From Rugalucina vietnamica (Eukaryota; Mollusca; Bivalvia; Lucinida; Lucinidae), in contig OZ024873.1 of the NCBI GenBank assembly GCA_964017185.1, forward strand, positions 48,036,760 through 48,100,759: 64,000 bases of DNA, written 5' to 3'. The notes under the pieces were generated by a model, which did not search any database, had not been told where the DNA came from, and saw only the letters and a program-made list of their open reading frames with translations. Position numbers and translations under genes: made by a program. The stretch's first letter is position 1; the number at the start of each line of letters is the position of its first letter. Of the stretch, positions 1 to 64,000 are shown piece after piece.

Positions 1-299
1 CTTGTCTGTCTAAGTTGATTAATAGCCTACTGGCCCTTCAGCCTCCTGGTACAGAAAAATCTTTATAGTGTGTGAAATCAATTGGCCATTGGCAATCAGG
101 GGTAAATTGACAGAACAAACACATTTTACAGTTATTTTGGAAATTTTATCAAATTCTAGCATTTCTGACAAAGATATGATTTTCATTTTTGCACATGATG
201 TAGAATATACTTAATGTATTTATAAACTATCAGTTTTCAAAAAAGAGCTAAAAATAGTGTCAGTGACGTCTGACTGTCCTTAACCGCCGAAGAATTGAG
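1..299. other. No recognised feature
   Basis: This is AT-rich sequence with no convincing open frame, RNA gene or repeat boundary. It may be the outer part of the palindromic repeat that becomes recognisable from about 300, but I could not align it with confidence. Confidence 0.4.
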
Positions 300-1665
300 G
301 CGGGCCCCTATTAAACCAGATGAATCTTGGCTACTGGAAGACCTAGACAGCTGAAATTGGTATCGACCGGTTGCTAAGACAATGTTCTTTAACCATATGA
401 TGTTATGAATAAATCATATGAATGTTTGTTTCATGAATTGCATCAAGAACTTCAGAAGTAGAGAAAATTTTCAGAAACGTGAAGGGGTATACCAACAAAG
501 TCATTTATATCTCCACTATCAATAGCTGTCGAGTAGTCAAAATGGCATCAAATGTTACTATTATGTCACTTTAATAATGAATTGCTGTCATGTTATCACA
601 AAATATATGAATTATTGTCATGTCGCCATGTATACATACCACAAAACATATGAGGTTAAAGCAAAGGTACACACGTCCCTTTGCTGGACACCCTTAATTT
701 TTTGCTATTTACCATTTTTATCAACGTTTTATGAATATCCTTGTAAGTAAATCTGATATGATTTGTATATAAGAGCACTGGGAAATGGTCCAAGCAAATA
801 TCTGATACAAATTAAGCCCTCTAAGGCAATGAGCAGCCGGGATATAAGTGATTTTGTTGGTTTATCTCTTCATTTTTCTCTAGTTTTTCAATTATTTATG
901 AAGTTTACTTCTAATATTAGTGACCTTTATCAGATAAGAAGGTTTATATATCAGTTTACAGTGTTATAATTCATTGTCATAGCAATCACTTGATACCAGA
1001 TTCAGTACAGTAGTGCTATTAGTAACCTAGACACAAGCCATTTTGTAAGGTATACCCTCTTATTTTCCGTGATTCATCTCCAGTCTGTAAAAATTGCATT
1101 AATATTCATTAATATTAATATACCCTGGCTGGATTCTAGGGTATTCATTAAACTTGAAATAAGTTTATTCATTTATCAGACTAGAAGACAAATTGCATAG
1201 CCCAAAGCATCAAGCTGCTACAACTTTTATCATTCTAGGTCTATTGACATGCCAGACACTGATAATTATGTAAGTATAATTGTTATTTTTCCGTGATTTT
1301 CCAAACTTTTCATAGTTTTTTAATATCAATATTGATAAATATGCAAATGAGATAATTTTCAAATAGACCCAAAACATCTGTAAAATTGTCAAATGGTATC
1401 ACTGGTGTATAAACTATGTGCAACCATGATAGCTTGGGTCTGAAAGACGTTTTTTATGGGTTTTTAATGATTTTCGGCCATTTTAATGTTTAAATTAAAA
1501 TTTACAAATATGCATATAAGATAATATGCATAACTTACCTTCAGATGAAATGGCTATAGTGAAGAAGCTTTAAAATGAAACCAAGTTCAGTGGTCTATGA
1601 TAAGTCATAACGTATATATGATCAATTTTGTAGGTCAAATTAACCCCATGCGGTATTGGTAACAC
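300..1665. repeat. Palindromic AT-rich dispersed repeat, copy 1
   Basis: The sequence matches, in blocks, the large repeat at 24120-26386 plus 34101-35425. Shared blocks include 'ATCTTGGCTACTG' near 325 (also near 25567), 'GTATACCAACAA' near 488 (also near 25744), and the 'AGTGGTCTA..ATATGATCA' block near 1590 (also near 35060). Between blocks are recurrent 'ATTCATTAATATTAAT' and 'AATATGCAAAT' words. The two halves read in opposite senses around roughly 660-760. No coding capacity was seen. The family is unclassified and the boundaries are approximate. Confidence 0.6.
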
Positions 1666-1701
1666 TGTAACATTACATGAAATCTAAATATAAACAACTT
1701 G

Positions 1702-2455
1702 GCGTTACACCGTTACAAATGATGCACATCTAGCAAATGAAAATAACACAAGCATGTCATTTTTACCTTGCACATTGGTGTTTGCAGCTTTGTAATCCAC
1801 AGTAACTATTACAGAAACCCTTATTTGTTTATAAATGTAAATTCGCATATTTTTGTTACATACGTTACACAAATTGAGAACCATCTATGTCAACTTGATA
1901 AAATTATGTATCACACATATTGTCCTTGAAGAATCTTGCAGACAAATGGTAGAATTATGGTAAAACAACCTATTGTTCAATCCCAATCAAAGAATACTGC
2001 AAATATAATAAGCTGGTAACAGTTGTTATTTTTAAATGGCCGTCACACCGTTACGCCCCAGCGTACAAAGTGCAAACATCTCTCATTTGAATGCAAATAA
2101 CACAAACATGACATTCTTACCTTGCACATTGATGTTTGCAGATTTGTACTCCACAGAAATTATTACTGAAAACCTTATTTGTTTATAAATGTAAATTCGC
2201 ATATTTTTGTTACATACGTTATATACGTTATACAGATAGAGACCCATATATGTCAACTTGATAAAATTATGAATCCCACATATTTTCCTCGAAGAATCTT
2301 GCAGAAAAATGGTAGAATTATGGTAAAACAACCTATTGTTCATTCTCAATCAAAGAATACTGCAAATATAATAAGCTGGTAACAGTTGTTATTTTTAAAT
2401 AGCTGTTACACCGTTACGCCCCGGCGTACAAAGTGCAAACATCTCTCATTTGAAT
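1702..2455. repeat. Tandem duplication, about 2 units of ~360 bp
   Basis: Two adjacent copies of a unit of about 360 bp are visible. The first starts near 1702 ('GTTACACCGTTAC') and the second near 2044. Both contain the blocks beginning ATAACACAA, TTTATAAATGTAAATTCGC and TATGTCAACTTGATAAAATT, and both end in GTAACAGTTGTTATTTTTAA. The copies differ by scattered substitutions and a few small indels. The short frames read here are not protein-like. Confidence 0.8.
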
Positions 2456-2641
2456 CAGAAAAGACTGCTCTTTAAGATAGACTATGTCTGCAAAATTCCC
2501 TAGGGGGGGGGGGGAGCAGGACCTTTTTCAGCCAGAAGTCTAAAACTGTATTAAACATGGGAAGATCATTTTAAGTACACTTCCTCAAAAACAAGAGACC
2601 TTATTGTTACCATTTCCATCACTTTCTGGACCATAATTCCT

Positions 2642-2876
2642 CATTACGAAATATTGCAATATACAGAGATATTGTTCTCAGAAGTAAAAATTAAAAATTT
2701 CATTGGAAAATGATATTTGAATATTTTTGTTCAAAATATTGATTGTGAGCAAACTTAGAACGAGTAGAGTATCCACAATATCTATGTTTTGGATAGAAAA
2801 TAGGTTTACCTCTTTTTTTTTCTATATAACAGTGGGGCTAAAGGGATATTCAACACATGGACATGTTTGCGTGATG
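2642..2876 (+). mobile_element. MITE-1 hairpin element, degraded copy
   Basis: It starts with CATTACGAAA and CAATATACAGAGAT, as do other copies, and ends at GGACATGTTTGCGTGATG. The central arm 'ATTGTGAGCAAAC..CCACAATATCTATGTTTTGGA' is a decayed version of the hairpin core seen at 3307-3586. It is non-autonomous, with no frame. Confidence 0.65.
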
Positions 2877-3306
2877 CACCCAGGTCTGAGGGTTAGTACC
2901 AACTGTGCGATTAAGTCGGGGAAGAAACTGAAATCCCAAAACACAATTTAATTTGGTTCGTTCCAAAAGAGTTGGAAGCGTTGGAAAAAATGTTAACACG
3001 TTTAATTATAATTATCGTGACATTGTCGTAAAAGGTACTCAGGTGAGAGAAAAAGAGATACAATTAAAATATGGCTATTTTTAGAAGAAAAAAATATAGC
3101 CATTTTATGTTTGTTTTTCCCTTTCTGATAAATGAAGCTTAGCTATTGTATTTCATCTTTTTAACAGCTTTAATTAGCATACCGATGAAACACTGCCATC
3201 AGTTTGCAAATACAGTTTCTTTCCATAGCCTTATGCTGTCCAATCGAATGAAAAATAAACATATTTCAATGGCTTAAACAAAATCCATTCATGCGAGTTG
3301 CACTTA

Positions 3307-3586
3307 CATTACGAAAACATGGCCATGTAATAAAAAGATTTTTCTTAAGTTGCAAAAATTGAAATTTTTTTATCAGAAAATGTTTGATATTTTTCTTATT
3401 TTTGCTCAAAACATAGATTGTGGGTACACGTTAGAACCGCCTCGCCGAGGCAGTTCTAACGAGTACCCACAATCTATGTTTTGAAGCAAAAATAAGAAAA
3501 ATAGGTATATCCCTGCATACCCCAGTTTTCCTATATAAAAGTGGGGTTTAAGGGGGTATTCATTGAACGGACATGTTTTCCCGATG
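3307..3586 (+). mobile_element. MITE-1 hairpin element, well preserved
   Basis: The terminal inverted repeat is CATTACGAAAACATG at the left, and its complement (CATGTTTTCCCGATG) is at the right. The core is a long hairpin: the arm reading CAAAACATAGATTGTGGGTAC is mirrored after a small loop built of CCGCCTCG/CGAGGCAG. Length is about 280 bp with no coding capacity. The same family recurs at 2642, 15872, 45245, 49546, 56119, 57588, 59793 and 60741. Confidence 0.85.
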
Positions 3587-3904
3587 ATTGTGCACCATCA
3601 ACTGGTACGTACACCCTACTCGACTACTCTTAAATAAGGACGCCGAAATAAATACTCATTGTAAATAATATAGTAATAAACAAATAGATAAAAATCCAAT
3701 CATTTCAGAGAGCCTTAGAAAGGCGCGAGCAACATAATACCTGATAATATGTAGATGACAATTAAATCTTTCAATAGGCTATTCTCATTTAAAAAAATCC
3801 AGGTCTATAATTCGTTGAACTTTCCCAGGAATCAAGTTAAAAGGATGTAAACATAAAGAACGCAAAATTTTAATATTATAACGCGGCCATTAATTCTCAT
3901 TCTG

Positions 3905-3958
3905 AAATGGATGTACTGCTTGCTGTTTGATTTTCAGTTGAACATTTATTAATAAACA
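3905..3958 (+). promoter_or_regulatory. 5' block shared by gene copies A and B
   Basis: The sequence AAATGGATGTACTGCTTGCTG just upstream of the copy A start codon aligns with AAATGGATGTGCTGATTGATG upstream of copy B (19198-19222). Both are followed by a T-rich stretch and then the ATG. This shows that the 5' flank was duplicated with the gene. It may be 5' UTR: a TGATTTTCAG acceptor-like string sits inside the A copy, so an upstream non-coding exon is possible. No TATA box was identified. Confidence 0.45.
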
Positions 3959-4673
3959 ATGATGAATATGACCTTGATAGCAGTTTTATTCATTTTAAGT
4001 GCTACCGCAATCGCAAGAGCTTGCAATGCGTCTGAATTTAACAGTTATATTCGGAATTTTTCACAGACTTTATGTCCGCTAACGGATTATTGTTTTACGA
4101 AATCAACTGGTATGTTAAACAATGAGACGTTCATACCATGTTGCTCTGAATGTTCCTGTGATGCTTCCACCTGTTACCAAACTGAAAAGTGTTGTCCGGA
4201 TATAGAATCAATGCCTGACAAACTAACTGGCCTGATGTGTGCGGACACTATGACGAAAACAATCAACATAGGTACGAGGCAAACGCCAAATCACAATGGT
4301 TTTGAACATGGTATTAAACGATACTTCATAATTACTAGTTGTCCAATAAAGTATAAAGATGATTTTATTAATTCCAAATGTAGGGGCGACAATCAGACTG
4401 ATCTTGATGATTTTCTTTGGGTTTCTAATGTAGAAAGCGATACAATTTATCAAAATTACTACTGTGCCATATGCCATGGAGTAGAAAACTGGGTGACTTG
4501 GAACTTAAGAACTAACTGTTATCCTATATTAATGGAAATTGGGTATAAGAACATTACAGTGACGCTGCTCTCAGACGATTGTGAAATTGTAAACGAAGTT
4601 CCAGAATCGAAAGAAGACGTTTCACAGAAATATCAGTGTTACATTCCAGACTTTACTTCCTGCAATATATCAG
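3959..4673 (+). CDS. Copy A exon 1: signal peptide + somatomedin-B-like Cys-rich ectodomain
   Basis: This is the first coding exon of the first paralogue (238 codons plus one base; donor CAG|gtaatt, phase 1). Residues 1-22 form a hydrophobic signal peptide followed by ACNASEF. Around residues 59-81 a cluster CCSECSC..C..CCPD matches the C-x-C-D..C..CC-x-D half of somatomedin-B domains. Residues 144-150 read RGDNQTD, and about 162-171 read YQNYYCAIC, followed by HGVENWVTWNLRTNC. There are about 19 cysteines after the signal and several N-x-S/T sequons, as expected for a secreted glycoprotein. The frame continues past the donor to a stop at 4757-4759, which would be the intron-retained form. 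The fold resembles mollusc methuselah-like GPCR ectodomains (family knowledge). A function as receptor or decoy is inference. The start is chosen by homology of the signal peptides among copies. Confidence 0.8.
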
Positions 4674-5094
4674 GTAATTATACAGACACTAAGCTATGCG
4701 TTATACCGATGGTATACTGTAAGTCCGTTCAAAGGTTGTCTTTTCTAAAACTGATCTGATCGGCCAATTGCATGCAAATTTTAGAGGGATGGGATAATAA
4801 AAGATTATATAAATTGTTCAGGTCTTTTTGGTCGTACTTTTGTCTCGGGATATTTTCAAAGGAACATCCTAAAACATCACAAACAATGCTAATGTGACAA
4901 ATCGATAAATTGTTAAACAATGAGTAATTAATAAGGACACGTCCAACTTGTACCTACGTCAGTAAGATATACAATATTCTGAGACATGGCATACCAAGTG
5001 GCGATACAGTTACCGTGTTGTTGAAAAATATCACGATACCATGTCCATGCAATTATACGCATTATACAGGCTTTTAGACTCGTTAGACCCGCCT

Positions 5095-5766
5095 CGGCAA
5101 TTGCACGCCGGTGAATCGGGCGTCAGACTCTGTGATGTCCCCGACATTAAGTTATTCATTTTAGTTGGTAGGAGCTTCTTGTCTGTTACTTGCCCCACCG
5201 GGGTTCAACTGGTGTTCATCTTTTGTTCCGTGTTTCAGAAAGTTATTCAGTGCCAAGGGATCTTCATAGTCGGGCAGCTTACTGAATCTGTTGAGTCCTC
5301 GTTTTTGATTCATCTGGGTGGTTATCATGATTTATTTGTTTGTCCTTGATGATTCATTGTCTAGTTAGAGATTCGCCACGGGGACCTAACAACTAACAAA
5401 ATGTTGTGAACCACTGCAGAAGACGAGGTTGTGCTTATGCTCCTGTAAAACCGGTTCAAGCCCCGCAGTAATTTTATATTATTGATCGTTCCAATGCGAT
5501 AAGTCTGTTGTGGTTTCATTTTTTATGTTTTGGAGTCGAATTTTTGTACTGTTTGAACCTTATGTACGTTTTAATATTTTAATTCAAGTTCGGGTAACTG
5601 AGTCTCTGCCTATTAGGAAAAAGCTGCTCACTCGGCTTACGATATGTTTTCTAAGTATAAGTACATGCAGTTTGTCAATTTTGCTTTTTTCCACCTCGGA
5701 TTTTGGAGTGGGGATTTCTTTCTGATTGGGCCTTTGCTTGATTATTGTCTACTTGTACCTTTCTAA
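5095..5766 (+). mobile_element. LINE 3' end (R1 family), intron 1 of copy A
   Basis: This is a 5'-truncated copy of the retroelement whose coding end is seen at 45704-46912. It starts in the last codons (equivalent of GRASDSMMAPT, stop) and runs through the ~620-bp 3' UTR with the landmarks GGAGCTTCTTGTCTGTT, CACCGGGGTTCAACTGG, GATTCATTG, GATCGTTCCAATGCGATA and CTACTTGTACCTTT. Sense strand is plus. Confidence 0.8.
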
Positions 5767-5772
5767 TGCCTA

Positions 5773-6884
5773 GGTCACACTAGCACTTATGGACGCTGCG
5801 CGAACACTGCGGATAGGACTTCCGTATTTATCCGTCCTATCCGTAACGATTCGCAACTTATCCGTAATGTCCGTACCTGTACGTGTATTATATACAGGAC
5901 CTGGAAGATCCGCAGACAAGCTTTGACAATTGTAAAAATAACAGGCACAGATGAAAAATCCGTAATGATAGGTAAAAGTATTCGAATCTGTTGGTATCTA
6001 ATCGGTATCAAAACCTTATCTGTTACGTAACTAAACGTATGTTTCCGCATGCATTTGTTGCGGTTCGATACTGTTTCCTATGTGTTGTTTCGTTCGGTTA
6101 CTGTCTTTGTCGGCGTACAGTTATGTTATGAAAACTTTCGTTATCACCGTAAACCGCTTACTCACTGGATCGCCCGTGTGTCCAATGCTTACAAATATGC
6201 ACGTGCGTTCAATGCGTTCCTTTCGTGAGTATGAAAAATATGGATTGCTCAGAAAAGGATTTTGCATTGCTTAAATAGCTAAGAGGCTGCAATACCCAAG
6301 ACAAATAGGAGAACAAATATACAAACACACAAACAAACAAACACACAAATGTTACTAATATTATAGTATTATGCGAAGTGATTTCCGTGGCTTTACGACT
6401 ATCACTCGATTGATCAATCACTGGATGGATCAGTCAAGAGATCAATCATGCCAATCGATCGATCAATCAATCGACAGATTAATCTACCGATGGATCATTC
6501 AATCACTCGATCGATCAATCGCCCGATCGATCAATTTATCACTCGATCAATCAACTGATCGATCTATCGATCATAGATCAATCACTCGATCGATCACCCG
6601 AGAGATCGATTCACCGGCGATCGAGCAATTTTAAAATAGACCGATAGATCAATCAACCAAAGCATGTTATGTTCTATAAGTTCTTCACGTGCAGATATGG
6701 ATGTTTCGTCCGTATCGAATTTTTGTGTGTTTTTTTTTTCAAATTTTGGAGCGGATTCTACGGACCCTAAATATATAACACATACGGTCATATACGGATA
6801 ATATACGAATTGTTACGGATAGAACGGATAGATACGGAAGACTTGTCCGCAGCGTCCGTCGCATCCGTATGTGCTAGTGTGAAA
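5773..6884. mobile_element. Non-autonomous inverted-repeat element with TACGGA-rich ends
   Basis: The left end GGTCACACTAGCACTTATGG and the right end (complement TTTTCACACTAGCACATACGG) form inverted termini. The similarity continues for about 100 bp as interleaved words such as GGACGCTGCG, CTTCCGTAT, TATCCGTCCTATCCGTAAC. The interior carries a degenerate GATC/AATC repeat (6405-6660). No transposase frame is present. Superfamily is unknown, and no target duplication could be fixed. Confidence 0.65.
6405..6660. repeat. Degenerate GATC/AATC short tandem repeat
   Basis: Roughly 250 bp are dominated by GATCAATC, CGATCGATC and related 4-8-bp words. The open frame through it is a low-complexity Ser-Ile-Asp-Arg by-product of the repeat, not a gene. 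Confidence 0.8.
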
Positions 6885-7210
6885 ATTAACAGCGGTTGTT
6901 TACCTCACATTGCACTGTTCAATACACAAGAGAGCGTAAAAAATGCGTACCTAAAGGTGTTCGTCCGTATCTAAATGTTACAGATGGTATCGAAAGGTAT
7001 GTAGACAAGTTTCTTTTATATTCGTATTTATAGGTAATTATAATACGTAAATTCATTAAAAACAGTTAGCCCCGCCCGCAAAGCTTCACGGTAGTCTGAC
7101 CAATGCTTATTTGAAACATATGTTGAAGACAGATTAAATTATTCAACTCCGTGATTTAAACATCTTACTTAAAGATCAGCTTTATATTAACACATTATGG
7201 TTCTATTTAG

Positions 7211-7515
7211 GTGACTGGCAAAACTATGATGCAAAAATAGAGAAGGCTTGCCACAGCTTTACACAGATTTTCTTCAATCAAATGGCATTATTCGATGGTT
7301 ATGCTATTTATAAAAATGCGTTTTGCTGGCTTTGCAACCAAAAAGCCGAAACAGCTGTCCCGACCATGTGTCCGAATGTTGACACGTATTTTTCACGTAA
7401 ACCAATCGAAAGCTTCAGTGCTTTGGTCGACTTTAAGAGACTGGTGGAAACAAACAAAGGTTCCAATTTAGAATGGTGACAATGTTCTGTGGGGGAGATC
7501 TACGATAATTATTTG
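7211..7515 (+). pseudogene. Copy A exon 2: Cys module, with in-frame stop
   Basis: The acceptor TTCTATTTAG| is followed by GTGACTGG, and the donor is TTG|gtaagt. The 305-bp length equals copy B exon 2 exactly, and entry phase 1 matches exon 1. The translation carries the conserved K-A-C-H-S-F-T-Q stretch, then AIYKNAFCWLCN and a CP..FSRKPIESFSALVDFKR block. At 7477-7479 the frame meets TGA where copy B has CGA (Arg), 12 codons before the exon end; the residues beyond remain alignable (CS..GEIYDNYL). Copy A is therefore either a young pseudogene, a polymorphic null or a truncated ~316-residue protein. A single-base assembly error cannot be excluded. Confidence 0.75.
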
Positions 7516-7527
7516 GTAAGTCAGCAT

Positions 7528-7882
7528 ATTGTATCTGTGAGCCCCCGTTTTCTATTCATCATGATTTTCAACTTAATTTATTTTTCTGTCCGCGATAATT
7601 CACTGACTAGCAATAGATTATTAATAACCATGGGGACCGAACAACTAATATAAGACCGCTGAAGCTCAGGGTGAGGTTAGGTACATCTGAAATCAATTTA
7701 AGTCCCAAGTTAATTATATTACTGACCGTTCCAATGCGTTACTTCTGTTGAGGTTCGTTTTACTATTTTGTTTTGGTATTGCATTTTATGTTGTTTGCAT
7801 CTTATATACGCCTCATATATTTAGCAAATTCCTTGTAACTGCGTTGCCACCGTTTTGGCTTTCGATATGTTTTCTTTAATGA
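7528..7882 (+). mobile_element. LINE 3'-UTR fragment (R1)
   Basis: The block TCTGTGAGCCCCCGTTTTC followed by ATTCATCATGATTTTCAAC matches the R1 3' UTR. It begins only 12 bp after the copy A exon 2 donor and runs to GATATGTTTTC. It lacks both the 5' part and the final ACCTCGG..CTTGTACC portion. Confidence 0.7.
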
Positions 7883-8120
7883 GGATGTTCTTTAATTCTT
7901 GTCAACGACTCGTTTGCTCCAGGATCTGTACAAGAACAAATTACTTTGTACTTTGATAGGTTCTTTGCGATATTCTCCCAACCATTTTAGGCTGATACAA
8001 TTAATCATTACAATTTATGTCTCTATAGAGGAGCACCATTATAACACGGCATACACGTACTTCAGCCAGTCCCAACAGACAGTATAATGTTTGGATATAA
8101 ACGGTTAGAAGAACTATTTT

Positions 8121-8360
8121 ATGCTTACGGAGCCTTCAGTACCTTGCTATGACATAGGCGAAAAGTTATTTCCTAAAACACAAATTGCAATTTTTACGAG
8201 AACTGTAAACCTAGCACTACGCCTGTTTGTTATGAATTGTAAAATGAAAGAATGTGGATATAGAAATTTCAGAGCCACACATCAAGTTATGACTGATCCA
8301 AACCTTGATTTATTAGTTGTACATTTTGAAAACTTGAAAGAGACGTGCAAACCACAATAA
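8121..8360 (+). CDS. Unrecognised 79-codon frame, possible exon or relic
   Basis: The frame has protein-like composition (for example LALRLFVMNC, YRNFRATHQVM, LDLLVVHFENL) and is followed immediately by AATAAA. I do not recognise the family. It lies in intron 2 of copy A in the same strand and has no counterpart in the introns of B or C. Downstream, a block of about 55 bp containing AATAAAATCATAT..TTATACCACTACAACTTCC is tandemly repeated (8358-8390 and 8431-8465). It could be a relic of a mobile element or chance; no function is proposed. Confidence 0.2.
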   Translation: MLTEPSVPCYDIGEKLFPKTQIAIFTRTVNLALRLFVMNCKMKECGYRNFRATHQVMTDPNLDLLVVHFENLKETCKPQ

Positions 8361-8978
8361 AATCATATGCTTATACCACTACAACTTCCAAAATTGCCCC
8401 AAATTCCCTTGATAGAGGCGTCGAAACAACAATAAAATCATATTCTTATACCACTACAACTTCCAAAAATCTATTTACTTGATATGTTTAAGAAGTGTTT
8501 TGGTAGAAATTTTGACTGAGATTCAATTACAATAGACACGAACATCTGTCATAGAAACTGTGCGCCTGCTTCACCATAAACCTGACTTTAAATTAATGTT
8601 ACATTGGCAGTTTCGATGAGCGATTTAGCTATTTAAGACCAAATTAAGATAACCATAAATTTGATATTCTCGTCATACAATCAAATTTGAAAAAATCTGA
8701 AATTATTGAAAGGCGTAGACTGTGTTATGAATTTAAATGGCGCATATTCAAAATATATTACGTCTCAAAGCAGGGGCATACTTCTATAAAGTAAAGGTGA
8801 ATACATTCTATAAACGTGTTTCTGGTGCTCATTCGAATGGCAAGTACATGTAATTGTGTAAAATAGAAGTGGTCATGTATATAGTGTTGCGAATCCTCTG
8901 GTATTTTCTGTACTTGTTACTGAAATTACATATTGCAAATTAACTGGAAAACATTGTAGTGTCATTACTGTCATTGTT

Positions 8979-9845
8979 CACCCTGTCCAACGTTGACGCC
9001 GGTGAAACGGCCCCAACACCGGTTACTACGGTGCTTTCGCTACAAAATTTGATGGATGCGAATAAATTTCTTGTTTTGTTCAATGTTATATAAACGTTTG
9101 CGATGAAGTAAAACGCGCATCTAATGGAGAATTAACTTGACTTTTATTTCTGCTTTAACGAAAAACTGTTTTTGTATCATTTTCCCAAACATTCGATTCA
9201 AAGTTGGTAAACAAGGTTCGGCCAAGGCCTATTCGGCCGATTTCTACAGAAACTGTTCGTATTTTCCAAAATACGCACAAAAATGTGAGCAAACGAGCAT
9301 TTTGATATGACTTGTAGTCAAGATTGTGGGACGTTTGCATCGTTCTTTATAGATTTTCCCCCGAAAAATGCACAGGGAGAATTTTATGGCAAAAAGTAAA
9401 TACAACTCCGGTTACTACGGTACCAGAATTATCTGGATTATTGGATAGATGGGCATTCTAGCTTTACAAGATGCGGATTGTGTTACTAGTTCGTGCCCTG
9501 CTTCTACCTACATACCTCTTTCATGTAGGTTTGGGAACTATACGTTCATTGGCATGGTTATCAACCCTAGAATGAAGATATTCTAATGACACTGTTCCGT
9601 ATTGTTATGAGATAGAAGTGGTTCCAATAGGAAAACCGGGCTTGTCCGTGACTCACCAATTGCACGTAATTATACTTTGAGGTACATGTACATGTACCTT
9701 GGTATTATGTTTCATCAACCTTTCTGCAACCCTTTTAAATTGAAAGACTTTCTTGCTTGTACTTACTTACTCGCTCAATGACTCTATGACTGACTCACGC
9801 ATTCGAAAGTTTAGAGTCAAAATAGTAAAACATTACCCAATATGT

Positions 9846-9884
<39 letters not shown>
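8979..9884. repeat. Left arm of the 4.2-kb element
   Basis: It is about 900 bp long and is inverted relative to 12206-13188. Its inner end is an (ATA)n microsatellite (9846-9884); the right arm begins with the corresponding ATT repeat. Confidence 0.8.
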
Positions 9885-9885
<1 letters not shown>

Positions 9886-10013
9886 GGTTATTGAATGAAT
9901 GTCGAAAACCATTCTGAACGAGTTCATATTGCGAGGACGCACGAGCTTGAGAGTGAATCTCAGTCATATGAACGAGTTCCAAATTGTTTACGATTTTCAT
10001 TCAATAACCTTTT
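9882..10013. repeat. Short hairpin (~130 bp)
   Basis: AAAAGGTTATTGAATGAA at the left is mirrored by TTCATTCAATAACCTTTT at the right, with GAACGAGTTCATAT/ATATGAACGAGTTC near the loop. It is a MITE-like foldback inside the 4.2-kb element. Confidence 0.75.
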
Positions 10014-10899
10014 CATTACATGTATATACCCTAAAGTACGCAATGGAAGGTTTGTAAATGCTTATTCCTGGCATCTCCAGTCCTGATAGACACATCATTT
10101 GGCCACATTTCATGTAAAAAAGGTATCGGTTTTAACGACTTATCTTCATATTGCAACACACGCAGAGCTTCGCCTTAGTGTACGCGAGAACCGTGTCGTT
10201 GCAGTAAAATTGATGACGTCGACGTGACTCTTTGGCGTCGTTGCGATCGGAAATTTCATGAACAAAGTTAGAAAATCGGAGTACAAACACTAATCTTTTT
10301 AATCAATGTTCTTCCAAAATTTGAGGTATTTGTCATGAAATGAAGTTTTGTGTATTTATTATGCGAGGAAATCTGTATTTTTCCTAGTTTCGTCGTTCGT
10401 TTAGTTGAAATGGAAATGGAAAATGGCTGCCAGATATTTTTTTCAATGGCTACCTACTGTTCTATCGAAAGTAGTCCCGCCGGGAACTTGCTTCTTTAGA
10501 CCCGTGTAAACTATTGAATATGACATAAGTTTCCATCGAAAACATTCTTAACTATTGAATATGGGAAATTCTAACACGTCTCGCCTATAAGCCAATGGTT
10601 ATAAAACGTGTCATATTGTGCATCAATTTTACTAGGCGAATAAGCGTGACTTAAATTTACGACGTTTTGAAACCATTTTGGTTAGATTATGACGTCAGCT
10701 ATCTCATAAGTCACGTTACCTTGACGTTAGACGATGAAACGTCATTTCAACGCATGAAAAACGTAACAAACATGTGTAGACATTTGCGGTAACGTCAAAA
10801 GTTTGGCGGAATTTCATCAGTGCAGTGGTCGAAAAGTTATTGAGAAACTGAAGGTTTAAAATGATTTTATTTTGTTTATTGCATGTTAGAATCGAAAAA

Positions 10900-11021
10900 G
10901 ATCAGCTCTAGTGCGTGATTTGTTGAATAACAATTTGCTGTTTGTCGGTCAGTTGTATGCAGATAAATCACTCGCGTTGCGCGCTCGTGATTTGATCTCA
11001 CAACTCACTGCTAGAGCTGAT
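10900..11021. repeat. Short imperfect hairpin
   Basis: GATCAGCTCTAGTG at the left pairs with CACTGCTAGAGCTGAT at the right, around a GC-rich turn CGCGTTGCGCGCTCG. It is non-coding. Confidence 0.6.
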
Positions 11022-12205
11022 TTATTTCTTAAATATTCAATATTTTCAGCAATGTAAAGTGAACGGAGTAATTTCTTCGGTATAAATATAATACATGTAT
11101 GCTGTGTTGGAGCAAAAAATGGATTTCAAATGGCACCCAAATCTAGAATAGCAGTCCCACAAAATGTCGAAGCCCTTCCCAATCTGGCCACAACAGTTAC
11201 TGTTTACTGGAACGTCAAAACAAGAACAAATATACAAACAAATAATTTATCTCTCCCCCCCCCCGTGACATCATACATGCACCTTATATTAACCGTATAT
11301 TGCCTCATATGGTTATTTGGAATGCTATACCCGAAATACACTAAATAATCAAATTGATACGTATATGTTTACTTATTTTTTGTCAAAAAATGGAATGTCA
11401 CGTCTGTGGAAAAAAATCCCAACCAAACAAGAGCTTTTCAATGGGGGAGAAGATTATCTTTTCAGGAGATACTGGACTTCTTAGTTCACTTGGAGCTCGG
11501 TCTTCAATGAAAGTTTCTAAGGTTCGCGTTTGAAACGAATGTGGATCTTTTTTTTTTTATCTTTGATTTATTAAAAGGTCATTGATGACTCCTTTCGCAT
11601 CCTCCTCTTATATTGTCTTATTCTGCAAGAAACAATACGATATTTTGCCATTTGGACAATACTAGTCTTTGTGTTGACTTCCCTCTTGAATGTTACAAAT
11701 GTAGAGTAATTCTCTTTGTTGCCAAATCTAAAGGGTCACTTGAGTATCCTCAACCGCGGTATGATCCACCCCTTTCTCATTAATATGTTCACTGCTCTTA
11801 AATGATCTGTTATAATCATTGATTGTCAATAAGCCAGACAAAGAAGTTAATTTATTAAATGGCTTATGCATTTTAAATACTTTTTTAAAAACTCTAATTC
11901 ATGTGAGAAAATCGGGTTGATCAGAGGAACGTTTATTTTCCAGAACAGTACGATATGTTATTTTTGTTTTGTCTTTTTTAAGTTGTTAAGAGTTGTTAGA
12001 AGCATCCTAATCTTAATGAGTCAGTTCTGAAGTAAGAAAAATACGAAGAAGTTTAATTAGAAATGAGTAGTGTCTTATATGGCTAACGGCAACCTTTTCT
12101 ACAATGAGACACCATCTATCTTATACCGAACCGTTTCATTAAAAAAAACTATAGACTTGATGTCCATGCCGATGAACGTAAAGTTCCCGAAACCTACATG
12201 AAAGA

Positions 12206-13188
12206 TTATTATTATTATTATAACATACTGGATAATGTTTCGACTCGAAACTTCCGAATGCGTGAGTCAGTCATAGAGTCACTGAGCCAGTAAGTAAGTA
12301 CAAGCAAGAAAGTACTTCAATTTATAAGGGTTGCAGAAAGGTTGGTGAAACTTAAAATATCAAGGTACCTCAAAGTATAATTACGTGCAATTGGTGAGTC
12401 ATGGACAAGCCCTGTTTTCCTATTGGAACCACTTCTATCTCTACCATAGAGACTCACGCCAAGAATTTGCAAAAGTGGGCGGGATTTTCCCTATACTTCA
12501 TGTTGTATTTTTACTAGATGCTAGTAACTGATAAGCCGTAAGTCCTATAGGTATCTCATAACAATACGGAACTGTTTCATTACAATCTCTTCATTCTAGG
12601 GTTGATAACTATGCAAATGAACGTATAGTTCCCAAACCTACATGAAAGAGGTATGTAGGTAGAAGCAGGGCACGAATTAGTAACACAATCCGCATCTTGT
12701 AAAGCTAGAATGCCCATCTATCCAATAATACAGGTAATTCTGGTACCGTAGTAACCGGCGTTGTATTTACTTTTTGCCATAAAATTCTTCCTGTGCATTT
12801 TTCGGTGGAAAATCTATAAAGAACGATGCAAACGTCCCACAATCTTGACTACAAGTCATATCAAAATGCTCGTTTGCTCACATTTTTGTGCGTATGTTGG
12901 AAAATACGAACAGTTTCTGTAGAAATCGGCCGAATAGGCCTTGGCCGAACCTTGTTTACCAACTTTGAATCGAATGTTTGGACACATTATACAAAAACAG
13001 TTTTTCGTTCAAGCAGAAATAAAAAGTCAAGTTAATTCTCCATTAGATGCGTGTTTTACTTCATCGCAAACGTTTATATAACACTGAACAACACAAGAAA
13101 TTTATTCGCATCCATCAAATTTTGTAGCGAAAGCACCGTAGTAACCGGTGTTGGGGCCGTTTCACCGGCGTCAACGTTGGACAGGGTG
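12206..13188. repeat. Right arm of the 4.2-kb element
   Basis: This is the inverted counterpart of 8979-9884. It is longer only because of a 111-bp insertion at 12441-12551. Confidence 0.8.
12441..12551. mobile_element. 111-bp insertion with 5-bp duplication TATCT
   Basis: Comparison with the uninterrupted left arm (TTCTATCTCATAAC on the complement) shows 111 extra bases here flanked by TATCT at 12436-12440 and 12552-12556. Weak inverted ends (CTACCATAGAGACT / CCTATAGGACT on the complement) suggest a miniature DNA element. Confidence 0.65.
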
Positions 13189-13234
13189 TTGTTGGTTTAT
13201 GGGAAAAATAATCGAGCAAATGACACATATTAAA

Positions 13235-13354
13235 AAACATCCCTCGTATATACCTGATTATTAATTTAGTTTTTCCATGCCTTGATTTTTTGAGTGAGAA
13301 TTTCTTTCTGCTTGCTCCATTTTCTGATCATTGCCTATGTTATCTTTTGAATAC

Positions 13355-13355
<1 letters not shown>
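13235..13355 (+). mobile_element. LINE (R1) extreme 3' end followed by A35
   Basis: The stretch ATACCTGATTATTAATTTAG..GAGTGAGAATTTCTTTCTG..TGATCATTGCCTA is the last ~110 bp of the R1 family. It is directly followed by an uninterrupted A run at 13356-13390. Only this copy has such a tail, so it may be microsatellite expansion rather than a true poly(A) tail. Confidence 0.65.
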
Positions 13356-13391
<36 letters not shown>

Positions 13392-13532
13392 ATGGTCCAT
13401 GTGAAATTCAACAATCCAACATTGACAAGACTTTGATGAATTATTCACGTTTCTTTAAAAGCCTGATCCCTATATATTGATGTGGTACAACTACTTTACA
13501 ATTAAGATTTCTTTATTTACCATGCATTTCAG

Positions 13533-14300
13533 AGGCGATGTAGAATCTTAGAATGTCCGATTGGAAGTTTAGCTGTCGATGGTGTGTGTCAACAAATAGT
13601 TACTCATATTGTCCAAGGTGGCAGACTGGATATTATGTTAAAGGTGAATATTCATTCAAATTGGACTGACATTAATGACACAAATGCCGAAGCTCAACTG
13701 GGACAAAAGGTAGCTGAAGTTCTCGAAGACAGTATAGGATTACACTTGTGCGGCAGCTGCTCTGTCAGTGTATACACAGACAGATCATCGTACTCAGGAC
13801 GAAGCAGCGAGGTCAATGTATATTTCGAAAAGCGTTTTACACCGTCATGTCAATTAGAATTCATATATGAGACAATCTTGAAGGTCTCCGGAAAACAACT
13901 TGAAATACTACGGACGACGTTCGTTCATATCACGGCAATAGCTACGATTGCAGAAAAGGCCGACTATGAGAGGTACAATTATTATCGCCCTGAACAACTT
14001 TTCTCTAGAAACGATAACTACTGTAGTTCAAAACTGAAAGTAGTTATTCGAATAACGGAACCTCTGTGCCCGCGTATTCAGATAGCATTTTCCGAATCAG
14101 GAAAGCTAAAGCAGAAAAACAGAAAACAAAGTTTTCATGCATTCTTCGAAAACCTGGATCAGATAAATGATAATACGACTGTTCATGTGTGTGTCGCCGA
14201 TTACGTAAAGGTTATGCGCATTGCCAGTAGGTCGGCTAAAACGCATGTGGTTGGGTATGTACGTTCGTTCGTTATGTTTCTTTATATGTTTACTCTTTAG
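13533..14300 (+). CDS. Copy A exon 3: C-terminal Cys domain and hydrophobic tail
   Basis: The acceptor CATGCATTTCAG| gives phase 0, matching exon 2, and the open frame encodes 255 residues to TAG at 14298-14300. It opens RRCRILECPIGSLA, contains GLHLCGSCS, PSCQLEF, a Tyr-rich stretch, TEPLCPRIQIAFSES and HVCVADYVKVM, and ends in a short hydrophobic stretch (FVMFLYMF). The equivalent exons of B and C have the same motifs in the same order. The frame itself is intact although exon 2 has a stop, so loss of this copy would be recent. A GTATGT string near 14253 could act as a donor to a further exon, but no membrane-helix exon is visible downstream. Confidence 0.75.
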   Translation, partial: RRCRILECPIGSLAVDGVCQQIVTHIVQGGRLDIMLKVNIHSNWTDINDTNAEAQLGQKVAEVLEDSIGLHLCGSCSVSVYTDRSSYSGRSSEVNVYFEKRFTPSCQLEFIYETILKVSGKQLEILRTTFVHITAIATIAEKADYERYNYYRPEQLFSRNDNYCSSKLKVVIRITEPLCPRIQIAFSESGKLKQKNRKQSFHAFFENLDQINDNTTVHVCVADYVKVMRIASRSAKTHVVGYVRSFVMFLYMFTL

Positions 14301-14351
14301 ACAATTTTGAATGGAGGGGCTACCACGTTTTTCTTACATGATAATCTACAG

Positions 14352-14357
14352 AATAAA
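14352..14357 (+). terminator. Poly(A) signal AATAAA of copy A
   Basis: A canonical AATAAA lies 51 bp after the copy A stop codon, which supports exon 3 being terminal. Confidence 0.5.
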
Positions 14358-14721
14358 CACTGTCCGTAATGTTGAGCCTGGGCCGCGTGAGTGTTTGAAT
14401 TTTTGTGCCCCTATAACGATGGGATAGGTTTCCTCTTAAGGGCAGCATCCGGAAGTTAAGGCGGCGCTTGTGATCATATTTCATGGAAGTTATACAGTAT
14501 CAATATGGTTATACCCGTTGAGCAGTTGACATCTGTAATGACTCAGTTTTTGTGTTATACATGCTAAATAGTAATGCCCCACATAAAAGCTTAAAAGAAC
14601 ATAGCAACAGACGTTGACGTTATGAAGACGTTGACTGGTTCTTACAATAAATGTATTGGAGGATGTGGAATATGACAACATCTACGACCATGTTTATAAA
14701 ACAAGACAACTTTTATATTAA

Positions 14722-14802
14722 AGTCGGAACTAAGAACTCGGAAGTCGGAACTCAGAAGTTGGAAGTCGAGAAGTAAGAACTAAGAAGTCAGAAATAAAAA
14801 GT
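14722..14802. repeat. Degenerate minisatellite (GAAGTCGGAACTAA-like)
   Basis: About six imperfect units of 10-15 bp with the words AAGTCGGAACT, AGAACTCGG and GAAGTCAGAA. Confidence 0.65.
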
Positions 14803-15066
14803 CCCTATCCGGCTTTCGTAATTTTACTTCAAATTTACCATTAATGCAATAGCAAAATTTGAGAGTAGTTTAATGTCATGTTTATTGTTAGTTATTTGTC
14901 TATGACTGGTAAGGTTTTATTAGGTAGGGGATCAAATAGATATAAATAATTAAATATACAGTTGTACATGTACACCATTTAATAAAATAAACATGTACGT
15001 CATATCATTAAAATGATTAAATTGCCATTTGCAATGTCTTCTCCTTATATTATTTGAGGAGCAATT

Positions 15067-15257
15067 ATGAGCCGCCGCATGGGAAACCAACATTCTGCAT
15101 AGGCGAAAACAAAGGCGCATATCAGCTTCGCGGTAACTCCTCTTCTTCTTATATCCGAAATTTCAAGCTTCTGGCCTGCTTCTGTGACTGTACAGGTCGA
15201 TTTGTGTCAGACCTGGTCGGAAACCCCGAAGACCGGTTTTCTCGAGTCGTGGCTTAT
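15067..15257 (+). mobile_element. MITE-2 copy
   Basis: It starts TATGAGCCGCCGCATGGGAA and ends CTCGAGTCGTGGCTTATA, forming inverted termini. Internal landmarks are GCATAGGCGAAAACAAAGGC and GTGTCAGACCTGGTCGGAAA. The open frame through it recurs in other copies because the family is repeated, not because it is a gene. Confidence 0.8.
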
Positions 15258-15871
15258 ACAATGTCGACTACTTCAGTGTACCGGCTTAAATCATAATATA
15301 CTTATTATACTATTCAAAGTTAAATAAGGATCAAACTTTACTTTTCTTCACGGGACATCAAGGGAATCCAACACTCAATTTTGCTTTCGATATGCAGCAG
15401 AACTATCGTGGACTATTTTGATATAACTGGGCAACTAGGTTACTGTATAGGCGGCAACTTTAATATTCATATATGGGTGTGGTCGGCTAGATCATCTGTT
15501 CAAGTAGGAAGATTATAGAAAAGTCGAACTCAGTCAGCCTAGACCGCTGTTACATACTTACCGTGAGAAATCAGCTACCTGTATTTTGTCCAATCAAGTG
15601 AATAACACTAACTCGTATTTCATTCTTTGTTTCTAATGGAGTTGAATCTTTCAAATGTATACCTTTAGCTTTTACCTAACATACCCAATAGCGTATTCAT
15701 GAGGAAACGCCCATGCAGTGACCAATTTGCCGAATTATAGAATTTTCGATTACTTGAGGGAAATTGCAATTGATTATGCTTTCGAAAACTATTTTTGTTT
15801 CAATTTCTTTCGCAATTTGAGAAGTTCAAAGAGCGAATGGAAAGCAAACATCATCATAGTAGAACACTTAT
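15258..15871. other. Intergenic, no gene seen
   Basis: AT-rich unique-looking sequence without a supported frame, RNA gene or repeat boundary. Confidence 0.4.
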
Positions 15872-15998
15872 CAGGATAAAATGTCCGTGTAATATAGACC
15901 CCCTTATACCCCACTTTTTATAACAAATCAGTAGTTTGCAGGGGTATAATACTCTTCACTTTTGGTCCAAAACATAAGATTTTTGTCACTTGTTAGAA
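15872..15998 (-). mobile_element. MITE-1 partial copy
   Basis: ATGTCCGTGTAATATAGACC, CCCCACTTTTTATA and GTCCAAAACATAAGATTTTTG are the right half of MITE-1 in reverse. The element breaks off where a LINE fragment begins at 16001. Confidence 0.6.
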
Positions 15999-16000
15999 AA

Positions 16001-16110
16001 AAGGTACAAGTAGGCAAAGATCAGGAAAATGCGCAACCAGAAAGAGATTCCCACTCCAAAAACCGAGGTGGGAAAAAAACAAACTAACAATCAGGCACTA
16101 TATTTGGCTC
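16001..16110 (-). mobile_element. LINE (R1) 3'-end fragment
   Basis: GGTACAAGTAGGCAAAGATC and TTCCCACTCCAAAAACCGAG are the complement of the R1 3' end, reading on the minus strand. The following 16111-16215 block (ACCGCGGTATGGTCCAGCCC, TATGTTCACTGCTCTTAAA) recurs at about 11720-11815 and is another unclassified dispersed repeat. Confidence 0.75.
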
Positions 16111-16223
16111 CATGTTGTCAAATCGATAGAGTCACTGAAGAGGCTTAAGTAGCCAAAACCGCGGTATGGTCCAGCCCTTTTCCCATGTATATGTTCACTG
16201 CTCTTAAAGGGTCTCAGTTTTAT

Positions 16224-17389
16224 TAGCTCACCTGAGCCGAAGGCTCAAAGGTGAGCTTATAGGATAGGTAGGTATCCGTCGTCCGTCCGTCGTCGTCCGT
16301 CCGTCGTCCACAATTTCAAATGACATCTCCTCTGAAGCTGTGTGGCCAAAACTGTTGATATTTGGCATAAAGCATCCACAGGAGGGGGGAACCAAAAATA
16401 TTGTTTTCTGTTCAGATCGGATAAGAACTCTGGTTGCCATGGCAACTTATACGTCCCATAGACTTATAATGGAAAAAAAAAGTGGAAATTGCAAATTTTT
16501 GCTTTCTCATTGGAGATATTTGTGTTTTATTTTTAGAGAAATGTTTATTGAGTAGTGCTCTACGTTTCAGATGACCTTCATCCTGATCGCTTATTTTGAT
16601 TGGTTGCTGGGGCCCCAAAAAGGACAAATTTTCGAAAAAATCTTTAAAAATCTTCTCCTCAGGAACTGTTTGCTTTATGAAGCATATACTTTGCATACAT
16701 GTTCCTGGCATTAGCCTCTACAAAAAAAGTTTTTTTTGTTCCACTCAGATAAGAACTCTGGTTGCTATGGCAACTTTCAGTTTCCATAGACTTATAATGG
16801 GAAAAGTGAAAATTTGCTATTTCTGCAGTCTCATTTTTATTTTTAGAGAAATGTGTATTGAGTAATGCACTACCTTTCAGATGACCTTCATCCTGGTCGC
16901 TTATTTTGATTGGTTGCTGGGGCTCCCAAAAGGGCAAATTTTCGAAAAAAATCTTTAAAAATCTTCTTCTCAGAAACTGTTTGCTTTATGAAGCTGATAC
17001 TTTGTATACATGTTCCTGGCATTAGCCTGTACAAAAAAAAATGTTTTTGTTCCAGTCAGATAAGAACACTGGTTGCTATGGCTACTTTTACTTTCCATAG
17101 ACTTATAATTGGGAAAAGTGAAAATTTGCTATTTCTGTATTTCTGGAGTCTCATCGGAGATTTTGCAGAAATAATTTTTTTTTGGTTGTCCTCTATGTTT
17201 TATATTACTTTTGCCTAAATACCTTATTTTGATTGGTTGCTGGGGCCCCCAAAAAGATAAATTTTCATTAATTATTTGAGTATTAGAGGTCAAGTTTACT
17301 TTTTACATTGACCAACATAACCTTAGCTAAAGGTCATGCAAGACCGAATCTCAGGTGAGCGATTTCAGGACCAATGGTCCTCTGGTTTT
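16224..17389 (+). mobile_element. R2 repeat bounded by AGCTCACCTGAG / CTCAGGTGAGC, with ~310-bp internal units
   Basis: The left boundary AGCTCACCTGAGCCGAAGGC is followed by GTCCGTCCGTCG words, and the right boundary CTCAGGTGAGCGATTTCAGG by ACCAATGGTCCTC. Inside are about three tandem units of roughly 300-320 bp, each containing GATAAGAACTCTGGTTG, CATAGACTTATAATGG, GATGACCTTCATCCTG and TGATTGGTTGCTGGGG. Overlapping frames on both strands are by-products. The family is widespread in bivalves; its class is not settled here. Confidence 0.75.
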
Positions 17390-17547
17390 TATTTGTGTTG
17401 TTCTTTCTTTCCAGACTGATGTTCGGGGTGGGATATTAAGATTTGAGTGAAAACGCTTTGCGCTTTTTATTCTTACATGTACTTTCCAATAAAATAAAAG
17501 TCCCGTTTATGAAATAGTTTTATTTTTTGTATTTTACTTATTTGTTT

Positions 17548-17579
<32 letters not shown>

Positions 17580-17820
17580 CTTTCAAACGGCATGACTGTC
17601 GGAATAAATGTTCATTCTTGTTTCCAACACCAGTGAATATATTGAATTATTTGTAAATTGCACTTGAATAGCATGTAACTAGTCACGAAGAGTGCAATTT
17701 CTTTTTCCCGCGTCTTTGTTTAATATTCAATGTTCCATCAAGGACCAATAAAGTAGTTTTGCATTGAACATCCAGCTTATGGCATGATTTTGTTTTGTTG
17801 TGTTGTCGCTTGATACTCGT
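17390..17820. other. Intergenic, simple sequence
   Basis: Contains an (ATTT)n microsatellite at 17546-17580 and otherwise no recognised feature. Confidence 0.5.
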
Positions 17821-18048
17821 TTAACCCATTTCAGCCTGGCGTCCCTTTTATGGGGCATAGGCAAACAGAATAGCCCAAGATGTGACGCCGCAAAACGCGG
17901 CGTCCCATCTGGGGCTATTGTGTTTGCTTAGAGAATTTCATCGAAAAATTGAATAAAATTTAAAAACCACTCCTGACGCCCCTAAAAATGAAAGTGGACT
18001 CACCCAAATGATAAAGAAGGGAAAATCAATTCGTCAAATATGGGTTAA
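17821..18048. mobile_element. 228-bp hairpin MITE, TTAACCCAT ends
   Basis: TTAACCCATTT at the left and ATATGGGTTAA at the right are inverted termini. The centre is a strong hairpin: AGCCCAAGATGTGACGCCGC pairs with GCGGCGTCCCATCTGGGGCT across AAAAC. It is non-coding. Confidence 0.75.
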
Positions 18049-18850
18049 TGGAATTGTTACGGCTTTGCTAAAACGCCTCCAGTCAGGAAACTCGTCATCA
18101 CGACTCTTTTATCCATTATATATTCTTTATGGGGGTAATTAAATATTAACTGTACCGCTTGCGTGTTCTTCTCGTGCCTCTTATAATAGTGCTCCGACCC
18201 ATCGGTATCTACGTGTTCTACGAGAGCTGATCAAAAGGTTTGTGACTTTTATAAAAACATTTAAATTGTACAAATATACCTACCAGCTCTCTATTTTTTT
18301 TCTACGGCCAATGTAATAACTTGATAATAAATAAAATCGATGTGATACGTTCTGAAAACGACGTAAATAATATGGTCTTGTAATTTGATCAGCTAGTAAG
18401 CCTTCGGCTCTGGTGGGGTATAAAAGAGCAATTAACAAATGACCAATCGCAATTTTTTTTTATTTATTTTTGACACCTTAGATATAGCATTTCACCATGA
18501 AACTTTTTTTTACAGTTTTTAAATAGCTAATACTGATGGCACAAAAGTACCAGGGGAGCGAATAAAAATCTAGATGATAAATTTGCCCATTTGGCAGAAA
18601 CAATATACATTTTTGATAGAAAAAAAACCTGAGTCAAGGAACAATAGAAAAAAGACACAAAAAAACAATCATTTGTTCCGCAAATATCTATTACACACAA
18701 GTGCATATCTCCAATTAGTACACATTTGACTCAGAGTTTGATATATAAAAATAGAGATGGGTATATATATAACAAGCATAATTCCTTCAGAATAAAAAAG
18801 CAAGTAACGTGATAGCTGTTAACTTCTGGATCTGGACAACATTTGAACTT
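18049..18850. other. Intergenic upstream of copy B
   Basis: AT-rich sequence with no supported gene. It includes several T and A runs. Confidence 0.4.
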
Positions 18851-19084
18851 TCGCATGAGCAAACCAACGGTGTGTTTTTTGAACAGGGCCGACACAAACC
18901 GAACTCTACAGTCACTGGTGATAGCTCAGTAGAGGCTGGAAATTTTAGATTTAGAAAGTAGGGGAATTGTACTATCCGTGTAGCGAAAACAAAGGTGCTG
19001 ATCAGCTTTGCAGTTACTGTGAAGCTGATCAGCGCCTTGGTTTTCGCATATGAAAAATGCAGGTTTTCTCATGATACGGCTCAT
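18851..19084 (-). mobile_element. MITE-2 copy 180 bp upstream of copy B
   Basis: CGCATGAGCAAACCAACGG at the left and TTTTCTCATGATACGGCTCAT at the right are the MITE-2 ends. The internal self-complementary block CTGATCAGC..GCTGATCAGCGCC is in the orientation opposite to the 15067 copy. Confidence 0.75.
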
Positions 19085-19197
19085 TTCATTAGCCATTTTG
19101 ATTTATAATGATAATAATAGAAAAGATAAAAGGAGAGCTCCAGTTCCAGAGTTCATATCAGCGATATTTTCCGGAAGGTCGCAATAACTGATTTTTT

Positions 19198-19267
19198 TAA
19201 ATGGATGTGCTGATTGATGTTTAGTATTTATTTTTCATCTTTATTTTTCAAATAATCAATATTAGAA
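19198..19267 (+). promoter_or_regulatory. 5' block shared with copy A
   Basis: AAATGGATGTGCTGATTGATG is followed by a T-rich tract and then the ATG. It is homologous to the block upstream of copy A and marks the extent of the duplicated 5' flank. Confidence 0.45.
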
Positions 19268-19973
19268 ATGGTGTTTATAGAAGTTTTATTTATTTTAATT
19301 GCGTTTAGAATCTCAGGATGTAGCGGTGCGTTTGAACTTAGTAGCTATATTCGAAATTTTTCACATACCGTGTGTCCATTCACAGATTATTGTAGTACGA
19401 AATCAACAGGTGTGTTAAAAGATGAGGTAGCCATGCCATGTTGCTCTGAATGCTCGTGTGATGTTTCTATCTGTTATCGTACTGAAAACTGTTGCCCGGA
19501 TATAGAACAAACAACCATTAAAACATCCGATCTGGTATGTGCGGATACTATGACGAAATTCGTCAAAGGTAGGATCTGGTCACCTCCAAATCACAATGGT
19601 ATTGAAAATGGAATAAAACGATACTTTATCATTACTTATTGCCCTAAAGAATATAAAGATGATTTTGTTAATTCAAAATGTAGGGGCGACAATCAGACTG
19701 ATCTTGATGATTTTCTTTGGGTTTCTAATGTAAACAGACATACAATATATCAAAATTATTACTGTGCCCTATGTCATAAAGTGGTAAACTGGGTGAATTG
19801 GAACTTAAGAACCAACTGCTATGCTAGATTATTGGAAACTAGGTTTAAGAATATTACAACAACGTTGCTCTCGGACGAGTGTAATATTGTAAACGAAGCT
19901 CCCGAATCAAAAGTGGCCGTCTCACGGACATATCGGTGTTACATTCCGGACTTTACTTCCTGCAATAAAACAG
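19268..19973 (+). CDS. Copy B exon 1: signal peptide + somatomedin-B-like Cys-rich ectodomain
   Basis: 235 codons plus one base; donor CAG|gtaaca, phase 1, as in the other copies. The signal peptide is MVFIEVLFILIAF. The cysteine cluster CCSECSCDVSICY..CCPD and the modules CRGDNQTDLDDFLWVS and IYQNYYCALCH align residue for residue with copy A. A 57-bp stretch (19676-19732) is identical at nucleotide level to copy A, well above the roughly 80% identity of the surroundings as judged by eye. Exons 2 and 3 lie at 20990 and 36708, and the whole gene is about 18.2 kb because intron 2 has absorbed several kilobases of mobile DNA. The predicted product is about 600 residues. Of the three copies, B and C have uninterrupted frames in every exon. 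Confidence 0.82.
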
Positions 19974-20237
19974 GTAACAATGCATAGTTCTAATTTTAGT
20001 GAATAATTTTCTTTTTTTTTTTTTTGTTATTATTATATATATTTATCATATGAAGTCGCTGTTTTCCAGTGGTTAACGTCATATCATAAAAGTGTTATGA
20101 CCACACGTGTATTAACACTTTTGCGGGAATACGTAACGTCATTGACGACGCCCGTAACAACAATGTTAATTTTCATTGAATATGTCCACGTTAAAGGCGA
20201 AACAATCATATTAAATAAGTCATATGATAAACAGAAT

Positions 20238-20325
20238 CTTGCACTAGTGGTCATTTCATTTGAAATTTATCAAACTCGCCGAAGGCTCGTTTAAAAATTT
20301 CATATGAAATGGCCACTCGTGTAAG
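20238..20325. repeat. 88-bp hairpin in intron 1 of copy B
   Basis: CTTGCACTAGTGGTCATTTC is mirrored by GAAATGGCCACTCGTGTAAG around ACTCGCCGAAGGCTCGTTT. It is a foldback with an almost continuous stem. Confidence 0.75.
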
Positions 20326-20577
20326 ATCCACTATATATGTTGCTGTGTATGTGTAGCCTTATGCGAAGTGTGAAGATTAATCGACAAATGCGCAAACGTC
20401 TTAAAAACATACTTACTTCCCGATTGGAGTCCAGAGCATATGTTCATTATCTAGTATTTGTTAAGTTAGCAGAAGCTTTCTCATAATTGCACTTTATCAT
20501 ATACGCGTAACAAAAAATTAGTGTCCCGCATTGTAACGATCGCTTACCTAAAGACCATGTTTGTTTATATATTTTGA

Positions 20578-20810
20578 TATGAGCCACCGCATGGGAAAAC
20601 CAACAATCTGCATAGGCAAAAACGAAGGCGCAAATCAGCTTTGCAATAACTCCGAAGCTGATCAGCGTCTTTGTTTGCGGAAAGTACAATTCCTCTACGT
20701 TCTAAATCCAAAATTTCCAGCCTCTAACCATCTTTTGTGGCTGTATAGCCCGGTTTGTGTCGGACCTGGTCGGAACCCAAATTGTTGGTTTTCTCGAGCA
20801 CATGCTCATA
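20578..20810 (+). mobile_element. MITE-2 copy, intron 1 of copy B
   Basis: TATGAGCCACCGCATGGGAA start, CTCGAGCACATGCTCATA end, with the internal AATCAGCTTTGC..GCTGATCAGCG hairpin and GTGTCGGACCTGGTCGGAA. Confidence 0.8.
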
Positions 20811-20989
20811 TTTTAAACGCCCAGATACAGCTGAAGGCCCGTGGACATACCGTGCAAGATATTATAAAACATTTTACCTACAATTATTGATAATTCCAGT
20901 CAATAGCAAATGAGAAGAGGAGACATCTACTTTTTAATCGATTTAAAATTTTCACAGATTTGATCGGATTATATTATGGTTCTATTTAG

Positions 20990-21294
20990 GTGAGTGGTCG
21001 CACTATGATCCAAACACAGAGAAGGCGTGCCACAGCTTTACCCAGCATTTCTTCAAACAGGAATTTTTATTTGAAACGTTTGCTATCTACAAAAATGTGT
21101 TTTGTTGGCTTTGCAACGCCAAACCTGATGATGATATTCCAACTTTGTGTCCAGATCTAAAGGCGGGTTTTTCACGTAAACCATTCGAAAGCTTCAGTGC
21201 TTTGATCGACTTTAAAAGAATGGAGAAGACAGACAGGGATTCCATTTTAGACTCGCGACGATGTTCTTCCGGGGAGATATACGATGAATGCTTT
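20990..21294 (+). CDS. Copy B exon 2: YKNxFCWLCN module
   Basis: Acceptor TTCTATTTAG|GTGAGTGG and donor TTT|gtaagt; 305 bp, entering in phase 1 and leaving in phase 0. The translation runs EWSHYDPNTEKACHSFTQHF, then AIYKNVFCWLCN, a CPDLKAGFSRKPFESFSALIDFKR block and RRCSSGEIYDECF at the end. The YKNxFCWLCN motif echoes the IYQNYYCALCH motif of exon 1, which suggests an internally repeated module. The frame is intact, unlike the equivalent in copy A. Confidence 0.82.
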
Positions 21295-21549
21295 GTAAGT
21301 CAGCGGTGGGGATATACTTTATCAAAGCTGTTATGATTTTTCCTTAAAAGCTACTGTAATATAGTCGACTTTACAGTTTACTATGGCTGTCATTCTAAAA
21401 AAAGGTACAGCAAAGCAATGATCAAGAACTGGCCCAATCAGCAGAAAAGTAAATTAGGTACCGATACAATGAGAGCATACAGTAAGCCAGCCGAGTGTGC
21501 AGCTACTTTCGAAGAGGTGACCACTCCGTTACCTGAGTTTAAATAGATA

Positions 21550-21741
21550 ATGTGAGCCTTCGCATGAGAAAACCAACTATTTGCATATGCGAAAACAAAG
21601 ACGCAAATCAGCTGTGCACTACTATTCCTCTTCTACTTATAAGTTTCAAGCTTTTAGCTTTACATTGTCATTGTACAGTCTGGTTTGTGTCGGACCTGGT
21701 CGGAAACCCAAATTGTTGGTTTTCTCATGCATAGGCTCATG
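21550..21741 (+). mobile_element. MITE-2 copy, intron 2 of copy B
   Basis: ATGTGAGCCTTCGCATGAGA start and TTTTCTCATGCATAGGCTCAT end, with GTGTCGGACCTGGTCGGAAA inside. The central self-complementary segment is shortened. Confidence 0.75.
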
Positions 21742-21904
21742 TAGTCTTTGGGGCCGTGCAGTTCTAAAACAATGGGGAAACACACCACTACATATGACGT
21801 CACGTAACGTCAGATACACGTTATCAAGGTTGCAAAACACAACTGTGCCGGATAATTCATTTTCGAAGACACGTAGAATAACAAACTAAATCTAAAATCT
21901 AACA

Positions 21905-23602
21905 TACTTCTGTTGTGGTTCTAATTGTTTTGTGTTTTGGAGTCGAAATTTCGTGCTGTCTTATTTACGTTTTGCATAGTTGGTTGGGGCAGGAGCTTCT
22001 TGTCTGTTGCTTGGCCCACCGGGGTTCAACTGGTGTTGTTCTTTTGCTCCGGAGTCAGTAAGTTATTTGGCGCCCAGGGATCTCCATGGACGGGCAGATT
22101 ACTCAATCTTTGAGTCCTCATTTTTGATTCATCATGGTGTTTATCATGATTTATTTGTTTGTCCCAGATGATTCACCGACAGGCTAGAGATTCACCACGA
22201 GAACCGAACAACTAACTAAATGTTGTGAACCACTGCTGAAGCTGAGGGTGAGGTTAGGTACCTGTAAAATAAGGCTTCCAGTAATTTTATATTTCTGATC
22301 GTTCCAAGGCGATACTTCTGTGGTGGTTGTTATTGTTTTATGTATTGGTGTTTAAACTTTTTTGTGCTTTTGACGTCTTATGTATGTTATATATGACAGT
22401 TACTTGTCGAAAGATGTGCATTCAGTACTGGTAAACTTCCCAAGAAAGTATGCCCAGGAAAGTATGATGTTATACATATGACGTTTGCTTGTTGTCCTTA
22501 GCAATTTTTTACTTTTAGTGTCCCAAATATTGGACATAAACAGGTTGTTTACTTCAGAATTTTCTAGAAATTTCAAATTGTTCTTTGACGGAAAAGTCCG
22601 GAAAAACCTGGAAAGATGTAGAATCTTCTAGAAAAATCTTTTTTATGTCAAAAGAATATTGTGAAATTTTATGGAAGGATAATGGCCTCTCAAGAATATT
22701 CCAAAACATTAAATTTTGGTAAACAACTTGTTATTTTTAGTATATGATATCATAGAATTTGGTGGAAGAATCCTGAATGTTCCTCCGTGCTATATAAGGG
22801 CTACAAATTTTCATAAGGACAATCTTTGGGTACTGTTACTATTAAGAAGTCAAAATTTATCTTACTGGAATTTAAACTTATTCTTGGATTACTTTGTGAT
22901 ATTCGATTCTGGATTGGGACATAGTGCTATTTTGAAACAAACTTTAATTCTTGGGATCAGAAACTGATACAGACTTGTGTTAAAAAATTCTGAGGGACAT
23001 TCAGACATTCTTTAAGGGAATTAACATCTTGAAAGGTATTGTACATTCATTTTTGTTTGATTGTATATATGCTTTTGATTGTTTCACATGTAATTACTGG
23101 TTAAATCACTTCTAAATAGATTTGTTAAATTTTAAACAAAGCTTGTTGCTGGCTAACCAACTTGTTGGTTTCCTTAATCTTCTAGTTACGCCTGGCACGT
23201 AACATGTATGTTAACATATTTTTAGATAAGCTTAGGTAACTGAGTGGTCACCTATTGGGAAAATAGCTGCTCATTCGGCCTACGATATGTTTTCATGATG
23301 GTATAAGTACCTGATTGTTAATTTAGTTTTTCCCACCTCGGTCTTTGGAGTGGGAATCTTTGTCTGATTGCGCCGTTTCCTGATCGTTGCCTACTTGTAC
23401 CTTTTCATATTTTTAGTTAAGTTTGGGTAACAGAGTGGCCGTCTATTGGGGAATAGCGGCTCACTCGGCTTACGATATATTTTCTTGTTGTAAGTACCTA
23501 AGTGCCATATGACATTTTCCCACCTCTCGGTTTGTGGAGTGAGAATTTCTTCTGATTGCGCCATTTCCTGATGATTGCCTACTTGTACTTTCTAAAATAT
23601 AG
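21905..23602 (+). mobile_element. LINE (R1) copy interrupted by a solo LTR, with repeated 3' end
   Basis: R1 3'-UTR landmarks run from GGAGCTTCTTGTCTGTTGC through GATCGTTCCAAGGCGATA to CTTATGTA at 22384, and resume after the solo LTR as TGTATGTTAACATATTTTTAG at 23205. The last ~190 bp occur twice (to about 23402 and again to about 23600), a partial tandem duplication. A piece of mid-UTR sequence (21905-21965) also precedes the start of the copy. Confidence 0.75.
22385..23204 (+). mobile_element. Solo LTR of the Gmr1-like Ty3/gypsy family
   Basis: 820 bp starting TGTTAT and ending GTAACA, clearly the same family as the LTRs at 26387 and 33271 but in the opposite orientation. The target duplication TGTA (22381-22384 and 23205-23208) is confirmed by the uninterrupted LINE copies that read CTTATGTATG. 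It is more diverged than the paired LTRs are from each other, so it is an older fossil. Confidence 0.88.
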
Positions 23603-23795
23603 ATTGCTACATGTGGAATGGTAAAACATTGTCTTCATTAATTTGAAAAGAGACGTCACATGGCAAAAAGAGTAAAGTGGCTTTTATTGCTAGATGTTGC
23701 ATACCGGTTTTATGTAAAATAGACGCAGAGTAAAGTACCCGACCCCTGCCCTGTCACCCGATTAAAATGTCCTTGGGGTAAAAATGCTACTTTTC

Positions 23796-23796
<1 letters not shown>

Positions 23797-23849
<53 letters not shown>
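23797..23849. repeat. Poly(T) run, about 53 bp
   Basis: Uninterrupted T tract in intron 2 of copy B. Confidence 0.9.
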
Positions 23850-23853
<4 letters not shown>

Positions 23854-24119
23854 CAACTCCACACATTTTCCACACATGACTATTGACCCCGCCTATTGCG
23901 ACCTGAATAAATAAAATGGGCTGATTTTGCCTCCAGGCAAAGCTTAAATGCTACTGAATGACCACCTGATTACTGGTTAACAGCCAAAATGAGTTCGGTT
24001 CATATATTTTCAAGTTAACAAGTAGTTATTCAGTATTTACTGTTAAAGGAATTAATTTAATTGATTTACCAAGTATATTCCATGACATACTAGTTAAGAC
24101 AGGAATTGAGAAAAGTTAA

Positions 24120-26386
24120 CAAGTACAGGCATTTTGTGAGGAAAAGGGTTTGACACTTGAACTAGGGGTATTTTGGTGTGCTGAATCCAAAAACCAATGT
24201 TGGCAAGTTGAGAAATGACGTCTTCATGACCTAATTTGCATATTTTCAAAATGGCCGCCAAAATATCTAGAATTTGTTATATTGATGAAACGTTTCATTT
24301 ATCTGTCATGATCTGAGCCTAAAATCACTTAAAATATATTGTTAGATGATTGCTTGACTAAATTACATAAATTTAAATGCAAAGAATTTTTGCCCGCAAA
24401 GATAATCTCAATCGCACTATGAAAAATGCATGGTTCCCATGGCAACTGTTAACATGATTCTTGACGAGGGTTGTACCTACAAAATTGATCATATCACCAC
24501 AGTTGCTCGTCCAAGATCACTAAGCCTGGTCTCGTTGTTATGCTTAGACATATCCCTTTTATCCTGTTGTAAGAGATGCAAATTATCTAATTTGCATATT
24601 CATGAATTTTAATGAAAACATTAAAAAATGTTCAAAATCCGTAAATAAACATTTTTTAGACCCAATCCATCGTTATGATACTGTTATTGCACTAGCAATA
24701 ATGTGACAAATTTATTGATGTCAGGGACCTATTTGAAAATTTTATCTCATTTGCATATTCAGTAATATTAATTATAATGTTGGAAACTGGGGCGAAAATC
24801 AGGGGTAAACTATTGCCATTGGAAGTTTGTTTTTTTATTATAAGATCTTTCATGCATTTTAGGACAAATTTTCATGGCTTCCTGTTTGGTCAGAGGGATT
24901 ACTTAAATGCTGTGAAATATTGTCCTCAACAATGAACATATTTGCATGATGTAAAACCATATTGTTTCGGCGCCCATCCATTGTGTGATTCTAGAGAATG
25001 GGATGTACTTACAAAAATACCCATATCCTACCAATAGCATACTCTAGAATACTATGATTGATCTGATAGTAGTGCTTGGACATAAAAAATTAATGGTAAT
25101 CCAAATATTCAAATCATTGAAATTGCATATTCATGAATATTAATGAAAATCATAAGAAATGGGAGAGAAATCATGGAAAAAATATGGGGTGTACATACAA
25201 AATACCTTGTACCCGGGCTGTAAATAAACCTAGGACGTTGAAACTGGTATCAAATAAATGCCAAGGTGTGATACTACCCCTTTGAAGTGTGATATAAGAA
25301 ATATTTTATTTTCTATTTTATGTATATTAGTAGAAACTTATGAAATTGGGAGAAAAAAAAGGTAAGATTAAACAGATACACCTTCAAATGCACTTGTATC
25401 TTGGCAACCAAAAGCCCTTAAGCGCTGAAAGGAATTAAATGGTTGCTAGGGCAATATTATACCATCCATACTGTAACAGATAAGTTATCTGAGTTTCATT
25501 TTCATGGATATTAATAAAATCTTTAGGAATTGGGGTAAAATGCAGAAAAAATAGGAGGTATACATTTAAACACATGTATCTTGGCTACTGAAGGACCTTA
25601 AAAGCCGAAGTTGAAATCAAAAGATTGCTATGACAGTGTTCTATAATGATATGATCTGATATATAAGGCATCTAGATAATTTTGTTGTATGGATATTAAT
25701 GAAATCTTTTAAATTAGAGAAAAATCACCTAAAAGTAAAGGCGGTATACCAACAAGGTTGCTTATATCTCCACTGCTAATACTCTTAGAGGGATGAAAAT
25801 GGTACCCATATAATGTTAGGAAAATGTAGTCTGATAGGTAAACAGTATCTGATTAAAAACCATTTGGTCTGATAGATAAATCGTATCTTATTAAAAGCCA
25901 TGGATGTTACGAAAATTTGTAAAAAATACATAAAACTGAAGGTTGTGCTCAAACAAAACCGCTTGTATCTTGGTTGCTAACAAATATGCTTTATAAACCT
26001 GAACATATGGCAATAACAGATTGTACGTGTACTAGCAATAATTTGGTGCCACTTTGACCTCTCTAAGTCTATTTGCAGTCCAGATATAAGCAATTTTATT
26101 GGTAAACCCCCTTCATTTTCCAGCCATTTTTCTCTTATTTATACAGATCTTAATAACATTCATACAACAAATATGTCAGATAAAGCAAATAGCAGTTTAT
26201 ATGGTTATAGAACATTGTCTGAGGAATCATTTGATACCGATTTCAGCTCTCTATGTCTATCAGTAACCATTATATTAGCGTTTTTTTATGTGTATACCAC
26301 CTTATGCTTTCAGCAATTTACCCCGATTCCTAAAAATGTTATCAATATTCATGAAAATAAAAATCAAATGACTTATAAATTGTTAT
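24120..26386. repeat. Palindromic AT-rich repeat, left arm and centre (copy 2)
   Basis: The left boundary block (AAGTACAGGCATTTTGTGAG, then CCAAAAACCAATGTTGGCAA) reappears inverted at the far end of 34101-35425. Between them the sequence is built of degenerate modules of roughly 150-350 bp, each carrying TTCATGAATATTAATGAAAA or its complement next to a run of A-rich 'GGGAGAAAAA' sequence. The sense of the modules flips near 25950-26050. Without the retroelement inserted at 26387 the palindrome would be about 3.6 kb. There is no coding capacity. Confidence 0.7.
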
Positions 26387-27216
26387 TGTTACGTGCCAGG
26401 CGTAACTAGAAGATAAAGGAAACCAACAAGTTGGTTAGCCAGCAACAAGCTTTGTTTAAAATTTAACAAATCTATTTAGAAGTGATTTAACCAGTAATTA
26501 CATGTGAAACAATCAAAAGCATATATACAATCAAACAAAAATGAATGTACAATACCTTTCAAGATGTTAATTCCCTTAAAGAATGTCTGAATGTCCCTCA
26601 GAATTTTTTAACACAAGTCTGTATCAGTTTCTGATCCCAAGAATTAAAGTTTGTTTCAAAATAGCACTATGTCCCAATCCAGAATCGAATATCACAAAGT
26701 AATCCAAGAATAAATTTAAATTCCAGTAAGATAGATTTTGACTTCTTAATAGTAACAGTACCCAAAGATTTTCCTTATGAAAATTTGTAGCCCTTATATA
26801 GCACTGAGGAACATTCAGGATTCTTCCAGCAAATTCTATGATATCATATACTAAAAATAACAAGTTGTTTACCAAAATTTAATGTTTTGGAATATTCTAG
26901 AGAGGCCATTATCCTTCCAGAAAATTCCACAATATTCTTTTGACATAAAAAAAAAGATTTTTCTAGAAGATTCTACATCTTTGGTTCTTCCAGATTTTTC
27001 CGGACTTTTCCGTCAAAGAACAATTTGAAATTTCTAGAAAATTCTGAAGTAAACAACCTGTTTATGTCCAATATCTGGGACACTAAAAGTAAATAATTGC
27101 TAAGGACAACAAGTAAACATCATATGTATAACATCATACTTTCCTGGACATATTCCCTTGGGAAGTTTACCAGTACTGAATGCACATCTTTCAACAAGTA
27201 ACTGTCATACATAACA
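26387..27216 (-). repeat. 3' LTR of the Gmr1-like element
   Basis: 830 bp, TGTTACG..ATAACA as read on plus, nearly identical to 33271-34100. A purine-rich tract (complement of CTTAGCCTCTTC) adjoins it on the inner side and is a plausible polypurine primer. Confidence 0.9.
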
Positions 27217-27363
27217 CTTAGCCTCTTCAAAGAAAAGAAAGTTTTATAAAATAAAGCTTTCTTTTGCAATACTGGATAATTGTATACAATATGTTTAGCA
27301 AAATTTGTGCAAAACTAATCAAATACAACAGCACAAAGCTGGACATCAGCATTGTAGAGGCAC

Positions 27364-30300
27364 TTAAGCTCTGCTTAGGGTGTCTGGAATGATATTATCT
27401 CTTCCTCGGATATGTCTGATGTCAAGATTGTGCTCTTGCAACATGAGACTCCACCTGAGTAAACGCTGGTTCTTGTTTTTCATTTTATGTATGAAAGTCA
27501 GTGGATTGTGGTCACTGAAGACAACAATTGGTGCATGTGAAGAAGCTAAGTAAACTTCAAAGTGCTGAAGTGCAAGGATTAGAGATAGACATTCTTTCTC
27601 TATGGTAGAGTAATTTCTCTGATGCTTGTTAAACTTTTTGGAAAAATAACAAACAGGATGGTCAACACCATTGTCATCTTCTTGCAACAATACACTGCCT
27701 GCACCAACATCACTGGCATCTACAGCCAACTTGAACTCTTTGTCAAAACTTGGTGCTAAGAGAACCGGAGCACTTCTAAGTATGGCCTTGAGCTTATCAA
27801 ATGACTTCTGGCAGTCATCCGTCCAAACATACTTGGCCTTCTTACCAAGCAAGTTTGTCAGAGGCTCAGCTATAGCCGAGAAGTTGTTGCAGAATTTCCT
27901 GTAATATCCAGCCATACCCAGAAAGCGCATCAGCTGTCTTTTGCTAGTAGGTACAGGAAAATCTGAGATAGCCTCAACTTTAGCTTCTACAGGTTTTACC
28001 TGACCTTGACCTACAATGTGTCCAAGAAATGTCAAGTTTGCATGGCAAAATTCACTTTTTGCCAAGTTCACAGTTAGTTTAGCATCACTTAGCCGGTCAA
28101 AGAATGTTCTGATTGTCTGCAAGTGTTGTTGCCACTCCTCACTGAAGATAATAGCGTCGTCGATATAGGCTTTACAGCCATCCAGATTGGAAATCAAACT
28201 GTTGACCAGCCGCTGAAAAGTCGCAGGCGAGTTCTTCATTCCAAATGGCATGACTTTATACTGGTACAGTCCACCTGGTGTAACAAATGCCGAGATCTCC
28301 TTTGCTCTGTCCGTGAGGGGTATCTGCCAAAATCCCTTTAGCAGATCGAACTTTGTAACATACTTGGCATGTCCAATATTATCAATGCAGTCATCGATTC
28401 GTGGGATGGGAAAAGTGTCTGTTTTAGTGACAGAATTGACTTTTCGATAGTCTGTGCACATTCTAAATGTCCCGTCTGGCTTTGGTACAAGAATACAAGG
28501 AGAAATCCATTCACTTTGGCTGGGTTCAATGAAATCATTGTCCAGCAAATATTGAACTTCTTCCCTGAGATATTGCTGTTTTACAGGGTTCATTCTGTAA
28601 GGATGTTGCTTTACAGGTTTTGAACCTTCAATAATGTCAACATCATGATAGATTTTGTCAGTTCTGGATGGAATGTCTGGAAATAAGTGCTCATATTCGA
28701 GAACTAACTGTTTCAGTTCAAGTCTTTTGTCTGAATCAAGGTGAGACAGTTTCTGATCAAGATTCTGTAGTATGTTAGAATTCTGGAGTTTCGATGACGA
28801 GGGATCAGATTTCTCCAAGTTGAAGTCCTCAGAGTCCATTTGATTTTGTTCATGAGGGACAGAATTAACTATATTTACTGATGAAATAACAGAACTATCC
28901 CTATCAATATACTTCTTGAGCATATTAATGTGACATAGCTGTTTTTGCTTGCGCCTCCCAGGAGTGTTAACAATGTAATTCACGTCACTTAACTTTTTAT
29001 CAACAGTATACGGGCCATAATATCTAGCTTGTAAAGGTCTGCCAGGAACGGGCAAGAGAGCAAGTACCTTGTCTCCAGGTTCAAAATTTCTGTCTTTAGC
29101 ATTTTCATCATAACGAATCTTCATTTTGCTTTGAGCAGATTTGAGATTGGACCGAGCTGCATCACAGACCTTTGATAGTCTGTTTTTGAAATCAGACACA
29201 TACTGAAGTAAGTTCAAAGAACTGTCATCATCTGAGAGAAATTTCTCTTTTAGAAGTTTTAACGGTCCACGTACAGTGTGCCCAAAAACAAGCTCAAATG
29301 GGCTGAACCCCAGAGACTCTTGTACAGATTCTCTTACAGCAAATAGAAGCAAGTGTATGCCTTCATCCCAATCTTTTTCAGTGTCAAAGCAGTAAGATCT
29401 GATCATGTTTTTCAAAGTTTGATGGAATCTTTCTAAGGCACCTTGGCTTTCAGGGTGGTAAGCCGATGACTTGTATTGCTTAATTCCAAGTTCGTACATA
29501 ACTTGCTGAAAAATTCCTGACATAAAATTTGAGCCCTGATCTGACTGGATAGATTTTGGGAGGCCTACAAATGTGAAGAACTTCACAAGTGCATTAACTA
29601 TTGTTTTAGCCTTGATATTTCTGAGTGGGATAGCTTCAGGAAAGCGATTTGAAGCACACATTATGGTCAGAAGATATTCACAACCTTTCTTTGTTTTGGG
29701 TAAGGGACCTACACAATCAATAATCACTCTGCTGAAAGGTTCATCAAAGGCAGGAATGGGCTGTAACTGAGCTTTAGGAATAGTCTGATTGGGGTTTCCT
29801 ACCATCTGACAAGTGTGGCAGGATTTACAGTGTTGAGATACATCAGATTTTATTCCTGGCCAGTAGAAATGATTAAGGATCTTGTGATAGGTCTTATTTA
29901 CACCTAAATGGCCTGACATGGGTGTTTCATGAGCCAAGTTTAAGATTTCAGGGCGATAAACCCTAGGAACCACAATTTGGTGGTTAACAGTCCACTCATC
30001 TTCTGCGGAGACATCCGGAGGACTCCATTTTCTCATCAAAATGCCATTTTTGACATAATAGCAAACAGGAACCTGGGATATTTCATTTTCATTAAAAGCC
30101 CTTTCAAATAAAGGCGAGATATCAGAATCACTGTGTTGTTCTTTACAAAGCTGTGACCTTGACATCTGGTCATGACCTTGATCATTTGACGTTGAGGGTG
30201 AAAGGTCATTTTCTGACCCCGACCTTGGATTGCTAGGGTCAGTCTGAATATCAGACTGACTAGGGGAAAGAGATGTTGAAATCTCTTTATTAAAGGACTG

Positions 30301-31189
30301 ACCTATCAAAGTGTCAGTTAAATTTATGTCCTGCATCCCATCATATAATTTGGCTTTCTTTGCCATTGCCCTAGTGACAGCACAAGAAGGGTAAAGGTCA
30401 GGAATTTCCTGCTCAATGGGATCAGGCGGTTGATCAACACATGATGTGCTGGTCAAAAGTGGGTTTACCACAACCTTATCTCCTGCCAAATCATTGCCTA
30501 ACAGCAAATGAATACCTTTAAAGGGTAAGGAAGGTCTAATACCTACAGCCACGGGACCTTTAACTAAGTCTGAGGACAAATAGATATTATGGAGCGGTAC
30601 ATTAACAAATCCACACTCTACGCCCTGGATAAGGACACTTGTCCCAGAAGAAGACTTCTCGGAAAATGGCAAGGTATCTGCCAAGATAAGGGATTGAGAA
30701 GCTCCGGTATCTCGTAAGATTTTGATAGGGGTAGACTGGGCAGAGTCACTGTTAAGTGACACAAAACCATCTGATAAGAATGGTTCATAAATCTCCATAA
30801 TAGAATCCTCAGAGACTGACTCTTTACAAGTTCTGGTCAGTATAGGGTTTTCTTCCTGGATACAAGACTGTGGTTTAGCCTTTAAGGAGGTGAGACCTGT
30901 CGGTTTAGCACTATCTAGATTTTCTCTTTCTTTCTTTCGTTTCAGTGCCAAACATTCAGAAATAATGTGGCCAGTTTTCTTACAATAATTACAAATTGGC
31001 TGGGATAAGGGATTTTGTCCTTTGTTTTCACTAGAAAATTTGGGTTTTGGACTGGAATTGTCAGTTGGATTACTGGGATTGGCTTTGGGACCGGACTGAG
31101 GGGAATATGGTTTTGACTGAGGGGTAATTTGCTTTGATTGAGGGTTATATGGTTTCCTAGGATATGGCTTGTTGACAAATGAAGCCTTA
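27364..31189 (-). CDS. pol: Pol region of the Gmr1-like element (PR-INT-RT-RH)
   Basis: A long open region on the minus strand. In order it encodes a CCHC zinc knuckle (CNYCKKTGH..C), an aspartic-protease segment with DTGASQS, an integrase with HHCC finger and DDE-type core, a chromodomain-less linker, a reverse transcriptase with the YIDD box, and RNase H ending near the LTR. Ty3/gypsy pol normally runs PR-RT-RH-INT. Here the integrase precedes the polymerase, the arrangement known for Gmr1 elements. Treated as a recent fossil. Confidence 0.9.
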
Positions 31190-32055
31190 CACTGAAGAGC
31201 TTTAAAAACGCAAAAAAGAAAATTGGTAATTTTTTGCACGAAGGATATTTTAAGTCTTCCGTAACAGGTGAAAGGGATCAGTAATTGTACTCTGCTTCCA
31301 TTTTTACACGAAACCGGCATTTGTAAAGTCACTGACCCACCACAGGAATAAAAAGCCAGTTTATACTTTTTGCCATGTGGCGTCATTGAATTAATGAAGA
31401 AAAACATTTGAACATTTCACACGGAGCTTGTAGTAATCCATATTTAAAAAACACTTTAGTTTTCGTTTTGTTTCATTTTTGACAATTCTATGGGTCTTTG
31501 AAAATGAATTATCCATCACAATTGAATTTTTACAAACTTTATGACGTATATGTGACGCCACGTGACGTCACAATTACCATTTTTCATCTATACGGCACTG
31601 CAGCAGTCCCTCCGAGGCTATTGGGACAGTGAAAGGTTGACACCGGTCTGATCAACCGAACTTTTCACGTCAAGGCACTAATGTCTCTAGAGATTTGACG
31701 TTAAAACGCTATATTACGTGGATTACGTCGACAATGACCAATCAGACAAGCTAGCATTATTGGCATGCAATCAAGGCAATTGGCAAAACCTGTGCTTTTA
31801 ATGAAATAGCAATGCTCTTTGTGCCAAGGAACAAATTGTAGTCGTGCTCAATATCTTTCGCAGTTTTGGATTTTAGGGGTTTAGCTATAGCAAGGACTGT
31901 AACTCTCACATTTCTCATTATTTTGATACGAAATTCACAGCATAGTTTTCAAACATATCAATGTGTATGTGTGTCAAATTGCATAAAAATCGAATTACTA
32001 GAAGTATGAAAATACAATTGAATTACAACTTTTGCGTTTTTAAAGCTTTTCAGTG
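31190..32055. mobile_element. 866-bp TA-flanked inverted-repeat insertion within the retroelement
   Basis: CACTGAAGAGCTTTAAAAAC at the left and its near-perfect complement at the right form termini of about 26 bp. TA dinucleotides at 31188-31189 and 32056-32057 are the likely target duplication, as in Tc1/mariner-type elements. No transposase is recognisable inside. It separates the Gag and Pol regions of the host element and so is younger than it. Confidence 0.8.
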
Positions 32056-32057
32056 TA

Positions 32058-33157
32058 TGAGTCAAAGCATAGTCATCAGCTAAACGTGCTGCTGTTTCCA
32101 AGTTTTCAACTTCTCTTTCGTTCAAGAAAGCCTTAACATCAGAATTTATGCACCATTTGAATTCTTCAACAAGCATGAGCTGCCTTAGCTTTGCATGATC
32201 AGAACCTACTTTCTTTGAAGAACACCATCTATCAAATAGTTGCTCTTTTGTTCTAGCAAACTCAACATGAGTCTGGTCATGTTCTTTTCTACAGTCTCTA
32301 AATTTCTGCCTGTATGCCTCAGGGACCAACTCATAAGCCTTAAGAATAAATTCCTTTACTGTATCATAATCTGAGCTTTGCTCAAGAGAAAGCTGAGTGT
32401 AAATTTCTCGAGCTTTACCAATTACAACACTTTGCAAAAGCAAGGTTCAGTGCTCTCTTGGCCATTTCAAGTTTTCTGCCACCTTCTCAAAATGTAAGAA
32501 ATATTTGTCAACCTCTTTTTCTTGAAATAAAGGAACGAGACGAATGTGTTTTGTGACATCAAATACTGTACTAGTAGCCAAAGGCAAAGATTTTGATTTT
32601 GATTTGTCATTAAGTTCAATTTCCTTCATTCGTAACTGAAATTGCCTTTCTCTTTCTTTTTCTTCAATTTCAAATTTAAATTTTTCTTTTTCAATTTCAA
32701 GCCTTTCTTCTCTTTCTAATTTTTCTTTTTCTAACTCAATTTTTTCTCGTTCTAATTCTCTTTGTTTTTCCTTCTCTCGTTCTTCCATTTCTAACTTTTG
32801 TTTATCCATTTCTAACTTTTGTTTATGCATTCTTTCTTCCCGTTCTAAAGTTTCCCACCTTATTCTTTCTTCATACTCAAATTTTAGTTTTTCCATCTCA
32901 ATTTGTCTTTTGATTTCTAGTTCCCTCAACTGCAAGTCAGTCTGAGTGACTAGAATCTGAGAAGTAGCCGAGGAATCAAAAATTTCCTCGTCAACAAAAA
33001 ACTGAATCAAAATGCTCTTAATTTCATGTTTTAACATGGAAGTCTTGATATTTGACAACCCATAATGATCAGCTATGTCTAAGAGGTCACTCTTTTTGGC
33101 CTTATCTAACAGCTCCTGAGAAGGCGCAGCAATAAAGTCACTTAGTTTGAATGACAT
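32058..33157 (-). CDS. gag: Gag region of the Gmr1-like element
   Basis: The minus-strand frame begins MSFKLSDFIAAPSQELLDKA near 33157, passes through a long Glu/Lys/Arg-rich coiled-coil segment, and enters a capsid region with motifs VPLFQEKEVDKYFLHFEKVA and LVPEAYRQKFRDCRK. The latter resembles vertebrate SCAN domains, which are known to derive from Gmr1-like Gag. Treated as a fossil; it is not fully intact. Confidence 0.85.
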
Positions 33158-33245
33158 GGTTGCTTTTTGCTGGCTTTAGCTATTTAAACAGCAAACAGTG
33201 AAGATACTTTAGAATTTCAAATAAATTTGGTGCACAAGAAATTTC

Positions 33246-33266
33246 AATCCCGGACTCGAGCCCCCA
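33246..33266 (-). other. Primer-binding site of the Gmr1-like element
   Basis: Read on the minus strand, TGGGGGCTCGAGTCCGGGA starts four bases inside the 5' LTR. It complements a tRNA 3' end terminating in CCA; the tRNA species was not determined. Confidence 0.7.
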
Positions 33267-33270
33267 ATTC

Positions 33271-34100
33271 TGTTACGTGCCAGGCGTAACTAGAAGATTA
33301 AGGAAACCAACAAGTTGGTTAGCCAGCAACAAGCTTTGTTTAAAATTTAACAAATCTATTTAGAAGTGATTTAACCAGTAATTACATGTGAAACAATCAA
33401 AAGCATATATACAATCAAACAAAAATGAATGTACAATACCTTTCAAGATGTTAATTCCCTTAAAGAATGTCTGAATGTCCCTCAGAATTTTTTAACACAA
33501 GTCTGTATCAGTTTCTGATCCCAAGAATTAAAGTTTGTTTCAAAATAGCACTATGTCCCAATCCAGAATCGAATATCACAAAGTAATCCAAGAATAAGTT
33601 TAAATTCCAGTAAGATAGATTTTGACTTCTTAATAGTAACAGTACCCAAAGATTGTCCTTATGAAAATTTGTAGCCCTTATATAGCACTGAGGAACATTC
33701 AGGATTCTTCCAGCAAATTCTATGATATCATATACTAAAAATAACAAGTTGTTTACCAAAATTTAATGTTTTGGAATATTCTAGAGAGGCCATTATCCTT
33801 CCAGAAAATTCCACAATATTCTTTTGACATAAAAAAAAAGATTTTTCTAGAAGATTCTACATCTTTGGTTCTTCCAGATTTTTCCGGACTTTTCCGTCAA
33901 AGAACAATTTGAAATTTCTAGAAAATTCTGAAGTAAACAACCTGTTTATGTCCAATATCTGGGACACTAAAAGTAAATAATTGCTAAGGACAACAAGTAA
34001 ACATCATATGTATAACATCATACTTTCCTGGGCATACTCCCTTGGGAAGTTTACCAGTACTGAATGCACATCTTTCAACAAGTAACTGTCATACATAACA
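33271..34100 (-). repeat. 5' LTR of the Gmr1-like element
   Basis: 830 bp, paired with 26387-27216. On the plus strand it reads TGTTACGTGCCAGGCGTAAC at its start and CATACATAACA at its end. Confidence 0.9.
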
Positions 34101-35425
34101 CTATATAGGATGGCATAGTATTGCCTTAACAACCATTTGATACATTATTTAAATTAGGGCTTTGGGTTGCACAGATACAAGCCATTTCTTACGTTAATCC
34201 CTTTATTTTTCCATTTTTTCTGTCCTGTTTTTAAACATTTTATTAATATACATGAAAATACAAATCCAATTATTCTTATATCATATTTCAGAGTAATAGT
34301 ACATTGCCACAGCATTCCTTTGATATCTCTTTCGGCATCCTAGGTTCATTAACAGCCTGGGTAAAGCTGTTTTTGTACGTATACCCCCTATTTTTTCCAC
34401 AATTTTTCTCCCATTATGATTTTTATTAATATTCATGAATATGTGTAAATTCAATGATTTCAATATTAGTTATGAAGGTTAAATTGCTATGTCAATGCAA
34501 TACTATCAGACCAGTCATAGTATTCTAAAGTATGCTTTTGGTGGGACGTGGTGGGTATTTTTGTAAGTTCATCCCATTCTATAGAATCACACTAGGGGTG
34601 GTTTTGGAAAAAAATGTGATGTTAACATCATGCGAATGTGTTCATTGTTGAAGACAACTTTTTGTGGCATTTAATTTGCCATCTGACCAAACTGGCAGCC
34701 ATGAAAATTTGTCCTAAAACGATCATATAACGTACCAAAAACCAAATGGCAATAGTTTTTCCCTGGTTTTCGCCCCTATTTTTGACATTTCATTTAATAT
34801 TCATGAATATGCTAATGAGATGAGTTTTATATTGACCCATGAAATCAATATATTTGTCATATATGGTATTACTTGTGCAATAACAAGTTGTCATATTGAT
34901 AGCTTTGGCCTGAAATTGTTTATTTATGGATTTTAAAACCATTTTCCAGCCATTTTTAATGTTTTCATTAAAATTCATGAATATGCAAATTCGATAATTT
35001 GCATTACTTACCAAAGGATCAAAAGGCTATATCTATGCTTTACAGTGAGTCCAGGTGCAGTGGTCTAGGACTCGTTACAGTGGAAATATGATCACTTTTG
35101 TGGGTACAAGTAGAAAGCCCACACCCCTGCCCCCTCCGCACCCCCACATCAGCCTTTTAACTTTTGAGACTTTTTTATTCATTGAAGACCTTCTAATCAT
35201 TATAAAATGTAATTTTTATTATTTTGTAGCAGTTTAGAATCCTGAACATATACCAATTCGCAATAATTGGTGTTTTTCTTAATTTTGGCGGCCATCTTGG
35301 AAATATGCAAATTAGATGGTGAAGGAGCCATTTCTCAGCTTGCCAACATTGGTTTTTGGATTCAGCATACCCGAATACCCCTAAAAATGATCTCAAACCC
35401 TTTTCGTCACAAAATGCCTGTACCT
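34101..35425. repeat. Palindromic AT-rich repeat, right arm (copy 2)
   Basis: Continuation of 24120-26386 beyond the inserted retroelement. Modules with ATTCATGAATATGCAAAT recur at roughly 34240, 34425, 34790 and 34970, and the outer end (near 35330-35425) is the inverted counterpart of 24120-24230. Confidence 0.7.
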
Positions 35426-35700
35426 TGATAACGAAGCGTCTTTTTCTCATTTTCTGTCCCTTTATGTCTGTAACGTGTAATGATTTTTCTGAACTGAAAA
35501 GAAAAATCGTTCCTTCCTCTAAGTTTTTTAAAGTTGTAAACCAAGTCACCTAAAAATTCTGGTTCCGAAAGGCCCTCACGCAAAAGCGTCTTTAGCCCAA
35601 AATTACATTTGGTAATCAAGTCACAGTGTCTGCGAAAAAAATTAGAAAATGGGTTTCGAAGTTTATGATAACGATAGATAGCATCAGGGAGAGGTGTTCT
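35426..35700 (-). mobile_element. LINE (R1) reverse-transcriptase C-terminal fragment
   Basis: The minus-strand reading contains the blocks VGLKTLL/GLKTLLREGLSEPEF and GDLVYNFKKL..FQFRKIITRY, matching the end of the frame at 46330-46902. Only this part of the coding region is present; it abuts the palindromic repeat. Confidence 0.75.
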
Positions 35701-36250
35701 ACAAAGTCTTTATAACTCCTGACCCTGTGATGACTTTGGCCTATTTTACGGCAAGGTCAACGTAGGTCGCCAATGCATTTGAATAGAGAAAATTGTCAAA
35801 ATGCCATTTGCAGGAAAACACAAACTTGAAGGAAATGGGCAAGTGGACTGAAGATTCAGGGTTCTGAAAAAATTGGACCACATGGACTGGTCTGCCCCCA
35901 CCGCGGGACAATATACATGTTTATTACATAATATTCAAAGATTTTCTTTGAAACCACTTTGAAACCACTTGTTTTCATAATGCTATGTACATTAATACTC
36001 CAAGTCACATCACTCAGATGGCCGCCATGCCCATATATGGGAAAACCTCTTCAAAATCTTTTTCTCTGGAACCTGTTGACCGATTTCGACAAAACTTGGC
36101 ATGTAACATGGAGGAGCAGAGTTCTACAATGTGTACATACAGTATAATCCTGTGATGACCTTGACATATTTACGGCAAGGTCAACTCAGGTCGCATATGC
36201 AGTAAACTGTTTCAATGTCATTGAAGGGAAAAACTTCCAGGAAATGGGCG
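35700..36250 (+). repeat. R2-type repeat fragment
   Basis: Recurring blocks CCTATTTTACGGCAAGGTCAA, AAAATCTTTTTCTCTGGAAC and GACCGATTTCGACAAAACTT, with two unit equivalents, match the internal units of the 57011-59137 copy. The boundaries AGCTCACCTGAG/CTCAGGTGAGC are absent. Confidence 0.6.
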
Positions 36251-36707
36251 AACGGACAGAATATTTACGATTTATTGATTATGCATATAGGACATGCTGC
36301 TGTAAGCTAGTGTGTTAAGCTGCTGTAATTTGACGTTTAGATACTGATTCCTTAATAAAACCAGTAACGCCACAGACTTGCATTACATGGCCCAAAGTGT
36401 TTGTTGCATTTCTTAGGTATATTTGTTTGGCTGTCTGTCTTGTTAACAACGAATACACAAAATTTTATGAACGTATACACACGGGAGATAGTTACAAATG
36501 GAGGTTATATATAATAAGTCTTCCCGTCTCTATCTTTCCACATTGGAATCAAATGGTTGTTCCCTTACTATTTTAATACATTAATGTTTAGATCTAGGAG
36601 TAGTAGCCCGCTCGTGCACAATGACCGTTTAAGGTATAGTGTCACGTCGCACAACTTTAGTACCTGCTGTCGTATTAATTCCTTCCTTTATTCATAATGT
36701 ATTTCAG
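36251..36707. other. End of intron 2 of copy B
   Basis: No gene or recognised repeat. It ends in the exon 3 acceptor ATAATGTATTTCAG. Confidence 0.5.
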
Positions 36708-37499
36708 AGGCAATGTAGGACCTTAGAATGTCCACTTGGAAGTTTAGCTGATGACGGTGTTTGTGAAGCTGTGGTCTCTAGCATTGGTAATGATGGTGGA
36801 CTGAAGATTTTATTTAAAGTCGTTATATATTCAAATTGGACAGCAATTGCTGCGACAAACGATAATTCTCAATTCGGACAAAAAGTCGCAGAAGTGTTAG
36901 AAGATCTTATAGGATTACACAAATGCGGCAACTGCTCAGCAAGTGCATACACAGACTTGTCATCATACTCTGGACAGACCATCGAGGTCGACGTTTATTT
37001 CGAAAAAAGTTTCACACCGTCATGCCAATTAGATTTAATACACAGAAACATCTTAGCGTCCTCAGGAAAACAAATAGAAATACAACTTACTTCATTAATT
37101 CGTCTGGCGGCAACGGCTACGATTGCAGAAAAAGCAGACTATGAGAGGTTCATGTATTACCGCTTTGATCGACTTTTCTCCAGAAGTGACAACTTCTGTA
37201 GTTTTGGCACATCACATTTACAAGTTACGGAGCCTCTTTGCCCGCGAATTCAGATAGCTTTTTCAGAATCTAAGAAACTTAGACATGGGACAAAGAAACA
37301 AAACTTTCTCGCTTTCTTTGAAAATATGAACCAGGAAAATGACACCACGATCGTTCATGTGTGCACCACTGACTACTTCAACGTTATGCGCCAAACCAAT
37401 GGTTCGTCTTCAAGGCATCAGCTTGGATCTTGTATTTTCTTTATGTTTTACCAGATTTTACTCTTGAACGAGATGTTCATTATTTACATGCAAACATGA
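36708..37499 (+). CDS. Copy B exon 3: C-terminal Cys domain and hydrophobic tail
   Basis: Acceptor GTATTTCAG|, phase 0; 263 residues to TGA at 37497-37499. It opens RQCRTLECPLGSLADDGVCE and contains GLHKCGNCSAS, TPSCQLDLI, AEKADYERFMYYR, TEPLCPRIQIAFSES and VHVCTTDYFNVM. It ends with a small-residue patch (NGSSS) and a tail of about 25 hydrophobic residues (FMFYQILLL..). Such an ending is compatible with GPI anchoring or a single membrane span (inference). The frame stays open upstream of the acceptor, but the homologous boundary and the AG fix the exon start. No GPS motif or seven-helix region is seen. Confidence 0.82.
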   Translation, partial: RQCRTLECPLGSLADDGVCEAVVSSIGNDGGLKILFKVVIYSNWTAIAATNDNSQFGQKVAEVLEDLIGLHKCGNCSASAYTDLSSYSGQTIEVDVYFEKSFTPSCQLDLIHRNILASSGKQIEIQLTSLIRLAATATIAEKADYERFMYYRFDRLFSRSDNFCSFGTSHLQVTEPLCPRIQIAFSESKKLRHGTKKQNFLAFFENMNQENDTTIVHVCTTDYFNVMRQTNGSSSRHQLGSCIFFMFYQILLLNEMFIIYMQT

Positions 37500-37760
37500 C
37501 CGTTTATACATTAACATTGGTGTTACAATTTCATAATTAAGACATAAGCATCATCATAAGGCAAAACACGACTGACAGTTCACGTATAATTATCTAATTA
37601 TGCATCATCCCAGCAGATCGGCATCAAGAACACCACGAGAGTCTTTTGCAGTAATTATAGTTATGCGGCATTCACTGTTAAACACTGCGTCAGATCCAAA
37701 TTGCGATAAATAATCTGCGTTAAGCGATATCAAGAATTTTCCGTATGCCTAATAGAAAAA

Positions 37761-37766
37761 AATAAA
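37761..37766 (+). terminator. Candidate poly(A) signal of copy B
   Basis: A cluster of overlapping AATAAA hexamers starts here, about 260 bp after the copy B stop codon. Confidence 0.4.
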
Positions 37767-37779
37767 ATAAATAAAGCAG

Positions 37780-38490
37780 AGCTCTGTTGAAACAATGTCT
37801 TTATTTTATTGCATGATAACAAGGCTAACTCGATAAGTATATTTCTCGGTAAAGAAATGAGCGAGTTACTTACATTTGAAATTTTGGAACGAAGTGACTT
37901 TTGACCGCCATTTTGAATATTTAATTAGAAGCCTAGAAACAGTAATAAATTTTATATTTCTAATATGTTAAAATATGGCCAGAATTCATAGTAAATCAAT
38001 AGTAGAAAACATTCAAACAAGAATAACAGGAAAATATTACCGGTGTTCCATTAATATTGATTATGCATATTTAATTAGGGCTTTATGACGTCATAAAGCC
38101 TCATGAATATCCAAGATGGCCGCCTCCTGAAACAAAAAATAGTGAATATTCAAATCAACACATAACTTTCTTAATCTCTATCCGATTTTGATGAAACTTG
38201 TACCATATTGTTGAGGGAGGCATATAATTTCATTTAAAATGCATTCTATTTCAACCTTGCCTTTCACTTTAACTGTAACTGTGTTATTTTTTCTTTCCCG
38301 CCTGGTATCAATGTTAGGTTACATTAAACTATCGAGGTCTAATATCGAACCTTTCTAGAAAATTTCTCTCCTTAGGGTAAGTTAGTTGTAACGATAATCT
38401 ACTGCTATCTACATTATATACTAGTATATATACAGGCATATATGTGTTTTAAGGTACAGCTCAAGAAGTCAAAAATACATAAAGATCACA
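37780..38490. other. Intergenic B-C, palindrome-bearing
   Basis: No gene. Contains a perfect 22-bp palindrome centred on TGACGTCA at 38079-38100 and, just before it, the ATTAATATTGATTATGCATA words seen in the AT-rich palindromic repeat. Confidence 0.5.
38079..38100. repeat. Perfect 22-bp palindrome with central TGACGTCA
   Basis: The half site GGCTTTATGAC is followed immediately by its complement. The core TGACGTCA is a CRE-type word. It may be a by-product of an AT-rich repeat or a protein site. Confidence 0.7.
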
Positions 38491-38493
38491 GTT

Positions 38494-38625
38494 TAGCTCA
38501 CCTGAGCAGAACGCTCATTTGGTCATCAAATAGTATAAAATATCTGGCGTCTCTGCGTCCGTCTGTCGTCCGTCCACCATTTTCAAAGATCTTCTCCGAA
38601 ACCACTTGAAAATTTGAAGCCAAAT
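38494..38625 (+). repeat. R2 repeat, 5'-end fragment
   Basis: AGCTCACCTGAGCAGAACGC followed by GTCCGTCTGTCGTCCGTCC and TTTCAAAGATCTTCTCCGAA is the start of the R2 family. The rest of the element is missing. Confidence 0.7.
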
Positions 38626-39039
38626 CCTAAAAATCTCACATTGCGTGTCAACGTTATCGTGTGTTTCGAACTATGACATGGATTAAAACGTTTTGGCGTC
38701 TGAAAAGTAATTACAGCTGCTACCATTTATCGTTGGCGTGCATGCGGTATGGTAATTTTGTGGTCATGTCTCGGCGCTGATATTTAACGTCGCTACAACG
38801 CGAGAGCGTCGACGGTGGTTACGCTTGGCTTGTACAGTATTCAGAGGTTATGGGCGGCTATGTGAAAACAATCAAACACTTAAAACGTATGTTGCAACGT
38901 GTCTTGGCCGCCCTGACAGTCTACATTCCAAATGTTCTTTCACGCCCATTTAAAGTTATCACTTTATAATTCAGAAACTTCAGTTGATTTTCGGTTTACT
39001 TACTTAAAGGAGTTTCGAATAAGGCATTTAGATATATCT
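38626..39039. other. Intergenic, no gene seen
   Basis: Somewhat more GC-rich than its surroundings, with no supported frame or repeat match. Confidence 0.4.
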
Positions 39040-39442
39040 AAACATAAAACAATAAGAACCACAACAGAAGTACCGCCTTGGAACAGTCAGTAACATCACT
39101 GTACTGACCCCTAAGTAAACTAGTTTTACAGGGCCTTAACCTCATCCTCAGCTTCTGTAGTGGTTCACAACACTGAGTTAGCTGTTCGATCATCGTGGCG
39201 AATCTCTGATAAGTCAACGAATCATCACGGACTAACAAGCAAATTATGACAAAAGGTAAAAGTAAGCAAAGATCAGAAAATGACACAAGAGGAAAGAAGT
39301 TTCCACTTAAAAAACCGAGGTGGAAAAAAGAAATAGACAACCAGGCACCAATACAAAGATAACATAAGGAGCAAATCGTAAGCCTTGTTAGCAGCTATTT
39401 CCCAAAAGGTGATCATAGGTGGTCACTCAGTTACCCGAACTT
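39040..39442 (-). mobile_element. LINE (R1) 3'-UTR, rearranged fragment
   Basis: A mid-UTR block (39040-39250, with CCTCATCCTCAGCTTCTGTA and GTGGCGAATCTCTG) is followed by the 3'-end block (39253-39442, with GTAAGCAAAGATCAG and AAAAACCGAGGTGG). This is the reverse of the order in intact minus copies, so it is two joined pieces. Confidence 0.7.
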
Positions 39443-40084
39443 AACTAAATATATATGGGCCACAACGTGAGAAAATGTACCTTCGGACAATTTTTTGAGT
39501 GTTAGAGGAACAATGTTACTTTGAATATAATGTTTTCAAACTCTGTTGGTCTGTATTTGACAAGAATATTCAAGTTATTGTGTGAGTTATGACCAATTTA
39601 CTAGACGAACCCTGCAAACGTCACTGTCCTGAAAAATGACGTCAAAGCTGCGTAATGCATTTCTGCATGTAAGTATAGCCTACAATACTCGATGCATTTG
39701 CTTAAAACTGTTTAAGCACTTGTCATTAACTGCTGTTAAGATAGAATTATACTCGAGTATCATCTTCACAGGCAATCTGTCGAAATTATTTTTTCTATGT
39801 TTATGACGATGCTGTTGCTATGGTTACAATTTAACGATAGATATTTTGAAAATTAAGTATATTTAGGCTAAAACAAGGATAGATAACTCCAAATATTGAA
39901 AATAAATATGTTTTAAAACTCATTCATTTGGCAGCGCAGTGATCTAAGATTACAAATGCAGTATTATTTCTTAAACATATATGACATGATTTTTTCCGCT
40001 TTTTTGACGCTTTCTACTAGTAATATCAGATTGTCCGAAGGTACATTTTGTCGCGTTGGGATTCATATATGAAAAAAAGTACAT
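39443..40084. other. Intergenic, no gene seen
   Basis: AT-rich. The words ACAATTTTTTGAGTG near 39488 and CCGAAGGTACATTTTGTCGC near 40036 form a weak inverted pair (AAATGTACCTTCGGACAA / TTGTCCGAAGGTACATTT), suggesting a further foldback element of about 580 bp at 39470-40055. Confidence 0.45.
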
Positions 40085-40592
40085 AAGTTACAAACACAAC
40101 AAAATCAACATCACAACGCAAACAATTAGAACCACAACAGACGTATCGCCTTTGAACGATCATTAATATTAAATTAATTGCTGGGGGGGGGGGGGTGGCT
40201 TACACCAGTTTTATAGGGTCCTTGCTTCACACTCAGCTTCTTCAGTAAGTAGTTGTTCGGTCCTCGTGGAGAATCTCTGTCAATGAATCATCAAGAAAAA
40301 ACAAATAAATTGATGAACGCCTTGATTAATCAAAATCGAGGACTCACAGACAGAATAAGCTGTCTGGCGACTGGAGATCCTTGGATGCCAAACAACATCA
40401 CTGAAAATTCGTAGCAATGTAAAACACACCAGTTGAACCCCAGTGGGCCAAGCAACAGTCAAGAAGCTCCGGTCCCAACCAGCAAAATTGAACAGGTTTA
40501 AGTCGGGACAATCACGGAGTCTGACGCTCGACCCTACCGCGTGCAATTAAAGAAAGAAGCATAGTAATGAACGTGATTTGGTTAATCGTTAT

Positions 40593-40993
40593 GTTACGTC
40601 TACACTGGGCCACGTTCTCACCACGTCCTTTCCACGTTCTAACAATTCAAGAGCGTGACGAGGACGGGGTCAAAATGAAAGAATTTCTGGTTTGTAAGTT
40701 CACGCTACGTCCTTACTACGTCCCCACCACGTCCTTACTACGTCCGCAACACGTCCTTACTACGTCCTTCACGTTTCCTATAGATCCTCACTACGCGCTC
40801 ATCCCGTTTACACTACGTCCTTACAACGTCCTCACGAAGACCAAGCGGTTCACGCAACGCGCGTACTACGTTTTCGGCACCTTCTAACTGTTTATGTATT
40901 ATTATAATAATTATGCTCAGTTGAAGAACGAGTAATGAAAGTCCATCCCCAACGCTGCTGATAATCTGCTGTAATTTCCGAAGTGAAACCTTT

Positions 40994-41056
<63 letters not shown>

Positions 41057-42014
41057 GTCATGATCATATCATTTTTCATAGCTCATAGCTAGGGGCGCAC
41101 CAAGCAAGATCTCATCTTATACTGCGAGTGCACCGAGTAAGTTTTGGTGTTATTGAAGGAGAGCGAATTGCGTACTTCGCGGTTCATTTTTTCTATTTCA
41201 ACTCAACTCATTTTTATTTGCAAATCATATAACAGTTCAAAATGATTGACGCCCAAGCCATTGCTAGAGGGAAACAGTCAATTGAGTCCTCCGTAAAACC
41301 ACCAATCATTAATATTCATTTTTATATTGACCATTCAAATCTGCACATTAGCTAACGGTCAATGACGGTTAGACAACACGTGGGTTAGACAAACAAACCA
41401 ACACGTGCTTTACAGGTGCAAAAACACAATGTTTGTCTAAGAAAATAAGGGTGGGCGTGGCTATACCTTGCTGGCGGAGGAGTCAATTAAAACAAAATTA
41501 ATAATACGGGGAGGACGTGATAAGAACCTGGCGCGAACGTGGTAAGAACCTACAGAGGACGGGCTGGGAACCGCAAGGACGTGATAAGAACGCAGTGAAG
41601 TCTTCTAGGACGTGGTATGGACGTACGAGAAGCGTGGTAGGGTCTTGTCGAGAACCTGATGGACGCAGCGCGGACGTAGTGGAAACATAGTGAGGTCTTG
41701 ATTGTCTGCAACAGGTTCGTATACCAGGTTCATGAAGACCTTACTACGTTTGCACTACTTTCTTACTACGTCCTACAAGTTCCTACTACGTCCTTACAAC
41801 GTCCTTACTACGTTCTTATTGCGTTCTAATTTCACCCCGTCCTTGCCACGTTTCTTTTGAGCATGTTCAAAATTTGACCAAGACCTTCACGTCCATCAAG
41901 ACCTCGGTACGTCCTTACTACGTTCCTACCACGTCCTACAAGACCGTACCACGTCCTTAATTTTTTAGGACGTAGTAAGAACGTGATGAGAACGTAGTCC
42001 AGTGTAGACGTAAC
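40593..42014. mobile_element. 1.42-kb inverted-repeat element with ACGTCC-repeat arms
   Basis: GTTACGTCTACACTGG at the left and CCAGTGTAGACGTAAC at the right are perfect inverted termini. Both arms are built of words such as CTTACTACGTCC, CCACGTCC and, in the right arm, both orientations of them. AT or ATG flanks both sides, a possible 2-3-bp target duplication. A (CAT)n microsatellite (40996-41056) lies inside, and there is no transposase. It interrupts a LINE copy, so it is younger than that copy. Confidence 0.75.
40996..41056. repeat. (CAT)n microsatellite
   Basis: About 20 CAT units. The complementary frame reads as poly-Met and is not a gene. Confidence 0.95.
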
Positions 42015-42826
42015 ATGCCGATTGGTACATCACATTTAAATTATAGGCTATACATTTGTAACGTATGATGATTTTTCTAATCTGAAAAGGAAATGTATCG
42101 TTCCTATAGTTTCTTAAATTTGTAAATCAAGTCACCATATAATTCAGGTTCTGAAAGGCCCTCACGTTAAAGCGTTTTTAACCCAACGATCAATTTAGAA
42201 ATCAATTCATAGAATCTGCGATCAAATTTTGAAAAAACATAGTTTCGAAGTTTATGTTTATACCGATAGACCTGCTGGAGAAGTTTGGCTGTTAAACATT
42301 TATTTCTGAGTTTGAGTCCGTAACATGATTGCAGACTCTAGCGAACCTAATAAGTTGCGAAATGTGTACACCATAAGAAGCACGGCGAGAAACGTCACCT
42401 TCCAAAAACATTAACTCTATCAAAATTTAAGTCATCGCTCTTATCATAAGTTTTAGATGAAACAAATCTATGAAATAGAAAGATGTATAATTGGGCTTCG
42501 GTATCTGTAGTTCAGGTGGATAAATTTGATTGACCATGCCTTCAAAATAAGGGTTGTTGATGGTCAAAAGGTCATCGAAGTTCCTAGAAGTCGAATCAAA
42601 AGCCTCGCTAATAGCTTGATTGTCATGCTTAAGAGAATCCATGAAATCTTTATGTTATAGGATTCCCTTTACTATTTCTTTGTCATCTTATACTCTTATA
42701 CATGTATATGTGCCCGAATAGAAAGCAGCTACGTTTATACAGTTTTTGACATTTGAAGATTTGTTACACCCAAATGGGCGGTTTTCCTTTATTACGCCAG
42801 GATAAACATTTGTCACCAGCAAGACA

Positions 42827-42885
42827 GGCATGGGTGCCAGCCGTGTATCGAACCCGCAACCTCTTGATAGCTAAGCGAATACGCT
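42827..42885 (-). repeat. tRNA-like SINE remnant
   Basis: On minus, TAGTATAATGGATAGCG resembles a pol III A box and GCGGGTTCGATACACGGC a B box, 40-50 bases apart, as in tRNA-derived SINE heads. The sequence does not fold as a complete functional tRNA. Confidence 0.55.
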
Positions 42886-43017
42886 ATCCATTATACTACC
42901 TCCGCTATCCATTATACTACCTCCGCTATCCATTACACTACCTCGGCTGTACATTACTCTACCGTGGCTGTACATTACACTACTGTGGCTGTACATTACA
43001 CTACCTCGGCTGTACAA
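42870..43017 (-). repeat. Tandem 21-22-bp units built from an A-box-like word
   Basis: About seven units: on plus CGCTATCCATTATACTACCTC (three) grading into GGCTGTACATTACACTACCTC (four). On minus each contains TAGTRTAATGKAYAGC, the A-box-like part of the adjoining tRNA-like SINE. The array directly abuts that SINE. Confidence 0.75.
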
Positions 43018-43127
43018 AGCTAGGTAACAGGATCTTGCTTTCTTAATGCCTTGAAGTTTCGAAACTTAATACGTGAAACATTATGTTTTAAGGATACTAT
43101 ATTTTTCCTAATTAGTGGATTCTTGTC

Positions 43128-43352
43128 ATATGAGCCGCCTAATGAGAAAACCAACAATCTGCATATGCGAAAACAAAGGCGCAGATCAGCGTCGCAGTAA
43201 CTGCGAAGCTGATCAGCGCCTTTGTTTTCGCTACACGGATAGTACAATGCCTCTACTTTCTAAATCCAAAATTTCCAGTCTCTAGCCATCTTCTCCGCTT
43301 GTGTCGGACCTGTTCGACAACCACATTGTTGATTTTCCCACGAGGCGGCTCA
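43128..43352 (+). mobile_element. MITE-2 copy, well preserved
   Basis: TATGAGCCGCCTAATGAGAA start and CCACGAGGCGGCTCA end. The internal hairpin is CGCAGATCAGCGTCGCAGTA / TGCGAAGCTGATCAGCGCC. Confidence 0.85.
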
Positions 43353-43591
43353 ATTATCAGTATCAGCTGGTGTAAAATAATTTCCTGATTATATTGGAAC
43401 TCAGTTTATTGTAACAACATGGACTCTATAAGACTAATCATGGAGCAAAGCGCCAAAGACATCCAATCTGAAAAAACTGCGTATACTGACCGAATCAAGA
43501 AAAAATATCGAACATCTTTTAGTGATTACTTGTAAAACCAAGTCTCTAATATTTTATATGGATTTAAAAACCTCAATTTAAATGATTGGGC

Positions 43592-43737
43592 CTAAATTAC
43601 ATGTAAATATCATTTTGAGTTGGGAGTTGTCAGAAAGCTCAGTGAAATGGCGATGGTAACCTGACTAAATTACATGTAAATATCATTTTGAGTTGGGAGT
43701 TGTCAGAAAGCTCAGTGAAATGGCGATGGTAACCTGA
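43592..43737. repeat. Perfect 73-bp tandem duplication
   Basis: The unit beginning CTAAATTACATGTAAATATC and ending GATGGTAACCTGA occurs twice in a row with no visible difference, so it is very recent or conserved. Confidence 0.9.
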
Positions 43738-44250
43738 CAATAATTGATTCATGAGGTGTAAAATATCACGAATGTCATAGAATTATTCAGCATTGAGTGC
43801 ATTATGGTGATTGTTAGTCAAATACATGCTTTGTATAATACTATAGTGGAACGCATACGTTTGTAAAGAAAGCGCACCCGCAATATTTTATACGAAATAG
43901 CAGCATGTAACGGATGATTTTTCAGTTAATGTAATGAAAAAGTATCAGGTATGAAAGGAGTAAATCAGTTTATGAAAAAATAATATCTTATCACAGAAGA
44001 AAATTACTTCTCTCGCGAAAATATTTAAGTCCGTGATTGAGAATGAATTATTTTTAAATATGGCATGCAAAGATACACTTTCTGTCATTCAGTTTCAATA
44101 GTATGTGTTTCCAATTAAAGTGTTGCAACAAACGTATCCATGTTTCATTACAATCTAGGCAGAATGCAGAATGCCTAAGGGCAATTATTAAGGATGTGCA
44201 TTTTTACCAATGTTGCTGTTCAAATCATGATGACAATTAATTGTTTAATA
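43738..44250. other. Intergenic upstream of copy C, no gene seen
   Basis: AT-rich, without supported frames or repeat matches. Confidence 0.4.
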
Positions 44251-44442
44251 TATGAAGCTTCGCATGAGAAAACCAACAATCTGGGTTTTCGACCAGGCCT
44301 GATATAAACTGGCATGTACAGTCACAGAAACAAGCTAGACGCTTGAAATAAAATATTGGATCTAGTAAGAAGAGGAATTGTACTATTCGTGCAGGTACTG
44401 CACAGCTGATCTTCGCCGTTGTTTTCGCATAAGCAGATTGTT
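44251..44442. mobile_element. MITE-2 copy, rearranged, ~60 bp upstream of copy C
   Basis: TATGAAGCTTCGCATGAGAA and ACCAACAATCTGGGTTTTCG mark one end. The remainder (AGGAATTGTACTATTCGTG, AGCTGATCTTCGCCG, TTTTCGCATAAGCAGATTG) is in the opposite sense. It ends within 60 bp of the copy C start codon. Confidence 0.65.
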
Positions 44443-44498
44443 ATTTAATATTCGGTGTTCCTTTTCAATTTCATATTATCATTCAAAAATTGGTAAGA

Positions 44499-45195
44499 AT
44501 GGTATTCAAAGAATTTCTGATAGTTTTATGTGCCACCATGATGGTAAAAACAAGCGGAGAATCTAATATCAGCAGTTATATACGGAATATTTCACAAGTT
44601 TTGTGTCCATTTACAAACTTTTGTTCTACGAAAACGGAAATATCTGACAATGAAAATATTACTCCCTGCTGCTCGAAATGTTCTTGTGATAGATCTACCT
44701 GTTACCATACTGAAAATTGCTGCCCGGATATAGAACCGATACCCACGATTTCCACAAACATGATATGTGCGGACACTATGACTAAATTCAGGCACTGGCT
44801 TTCCCCGCCCAAGCACAATGGTTATACATACGGCATTAAATTTTATTATATTGTAGCTAATTGCCCTACAGGCTATGAAAACGAGTTTGTTGACGCCAAA
44901 TGCAGGGGTCAAAATCAGACGGAGCTGGACGATTTTCTCTGGGTTTCTCACAAAACAAACAATGTGATATATCAAAATCAATATTGTGCAAAATGTCATG
45001 GTGTCGAAAATTGGGTGTCTTGGAACTTAAGAAGTAATTGCATTACGCAATTAATTGACTCCGGTTTTAATAATTTAACCACAGTCCTTCTTTCTGATGC
45101 ATGTGAAATTCATAACGAAGTACCAGAATCCAAAGAAGATGTTTCAAGACGATATCAGTGTTACTTGCCAGACATTACTTCTTGTAATGTATCAG
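44499..45195 (+). CDS. Copy C exon 1: signal peptide + somatomedin-B-like Cys-rich ectodomain
   Basis: Donor CAG|gtattg, phase 1, the same boundary as in A and B. I take the ATG at 44499 because MVFKEFLIVLCATMMV aligns with MVFIEVLFILIAF of copy B; an in-frame ATG three codons earlier (44490) is also possible. After the signal the motifs are SSYIRNISQVLCPFTNFC, CCSKCSCDRSTCYHTENCC, CRGQNQTELDDFLWVS, IYQNQYCAKCHGVENWVSW and QCYLPDITSCNVS. It is the most diverged copy but has all exon boundaries and cysteines conserved. Exons 2 and 3 are at 48411 and 53333, giving about 590 residues. Confidence 0.82.
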
Positions 45196-45244
45196 GTATT
45201 GACATTACGTTTTTGTTTTGCTATATTTTGTTTTAATATAACAT

Positions 45245-45451
45245 CAGAATAACATATCCTTGCAATAAATACCCCCTTAGACCCCACTTATACAGTAAAA
45301 ACTCGGGTTTACAGGAGTATACCTTATTTTCTAATTTTTGCTCCAAAACATCGATTGTTGTGGGTACTCGTTAGAACCGCCTCGCCCCACAATCTATGTT
45401 TAGAGACATATAAATGTTTTCTTAATATTGCATGGACAACTTTGCGTAATG
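45245..45451 (-). mobile_element. MITE-1 copy with deleted hairpin centre
   Basis: TGCAATAAATACCCCCTTAG, CCAAAACATCGATTGTTGTG and GTTAGAACCGCCTCGCC lead directly into CCACAATCTATGTT, so one hairpin arm is partly missing. It ends CATGGACAACTTTGCGTAATG. Confidence 0.7.
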
Positions 45452-45703
45452 TTTTGCTATAATTTTTTAAAATTATAATGGAAAACAATAACCAGTAACT
45501 TGCACAATATTAAACAAGACCTGTAATGGAAACCAATATATACTGACGTCAATAAAAACGTCTCATCCAAAATGTTGCATAACTTGGCCAGTAGATATAC
45601 AATATAAACGAAATTTGCATTTGCCTTATTTCCACGTTCACGCTTATGGTATAGCATAAACCGAAAGCCATTATACAGGCGTTTTTGACGTGAAAATTCT
45701 TGA

Positions 45704-46912
45704 AAAAAAAAAAGTACAAGTAGGCAAAGATCAGGAAAAGGCGCAATCAGAAAAAGACTCCCACTCCAAAAACCAAGGTGGGAAAAAACCAAACTAACAA
45801 TCAGGTACTTATACCATGAAAACATTTCGTAAGACGAATGAGCAGCTATTTTCCCAATAGGTGGCCACTCAGTTACCTTAACTTAACTAAAATATGCAAA
45901 CATACATAAGGCGCCAACAGCACAAAAATATTTTAAACACCAAGACATAAAACAAAAAGAACCACCACAGAAGTATCGACTTGGAACGATCAGTAACACA
46001 AAGTTACTGGCGGGTTTAAATCGATTTTACACGGCCGTAACCTCACCCTCAGCTTCTGCAGTGGTTCATAACATTTAGTTAGTTCTTCGGTCCTCGTGGT
46101 GAATCTCTAACTAGTAAATGAATCATCAAGAACAAACAAATAAATCATGATAAACATCCTGATGAATCAAAAACCAGGACTCACAGATTCAGTAAGCTGC
46201 CCGACGATGGAGATCCCTGGGCGCCAAATAACTTACTAACTCCGGAGCTAAAGAAAAACATCAGTTGGACCCCGGTGGGCCAAGCAACAGACAAGAAGCT
46301 CCGGCCCCAACCAACTAAAATGAATAGCTTTAAGTCGGGGCCATCATAGAGTCTGACGCCCGACCCACCGGCGTGCAATTAAAGAAGGCAGCATAGTTAT
46401 CAACCGTGATTGGGTTAAAAACTAAGCATGCAGACTGTCGCATAACATTCAAGTTATAACCTATACGTCTGTAACGTGTTAAGATTTTTCTAAACTGAAA
46501 AGAAAAATCATTACTTCCTATAAGTTTCTTAAATTTGTAAACCAAGTCACCATAAAATTCTGGTTCCGAAAGACCCTCACTTAAAAGAGTCTTTAACCCA
46601 ACATTATATTTGGAAATCAATTCATAGTGTCTACGATAAAATTTAGAAAAGGTTTTAGGAAGTTTATGATACCGATAGCCCTGTTGGAGAAGTTTGGCCG
46701 TTAAAGATTTATTTCGAGCGTTGAAGTCTGTAACATGATTGCAGACTCTAGCAAACCTAATAAGTTGCGAAATGTATACACCATAAGAAGCACGACGAGG
46801 AACGTCACCATCCAAAAACGGAAAATTTACTATATCAAAATCAAAATTGAAAGCCGTGCAAAGCCGTTTTACAAACTTAAGAACAACAAAATTTAAAAAC
46901 ATAACATTACTG
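45704..46912 (-). mobile_element. LINE (R1) copy with intact C-terminal coding part
   Basis: The best copy of the family in the window. On minus it reads a reverse-transcriptase C-terminal region (46330-46902), the stop, then a ~620-bp 3' UTR ending in CTACTTGTAC and a T-rich end at 45704. It defines the R1 3' UTR as the tail of this element and so links about a dozen scattered fragments. Confidence 0.8.
46330..46902 (-). CDS. Reverse-transcriptase C-terminal region of LINE-like element
   Basis: 190 codons open on minus. Motifs: IVNFPFLDGDVPR, SYGVYISQLIRFARVCNHV, LTAKLLQQGYRYHKL, FSKFYRRHYELISKYN, LSEPEFYGDLVYKFKKL and a terminal CTPVGRASDSMMAPT. The catalytic palm is not present, so this is a 5'-truncated element. 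An 'FPFLDG..YISQLIR' thumb-like region is frequent in retroelements annotated as uncharacterised in molluscs and cnidarians. I place it with non-LTR-type retroelements; a Penelope-like affinity is an alternative. Confidence 0.7.
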   Translation of the reverse strand: MFLNFVVLKFVKRLCTAFNFDFDIVNFPFLDGDVPRRASYGVYISQLIRFARVCNHVTDFNARNKSLTAKLLQQGYRYHKLPKTFSKFYRRHYELISKYNVGLKTLLSEGLSEPEFYGDLVYKFKKLIGSNDFSFQFRKILTRYRRIGYNLNVMRQSACLVFNPITVDNYAAFFNCTPVGRASDSMMAPT

Positions 46913-48104
46913 GACTACGTGAAGTTATAATACTGAAAATTACATAGGCACTTTTCACAAGAAAAGAAAAAGACGGAATGAAAAAAAAAAAAGATACTGT
47001 TCGGTTTCTGGCGTTCGAAGCGACTCCATAGTCCGGGACCAGCGTTCGCTTTGGCATAAGATTTCCTCTATCGATTTTTGTAAACCTAGCTATTTCGCCG
47101 AAGTTTCTGTAGCAAAATCTTTTTGACGTCGACGTCTCTTATGCTTACGAATTCTAATGTTGAAACATTTCAGAAATGATGCCGTTATATTCGGATGCAT
47201 ATTTTGAGTTAATTTTCATAACGTAGTCTCATTATTTCAAATGAATAGCCAAGAATTGAGCAATGGTATTCTAACGCTTATTTCCCTAGATGCCAAATAC
47301 ACGTTATCCGAAGGGACGTTCGTTTCACACTGAAAGGCAGGAGAAGTAACGATTGAAACTATTCTTTGTCAAATAACACAGCCAGGATAGCCTTTGAAAT
47401 GTTTTTGACCATTTTGATGGCGATTATCATTTAAGAATTGATCATTAGCAGAAGTGAAGTCAATAACGATAGAGAACGAAATTCGGTTTTCAAAAAATGT
47501 ATTTGAACAGCATATGGTCACGTATGGATATCCCACTCTATGGCTTATGTGTTGGTATTGCAAAGGAGCCTTTCAATAATCGAAAGATAGCCCGCTTAAT
47601 GAACAGAATAGAGATTTTGCGAGGGGTGTATGTTTTCAACAGCATGTCATTTTTCAAGCAGCTGCCTGAATAATTCCATTTCAGCATTTTCGAATGCGTA
47701 AAAGGTTAGCAAAAGATATGACCAATATTTAAAATAATTAAAGGTGTTAATCTTGGTTGTATGACGTGTCAAAGTTGACTGAGGCGTTTTTTGTTGATGT
47801 CAGTATATTAAGGACTTATGTATAGACACGTTTTATTACATTTTGATGATTTACCTGAATTATTTCTTTTATTATTATTATTGTACAGGAACGTGGAATG
47901 AGCGGTAGGCTCAGAGCCTTTCAGTTATTTTTCAACAACTTCCGGGTTAAATCGGCCCGCCATATTTTGCTGCTTCGCGTTAATATATATAAACAAAGTT
48001 AATACAGATAAAATATCACAATGTGCTCAATAGGAGAACACATGGTCAACAGAAATTTGATGCAATTTGATTAAAATCCCGACAAAAGCAATGATTTAAA
48101 GCAA

Positions 48105-48105
<1 letters not shown>
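46913..48105. other. Intron 1 of copy C, middle part
   Basis: No gene or repeat recognised. A 12-bp A run lies at about 46980. Confidence 0.4.

Positions 48106-48181
<76 letters not shown>
48106..48181. repeat. (AAT)n followed by poly(A)
   Basis: AAT units from 48106 run into an A tract of about 45 bp ending at 48181. Confidence 0.95.
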
Positions 48182-48185
<4 letters not shown>

Positions 48186-48207
48186 CAATATACATGTACT
48201 ATTCACA

Positions 48208-48361
48208 ATTTTTGCATTATCTACTGGTAATTCCCAGCTTACCGAAATCAATATTTAAAATATAGATAACGGGTTATTACTTTTCTTTCAGGAGGGGTTT
48301 GGTTACCTGTATTTCCAATATTAATTATGTGTAAGCTGGGAACCAGCAGATAATGCAAAAA
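48208..48361. mobile_element. 154-bp hairpin MITE next to copy C exon 2
   Basis: TTTTTGCATTATCTACTGG and GTAATTCCCAGCTTAC at the left are mirrored by GTAAGCTGGGAACCAGC and AGATAATGCAAAAA at the right. It ends 49 bp before exon 2. Confidence 0.75.
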
Positions 48362-48410
48362 TGGTAAATGATGCATTCTTTCGATTTTGAACATTTTCGG
48401 ATCTCTTCAG

Positions 48411-48718
48411 GGCTCTGGACACACTATGATTCGAGTATCGAAATAGCGTGTAGCAGCTTCAAACAGATATACTTTAAGCAAGTAGACTCACTCATCGATT
48501 TTGTCATCTACAAGAACGTGTTCTGCTGGCTTTGTAATGAAAAAGCTGAACCAGATGTCCAAACACAGTGTCCACACCTGGGGGACTATGCGATACGTTC
48601 ACCGTTCAGTAGTTTCAGCGGTTTGATCGACTACAAACGACTGGACGAGATGTCGATAAAGGAATCGACAGTAGAAAGCCTACGATGTGCTAGGTCGGAA
48701 TTTTGGGATAAATACCTG
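48411..48718 (+). CDS. Copy C exon 2: YKNxFCWLCN module
   Basis: Acceptor ATCTCTTCAG|GGCTCTGG and donor CTG|gtaagc; 308 bp, one codon longer than in A and B, phases 1 in and 0 out. The translation carries LWTHYDSSIEIACSSFKQ, then VIYKNVFCWLCN, a TQCPHLGD..SPFSSFSGLIDYKR block and RCARSEFWDKYL. The frame is intact. Confidence 0.82.
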
Positions 48719-48756
48719 GTAAGCCTTATATGACAGGGTCTTTATACTCATGTACT

Positions 48757-49375
48757 TCTATATGCACACCGGTGGGTGGGACGTCAGACTCTATTATGGC
48801 CCCGGTTGGGGCCGGAGCTTCTTGTCTGTTGCTTGATTTTCTTTTGTTCCAGATTGTCATTACTAGTGATGTTGTTTGGCACTCAGGGATCTCCAGTCGC
48901 TGGACAGCATATGGTATCTGTGAGTCCTCGTTTTTGATTCATCATTGTGTTTATTATGTTTTCTTTGTTTGCCCTTGATGATTCATTGACTAGTTAGAGA
49001 TTCAACATGACGACCAAACTAACTAAATGTTGTGATCAACTGCAGAAGCTGGGGGTGATGATATGACCATGTAAAACTGACTTACGCCCGTGAGTATTTT
49101 AATATTACTGATCGTTCCAAGGCGATACTAATTGTTTGATGTGTTAGTATTGAATTTTTGTGCTGCTTTCGCCTTATGTACTATTTCATATATTTAGATG
49201 GTAACTGAGTGGCCGCCTATATGGTAATAGCTGCTAACTCAGCTTACGATATGTTCTCTTACTAGTATAAGTACGCACCTGATAGTCAATTTAGTTTTTC
49301 CCATCTCGATATTTTGGAGTTGGAATTTCTTTCTGATTGCGCCATTTTCTGATCAGTGCCTACCTTTACCCTTAT
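48757..49375 (+). mobile_element. LINE (R1) 3' end just after copy C exon 2
   Basis: Starts in the last codons (CACCGGTGGGTGGGACGTCA, CTCTATTATGGCCCCGG) 38 bp after the exon 2 donor and runs through the 3' UTR to GTGCCTACCTTTACC. Sense is plus, the same as the fragment after exon 2 of copy A. Confidence 0.8.
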
Positions 49376-49545
49376 ATGAAACGAACTTTAATTTTGCTTT
49401 GATCTTTCTTCTCAGTACACAGCAATGACCATGTCGAGAGGAGGGATTCTTCAAGTGTTTCAAGATGTTTAGATGTTTGATATACTTTTTACACAAAATA
49501 TGTTAAATTCTTATAAGCGATTACAATAGCACTAATCCGCATGTA

Positions 49546-49821
49546 CATTACGAAAACATGCCCATGCAATGTACAGAGATTTTTAAAGTTGTAAAAAATA
49601 AAAATTTGTCGGAAGAAAAACTTTGATATATTTTTCTTATTGTTGCTCAAAACATAGATTGTGGGTATATGTTAGAACCACCTCGGTGAGGCAGTTCTAA
49701 CGAGTACCCACAATCTATGTTTTGGAGCAAAAATAAGAAAAATAGGAAAACCCCTGCAATCCCCAGTTTTTCTATATAAAAGTGGGGTTTAAGGGGTGTT
49801 TATTGCACGGACATGCTGATG
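49546..49821 (+). mobile_element. MITE-1 copy, well preserved
   Basis: CATTACGAAAACATGCCCAT start, GCACGGACATGCTGATG end, with the full ATAGATTGTGGGTA..TACCCACAATCTAT hairpin. Confidence 0.85.
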
Positions 49822-50010
49822 TTTGCAATTCTATCCACGCAGTTGATGTCTCTTAAAGGGATACATTACTAATGGATTCCCGCACAGCATTTTCATGAAA
49901 CTTCACATGCGTAAAGATAATTGTTTCCTTGGACTAAAATAAAAATGGAGGGTCACCGTCCTTGTTTCCGTGGCATCAGAATTTTTTGTACGCTTCTCGT
50001 ACATTTCAGG

Positions 50011-50610
50011 AAAAAGGTACAAGTAGGCAAAGATCAGGAAAAGGCGCAATCAGAAAAAGATTCCCACTCCAAAAACCGAGGTGGGAAAAAAACAAACTAA
50101 CAATCAGGTACTTATACCATGAAACATATCGTAAGCCGAATGAGCAGCTATTTTCCCAATAGGTGGCCACTCAGTTACCTTAACTTAACTAAAAATATGA
50201 AAACATACATAAGGCGCCAACAGCACAAAAAATTTTTAAACACCAAGACATAAAACAAAAAGAACCACCACAGAAGTATCGACTTGGAACGATCAGTAAC
50301 ACAAAGTCACTGGCGGGCTCAAACCGGTTTTACAGGTACCTAACCTCACCCTCAGCTTCTGCAGTGGTTCATAAGATTTAGTTAGTTATTCGGTCCTCGT
50401 GGTGAATCTCTAACTAGTCAATAAATCATCAAGAACAAACAAATAAATCATGATAAACATCCTGATGAATCAAAAACCAGGACTCACAGATTGAGTAAGC
50501 TGCCCGACGATGGAGATCCCTGGGCGCCGAATAACCTACTAACTCCGGAGCAAAAGAAAAACACCAGTTGGACCCCGGTGGGCGAAGCAACAGACAAGAA
50601 GCTCCGGCCC
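50011..50610 (-). mobile_element. LINE (R1) 3'-UTR copy
   Basis: AAAAAGGTACAAGTAGGCAA to AACAGACAAGAAGCTCCGG; almost the complete 3' UTR in reverse, very similar to 45704-46320. Confidence 0.8.
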
Positions 50611-51905
50611 GTTTTTACATATAATTAACCTTATACACGTATTGGGATATATCAGTTACCAGAGAACGTCTTTAAGAATAAAAATAAACAATATGTACAT
50701 CCGCTTTAGGACTTTATTGTACAGAAACAAACAGAAAAGGGTTCTACAGCTTGCAACGTCATTTAAAGATTAGGTTGTTTTTATGTCTGTGAAGCCCGAA
50801 GGTTAAAACAACTAAATGTTTTTTCATTATCCAGTGAAAGCTGAAATCTGATTTTCAATAGTTATATTTACATTTTATATTATCAATCAAGTATCAGATT
50901 TTTCATTGCACATATCATCGCTCATTTTCATATTATTTGACATTTAATACGACGACGTAACTTTGGAACAGCCAAAACGTCAAATTTTAGCGCTTACCGT
51001 CATGACGATACGCGACAGGCGTCGCGCCAACAAGAGTAAACAAACAACGTCACTGGCTGGGTTTGACGTCGCCCCGCCTATAGGCGTGGCCTCTAGATCA
51101 CGTGAATTAATGTTTTTCATTGGGAAATGAAGAACATCAAGAAAGAAACTTTCAACTAGGGCGATTGCAATAAAAATGTAAATATTGAGAAATCAAAACA
51201 TAACGACGTTAAAAGCTACGCGTAACATGCACACCTTTAATGCCGGCGTTGCGCAAACAGTGTGCTCATAAAAATAGTAATGTTCCCTTAATTTTGCAAA
51301 CTTAAACAACGTATATACGTAGAGAAAACAATTCTTCCGGATATCGTGTCCGTGTATGCCCATGTAAACCTTATTTTCACATAATGAAACTAGGCTGAAC
51401 ATGGGTATACATGTTTTAGTTTTATCTTCATCTCAAAAACATTTATCGCCAGTGGCGTTATTGTTTACATCCATTGAACTAATGGATACGCCACTGTGTG
51501 CAAATTAGTGATAATTTACTATAAACGAAATTCCGTACGAAAGGAAGAGTCTTTAAACGTCGCATGTAAAACATTATTGTCCGCCGAGAATGAGTCCATT
51601 TGAAAAAAATAGGTTTTAGGATATTCTTCCTGATCATTGCCTTCATGTACCTTTTTATCATAATGATAGCCTTAGAATCGAAGTCATTTTTCTTTTAATT
51701 AACGCGTGATATCATCGGAGAGATGCGATATTTAATTCACTCCGGCTTGGCCGTCGTGACCTGTACGTCGTAACCTGTCCTCCAACGCCCCGCGTTAATC
51801 GCGATAGTTCAAAATAAAATTATTATTGCCTGCGCACCCGACAAGAAAATATCATTGTATCGAAGGTTTTTGTCAGGGATAGATAGAGGATATTTGCTTT
51901 TTTGA
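50611..51905. other. Intron 2 of copy C, middle part
   Basis: No gene seen. A GC-richer patch near 50940-51110 holds several ACGTC/GACGTC words and CACGTG-like sites; significance unknown. Confidence 0.4.
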
Positions 51906-52026
51906 GGTGAATACCAAATATATTTCATCGAGTGAGTTGAAAACATCAGAATTTTCACGAGTGCGCAGCACGAGTGAAAATTTTTATGTTTTCAACTCAC
52001 GAGATGAAATATATTTGGTATTCACC
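51906..52026. repeat. 121-bp near-perfect hairpin
   Basis: GGTGAATACCAAATATATTT and GAGTTGAAAACAT are mirrored by ATGTTTTCAACTC and AAATATATTTGGTATTCACC, with a loop around TCACGAGTGCGCAGCACGAG. Confidence 0.85.
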
Positions 52027-52988
52027 GAAAAAAAGCAAATTTTCTTTTTATTTTATACAATACACAGGCATTTTCCAATTCACAAGGCAGGCGATGAAAA
52101 TGCAAAAACCAAAATTTTTTGAAAACACAAATAATTTTGGTACCACACTGTTCCTTATGATCTAACTAAGAAAATGAATACCCACACTTTATGTTTTCGT
52201 TCACAAATAACGGAGTTATAGGCGTTTGAATTTCTGAAGTGAGACACATTTAATGACGTCAAGTAAATGGAAACGTCAGAAGTAATCCAAAATCTACAGT
52301 GACGATATAGGCTGATATCAGTCACTAGTGACTTTTGATATCAGTGAGATTTGATATCAGTGAAATTTCATATCAATGAAAATACCAATTTTATCAAGTT
52401 TTGATATACATTGGTTTTCACTGTAAGGTATAAAATAAAAATACTTATCTACCCTGGTAGTCTGACCCTGCGTACACGTGTTCCTTTTCAACATTGACGT
52501 AACTTCGTTGCTAAGTGCATTCGACGTCGGAAACGTTCTATTTCAAAATGGCAAACGCAATTACAATGTTTTTAAATGTAAATAATATGAAAATCAAGCT
52601 GCGTCACCTTGAGATGTGCAAGAAAAAGAATTTATAATGCAACCACCCTACATATCGGCCTAATAAAGGGGGATTCATAAATAGAATCTTTATTTAGCTA
52701 CTGACCGAATAAAGGCCATCTCTACTGATTAAATAAAGACCGCGTTGCAATTTTGTTTAACGCAACAAAACGAAGCGCGCCAGTGACGTCAGTTACGTTT
52801 TGTGACGTCAATCTCCGCCATTCTTTATCAACAAAATCTACTGCTATGGTGGCCTATTTTGAGAAGTCGTTCAGCGGAGTGATTGCTAAAGCTGTTGACT
52901 AAGTAAGCAAAATGGCGGAAAGCAAATCTCCTCACATTAGGTGAGTTTTTTCGCGAAATTTGTCGGCTTTCGTTGCATTATAAAGTGA
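52027..52988. other. Intron 2 of copy C with clustered TGACGTCA-type words
   Basis: No gene. Short GATATCAGTGA repeats lie at 52310-52380, and CRE-like words (GTGACGTCA, ATGACGTCA, TTGTGACGTCAATC) at about 52254, 52784 and 52800. Confidence 0.5.
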
Positions 52989-53122
52989 ATAACTACCCCG
53001 CGACCAAAAATTAACTGATTTATCACGCTCGGACCGTAAGAAGATAAAAGGGCTCGCTGAAAGCTCGCCCTTTCATCCTCTTACTAATCCTCACGTGATA
53101 AAGCGGTCACGGGGTAGTTATT
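52989..53122. repeat. 134-bp hairpin near copy C exon 3
   Basis: ATAACTACCCCGCGACC, TTTATCACG and AAAGGGCTCGC are mirrored by GCTCGCCCTTT, CGTGATAAA and GGTCACGGGGTAGTTAT. It ends 210 bp before exon 3. Confidence 0.8.
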
Positions 53123-53332
53123 TACTATATACCATGCCTGTAAGGTACGGATAGACAAATCTAATCCTCGGGTCACAGTTTGGTATCTCTCGGTGAGCCT
53201 TGCTCGTGGTGCCAAAACGATCCTCAGGACCGATTTGTATAGCCATCCCCGACACTAATGTTAGATTGTTAAATTCTTAACTAAGGAAAATTGTTTTTTT
53301 TTCCCCCCAATTTATAGGTTTCATTTTTACAG

Positions 53333-54100
53333 GGACGATGTAGGACATTAAAGTGTCCGTTTGGAAGCCTAGCCTTCAGCGGTGCATGTAAACAGATTGT
53401 GTTTGATATTGTCCACAAAGAGGTCTGGATATTATGGATAGTCAACATCAAATATAACCGGTCTGAAATAGCTGACAGCCAAAAGGCGTCGCAGTTGGGA
53501 CAACAGATTGCAGAGGATATTGAGAATCGCTTAGGTCTTTATTCATGTGGCAACTGTTCACTGACGGTAAGGAAATCCTCCATCGATCGAGAGGCCATAG
53601 ATATTCTTGTTTTGTTAAAAAAACAACTGACACCATCTTGTCAATTAGATCTCATACATAAAGGGGTCCGAGCGGTCTCCGGCAAGAAAATGAGTATACG
53701 ATTAACCCCGGGGATTCTTTTAATGGTTTATGCCAAAATTGCGACAAAACGGGACTATGATGATATACTGATAGGTTCTGAAGTAATATATTATAGACAG
53801 GAAGAATTTTGCCATGGGAAAACACCATTCCACATCACAGAACCGGTGTGTCCACTCATAACGCTGACCTATTTAGAATCAATCAAACTGGAACACGAGA
53901 ATAAGAAAAACGCATTTCTCACTTTCTTTGAAGACGTTGAACACCGAAATGAATCAACAACAGTCCACGTTTGTACCGAGGACTATATTACAGCCATGCG
54001 TCAAAGTAGCGGAACTTCATCAAGCACACAGCTACAGTTTGTTGCTAGGCTTGTAAATCTTACGACTTTACTGACCTATCTGTTATGCATTTGCATTTGA
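53333..54100 (+). CDS. Copy C exon 3: C-terminal Cys domain, GPI-like tail
   Basis: Acceptor CATTTTTACAG|, phase 0; 255 residues to TGA at 54098-54100. It opens GRCRTLKCPFGSLAFSGACK and includes GLYSCGNCSLTV, TPSCQLDLI, ITEPVCPLITLTYLES and VHVCTEDYITAMRQ. The end is SSGTSSS followed by a spacer and LVNLTTLLTYLLCICI, the classical arrangement of a GPI-attachment signal (small residues, spacer, hydrophobic terminus); attachment is inference. No GPS or seven-helix region follows within 10 kb. Confidence 0.82.
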   Translation, partial: GRCRTLKCPFGSLAFSGACKQIVFDIVHKEVWILWIVNIKYNRSEIADSQKASQLGQQIAEDIENRLGLYSCGNCSLTVRKSSIDREAIDILVLLKKQLTPSCQLDLIHKGVRAVSGKKMSIRLTPGILLMVYAKIATKRDYDDILIGSEVIYYRQEEFCHGKTPFHITEPVCPLITLTYLESIKLEHENKKNAFLTFFEDVEHRNESTTVHVCTEDYITAMRQSSGTSSSTQLQFVARLVNLTTLLTYLLCICI

Positions 54101-54172
54101 AACCAACCTGGCTACTTTTTGACCCCATAACGTGATATAAGGCTTTGTGGATTGTAACTTAAATTTTATGGT

Positions 54173-54178
54173 ATTAAA
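54173..54178 (+). terminator. Candidate poly(A) signal ATTAAA of copy C
   Basis: The common variant hexamer ATTAAA lies 73 bp after the copy C stop. Confidence 0.4.
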
Positions 54179-54234
54179 TACATAGTGCTTATTTTTTGTC
54201 ATGTATTTTTTTTTTTTACTGTTTACTTTTTACT

Positions 54235-54235
<1 letters not shown>

Positions 54236-54288
<53 letters not shown>
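54236..54288. repeat. Poly(T) run
   Basis: About 53 T residues. Frames through it read as poly-Phe or poly-Lys and are not genes. Confidence 0.95.
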
Positions 54289-54290
<2 letters not shown>

Positions 54291-54351
54291 AGGCAATATG
54301 CCACAGAAAGCAAAGCAGAACCAGTCCATTAATCGAAATGACAATGATAAT

Positions 54352-54575
54352 TTGAGCCGCGACACGAGAAAACCCGTCTTCAGTGTTTCCGAGCAGCTTG
54401 TGACACAAACCGGCCTGTGCTGCTACAGAAGATGGCTAGAAGCCTGGAATTTCGGATTTAGAAAGAAGAGGAATTGTACTATTCGTGTAGCGAAAACAAA
54501 GGCAGTTACTGCGAAGCTGATCTGCGCCTTTGTTTTCGCATAGGCAAAAATCCGGTTTTCTCACGATGGGGCTCA
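54352..54575 (-). mobile_element. MITE-2 copy
   Basis: TTGAGCCGCGACACGAGAAA start and TCTCACGATGGGGCTCATTT end, with TAGCGAAAACAAAGGC..CTGATCTGCGCCTTTG inside. Confidence 0.75.
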
Positions 54576-54653
54576 TTTAAATCATTCAAAATAAGATAAA
54601 AAAAAAATACGACAAAAAGTGCCTATTCTGCACCAGTCTTAACATCACAGATA

Positions 54654-54887
54654 TCTGAGCTGTGACATGAGAAAAACTATCTTCCAACCAGGACCAGCAC
54701 AACCCCGCATTGCCGATAGTCACAGGAGAAAGATAAAAGCTTGAGATTTTGGATTTAACAAGAGAGATTGTACTGTGTTGTGAAAACAAAGGCGCTGATC
54801 ATTTGTACAGTTACTGTACAGCTGATCTGCATCTTTGTTTTTTTGCATAATGATTTTTTTTTTTTCATGTTTCATGATGTAGCTCAT
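54654..54887 (-). mobile_element. MITE-2 copy, diverged
   Basis: CTGAGCTGTGACATGAGAAA start and TCATGATGTAGCTCAT end, with AAAACAAAGGCGCTGATCAT..CAGCTGATCTGCATC inside. Confidence 0.65.
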
Positions 54888-54977
54888 CTTATGCCAAATA
54901 TTAAGAAGACCTTCTCATTTGTATTTAAAGATTTCATTTCTGTACGGAACCCGGGAAGGGACATTTTTTTTCTTCTT

Positions 54978-55215
54978 TTTATCTTGTTTAAACAACTTAT
55001 TATGTTGTTTAAACAACTTAATTATCTTGTTTACACAAGATAATTTTCTTGTTTAAACAACTTATTATGTTGTTTAAACAACTTAATTATCTTGTTTATA
55101 CAAGATAATTATCTTGTTAAAACAACTTAATATGTCGTTATAACAAGATAATATGTCGTCCAAACAACTTAATAAGTCGTTATGACAAGATATTATGTCG
55201 TCGAAACGACTTAAT
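54978..55215. repeat. Palindromic satellite of GTTTAAAC / AAGATAATTATCTT words
   Basis: About 240 bp of units mixing TTGTTTAAACAACTTATTATG and TTGTTTACACAAGATAATT, grading rightward into TCGTTATAACAAGATAATATG and GTCGTCGAAACGACTTAAT. Nearly every unit is itself a short inverted repeat around TTTAAA, TTATAA or TTCGAAA. Confidence 0.8.
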
Positions 55216-55251
55216 CCTGGACTGTGATTGGATGGATATTTGTCAAAAACA

Positions 55252-55690
55252 TGGCGGAACTTTCATCGAGAGAGTGTTTAGCGGAGCTATATTCTCATCT
55301 AGGACTGACGTATAGGGAGACTGGGAGAGCGCATCTTTGTTGGCGATGAAGCATTATGTTCGCATTTGAGAAAGGCACATGAAGCGAATATTTAAAGGGT
55401 TAAAACCTTCACTTAGTGACATTATAGTGATATTGGATGTGTCATCGATTACATGCAAACCGAACTGCAAGAATCAGGCCGGCTTCACAGGTATCGAATG
55501 TATGGGTCACGGTTTATTAGCTGTCAGAAAGGAAGACGTCAGACTAATCTTTATAGAGCTTGATCCTGATGGGGTGGCTGCCAGACTTTCAAGGCGTCTA
55601 GAAAGACGTACTTACACGGTTCCTGGTCCCAATTTCATTTGGCGTATAGATGGATCATTTTGGACTTTGCATAAGTGGCTGTATTGACGG
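55252..55690 (+). mobile_element. Fossil of a metazoan integrase-type (DDE) element
   Basis: Plus-strand readings carry MAELSSRECLAEL..LGLTYRE and RKEDVRLIFIELDPDGVAAR, RRTYTVPGPNFIWRIDG, which match the N-terminal part and the start of the catalytic core of the widespread metazoan integrase-core proteins ('LDPxGV..R..YxxxGPNxxWHxDG'). The remainder of the core is missing. It looks broken in several places and old. Whether the source was a transposon or a domesticated gene cannot be told here. Confidence 0.6.
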
Positions 55691-56118
55691 ATTTTAAAAA
55701 AAAATCATTTGGCTGAACTGTACAATACAAACAATAATACTAGGGGTGATTACGGTACAGAAAGTGGACTCGTACGTGACTAACTGACTTTTCTTTGGAA
55801 CAATTGGAGTAGAGATTCTACGTGGAGGGGAGCAGCAGTTGTGCACACTGTTTATGGTCTGTGTTAAGAGATTTTTTGTGGTTTGACGTCCTAGTTGACA
55901 ATGTTGTAGTGATGTCGGGACGCAGCCACCGCTTTCTGGGTACTAACTAGTAATATGTACAAGGACAGTTCATGTGTCAGTTTTGCACGAGGACAAAATC
56001 CCGTCGTCAGTGGGAGATCTAACTTACTGCAAGTTCAGCGCTCTTCCACCAAACTGTTGAACTTGTTTTCATTTTTACTGCAGTAAACTCACGCCAAACC
56101 TCTAATGTGGAACTAAAC
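55691..56118. other. Downstream region, no gene seen
   Basis: No supported frame or repeat. Confidence 0.4.
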
Positions 56119-56392
56119 CATATCAAAAACATGCCCATGCAATACACAGAAATTTTTAAGTTTAAAAAAACTGAGAATTTTCAGTAGATATTTTTTTTTC
56201 TTATTTTCGCTCAAAAGATAGATTGTGGGTACACGTTAGAACCGCTTTGATGAGGCGGTTCTAACGAGTACCCACAATCTATGTTTTGGAGCAAAAATGA
56301 GAACAATAGGTATACGAGTACCCCTGCATACCCAAGTTTTATAAAAGTTGGGTATGAGGGGGTATACTTTTCATGGACATGTTTTTCTGATG
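56119..56392 (+). mobile_element. MITE-1 copy
   Basis: CATATCAAAAACATGCCCAT start, CATGGACATGTTTTTCTGATG end, hairpin AGATTGTGGGTACACG..GTACCCACAATCT present. Confidence 0.8.
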
Positions 56393-56444
56393 TTTCGTCA
56401 ATATCACTTAATAATGTATCACCATGTGTCCTTTAAGATGAATG

Positions 56445-56560
56445 AATCACCGTGGCCTGGTGGTAAAGTCTGGAACACAGAATGGATAGGTTCTGGGTTC
56501 GATCTCCACTCTGACGGATATGTTGTGTCATTGAGCAAGACACATTATTTCCCCATTTTC
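56445..56560 (+). repeat. tRNA-derived SINE
   Basis: CCGTGGCCTGGTGGTAAAG (A box) and GGTTCTGGGTTCGATCTCC (B box), followed by ACTCTGACGGATATGTTGTG and CATTGAGCAAGACAC, the body typical of CORE-type molluscan SINEs. Confidence 0.75.
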
Positions 56561-56679
56561 AGCTATGTTTCACTTATTACTGGTTTATTCAGAGGAAGTG
56601 ATGGCTCCGTCCCTACATGACTGAAAAAATGTTGACTGGAACGTTAGACTTCGTAAAACATCTTTCAGTTGAAGTAATG

Positions 56680-56706
56680 CTTCTCTCCAGTATGCCTTCT
56701 ATAGTG
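56680..56706 (-). pseudogene. Possible zinc-finger linker relic
   Basis: The minus-strand reading GGCATACTGGAGAGAAGC gives RHTGEK, the C2H2 inter-finger linker. No finger flanks it, so it is a scrap or a coincidence. Confidence 0.25.
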
Positions 56707-56728
56707 GACCCAGAGCGGACTGAGATAC

Positions 56729-56950
56729 TCATGAATCACCGCATCAGAACATCTGATATATGAATATGCGAAAACAAAGGCGCATATCTCTGTATAACAT
56801 GCAGTAATTGTTATCGATACATATACGTGTATAGCGCAATTCCTCTTTTAAAATCCGAATTTTCAAGCTTCTAGCCGTCTTTCGTGTCTGTAAAGACCTG
56901 TTTGTTGCAGATCAGAACCCTAAGACCGATCTTTTAGTGTCGCGGCTCAT
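56729..56950 (+). mobile_element. MITE-2 copy, diverged
   Basis: CATGAATCACCGCATCAGAA start, TTTAGTGTCGCGGCTCAT end, GAATATGCGAAAACAAAGGC inside. Confidence 0.6.
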
Positions 56951-57010
56951 TTCACCAGCAGACCTGACCATCAAAGGAACCTGTCATCAAAGGAATTAGT
57001 TTGTGTGTTT

Positions 57011-59137
57011 AGCTCACCTGAGTCGTCAGGCTCACAAGGTGATCCGTCCGTCGTCGTCCGTCCACGCTTTCAAAGATCTTATTCTCTGAAATGGCTTGGC
57101 CAATTAAATTGAAATTTTATGTAGGGGGAACGAAAGTTTTGTCACGGGATCTTGGTCACATGACTAAGATGGCCGCAACGCCCATATATGGTAAAATCCT
57201 TAAAATCTTCTCCAGAGCCGGTGGGCCGATTTCCACGAAACTTGGTATGTAACGTCGGGGACTCCAGCTCATCATATTTTGTTCAAATGATGACCCTAGG
57301 ATGACCTTGACATATTTTACAGCAAGATCAATTTTAAAAAGATAGGCTTTTACATGGGTAAAGGCAAAAACAATGGCTATTTTGGAAACAATTGCAGCTT
57401 GAGAATTGAAAGCTGCTAGATGCAGACACCTAATGGAGGCAATGAAGGTATGTGATTAATTAAGGTCATTTCTTGGCCTTGACCCAAGGTCATTAAAATG
57501 TCAAAATTAAGTCACAATTTCAAAGATCTTCTCTGAAATCGTTTGGCCGATCAAGATGCAATTTCATATGGAGTCTCCTTGGGTAGTCATCAAGATAACA
57601 TGTCCAAGTAATATATACCCTACTTTTATAAAGCAAAATTGGGGTATGAAGTGGTATGCAATTTTTCTGATTTTGCTCCAAAACATAGATTGTGGGTACT
57701 TGTTAAAACCGCCTGGACGAGGCGGTTCTAACATGTACCCACAATCTATGTTTCGAGCAAAAATAAGAAAAAAAAAAAAAAAAAGAAAAAACAAATGATA
57801 ATGAAAATTTTCATTTCTTACAACTTTACAAAATCTCTGTATATTGCATTGACATGTTTTCGTAATGGTGGCACTGACTTTTCGTTCGCGATACCTTGGT
57901 CACATGACCAAGATGACCGCCATGCTCATTACGGTAAAAACCCTTCAAAAATCTTCTTCTCAAGAACCGGTGGGCCGATTTCCTCGAAACTTGGTATGTA
58001 GCACCGGGAACTCCAGCCCATCGAAATTTGCTCAAATGGTGACCCTGGGATGATCTTGACCCTTTTAACGGCATGGTCAATTTGGAAAGACAGGCTTTTC
58101 GATTGGAAAAGGAGGAAACAATGAATATTTTGGAAATTTTTGCAAACTGAGGCTTGAAATGTGCTAGATGCAGACACCTAATGGAGCCAATGAAGGTTTA
58201 TGATCAATTTAGGTCAAGTCAATGAAATATCAAAATTAAGATTATGGTTTTCTCAAATTTATGACTGGGCATATGAAAGTGAAATTTTATGTGGAGTTTT
58301 CATGCTAAGGGCGGGGGGAGGCAAAGTTTTATCTGGATCGAATGCCCAACGTGGTTGCCATACTCACAGATGCTCAAAAATCTTCTTCTCAGTCCAGAAC
58401 CGGTTGACCCAATTTCACGAAACTTGGTATGCAGTATCTGGGACTCCAGCCCATCTTAGTTTGTTCAAATGATAGCCCTAGGATGACCTTGACCAAGCTT
58501 ACAGCAAGGTCAGTTTCGGAAACATATGCGTGTACACTGGAAAAAGTGAAAACAATGAATATTTTTGAAAGTATTGCATCCTGAAAGTTGGCAGAAGCAG
58601 GTAGAAGCAGGTATGCGATTAATTAAGATCAGTCTTTTCTTGACCTGGGACCAATGTCATTGAACTATCGAAATTAAAGACTTGTTTTTCACAGTAACTT
58701 CTCAGCCTATGAATGTGAAATTTTATTTGAAGACTTCATGCAGAGGGAAAATGAAATCGGGGTAACATGCTCAACATGTCTGCCATGCTCCAAAATGCTC
58801 AAAAATCTTTTTCTGCAGAACCCGTGGGCCAAGATTCCCGAAACTTGGTTTGTAGCATCGAGGACCTTAGCCCATCATAGTTTGTTCACATGATGGCCCA
58901 TGGATAACCATGACCTATTTTACGCTAAGGTACATGTAACTTTGAAAACTGGCTTTTACATGGGAAAAGTGAAAACAACTGATTTTTTAGCTATTGCAGC
59001 CTGGGACTTGCAGATGCGACAACTAATGAACCCAATGAAGGTGTGTGAGTATTCAAGGTCAAGGTCATTTAATGATGGCTAAATGCTCCAAGATCAAACT
59101 TCAGGTGAGCGTTCTCAGGACCAGTGGTCCCTTGTTT
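57011..59137 (+). mobile_element. R2 repeat, 2.1-kb copy with internal units and a nested MITE
   Basis: Left boundary AGCTCACCTGAGTCGTCAGG plus GTCCGTCGTCGTCCGTCC; right boundary TTCAGGTGAGCGTTCTCAGG plus ACCAGTGGTCCCTTGTTT. Inside are about four units of 400-480 bp with the recurrent blocks GCCGATTTCCACGAAACTTG, GATGACCTTGACATATTTTA, TGCAGACACCTAATGGAG and TGAAATTTTATGTGGAG. A MITE-1 copy (57588-57867) is inserted in the second unit. No long frame is present. Confidence 0.8.
57588..57867 (-). mobile_element. MITE-1 copy nested in R2
   Basis: CATCAAGATAACATGTCC start and GACATGTTTTCGTAATG end, with hairpin ATAGATTGTGGGTACTTG..CATGTACCCACAATCTAT. It breaks an R2 unit, so MITE-1 was active after R2 spread. 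Confidence 0.85.
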
Positions 59138-59215
59138 AGTGTGATAGAGCCACCTCTTGTTGGATATTACAATCAGTACTATTGGGACTCATTTATAAAT
59201 GTGCACACGGAGACA

Positions 59216-59290
59216 GCCCAGTGCCAGTGAGATTCGACCCACCGCACCTCGATCCGGTTCCAGTGCACCACTAGGTCACCGCGATCCCAT
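59216..59290 (-). repeat. tRNA-derived SINE head
   Basis: On minus, GCGGTGACCTAGTGGTGCAC (A box) and GGTGGGTCGAATCTCACTGG (B box) in tRNA-like spacing. Confidence 0.65.
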
Positions 59291-59302
59291 TTCAAGGATT
59301 TT

Positions 59303-59477
59303 TTATCTGTTCATGTGTATGATATCAATATGATAATGGTGCTGTTTCTTGTTGCTTTTACTGGCAAAGCGTTTCCCACAGATCTCACAACTATAAGGTT
59401 TCTCTCCAGTATGATTTTCCTCATGTTCGGCTGTTCCTGATGGCTTGCTACAGAAGCGACAGAAATATTTCATTACA
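59303..59477 (-). CDS. C2H2 zinc-finger terminal exon
   Basis: On minus a TTCTTCTCAG acceptor (59478-59480) leads into an open frame with VMKYFCRFCSKPSGTAEHEE, the linker HTGEKPY and a second finger SCEICGKRF..KKQHHYH, stop TAA at 59303-59305. Finger 1 is short (C-x2-C-x8-H-x3-H), and finger 2 has a normal C-x2-C-x12-H. Such proteins bind DNA in the nucleus. This would be the last exon of a gene whose upstream exons lie toward higher coordinates. A similar linker scrap at 61684-61735 on the same strand may be a decayed exon of the same gene or a paralogue. Intact within itself, but no upstream exon was identified. Confidence 0.55.
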
Positions 59478-59580
59478 CTGAGAAGAAGTGTTGCGTCTGA
59501 AAGGAATCTAAGAACAACTTCGAGTCTAGTCAAACCAAAGGTCCAGTGACGATAATGTAGCCTACCCAAGCACCGGGGCC

Positions 59581-59792
59581 GGGTCCCGAGGTTATAAAAA
59601 TCATGCTCAACTCAGCTGATCATGACATTTAAAGTGCTCATAAATACTAAAATAACCCAAATAATTTGAAATTTCAAGTCTAGATCACAAAGGCATGTAA
59701 TTTATACTGCCATGTTCCAACAATCGTTAGCATTTTAACATTGAAGAGCTGGACAAATGTTATTTACAAGTGAGCTGAGCATTAAAATGTTT
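59581..59792. other. No feature seen
   Basis: Short AT-rich interval between the zinc-finger exon and a MITE-1 copy. Confidence 0.4.
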
Positions 59793-60498
59793 CATTACGA
59801 AAACACGCCCATGCAATATACAGAAAGGTATAAGTAGGCAATGATCACGAAATGGCGCAATCAGAAAGAAATTCCCACTCCACAAACCGAGGGGTGGGAA
59901 AACACTAAAACGACACTTAGATACTTATACCAAGAAAACATATCGTAAGCCGAGTGAGCAGCTATTTCCCAATAGGCGGCCACTAAGTTACCCGAGCTGA
60001 ACTAAAAATATGAACACGAACATAAGGCTCAAACAGCACAAAAATTCGACTCCAAAACACAAAACAATTAGAACAACAGAAGTATTGCCTTAAAACGATC
60101 AGTAAATATAAAAACGGTTTTACAGGCGCCTTACCTCACCCTCATCTTCTGCAGTGGTTCACATTTAGTTAGTTGTTCGGTCGTCGTGGTGAATCTCTAA
60201 CTAGTCAATGGATCATTATGCTCAAACGAATAAATCATGATAGAGACTTTTAAGCTGTAAAAATTGAAAATTTCATCGGAAAATTTTCGATATTTTTAAC
60301 ATTTTTGCTTAAAATATTGATTGTGGGTACACGTTAGAACCGCCTCGACCGAGGCAGATCTAACGAGTACCCACAATCTTTGTTTTGAATCAAAAAAAAA
60401 AAAAAAAGGAAAATAGGTATATCCTTGTGAACCCCAGTTTTACTATATAGAAGTGGGGTTTAAAGGGGTATAGTTTTCATGGACATGTTTTCCTGATG
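59793..60498 (+). mobile_element. MITE-1 copy split by a LINE insertion
   Basis: CATTACGAAAACACGCCCAT and CAATATACAGAAA at the left, then a LINE fragment, then TTTTAAGCTGTAAAAATTG, the hairpin and GGACATGTTTTCCTGATG at the right. The two halves join at the expected place of the family consensus. Confidence 0.8.
59827..60240 (-). mobile_element. LINE (R1) 3'-UTR nested in MITE-1
   Basis: GGTATAAGTAGGCAATGATC through GTGAATCTCTAACTAGTCAA to AAATCATGATAG, the terminal ~410 bp of R1 in reverse. It proves R1 activity after this MITE-1 copy inserted. Confidence 0.8.
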
Positions 60499-60740
60499 TT
60501 TAACCTCGAGTCATGGGGGAAAAGGAATTTCATACGAATATGAACAAAACTCAAGCGTTCATCGGCAGGATTGCTAGCTCGGGGTAATCAATTTCCAGAA
60601 ATCTTAGAATGAACAATCTATCCAAGATGTTAAAACCAAAACTTCACACTGAAATGTTTATAAATTCTTCAATGAAAAATCAAACTGAAAATGTATTCAA
60701 TGAAAGAGTTATGAACACCATGAACCAATGCATAATATTT

Positions 60741-60914
60741 CCATAGATAAATTTTGATAGTTTTAAAATTTTTGCTCAAAACATACGCACCCACAATCTA
60801 TCTTTTGGGTCAAAACAAAAAAAGGAAACTAGGTATATACCCCGTAAACCCCAGTTTTACTATATTAATGTGGGTTTTGAGGGGGTATACATTTCACGGA
60901 CATGTTTTCTTAAT
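60741..60914 (+). mobile_element. MITE-1 partial copy
   Basis: TTTTTGCTCAAAACATACGC, then CCCACAATCTATCTTTTGG and CACGGACATGTTTTCTTAATG; one hairpin arm is largely deleted. Confidence 0.7.
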
Positions 60915-61020
60915 GAGTTGTCTTGCCCAAGGACACTACAAGGCGGAGGTTGGTTTCGAACTCAGGACTTTTCGCTCCGGAGTGCTACACTATACCCAAT
61001 AGACCACCGCGCTTCCCTTC
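60915..61020 (-). repeat. tRNA-derived SINE
   Basis: On minus, GGGAAGCGCGGTGGTCTATT (A-box region), CTGAGTTCGAAACCAACC (B box) and TGTCCTTGGGCAAGAC (CORE-type body). It abuts the preceding MITE-1. Confidence 0.7.
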
Positions 61021-61155
61021 TTACAAAAGGAAGACTTCATTATTCATATTCCGTATGTACAGAGTCCCAATGATCTGAGATGTAAGACGCCTCTGAATAA
61101 TTTATAAATCATTTCTTAAACAACTCTTGACTCCAGTTATGCATTGTTATCCTAG

Positions 61156-61677
61156 AAAAAAAAGTAAAAGTATAAACCGATCAGGAAATGGTGTGATCAG
61201 AAAGAAATTCCCACTCCAAAAACCGAGGTGGGGAAACAACCAAATTAACAATCCGGTACTTATACTAAAAACATATTGTAAGCCGAGTGGGCAGCTATTT
61301 TCCCAATAGGTGGCCACTCGGCCACCCAAGCTTAACTAAAAATTTGAAAACACACATAAGGCGCTAACAGCACAACGCCTTGGAACGAACAGAAATACAC
61401 AATTATTGGCAGGCTTAAATCAAATTTACATGGCCATAACCTCACCCTTAACTTCTGCAGTAGTTCATAACATTTAGTTAGTTCGGTCCCCGTGGTGAAT
61501 CTCTAACTAGTCAATGAATCATCAAGGACAAACAAATAAATCGTGATAAACATCCTGATGAAGCAAAAACGAGAACTCAACAGATTCAGTAAGCTGCCCG
61601 ACGATGGAGATCCCTGGGCGCCGAATAATTTACTGAAACCCGGAGCAAAAGAAAAACACCAGTTGGACCCCGGTGTT
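61156..61677 (-). mobile_element. LINE (R1) 3'-UTR copy
   Basis: AGTAAAAGTATAAACCGATC to CACCAGTTGGACCCCGGTG in reverse; lacks the last codons of the frame. Confidence 0.75.
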
Positions 61678-61683
61678 CATGTT

Positions 61684-61735
61684 TCCCTTCTCTGAAAATG
61701 TCACAACTGTAAGGTTTCAATACAGTATGTAAGGT
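61684..61735 (-). pseudogene. C2H2 zinc-finger relic
   Basis: The minus-strand reading gives HTVLKPYSCDIF, close to the HTGEKPYSCEIC string of 59303-59477 but without the second cysteine. It is a decayed finger-linker segment. Confidence 0.4.
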
Positions 61736-61925
61736 TCAAGCCGCCATGCTCGAGCTCTGAATAAAACGGCAGTCCTGGTCGGTCTTCGGTCGTTCTTCAG
61801 TGTTCCTGTACGTCATGGAGATACCTAAAAATCATTATGAAAGTCATTGTGAACGCAGAACCTAATGCAATGCATTGTTTATCATAACCATATGTTAGGA
61901 CTAAAGCTTTCTTGAAAACAGTTTT
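61736..61925. other. No feature seen
   Basis: No supported frame or repeat. Confidence 0.35.
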
Positions 61926-62215
61926 GGCAGCCTCCGTGGCCTAGTGATTAAGAGCGCTGATATTTCATTACCGCGCTTAATCATTCGATCATCTCCCCGC
62001 TGTGTCTGGTGTGGGTTCGAGCCCCGCACGGGGAACATGTAAATCTAGCCAAGTTTTGCTTGCGGGTGTGCCAGGGTTTTTTTTTTCTTTGTTCTCCCGT
62101 TTTCGCCCCACCTACTGATTGGCCCGTCCCATATGAGCTACAGGACATTGACGTTTGGTGTGTAGAAGCAAAATAAATAGCCGCAAATTCCATAGAAACG
62201 TTATTTCTGAATATA
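61926..62215 (+). repeat. tRNA-derived SINE
   Basis: GCCTCCGTGGCCTAGTGATT (A box) and GGTGTGGGTTCGAGCCCCGC (B box) are separated by about 75 bases, too far for a normal tRNA, and are followed by a body with GTGTGCCAGGGTTTT. Confidence 0.65.
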
Positions 62216-62300
62216 CCCTGTTTTGAATGGTTACAGTCCGCTTCTGAATCACAGACGCATTTTCATCGATGTGAAGAACAATCTTCGGTGTACATTAATG

Positions 62301-62867
62301 CACCAGTCATTTGTATACCCCCTAGGACCGGGGAAAAGCGGGGCTTTTAACTTTTCAAATTTTAAAGCCCTGGTAAAAGTACCGCCCTGCGGGGCCAAAT
62401 GTTTGGTAAAATCCCTGCAAAAGGCCCCGGCTCTCCGGACTGAGCTATTTGAATATTCTTTACGCGCTTATTCCATGGTGGTAAAACTAGGCATAATTTA
62501 GCCCAGTGGTTTCAAAAATGAATTTGAACACCCCGTACACACACCAGTAAGCCTTTTGCATTAAATCAAACTTGATTCATTTTCTTGATATTTTGCATGC
62601 TAAAATATAACAGCTGTGACTTGTTCTCATGAAATTTAAAGCATATAAATCACATGTGAAAAAGCTAAATAGTTCATTTAGATTAATACAAGATATTCAT
62701 GTTAAAAAGCGTGATTGGACACTGAAATGCTATATTGGCGGGAAATTGAAACCCCGGCACATCCCCGGCACTGCCGGGACTCATCGGAGGTTAATTCCCG
62801 GCACTTAAGCCCCGCAATGCCCCTGCTATCCCCGGCCATAGGAAGCCGGATATACAAATGACTGGTG
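62301..62867. mobile_element. 567-bp inverted-repeat element, CACCAGTCATTTGTATA ends
   Basis: CACCAGTCATTTGTATACC at the left is mirrored by TATACAAATGACTGGTG at the right. Both flanks inside are rich in CCCCGG words (CCTAGGACCGGGGAAAAGC; AATGCCCCTGCTATCCCCGG). Non-autonomous, no transposase. Confidence 0.75.
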
Positions 62868-63209
62868 TATAGGATGCAAAAAATGGTAATTATTTTCGAT
62901 GGGACCGATGCTAGAAGATCGCCCCATCCCACATTTAGGAAAATCTCCGTTGTCCTCCTTGCTTCGCTACGCTCAGCGATTCAGAAAAAAGGTTTTAGAG
63001 CACTTTGGACCTTTTATTTTGCTTGTAGACATTAAACGTCAAGGTCCTGTGCTGTAACTAATGTTACATCACAACTTTTAGCCTACAGACCTATATCTAA
63101 GTAAGACATGTCGGCTCAAGTATAGAATAAGCAAAAAGAAGTTCATGAGTTTGATGTGTGAATCTATGAAAACAAGTATTCATACGCCGGTCTGGTACAT
63201 GTATATGAC
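62868..63209. other. No feature seen
   Basis: No supported frame or repeat. Confidence 0.4.
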
Positions 63210-63700
63210 AGAATATTATTACTCCTAAGCAGCTTTCTTTGATGCACATTAGTTGTGACTGAACGTTACAGAGAAATGGTGCCAAAGTTAAGCCGTGGTG
63301 ACGGCGCTCACGTTGAATGACGTTCTTGACTTGATTTTACGTAAAGATTTTGCTTAAATAATACAGATAGTTTTATCTATATTTGATAGGTCGACGAGTT
63401 GACAGGTCGACAGGTCGATGAGTCGACGGGTTGACAGGTCGACGGGTCGACAGGTCGACGGGTTGACAGGTACTCACCACTTGAGTGGCAGAAACTATTA
63501 CTCTTTGGGTGCTTCCTTTGTTGCACAATAGTTGTGACGTCATCGTTTCAGAAAAAACGGCGCCAAAGTAAAGATTGGTGACGGCGCAAACGTTGAATGG
63601 CGTTCTCAATGTTTACGTATAGCTTTAGTTACATAATATATGTAAGCAGATTGACGGGTCAGGTCGATGGGTCTACGGGTCGACAGGTCGACGGGCAAGT
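63210..63700. repeat. ~270-bp duplicated unit with GTCGAC minisatellite
   Basis: Two copies of a unit holding ATTAGTTGTGAC or ATAGTTGTGACGTCATCG, GGTGACGGCGC and ACGTTGAATG(G/A)CGTTCT (63215-63330 and 63485-63610). Each is followed by an array of GGTCGACAGGTCGACGG-like words (63389-63472 and 63648-63700). Confidence 0.8.
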
Positions 63701-64000
63701 ATAAACATAGGACTAGCACCATCGGCTATTATCGGATTTACGGAAATACCCGAGCGCTTACCTGTGAAATTACTGTTGAGCGATGTACACAATTGAATAG
63801 GAAAACCATATAAAATGTTAAAAATGACACTTTTTCCGTTTTACGACAAAATTTTATAAGTTATGGTCATAATGTTTATAATATGCCATAAAATGTGGTA
63901 TAAAAATATACAAAATAAGTATTTGCCTTGTTTCTTCCTTTTGAGATTGAAAATCCTTCCATATTTGAAAGTTCGTCCATATTAATCTCATAGACTCAGT
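63701..64000. other. No feature seen
   Basis: AT-rich end of the window without supported frames. Confidence 0.4.

Follow-up and report, generated by a model that had tools for sequence, protein, structure and literature searches.

Three three-exon genes in tandem

The window, by which we mean the whole 64,000-nucleotide stretch of DNA that was analysed, comes from an invertebrate, probably a mollusc. It contains three plus-strand genes of three exons each, read from its sequence and called A, B and C. All six introns have GT..AG boundaries, and the intron phases are 1 then 0. Exon 1 of gene A (3959..4673, +) has a signal-peptide-like start, a CCSECSC..CCPD cysteine cluster and a YQNYYCAICH module, with a GT donor past position 4673. 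Exon 2 (7211..7515, +) carries a YKNAFCWLCN module, and exon 3 (13533..14300, +) includes CRILECPIGSLA and, further on, VHVCVADY, then a hydrophobic tail and a stop. The exons of gene B lie at 19268..19973, 20990..21294 and 36708..37499 and those of gene C at 44499..45195, 48411..48718 and 53333..54100, all on the plus strand. Intron 1, of phase 1, occupies 4674..7210 in A, 19974-20989 in B and 45196-48410 in C, likewise on the plus strand. Intron 2 of gene B (21295..36707, +) reaches 15.4 kb because an antisense LTR element inside it enlarges it.

A preliminary description made from the sequence alone had proposed this structure, and the canonical splice sites together with low dN/dS bear it out; every motif that it named was present when A, B and C were aligned. 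Its exon sizes hold for exon 2 (305, 305 and 308 bp in A, B and C) and exon 3 (768, 792 and 768 bp), but exon 1 of gene C is 697 bp, outside the 706-715 range it gave. It had missed that gene A is broken in exon 2 by an in-frame TGA at 7477-7479 (codon 328), also recorded as "1 TGA" in the genome search, and is not intact in this assembly. Only B and C are intact, reading open across 600 codons in B and 590 in C.

Across the whole coding sequence, pairwise dN/dS was 0.38 for A/B, 0.18 for A/C and 0.23 for B/C, and among the 17 closer family pairs printed it ranged from 0.19 to 0.82. Every computable value was below 1; saturated dS left two A/C exon comparisons without a value. Values of 0.18-0.38 mean that the A, B and C frames are under purifying selection and therefore not open by chance, an explanation that the values for the wider family also rule out.

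A genome-wide family and its first intron

The preliminary description had suggested a local expansion. Such an expansion is supported, but the family is found throughout the genome. Around the array, a cluster of seven genes extends over about 170 kb, wider than the window, with seven close exon-1 copies at C5:47.978-48.136 Mb, three on the minus strand and four on the plus. When the exon-1 domain of gene B was searched against the 1.09 Gb genome, at least 64 strong places (E<1e-14) and at least 31 weaker matches were recovered; these lists, like the receptor-core lists below, give lower bounds, and the 64 is a count of places, a few of which may be broken copies or pieces of one gene. These further copies rule out the idea of only three isolated genes, and the family is predicted to comprise about sixty ectodomain genes that lack a seven-transmembrane (7TM) core. 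Twelve sets of exons 1, 2 and 3 were found in the genome, including one at C5:23.12 Mb whose exon 3 falls into two frames.

Intron 1 was present in 12/12 members of a twelve-gene clade and in 0/39 relatives among the pairable matches. For this count, exon-2 matches were paired to 63 of the 95 exon-1 matches, and a gap of at most 100 bases was taken as contiguous. The clade is a candidate case of intron gain.

Relationship to receptor ectodomains

In two full-length receptors of the same genome (L073 and L075), exons 1 and 2 are fused and are followed by an exon that carries C-R-x-[IV]-x-C, further on a CxxDY-type motif and then the first transmembrane helix (TM1) in the same frame. Seven further 7TM loci have the same exon start, a CxxDY-like motif (strictly CxxDY in 4/7) and TM1, all in one frame. 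We compared exon-3 profiles of the family (16 rows, from 16/24 exon-3 loci) and of nine receptors (L063-L072 minus L063, L064 and L066, plus L073 and L075). They matched over 210 columns with a probability of 98.2 and an E-value of 3.9e-13, while the reversed control gave 0.4 and five shuffles gave at most 0.1. The genome matches, the layout of L073 and L075 and the profile match support a relationship between the window proteins and the ectodomains of class-B 7TM receptors, as the preliminary description had surmised.

In an unrooted tree trimmed of six long-branch rows (L063, L079, L081, L084, L085 and L091), one split separated 7 receptors from 34 7TM-less rows with 95/95 support. In a 47-row tree (29/30 of the exon-1 loci L009-L038, 15 fetched pieces, and L063, L073 and L075; L023, with internal stops, was left out), the very divergent L063 fell away from the other receptors, so that two changes were required for the receptor group. 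Since the tree is unrooted, gain of the 7TM core by the other side is also a possible reading.

Absence of a 7TM core

No class-B 7TM domain (PF00002-like) was detected in B or C. Looking up to 30 kb downstream on the matching strand, we found a 7TM for 0/64 strong exon-1 matches versus 12/31 weak ones; the count used a hand-shortened 117-row union of two 7TM lists, and all rows of three lists gave the same result. All rows of those lists (at least 113, at least 94 and at least 79 matches) were used for distances to the strong matches. The nearest listed 7TM on either strand was 59.8 kb from any of the 64, and only two of the 64 had one within 350 kb. Searches for a 7TM remnant found none, with best E-values of 0.018 in the window and 0.04 at the exon-3 loci, compared with 1.7e-97 and 2.6e-102 in two receptors, both of which are part of the model.

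Family reading frames end soon after the point at which the receptors enter the membrane: a stop lies 29-44 residues past the CxxDY-type motif in 23/23 unbroken ends counted, a set from which the broken ends L048, L051 and L052 were left out and to which two flank ends were added. Four more ends (L092-L095) likewise lack a 7TM. Ends were thus read for 27 loci (23 + 4); for the remaining strong matches, absence of a 7TM comes from best-candidate genome searches.

A relative with its exon 3 at C5:20081070, on the minus strand, and its exon 1 at C5:20087834 has an open frame of 710 residues that includes an extra part. This frame is a point against the explanation that we favour.

Domain searches and known systems

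Scanned against Pfam at E<=10, B and C matched no family, including Methuselah_N (PF06652, the ectodomain of arthropod Mth/Mthl receptors) and somatomedin-B (PF01033), and no GAIN domain with its GPS cleavage site matched above the cut-off. Searches of Pfam, NCBIfam and PDB sequences with the window proteins yielded no significant match. PF01531 at E 0.024 and a few other sub-threshold matches were taken as chance, as were the viral E2 glycoproteins that topped the PDB-sequence profile search (E 0.012). The somatomedin-B-like cluster of the preliminary description survives as a cysteine pattern conserved in A, B and C, but Pfam is silent for B and C, and among five relatives scanned PF01033 appeared only in the distant full-length L063 (E 3e-4), at 21.5 bits against a cut-off of 23.1. 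The structure model of exon 1 was unusable (pLDDT 29). That of exon 3 had a low-confidence fold, for which Foldseek returned nothing at E<=0.001; GAIN was not among the folds listed, which excludes nothing.

According to the available text of PMC4768249, Mth/Mthl GPCRs have undergone expansions, including in Crassostrea gigas, and some non-arthropod members have somatomedin-B ectodomains. The window genes resemble them in that their ectodomain is a homologue of the one found in class-B 7TM receptors of this genome, and differ in lacking a 7TM and, for B and C, any Pfam match; the full-length relatives are candidates for Mth/Mthl receptors in the strict sense. Adhesion GPCRs with a SEA-like domain, such as Gpr126/Adgrg6 (6v55), are also among the closest known systems. 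RECK, a GPI-anchored partner of the adhesion GPCR Gpr124/Adgra2 (PMC5200908, PMC4456509), is like the proposed product a GPI-anchored extracellular protein that works with an adhesion GPCR, and so offers a precedent for a co-receptor. The available portions of those papers give no indication that RECK originated from a GPCR ectodomain, and the likeness drawn here is one of anchoring and partnership. Soluble N-terminal fragments of vertebrate adhesion GPCRs act without the 7TM (available text of PMC13197933). They too are adhesion GPCR ectodomains without a 7TM, but each is a fragment of a full-length receptor, whereas the window genes belong to a separate gene family. In the literature searched, which covered few subscription journals, we found no description of a 7TM-less, GPI-tethered ectodomain family.

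Weighing the alternatives

The strong ectodomain homology to full-length receptors could mean that these are ordinary adhesion GPCR genes, with 7TM exons downstream or joined by alternative splicing. We regard this as extremely improbable. The preliminary description had itself set nearby 7TM exons against its own reading, and the three lists and distance counts rule these out, with none listed within 59 kb of the 64 strong matches. Moreover, all nine receptors examined have the 7TM in frame with the CxxDY-type motif, whereas the family frames stop shortly after it and the window contains no 7TM remnant. It is also very improbable that the cluster consists mostly of pseudogenes, functionless receptor pieces in decay. 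Such decay would fit the TGA in gene A and the broken copies elsewhere: an exon 3 at C5:48120408 that contains a TAA, a fragment at C5:48000730 with two TGA and an exon 1 at C7:27080897 with two TAG. It fits poorly with the long open frames of B and C, with computable dN/dS values all below 1 and with matched stretches that were free of stops in 91/95, 22/24 and 53/54 cases in three genome searches.

A third alternative accepts 7TM-less ectodomains but has them released by secretion or anchored through a short single-pass helix in place of GPI, the tail being what is left of the beginning of TM1. The tail does lie near the position at which TM1 starts in full-length receptors, and 8/23 tails fail a simple GPI rule, including that of gene B, which has one E; A and C pass, the tail of C being GPI-signal-like. 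The rule, admittedly crude, was passed by 15/23 family ends versus 22/356 control ORF ends. The tails are also hydrophobic and poor in charge despite their differing sequences, with 13/276 charged residues in the last 12 positions of the 23 ends versus 63.6 expected. We consider this alternative unlikely, though deserving of attention. From these sequence features, the family proteins are probably GPI-anchored, and a membrane tether is likelier than secretion. The preliminary description had left open cell-surface or secreted proteins; the signal-like start (judged by eye) and hydrophobic tail fit the surface, and secretion is less likely, although 8/23 tails fail the GPI rule. Tails that fail it could be short single-pass anchors or plain secreted ends.

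A proposed origin and role

We think it likely, if well short of certain, that these are Methuselah-like/adhesion GPCR ectodomain genes without a 7TM, probably GPI-anchored, whose products serve as non-signalling recognition proteins, decoys or co-receptors. B, C and the broken A would encode an ectodomain of this GPCR lineage without its seven-transmembrane core, and the product of B and C would enter the secretory pathway. Exons 1 and 2 would supply disulfide-rich modules, one somatomedin-B-like cysteine cluster and two of the YxNxFCxxC type, and exon 3 a cysteine-containing domain, perhaps alpha/beta, that sits directly outside TM1 in full-length receptors. Just past the CxxDY-type motif, where the receptors would enter TM1, the genes instead carry a stretch of small residues, then a spacer and finally a few hydrophobic residues, together most likely a GPI-attachment signal. 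We infer a non-signalling receptor head on a lipid tether, which would bind ligand and serve in recognition, as a decoy or as the co-receptor of full-length receptors. Loss of the 7TM core probably happened a single time, before the family grew to about sixty genes. The twelve-gene clade would have gained intron 1 later and multiplied through both tandem and dispersed duplication, with copies arising and dying along the way.

More tentatively, an ectodomain cut once from its core and re-tethered by GPI may have given rise, through birth and death of genes, to a genome-wide repertoire of roughly sixty, about as many as the related full-length receptors of this genome. These might form a diversified set of non-signalling surface receptors, used for instance in immunity or to tell self from non-self, or as decoys by which the remaining full-length receptors are tuned.

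Ectodomains of adhesion-type GPCRs have been studied mostly as parts of receptors. Lone ectodomains kept by purifying selection as a large gene family would demonstrate a use for the head even in the absence of the 7TM core, and they would offer a natural test for decoy and co-receptor models of Methuselah-like receptors. Pfam has no model for these domains, and such genes would therefore stay uncharacterised. The twelve-gene clade adds a candidate case of intron gain, with its 12/12 against 0/39 in relatives.

Three tandem genes and their predicted products

The nine matching frames in the window's stop-to-stop ORF list lie on the plus strand and assemble, with exact splice sites, into genes A (3959-4673, 7211-7515 and 13533-14300), B (19268-19973, 20990-21294 and 36708-37499) and C (44499-45195, 48411-48718 and 53333-54100). 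Every intron is GT..AG, with phases 1 then 0. The tandem array of Cys-rich genes noted in the preliminary description therefore stands, and the motifs listed there are all common to the A, B and C proteins; its account of the individual genes needs amending, as A is broken by an in-frame TGA in exon 2 (7477-7479) and C has an exon 1 of 697 bp. That TGA may be an error in the assembly or, if real, mark a null allele or pseudogene. B and C are open for 600 and 590 codons. Whole-CDS identity is 63% for A/B, 48% for A/C and 49% for B/C, with dN/dS of 0.38, 0.18 and 0.23, respectively. Each protein has 33-35 cysteines and 8-10 N-glycosylation sequons.

Relation to full-length receptors

Two full-length receptors of the same genome, L073 and L075, carry the ectodomain modules of the window genes followed by a last large exon, in which a C-R-x-x-x-C start, a CxxDY-type motif (CHDTF in L073, CADDY in L075) and the first membrane helix (TM1) share a single frame. 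Seven further loci with a seven-transmembrane (7TM) core have this layout, four with a strict CxxDY and three with a similar motif. In profile-profile comparison, exon 3 of 16 family members matched nine receptor exon-3 ectodomains over 210 columns (probability 98.2, E = 3.9e-13), and a profile from 11 close members alone reached 97.5 against the receptors; the reversed control gave 0.4 and five column shuffles gave at most 0.1. In L073 (C4:14285038-14288598), a long proline-rich tandem repeat also lies somewhere between the beginning of the last large exon and the membrane-near part. Full-length receptors are clustered at C17:29.29-29.50 Mb; their 7TM exons resemble one another closely, and some are broken.

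Apparent absence of a 7TM core

Searching the genome (1.09 Gb, 47 contigs) with exon 1 of B returned at least 95 matches, 64 of them strong (E < 1e-14) and 31 weak. These were compared with matches to Pfam 7tm_2 (at least 113) and to the L073 7TM (at least 94) on the same strand, from the exon-1 match to 30 kb downstream. Among the 7TM matches listed, none followed any of the 64 strong matches and one followed 12 of the 31 weak ones; the other 19 weak matches include pieces of strong genes. The longest genes exceed 30 kb, and the comparison was therefore repeated on either strand with every row of both lists and of a third one, for the L075 7TM (at least 79). The 7TMs listed nearest to the strong matches were 59.8 kb, 60.0 kb and then 351 kb away, and so the nearby 7TM exons that would have marked the genes as parts of an ordinary receptor were not seen. 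With an HMM built from eleven 7TMs, neither the window (best E 0.018) nor the exon-3 loci (best 0.04) showed a 7TM remnant; two receptors, both included in the model, scored 1.7e-97 and 2.6e-102. Since genome searches score only the best candidates, the case for absence of a 7TM from the strong-match genes is strong but not absolute.

In all 23 unbroken ends (three broken ones were left out), the stop lies 29-44 residues beyond the CxxDY-type motif. Charged residues in the last 12 number 13 of 276, where the composition of the exon body predicts 63.6. We applied a crude GPI rule of our own, which asks for a small attachment site, a spacer and a hydrophobic end free of charges; 15 of the 23 ends passed it, 7/12 in the window's clade and 8/11 outside it, versus 22 of 356 control ends taken from stop-to-stop ORFs. 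Of the window genes, A and C satisfy the rule, and B, whose longer tail contains one glutamate, fails. Four more relatives (L092-L095) end without a 7TM, in a total of 27 ends read.

Copies and history of the family

Twelve of the exon-1 matches, at 52-100% identity, are close copies. Seven form a local cluster at C5:47.978-48.136 Mb (three minus, four plus), around the window at C5:48036760-48100759, and the remainder are at 23.1, 60.3 and 69.8 Mb of C5 and on C7 and C8. In each of the twelve, exon 2 is separate and an exon 3 lies downstream; in the C5:23.12 Mb copy this exon 3 is divided between two frames. Broken pieces include an exon 3 with an internal TAA (C5:48120408), a fragment with two TGA (C5:48000730) and an exon 1 with two TAG (C7:27080897). 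This mix of intact and broken copies looks like birth-and-death evolution. For another subclade at least 22 exon-3 matches were listed; frames of 266-353 residues are frequent among them, and two matches are fragments of one broken copy. One exon 3 of this subclade, at C5:20081070-20081741 (minus strand), sits in a 710-residue open frame, far above the length of its relatives, and the nearest 7TM among the matches listed is 59.8 kb from that gene's exon 1.

In a 41-row exon-1 tree, one branch parts seven receptors from 34 genes lacking a 7TM (support 95/95). A 47-row tree that included six long-branch rows kept 10 of 11 receptors together (98/99) and set the very divergent L063 apart, so that the receptors need two changes. 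The twelve window-type genes form a single group in both trees (100/99). Both trees are unrooted, and the 7TM may have been gained rather than lost; loss is favoured because Methuselah and Methuselah-like receptors with somatomedin-B domains are reported in PMC4768249 from a cnidarian and from deuterostomes. Intron 1 splits exons 1 and 2 in all twelve close genes, with a CAG|GT donor in each, whereas the two exons are contiguous in all 39 other paired exon-2 matches, at least two receptors among them (54 exon-2 matches, three without a listed exon 1). This pattern points to a single gain of intron 1.

Interpretation

The likeliest reading of the window genes is as receptor heads that lack the rest of the receptor. 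Their product would consist of a signal peptide, an ectodomain rich in disulfides and, probably, a GPI end, and its homology and topology suggest that it may bind ligands or act as a decoy or co-receptor. A GPI-anchored protein acting with an adhesion GPCR is reported for RECK, the partner of Gpr124 (PMC5200908 and PMC4456509). An immune arms race might have left overall positive selection; dN/dS in the 17 closer pairs printed was 0.19-0.82, below 1 throughout, and thus gives no sign of it. No description of such a 7TM-less family was found in the literature searched, which was covered in part, and we call the family undescribed only to that extent.

Other elements in the window

Units like GATCAATC recur in a short tandem array at 6403-6630, in intron 1 of A. 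Intron 1 of C holds an antisense SECIS_1 element (46288-46355, minus strand) with AUGA and GA cores, scoring 39 bits against a gathering score of 35; no selenoprotein frame was evident by eye near it. Used as a genome query, the element recovered no match, its own locus included, perhaps owing to the commonness of its words. An antisense LTR retroelement (26387-33570) lies in intron 2 of B. Its 300-bp LTRs (26387-26686 and 33271-33570) are identical and therefore indicate recent insertion. By eye, the integrase-like part of its long frame (27364-31416, minus strand) seems to lie ahead of the reverse transcriptase, an order known from Gmr1-like Ty3 elements.
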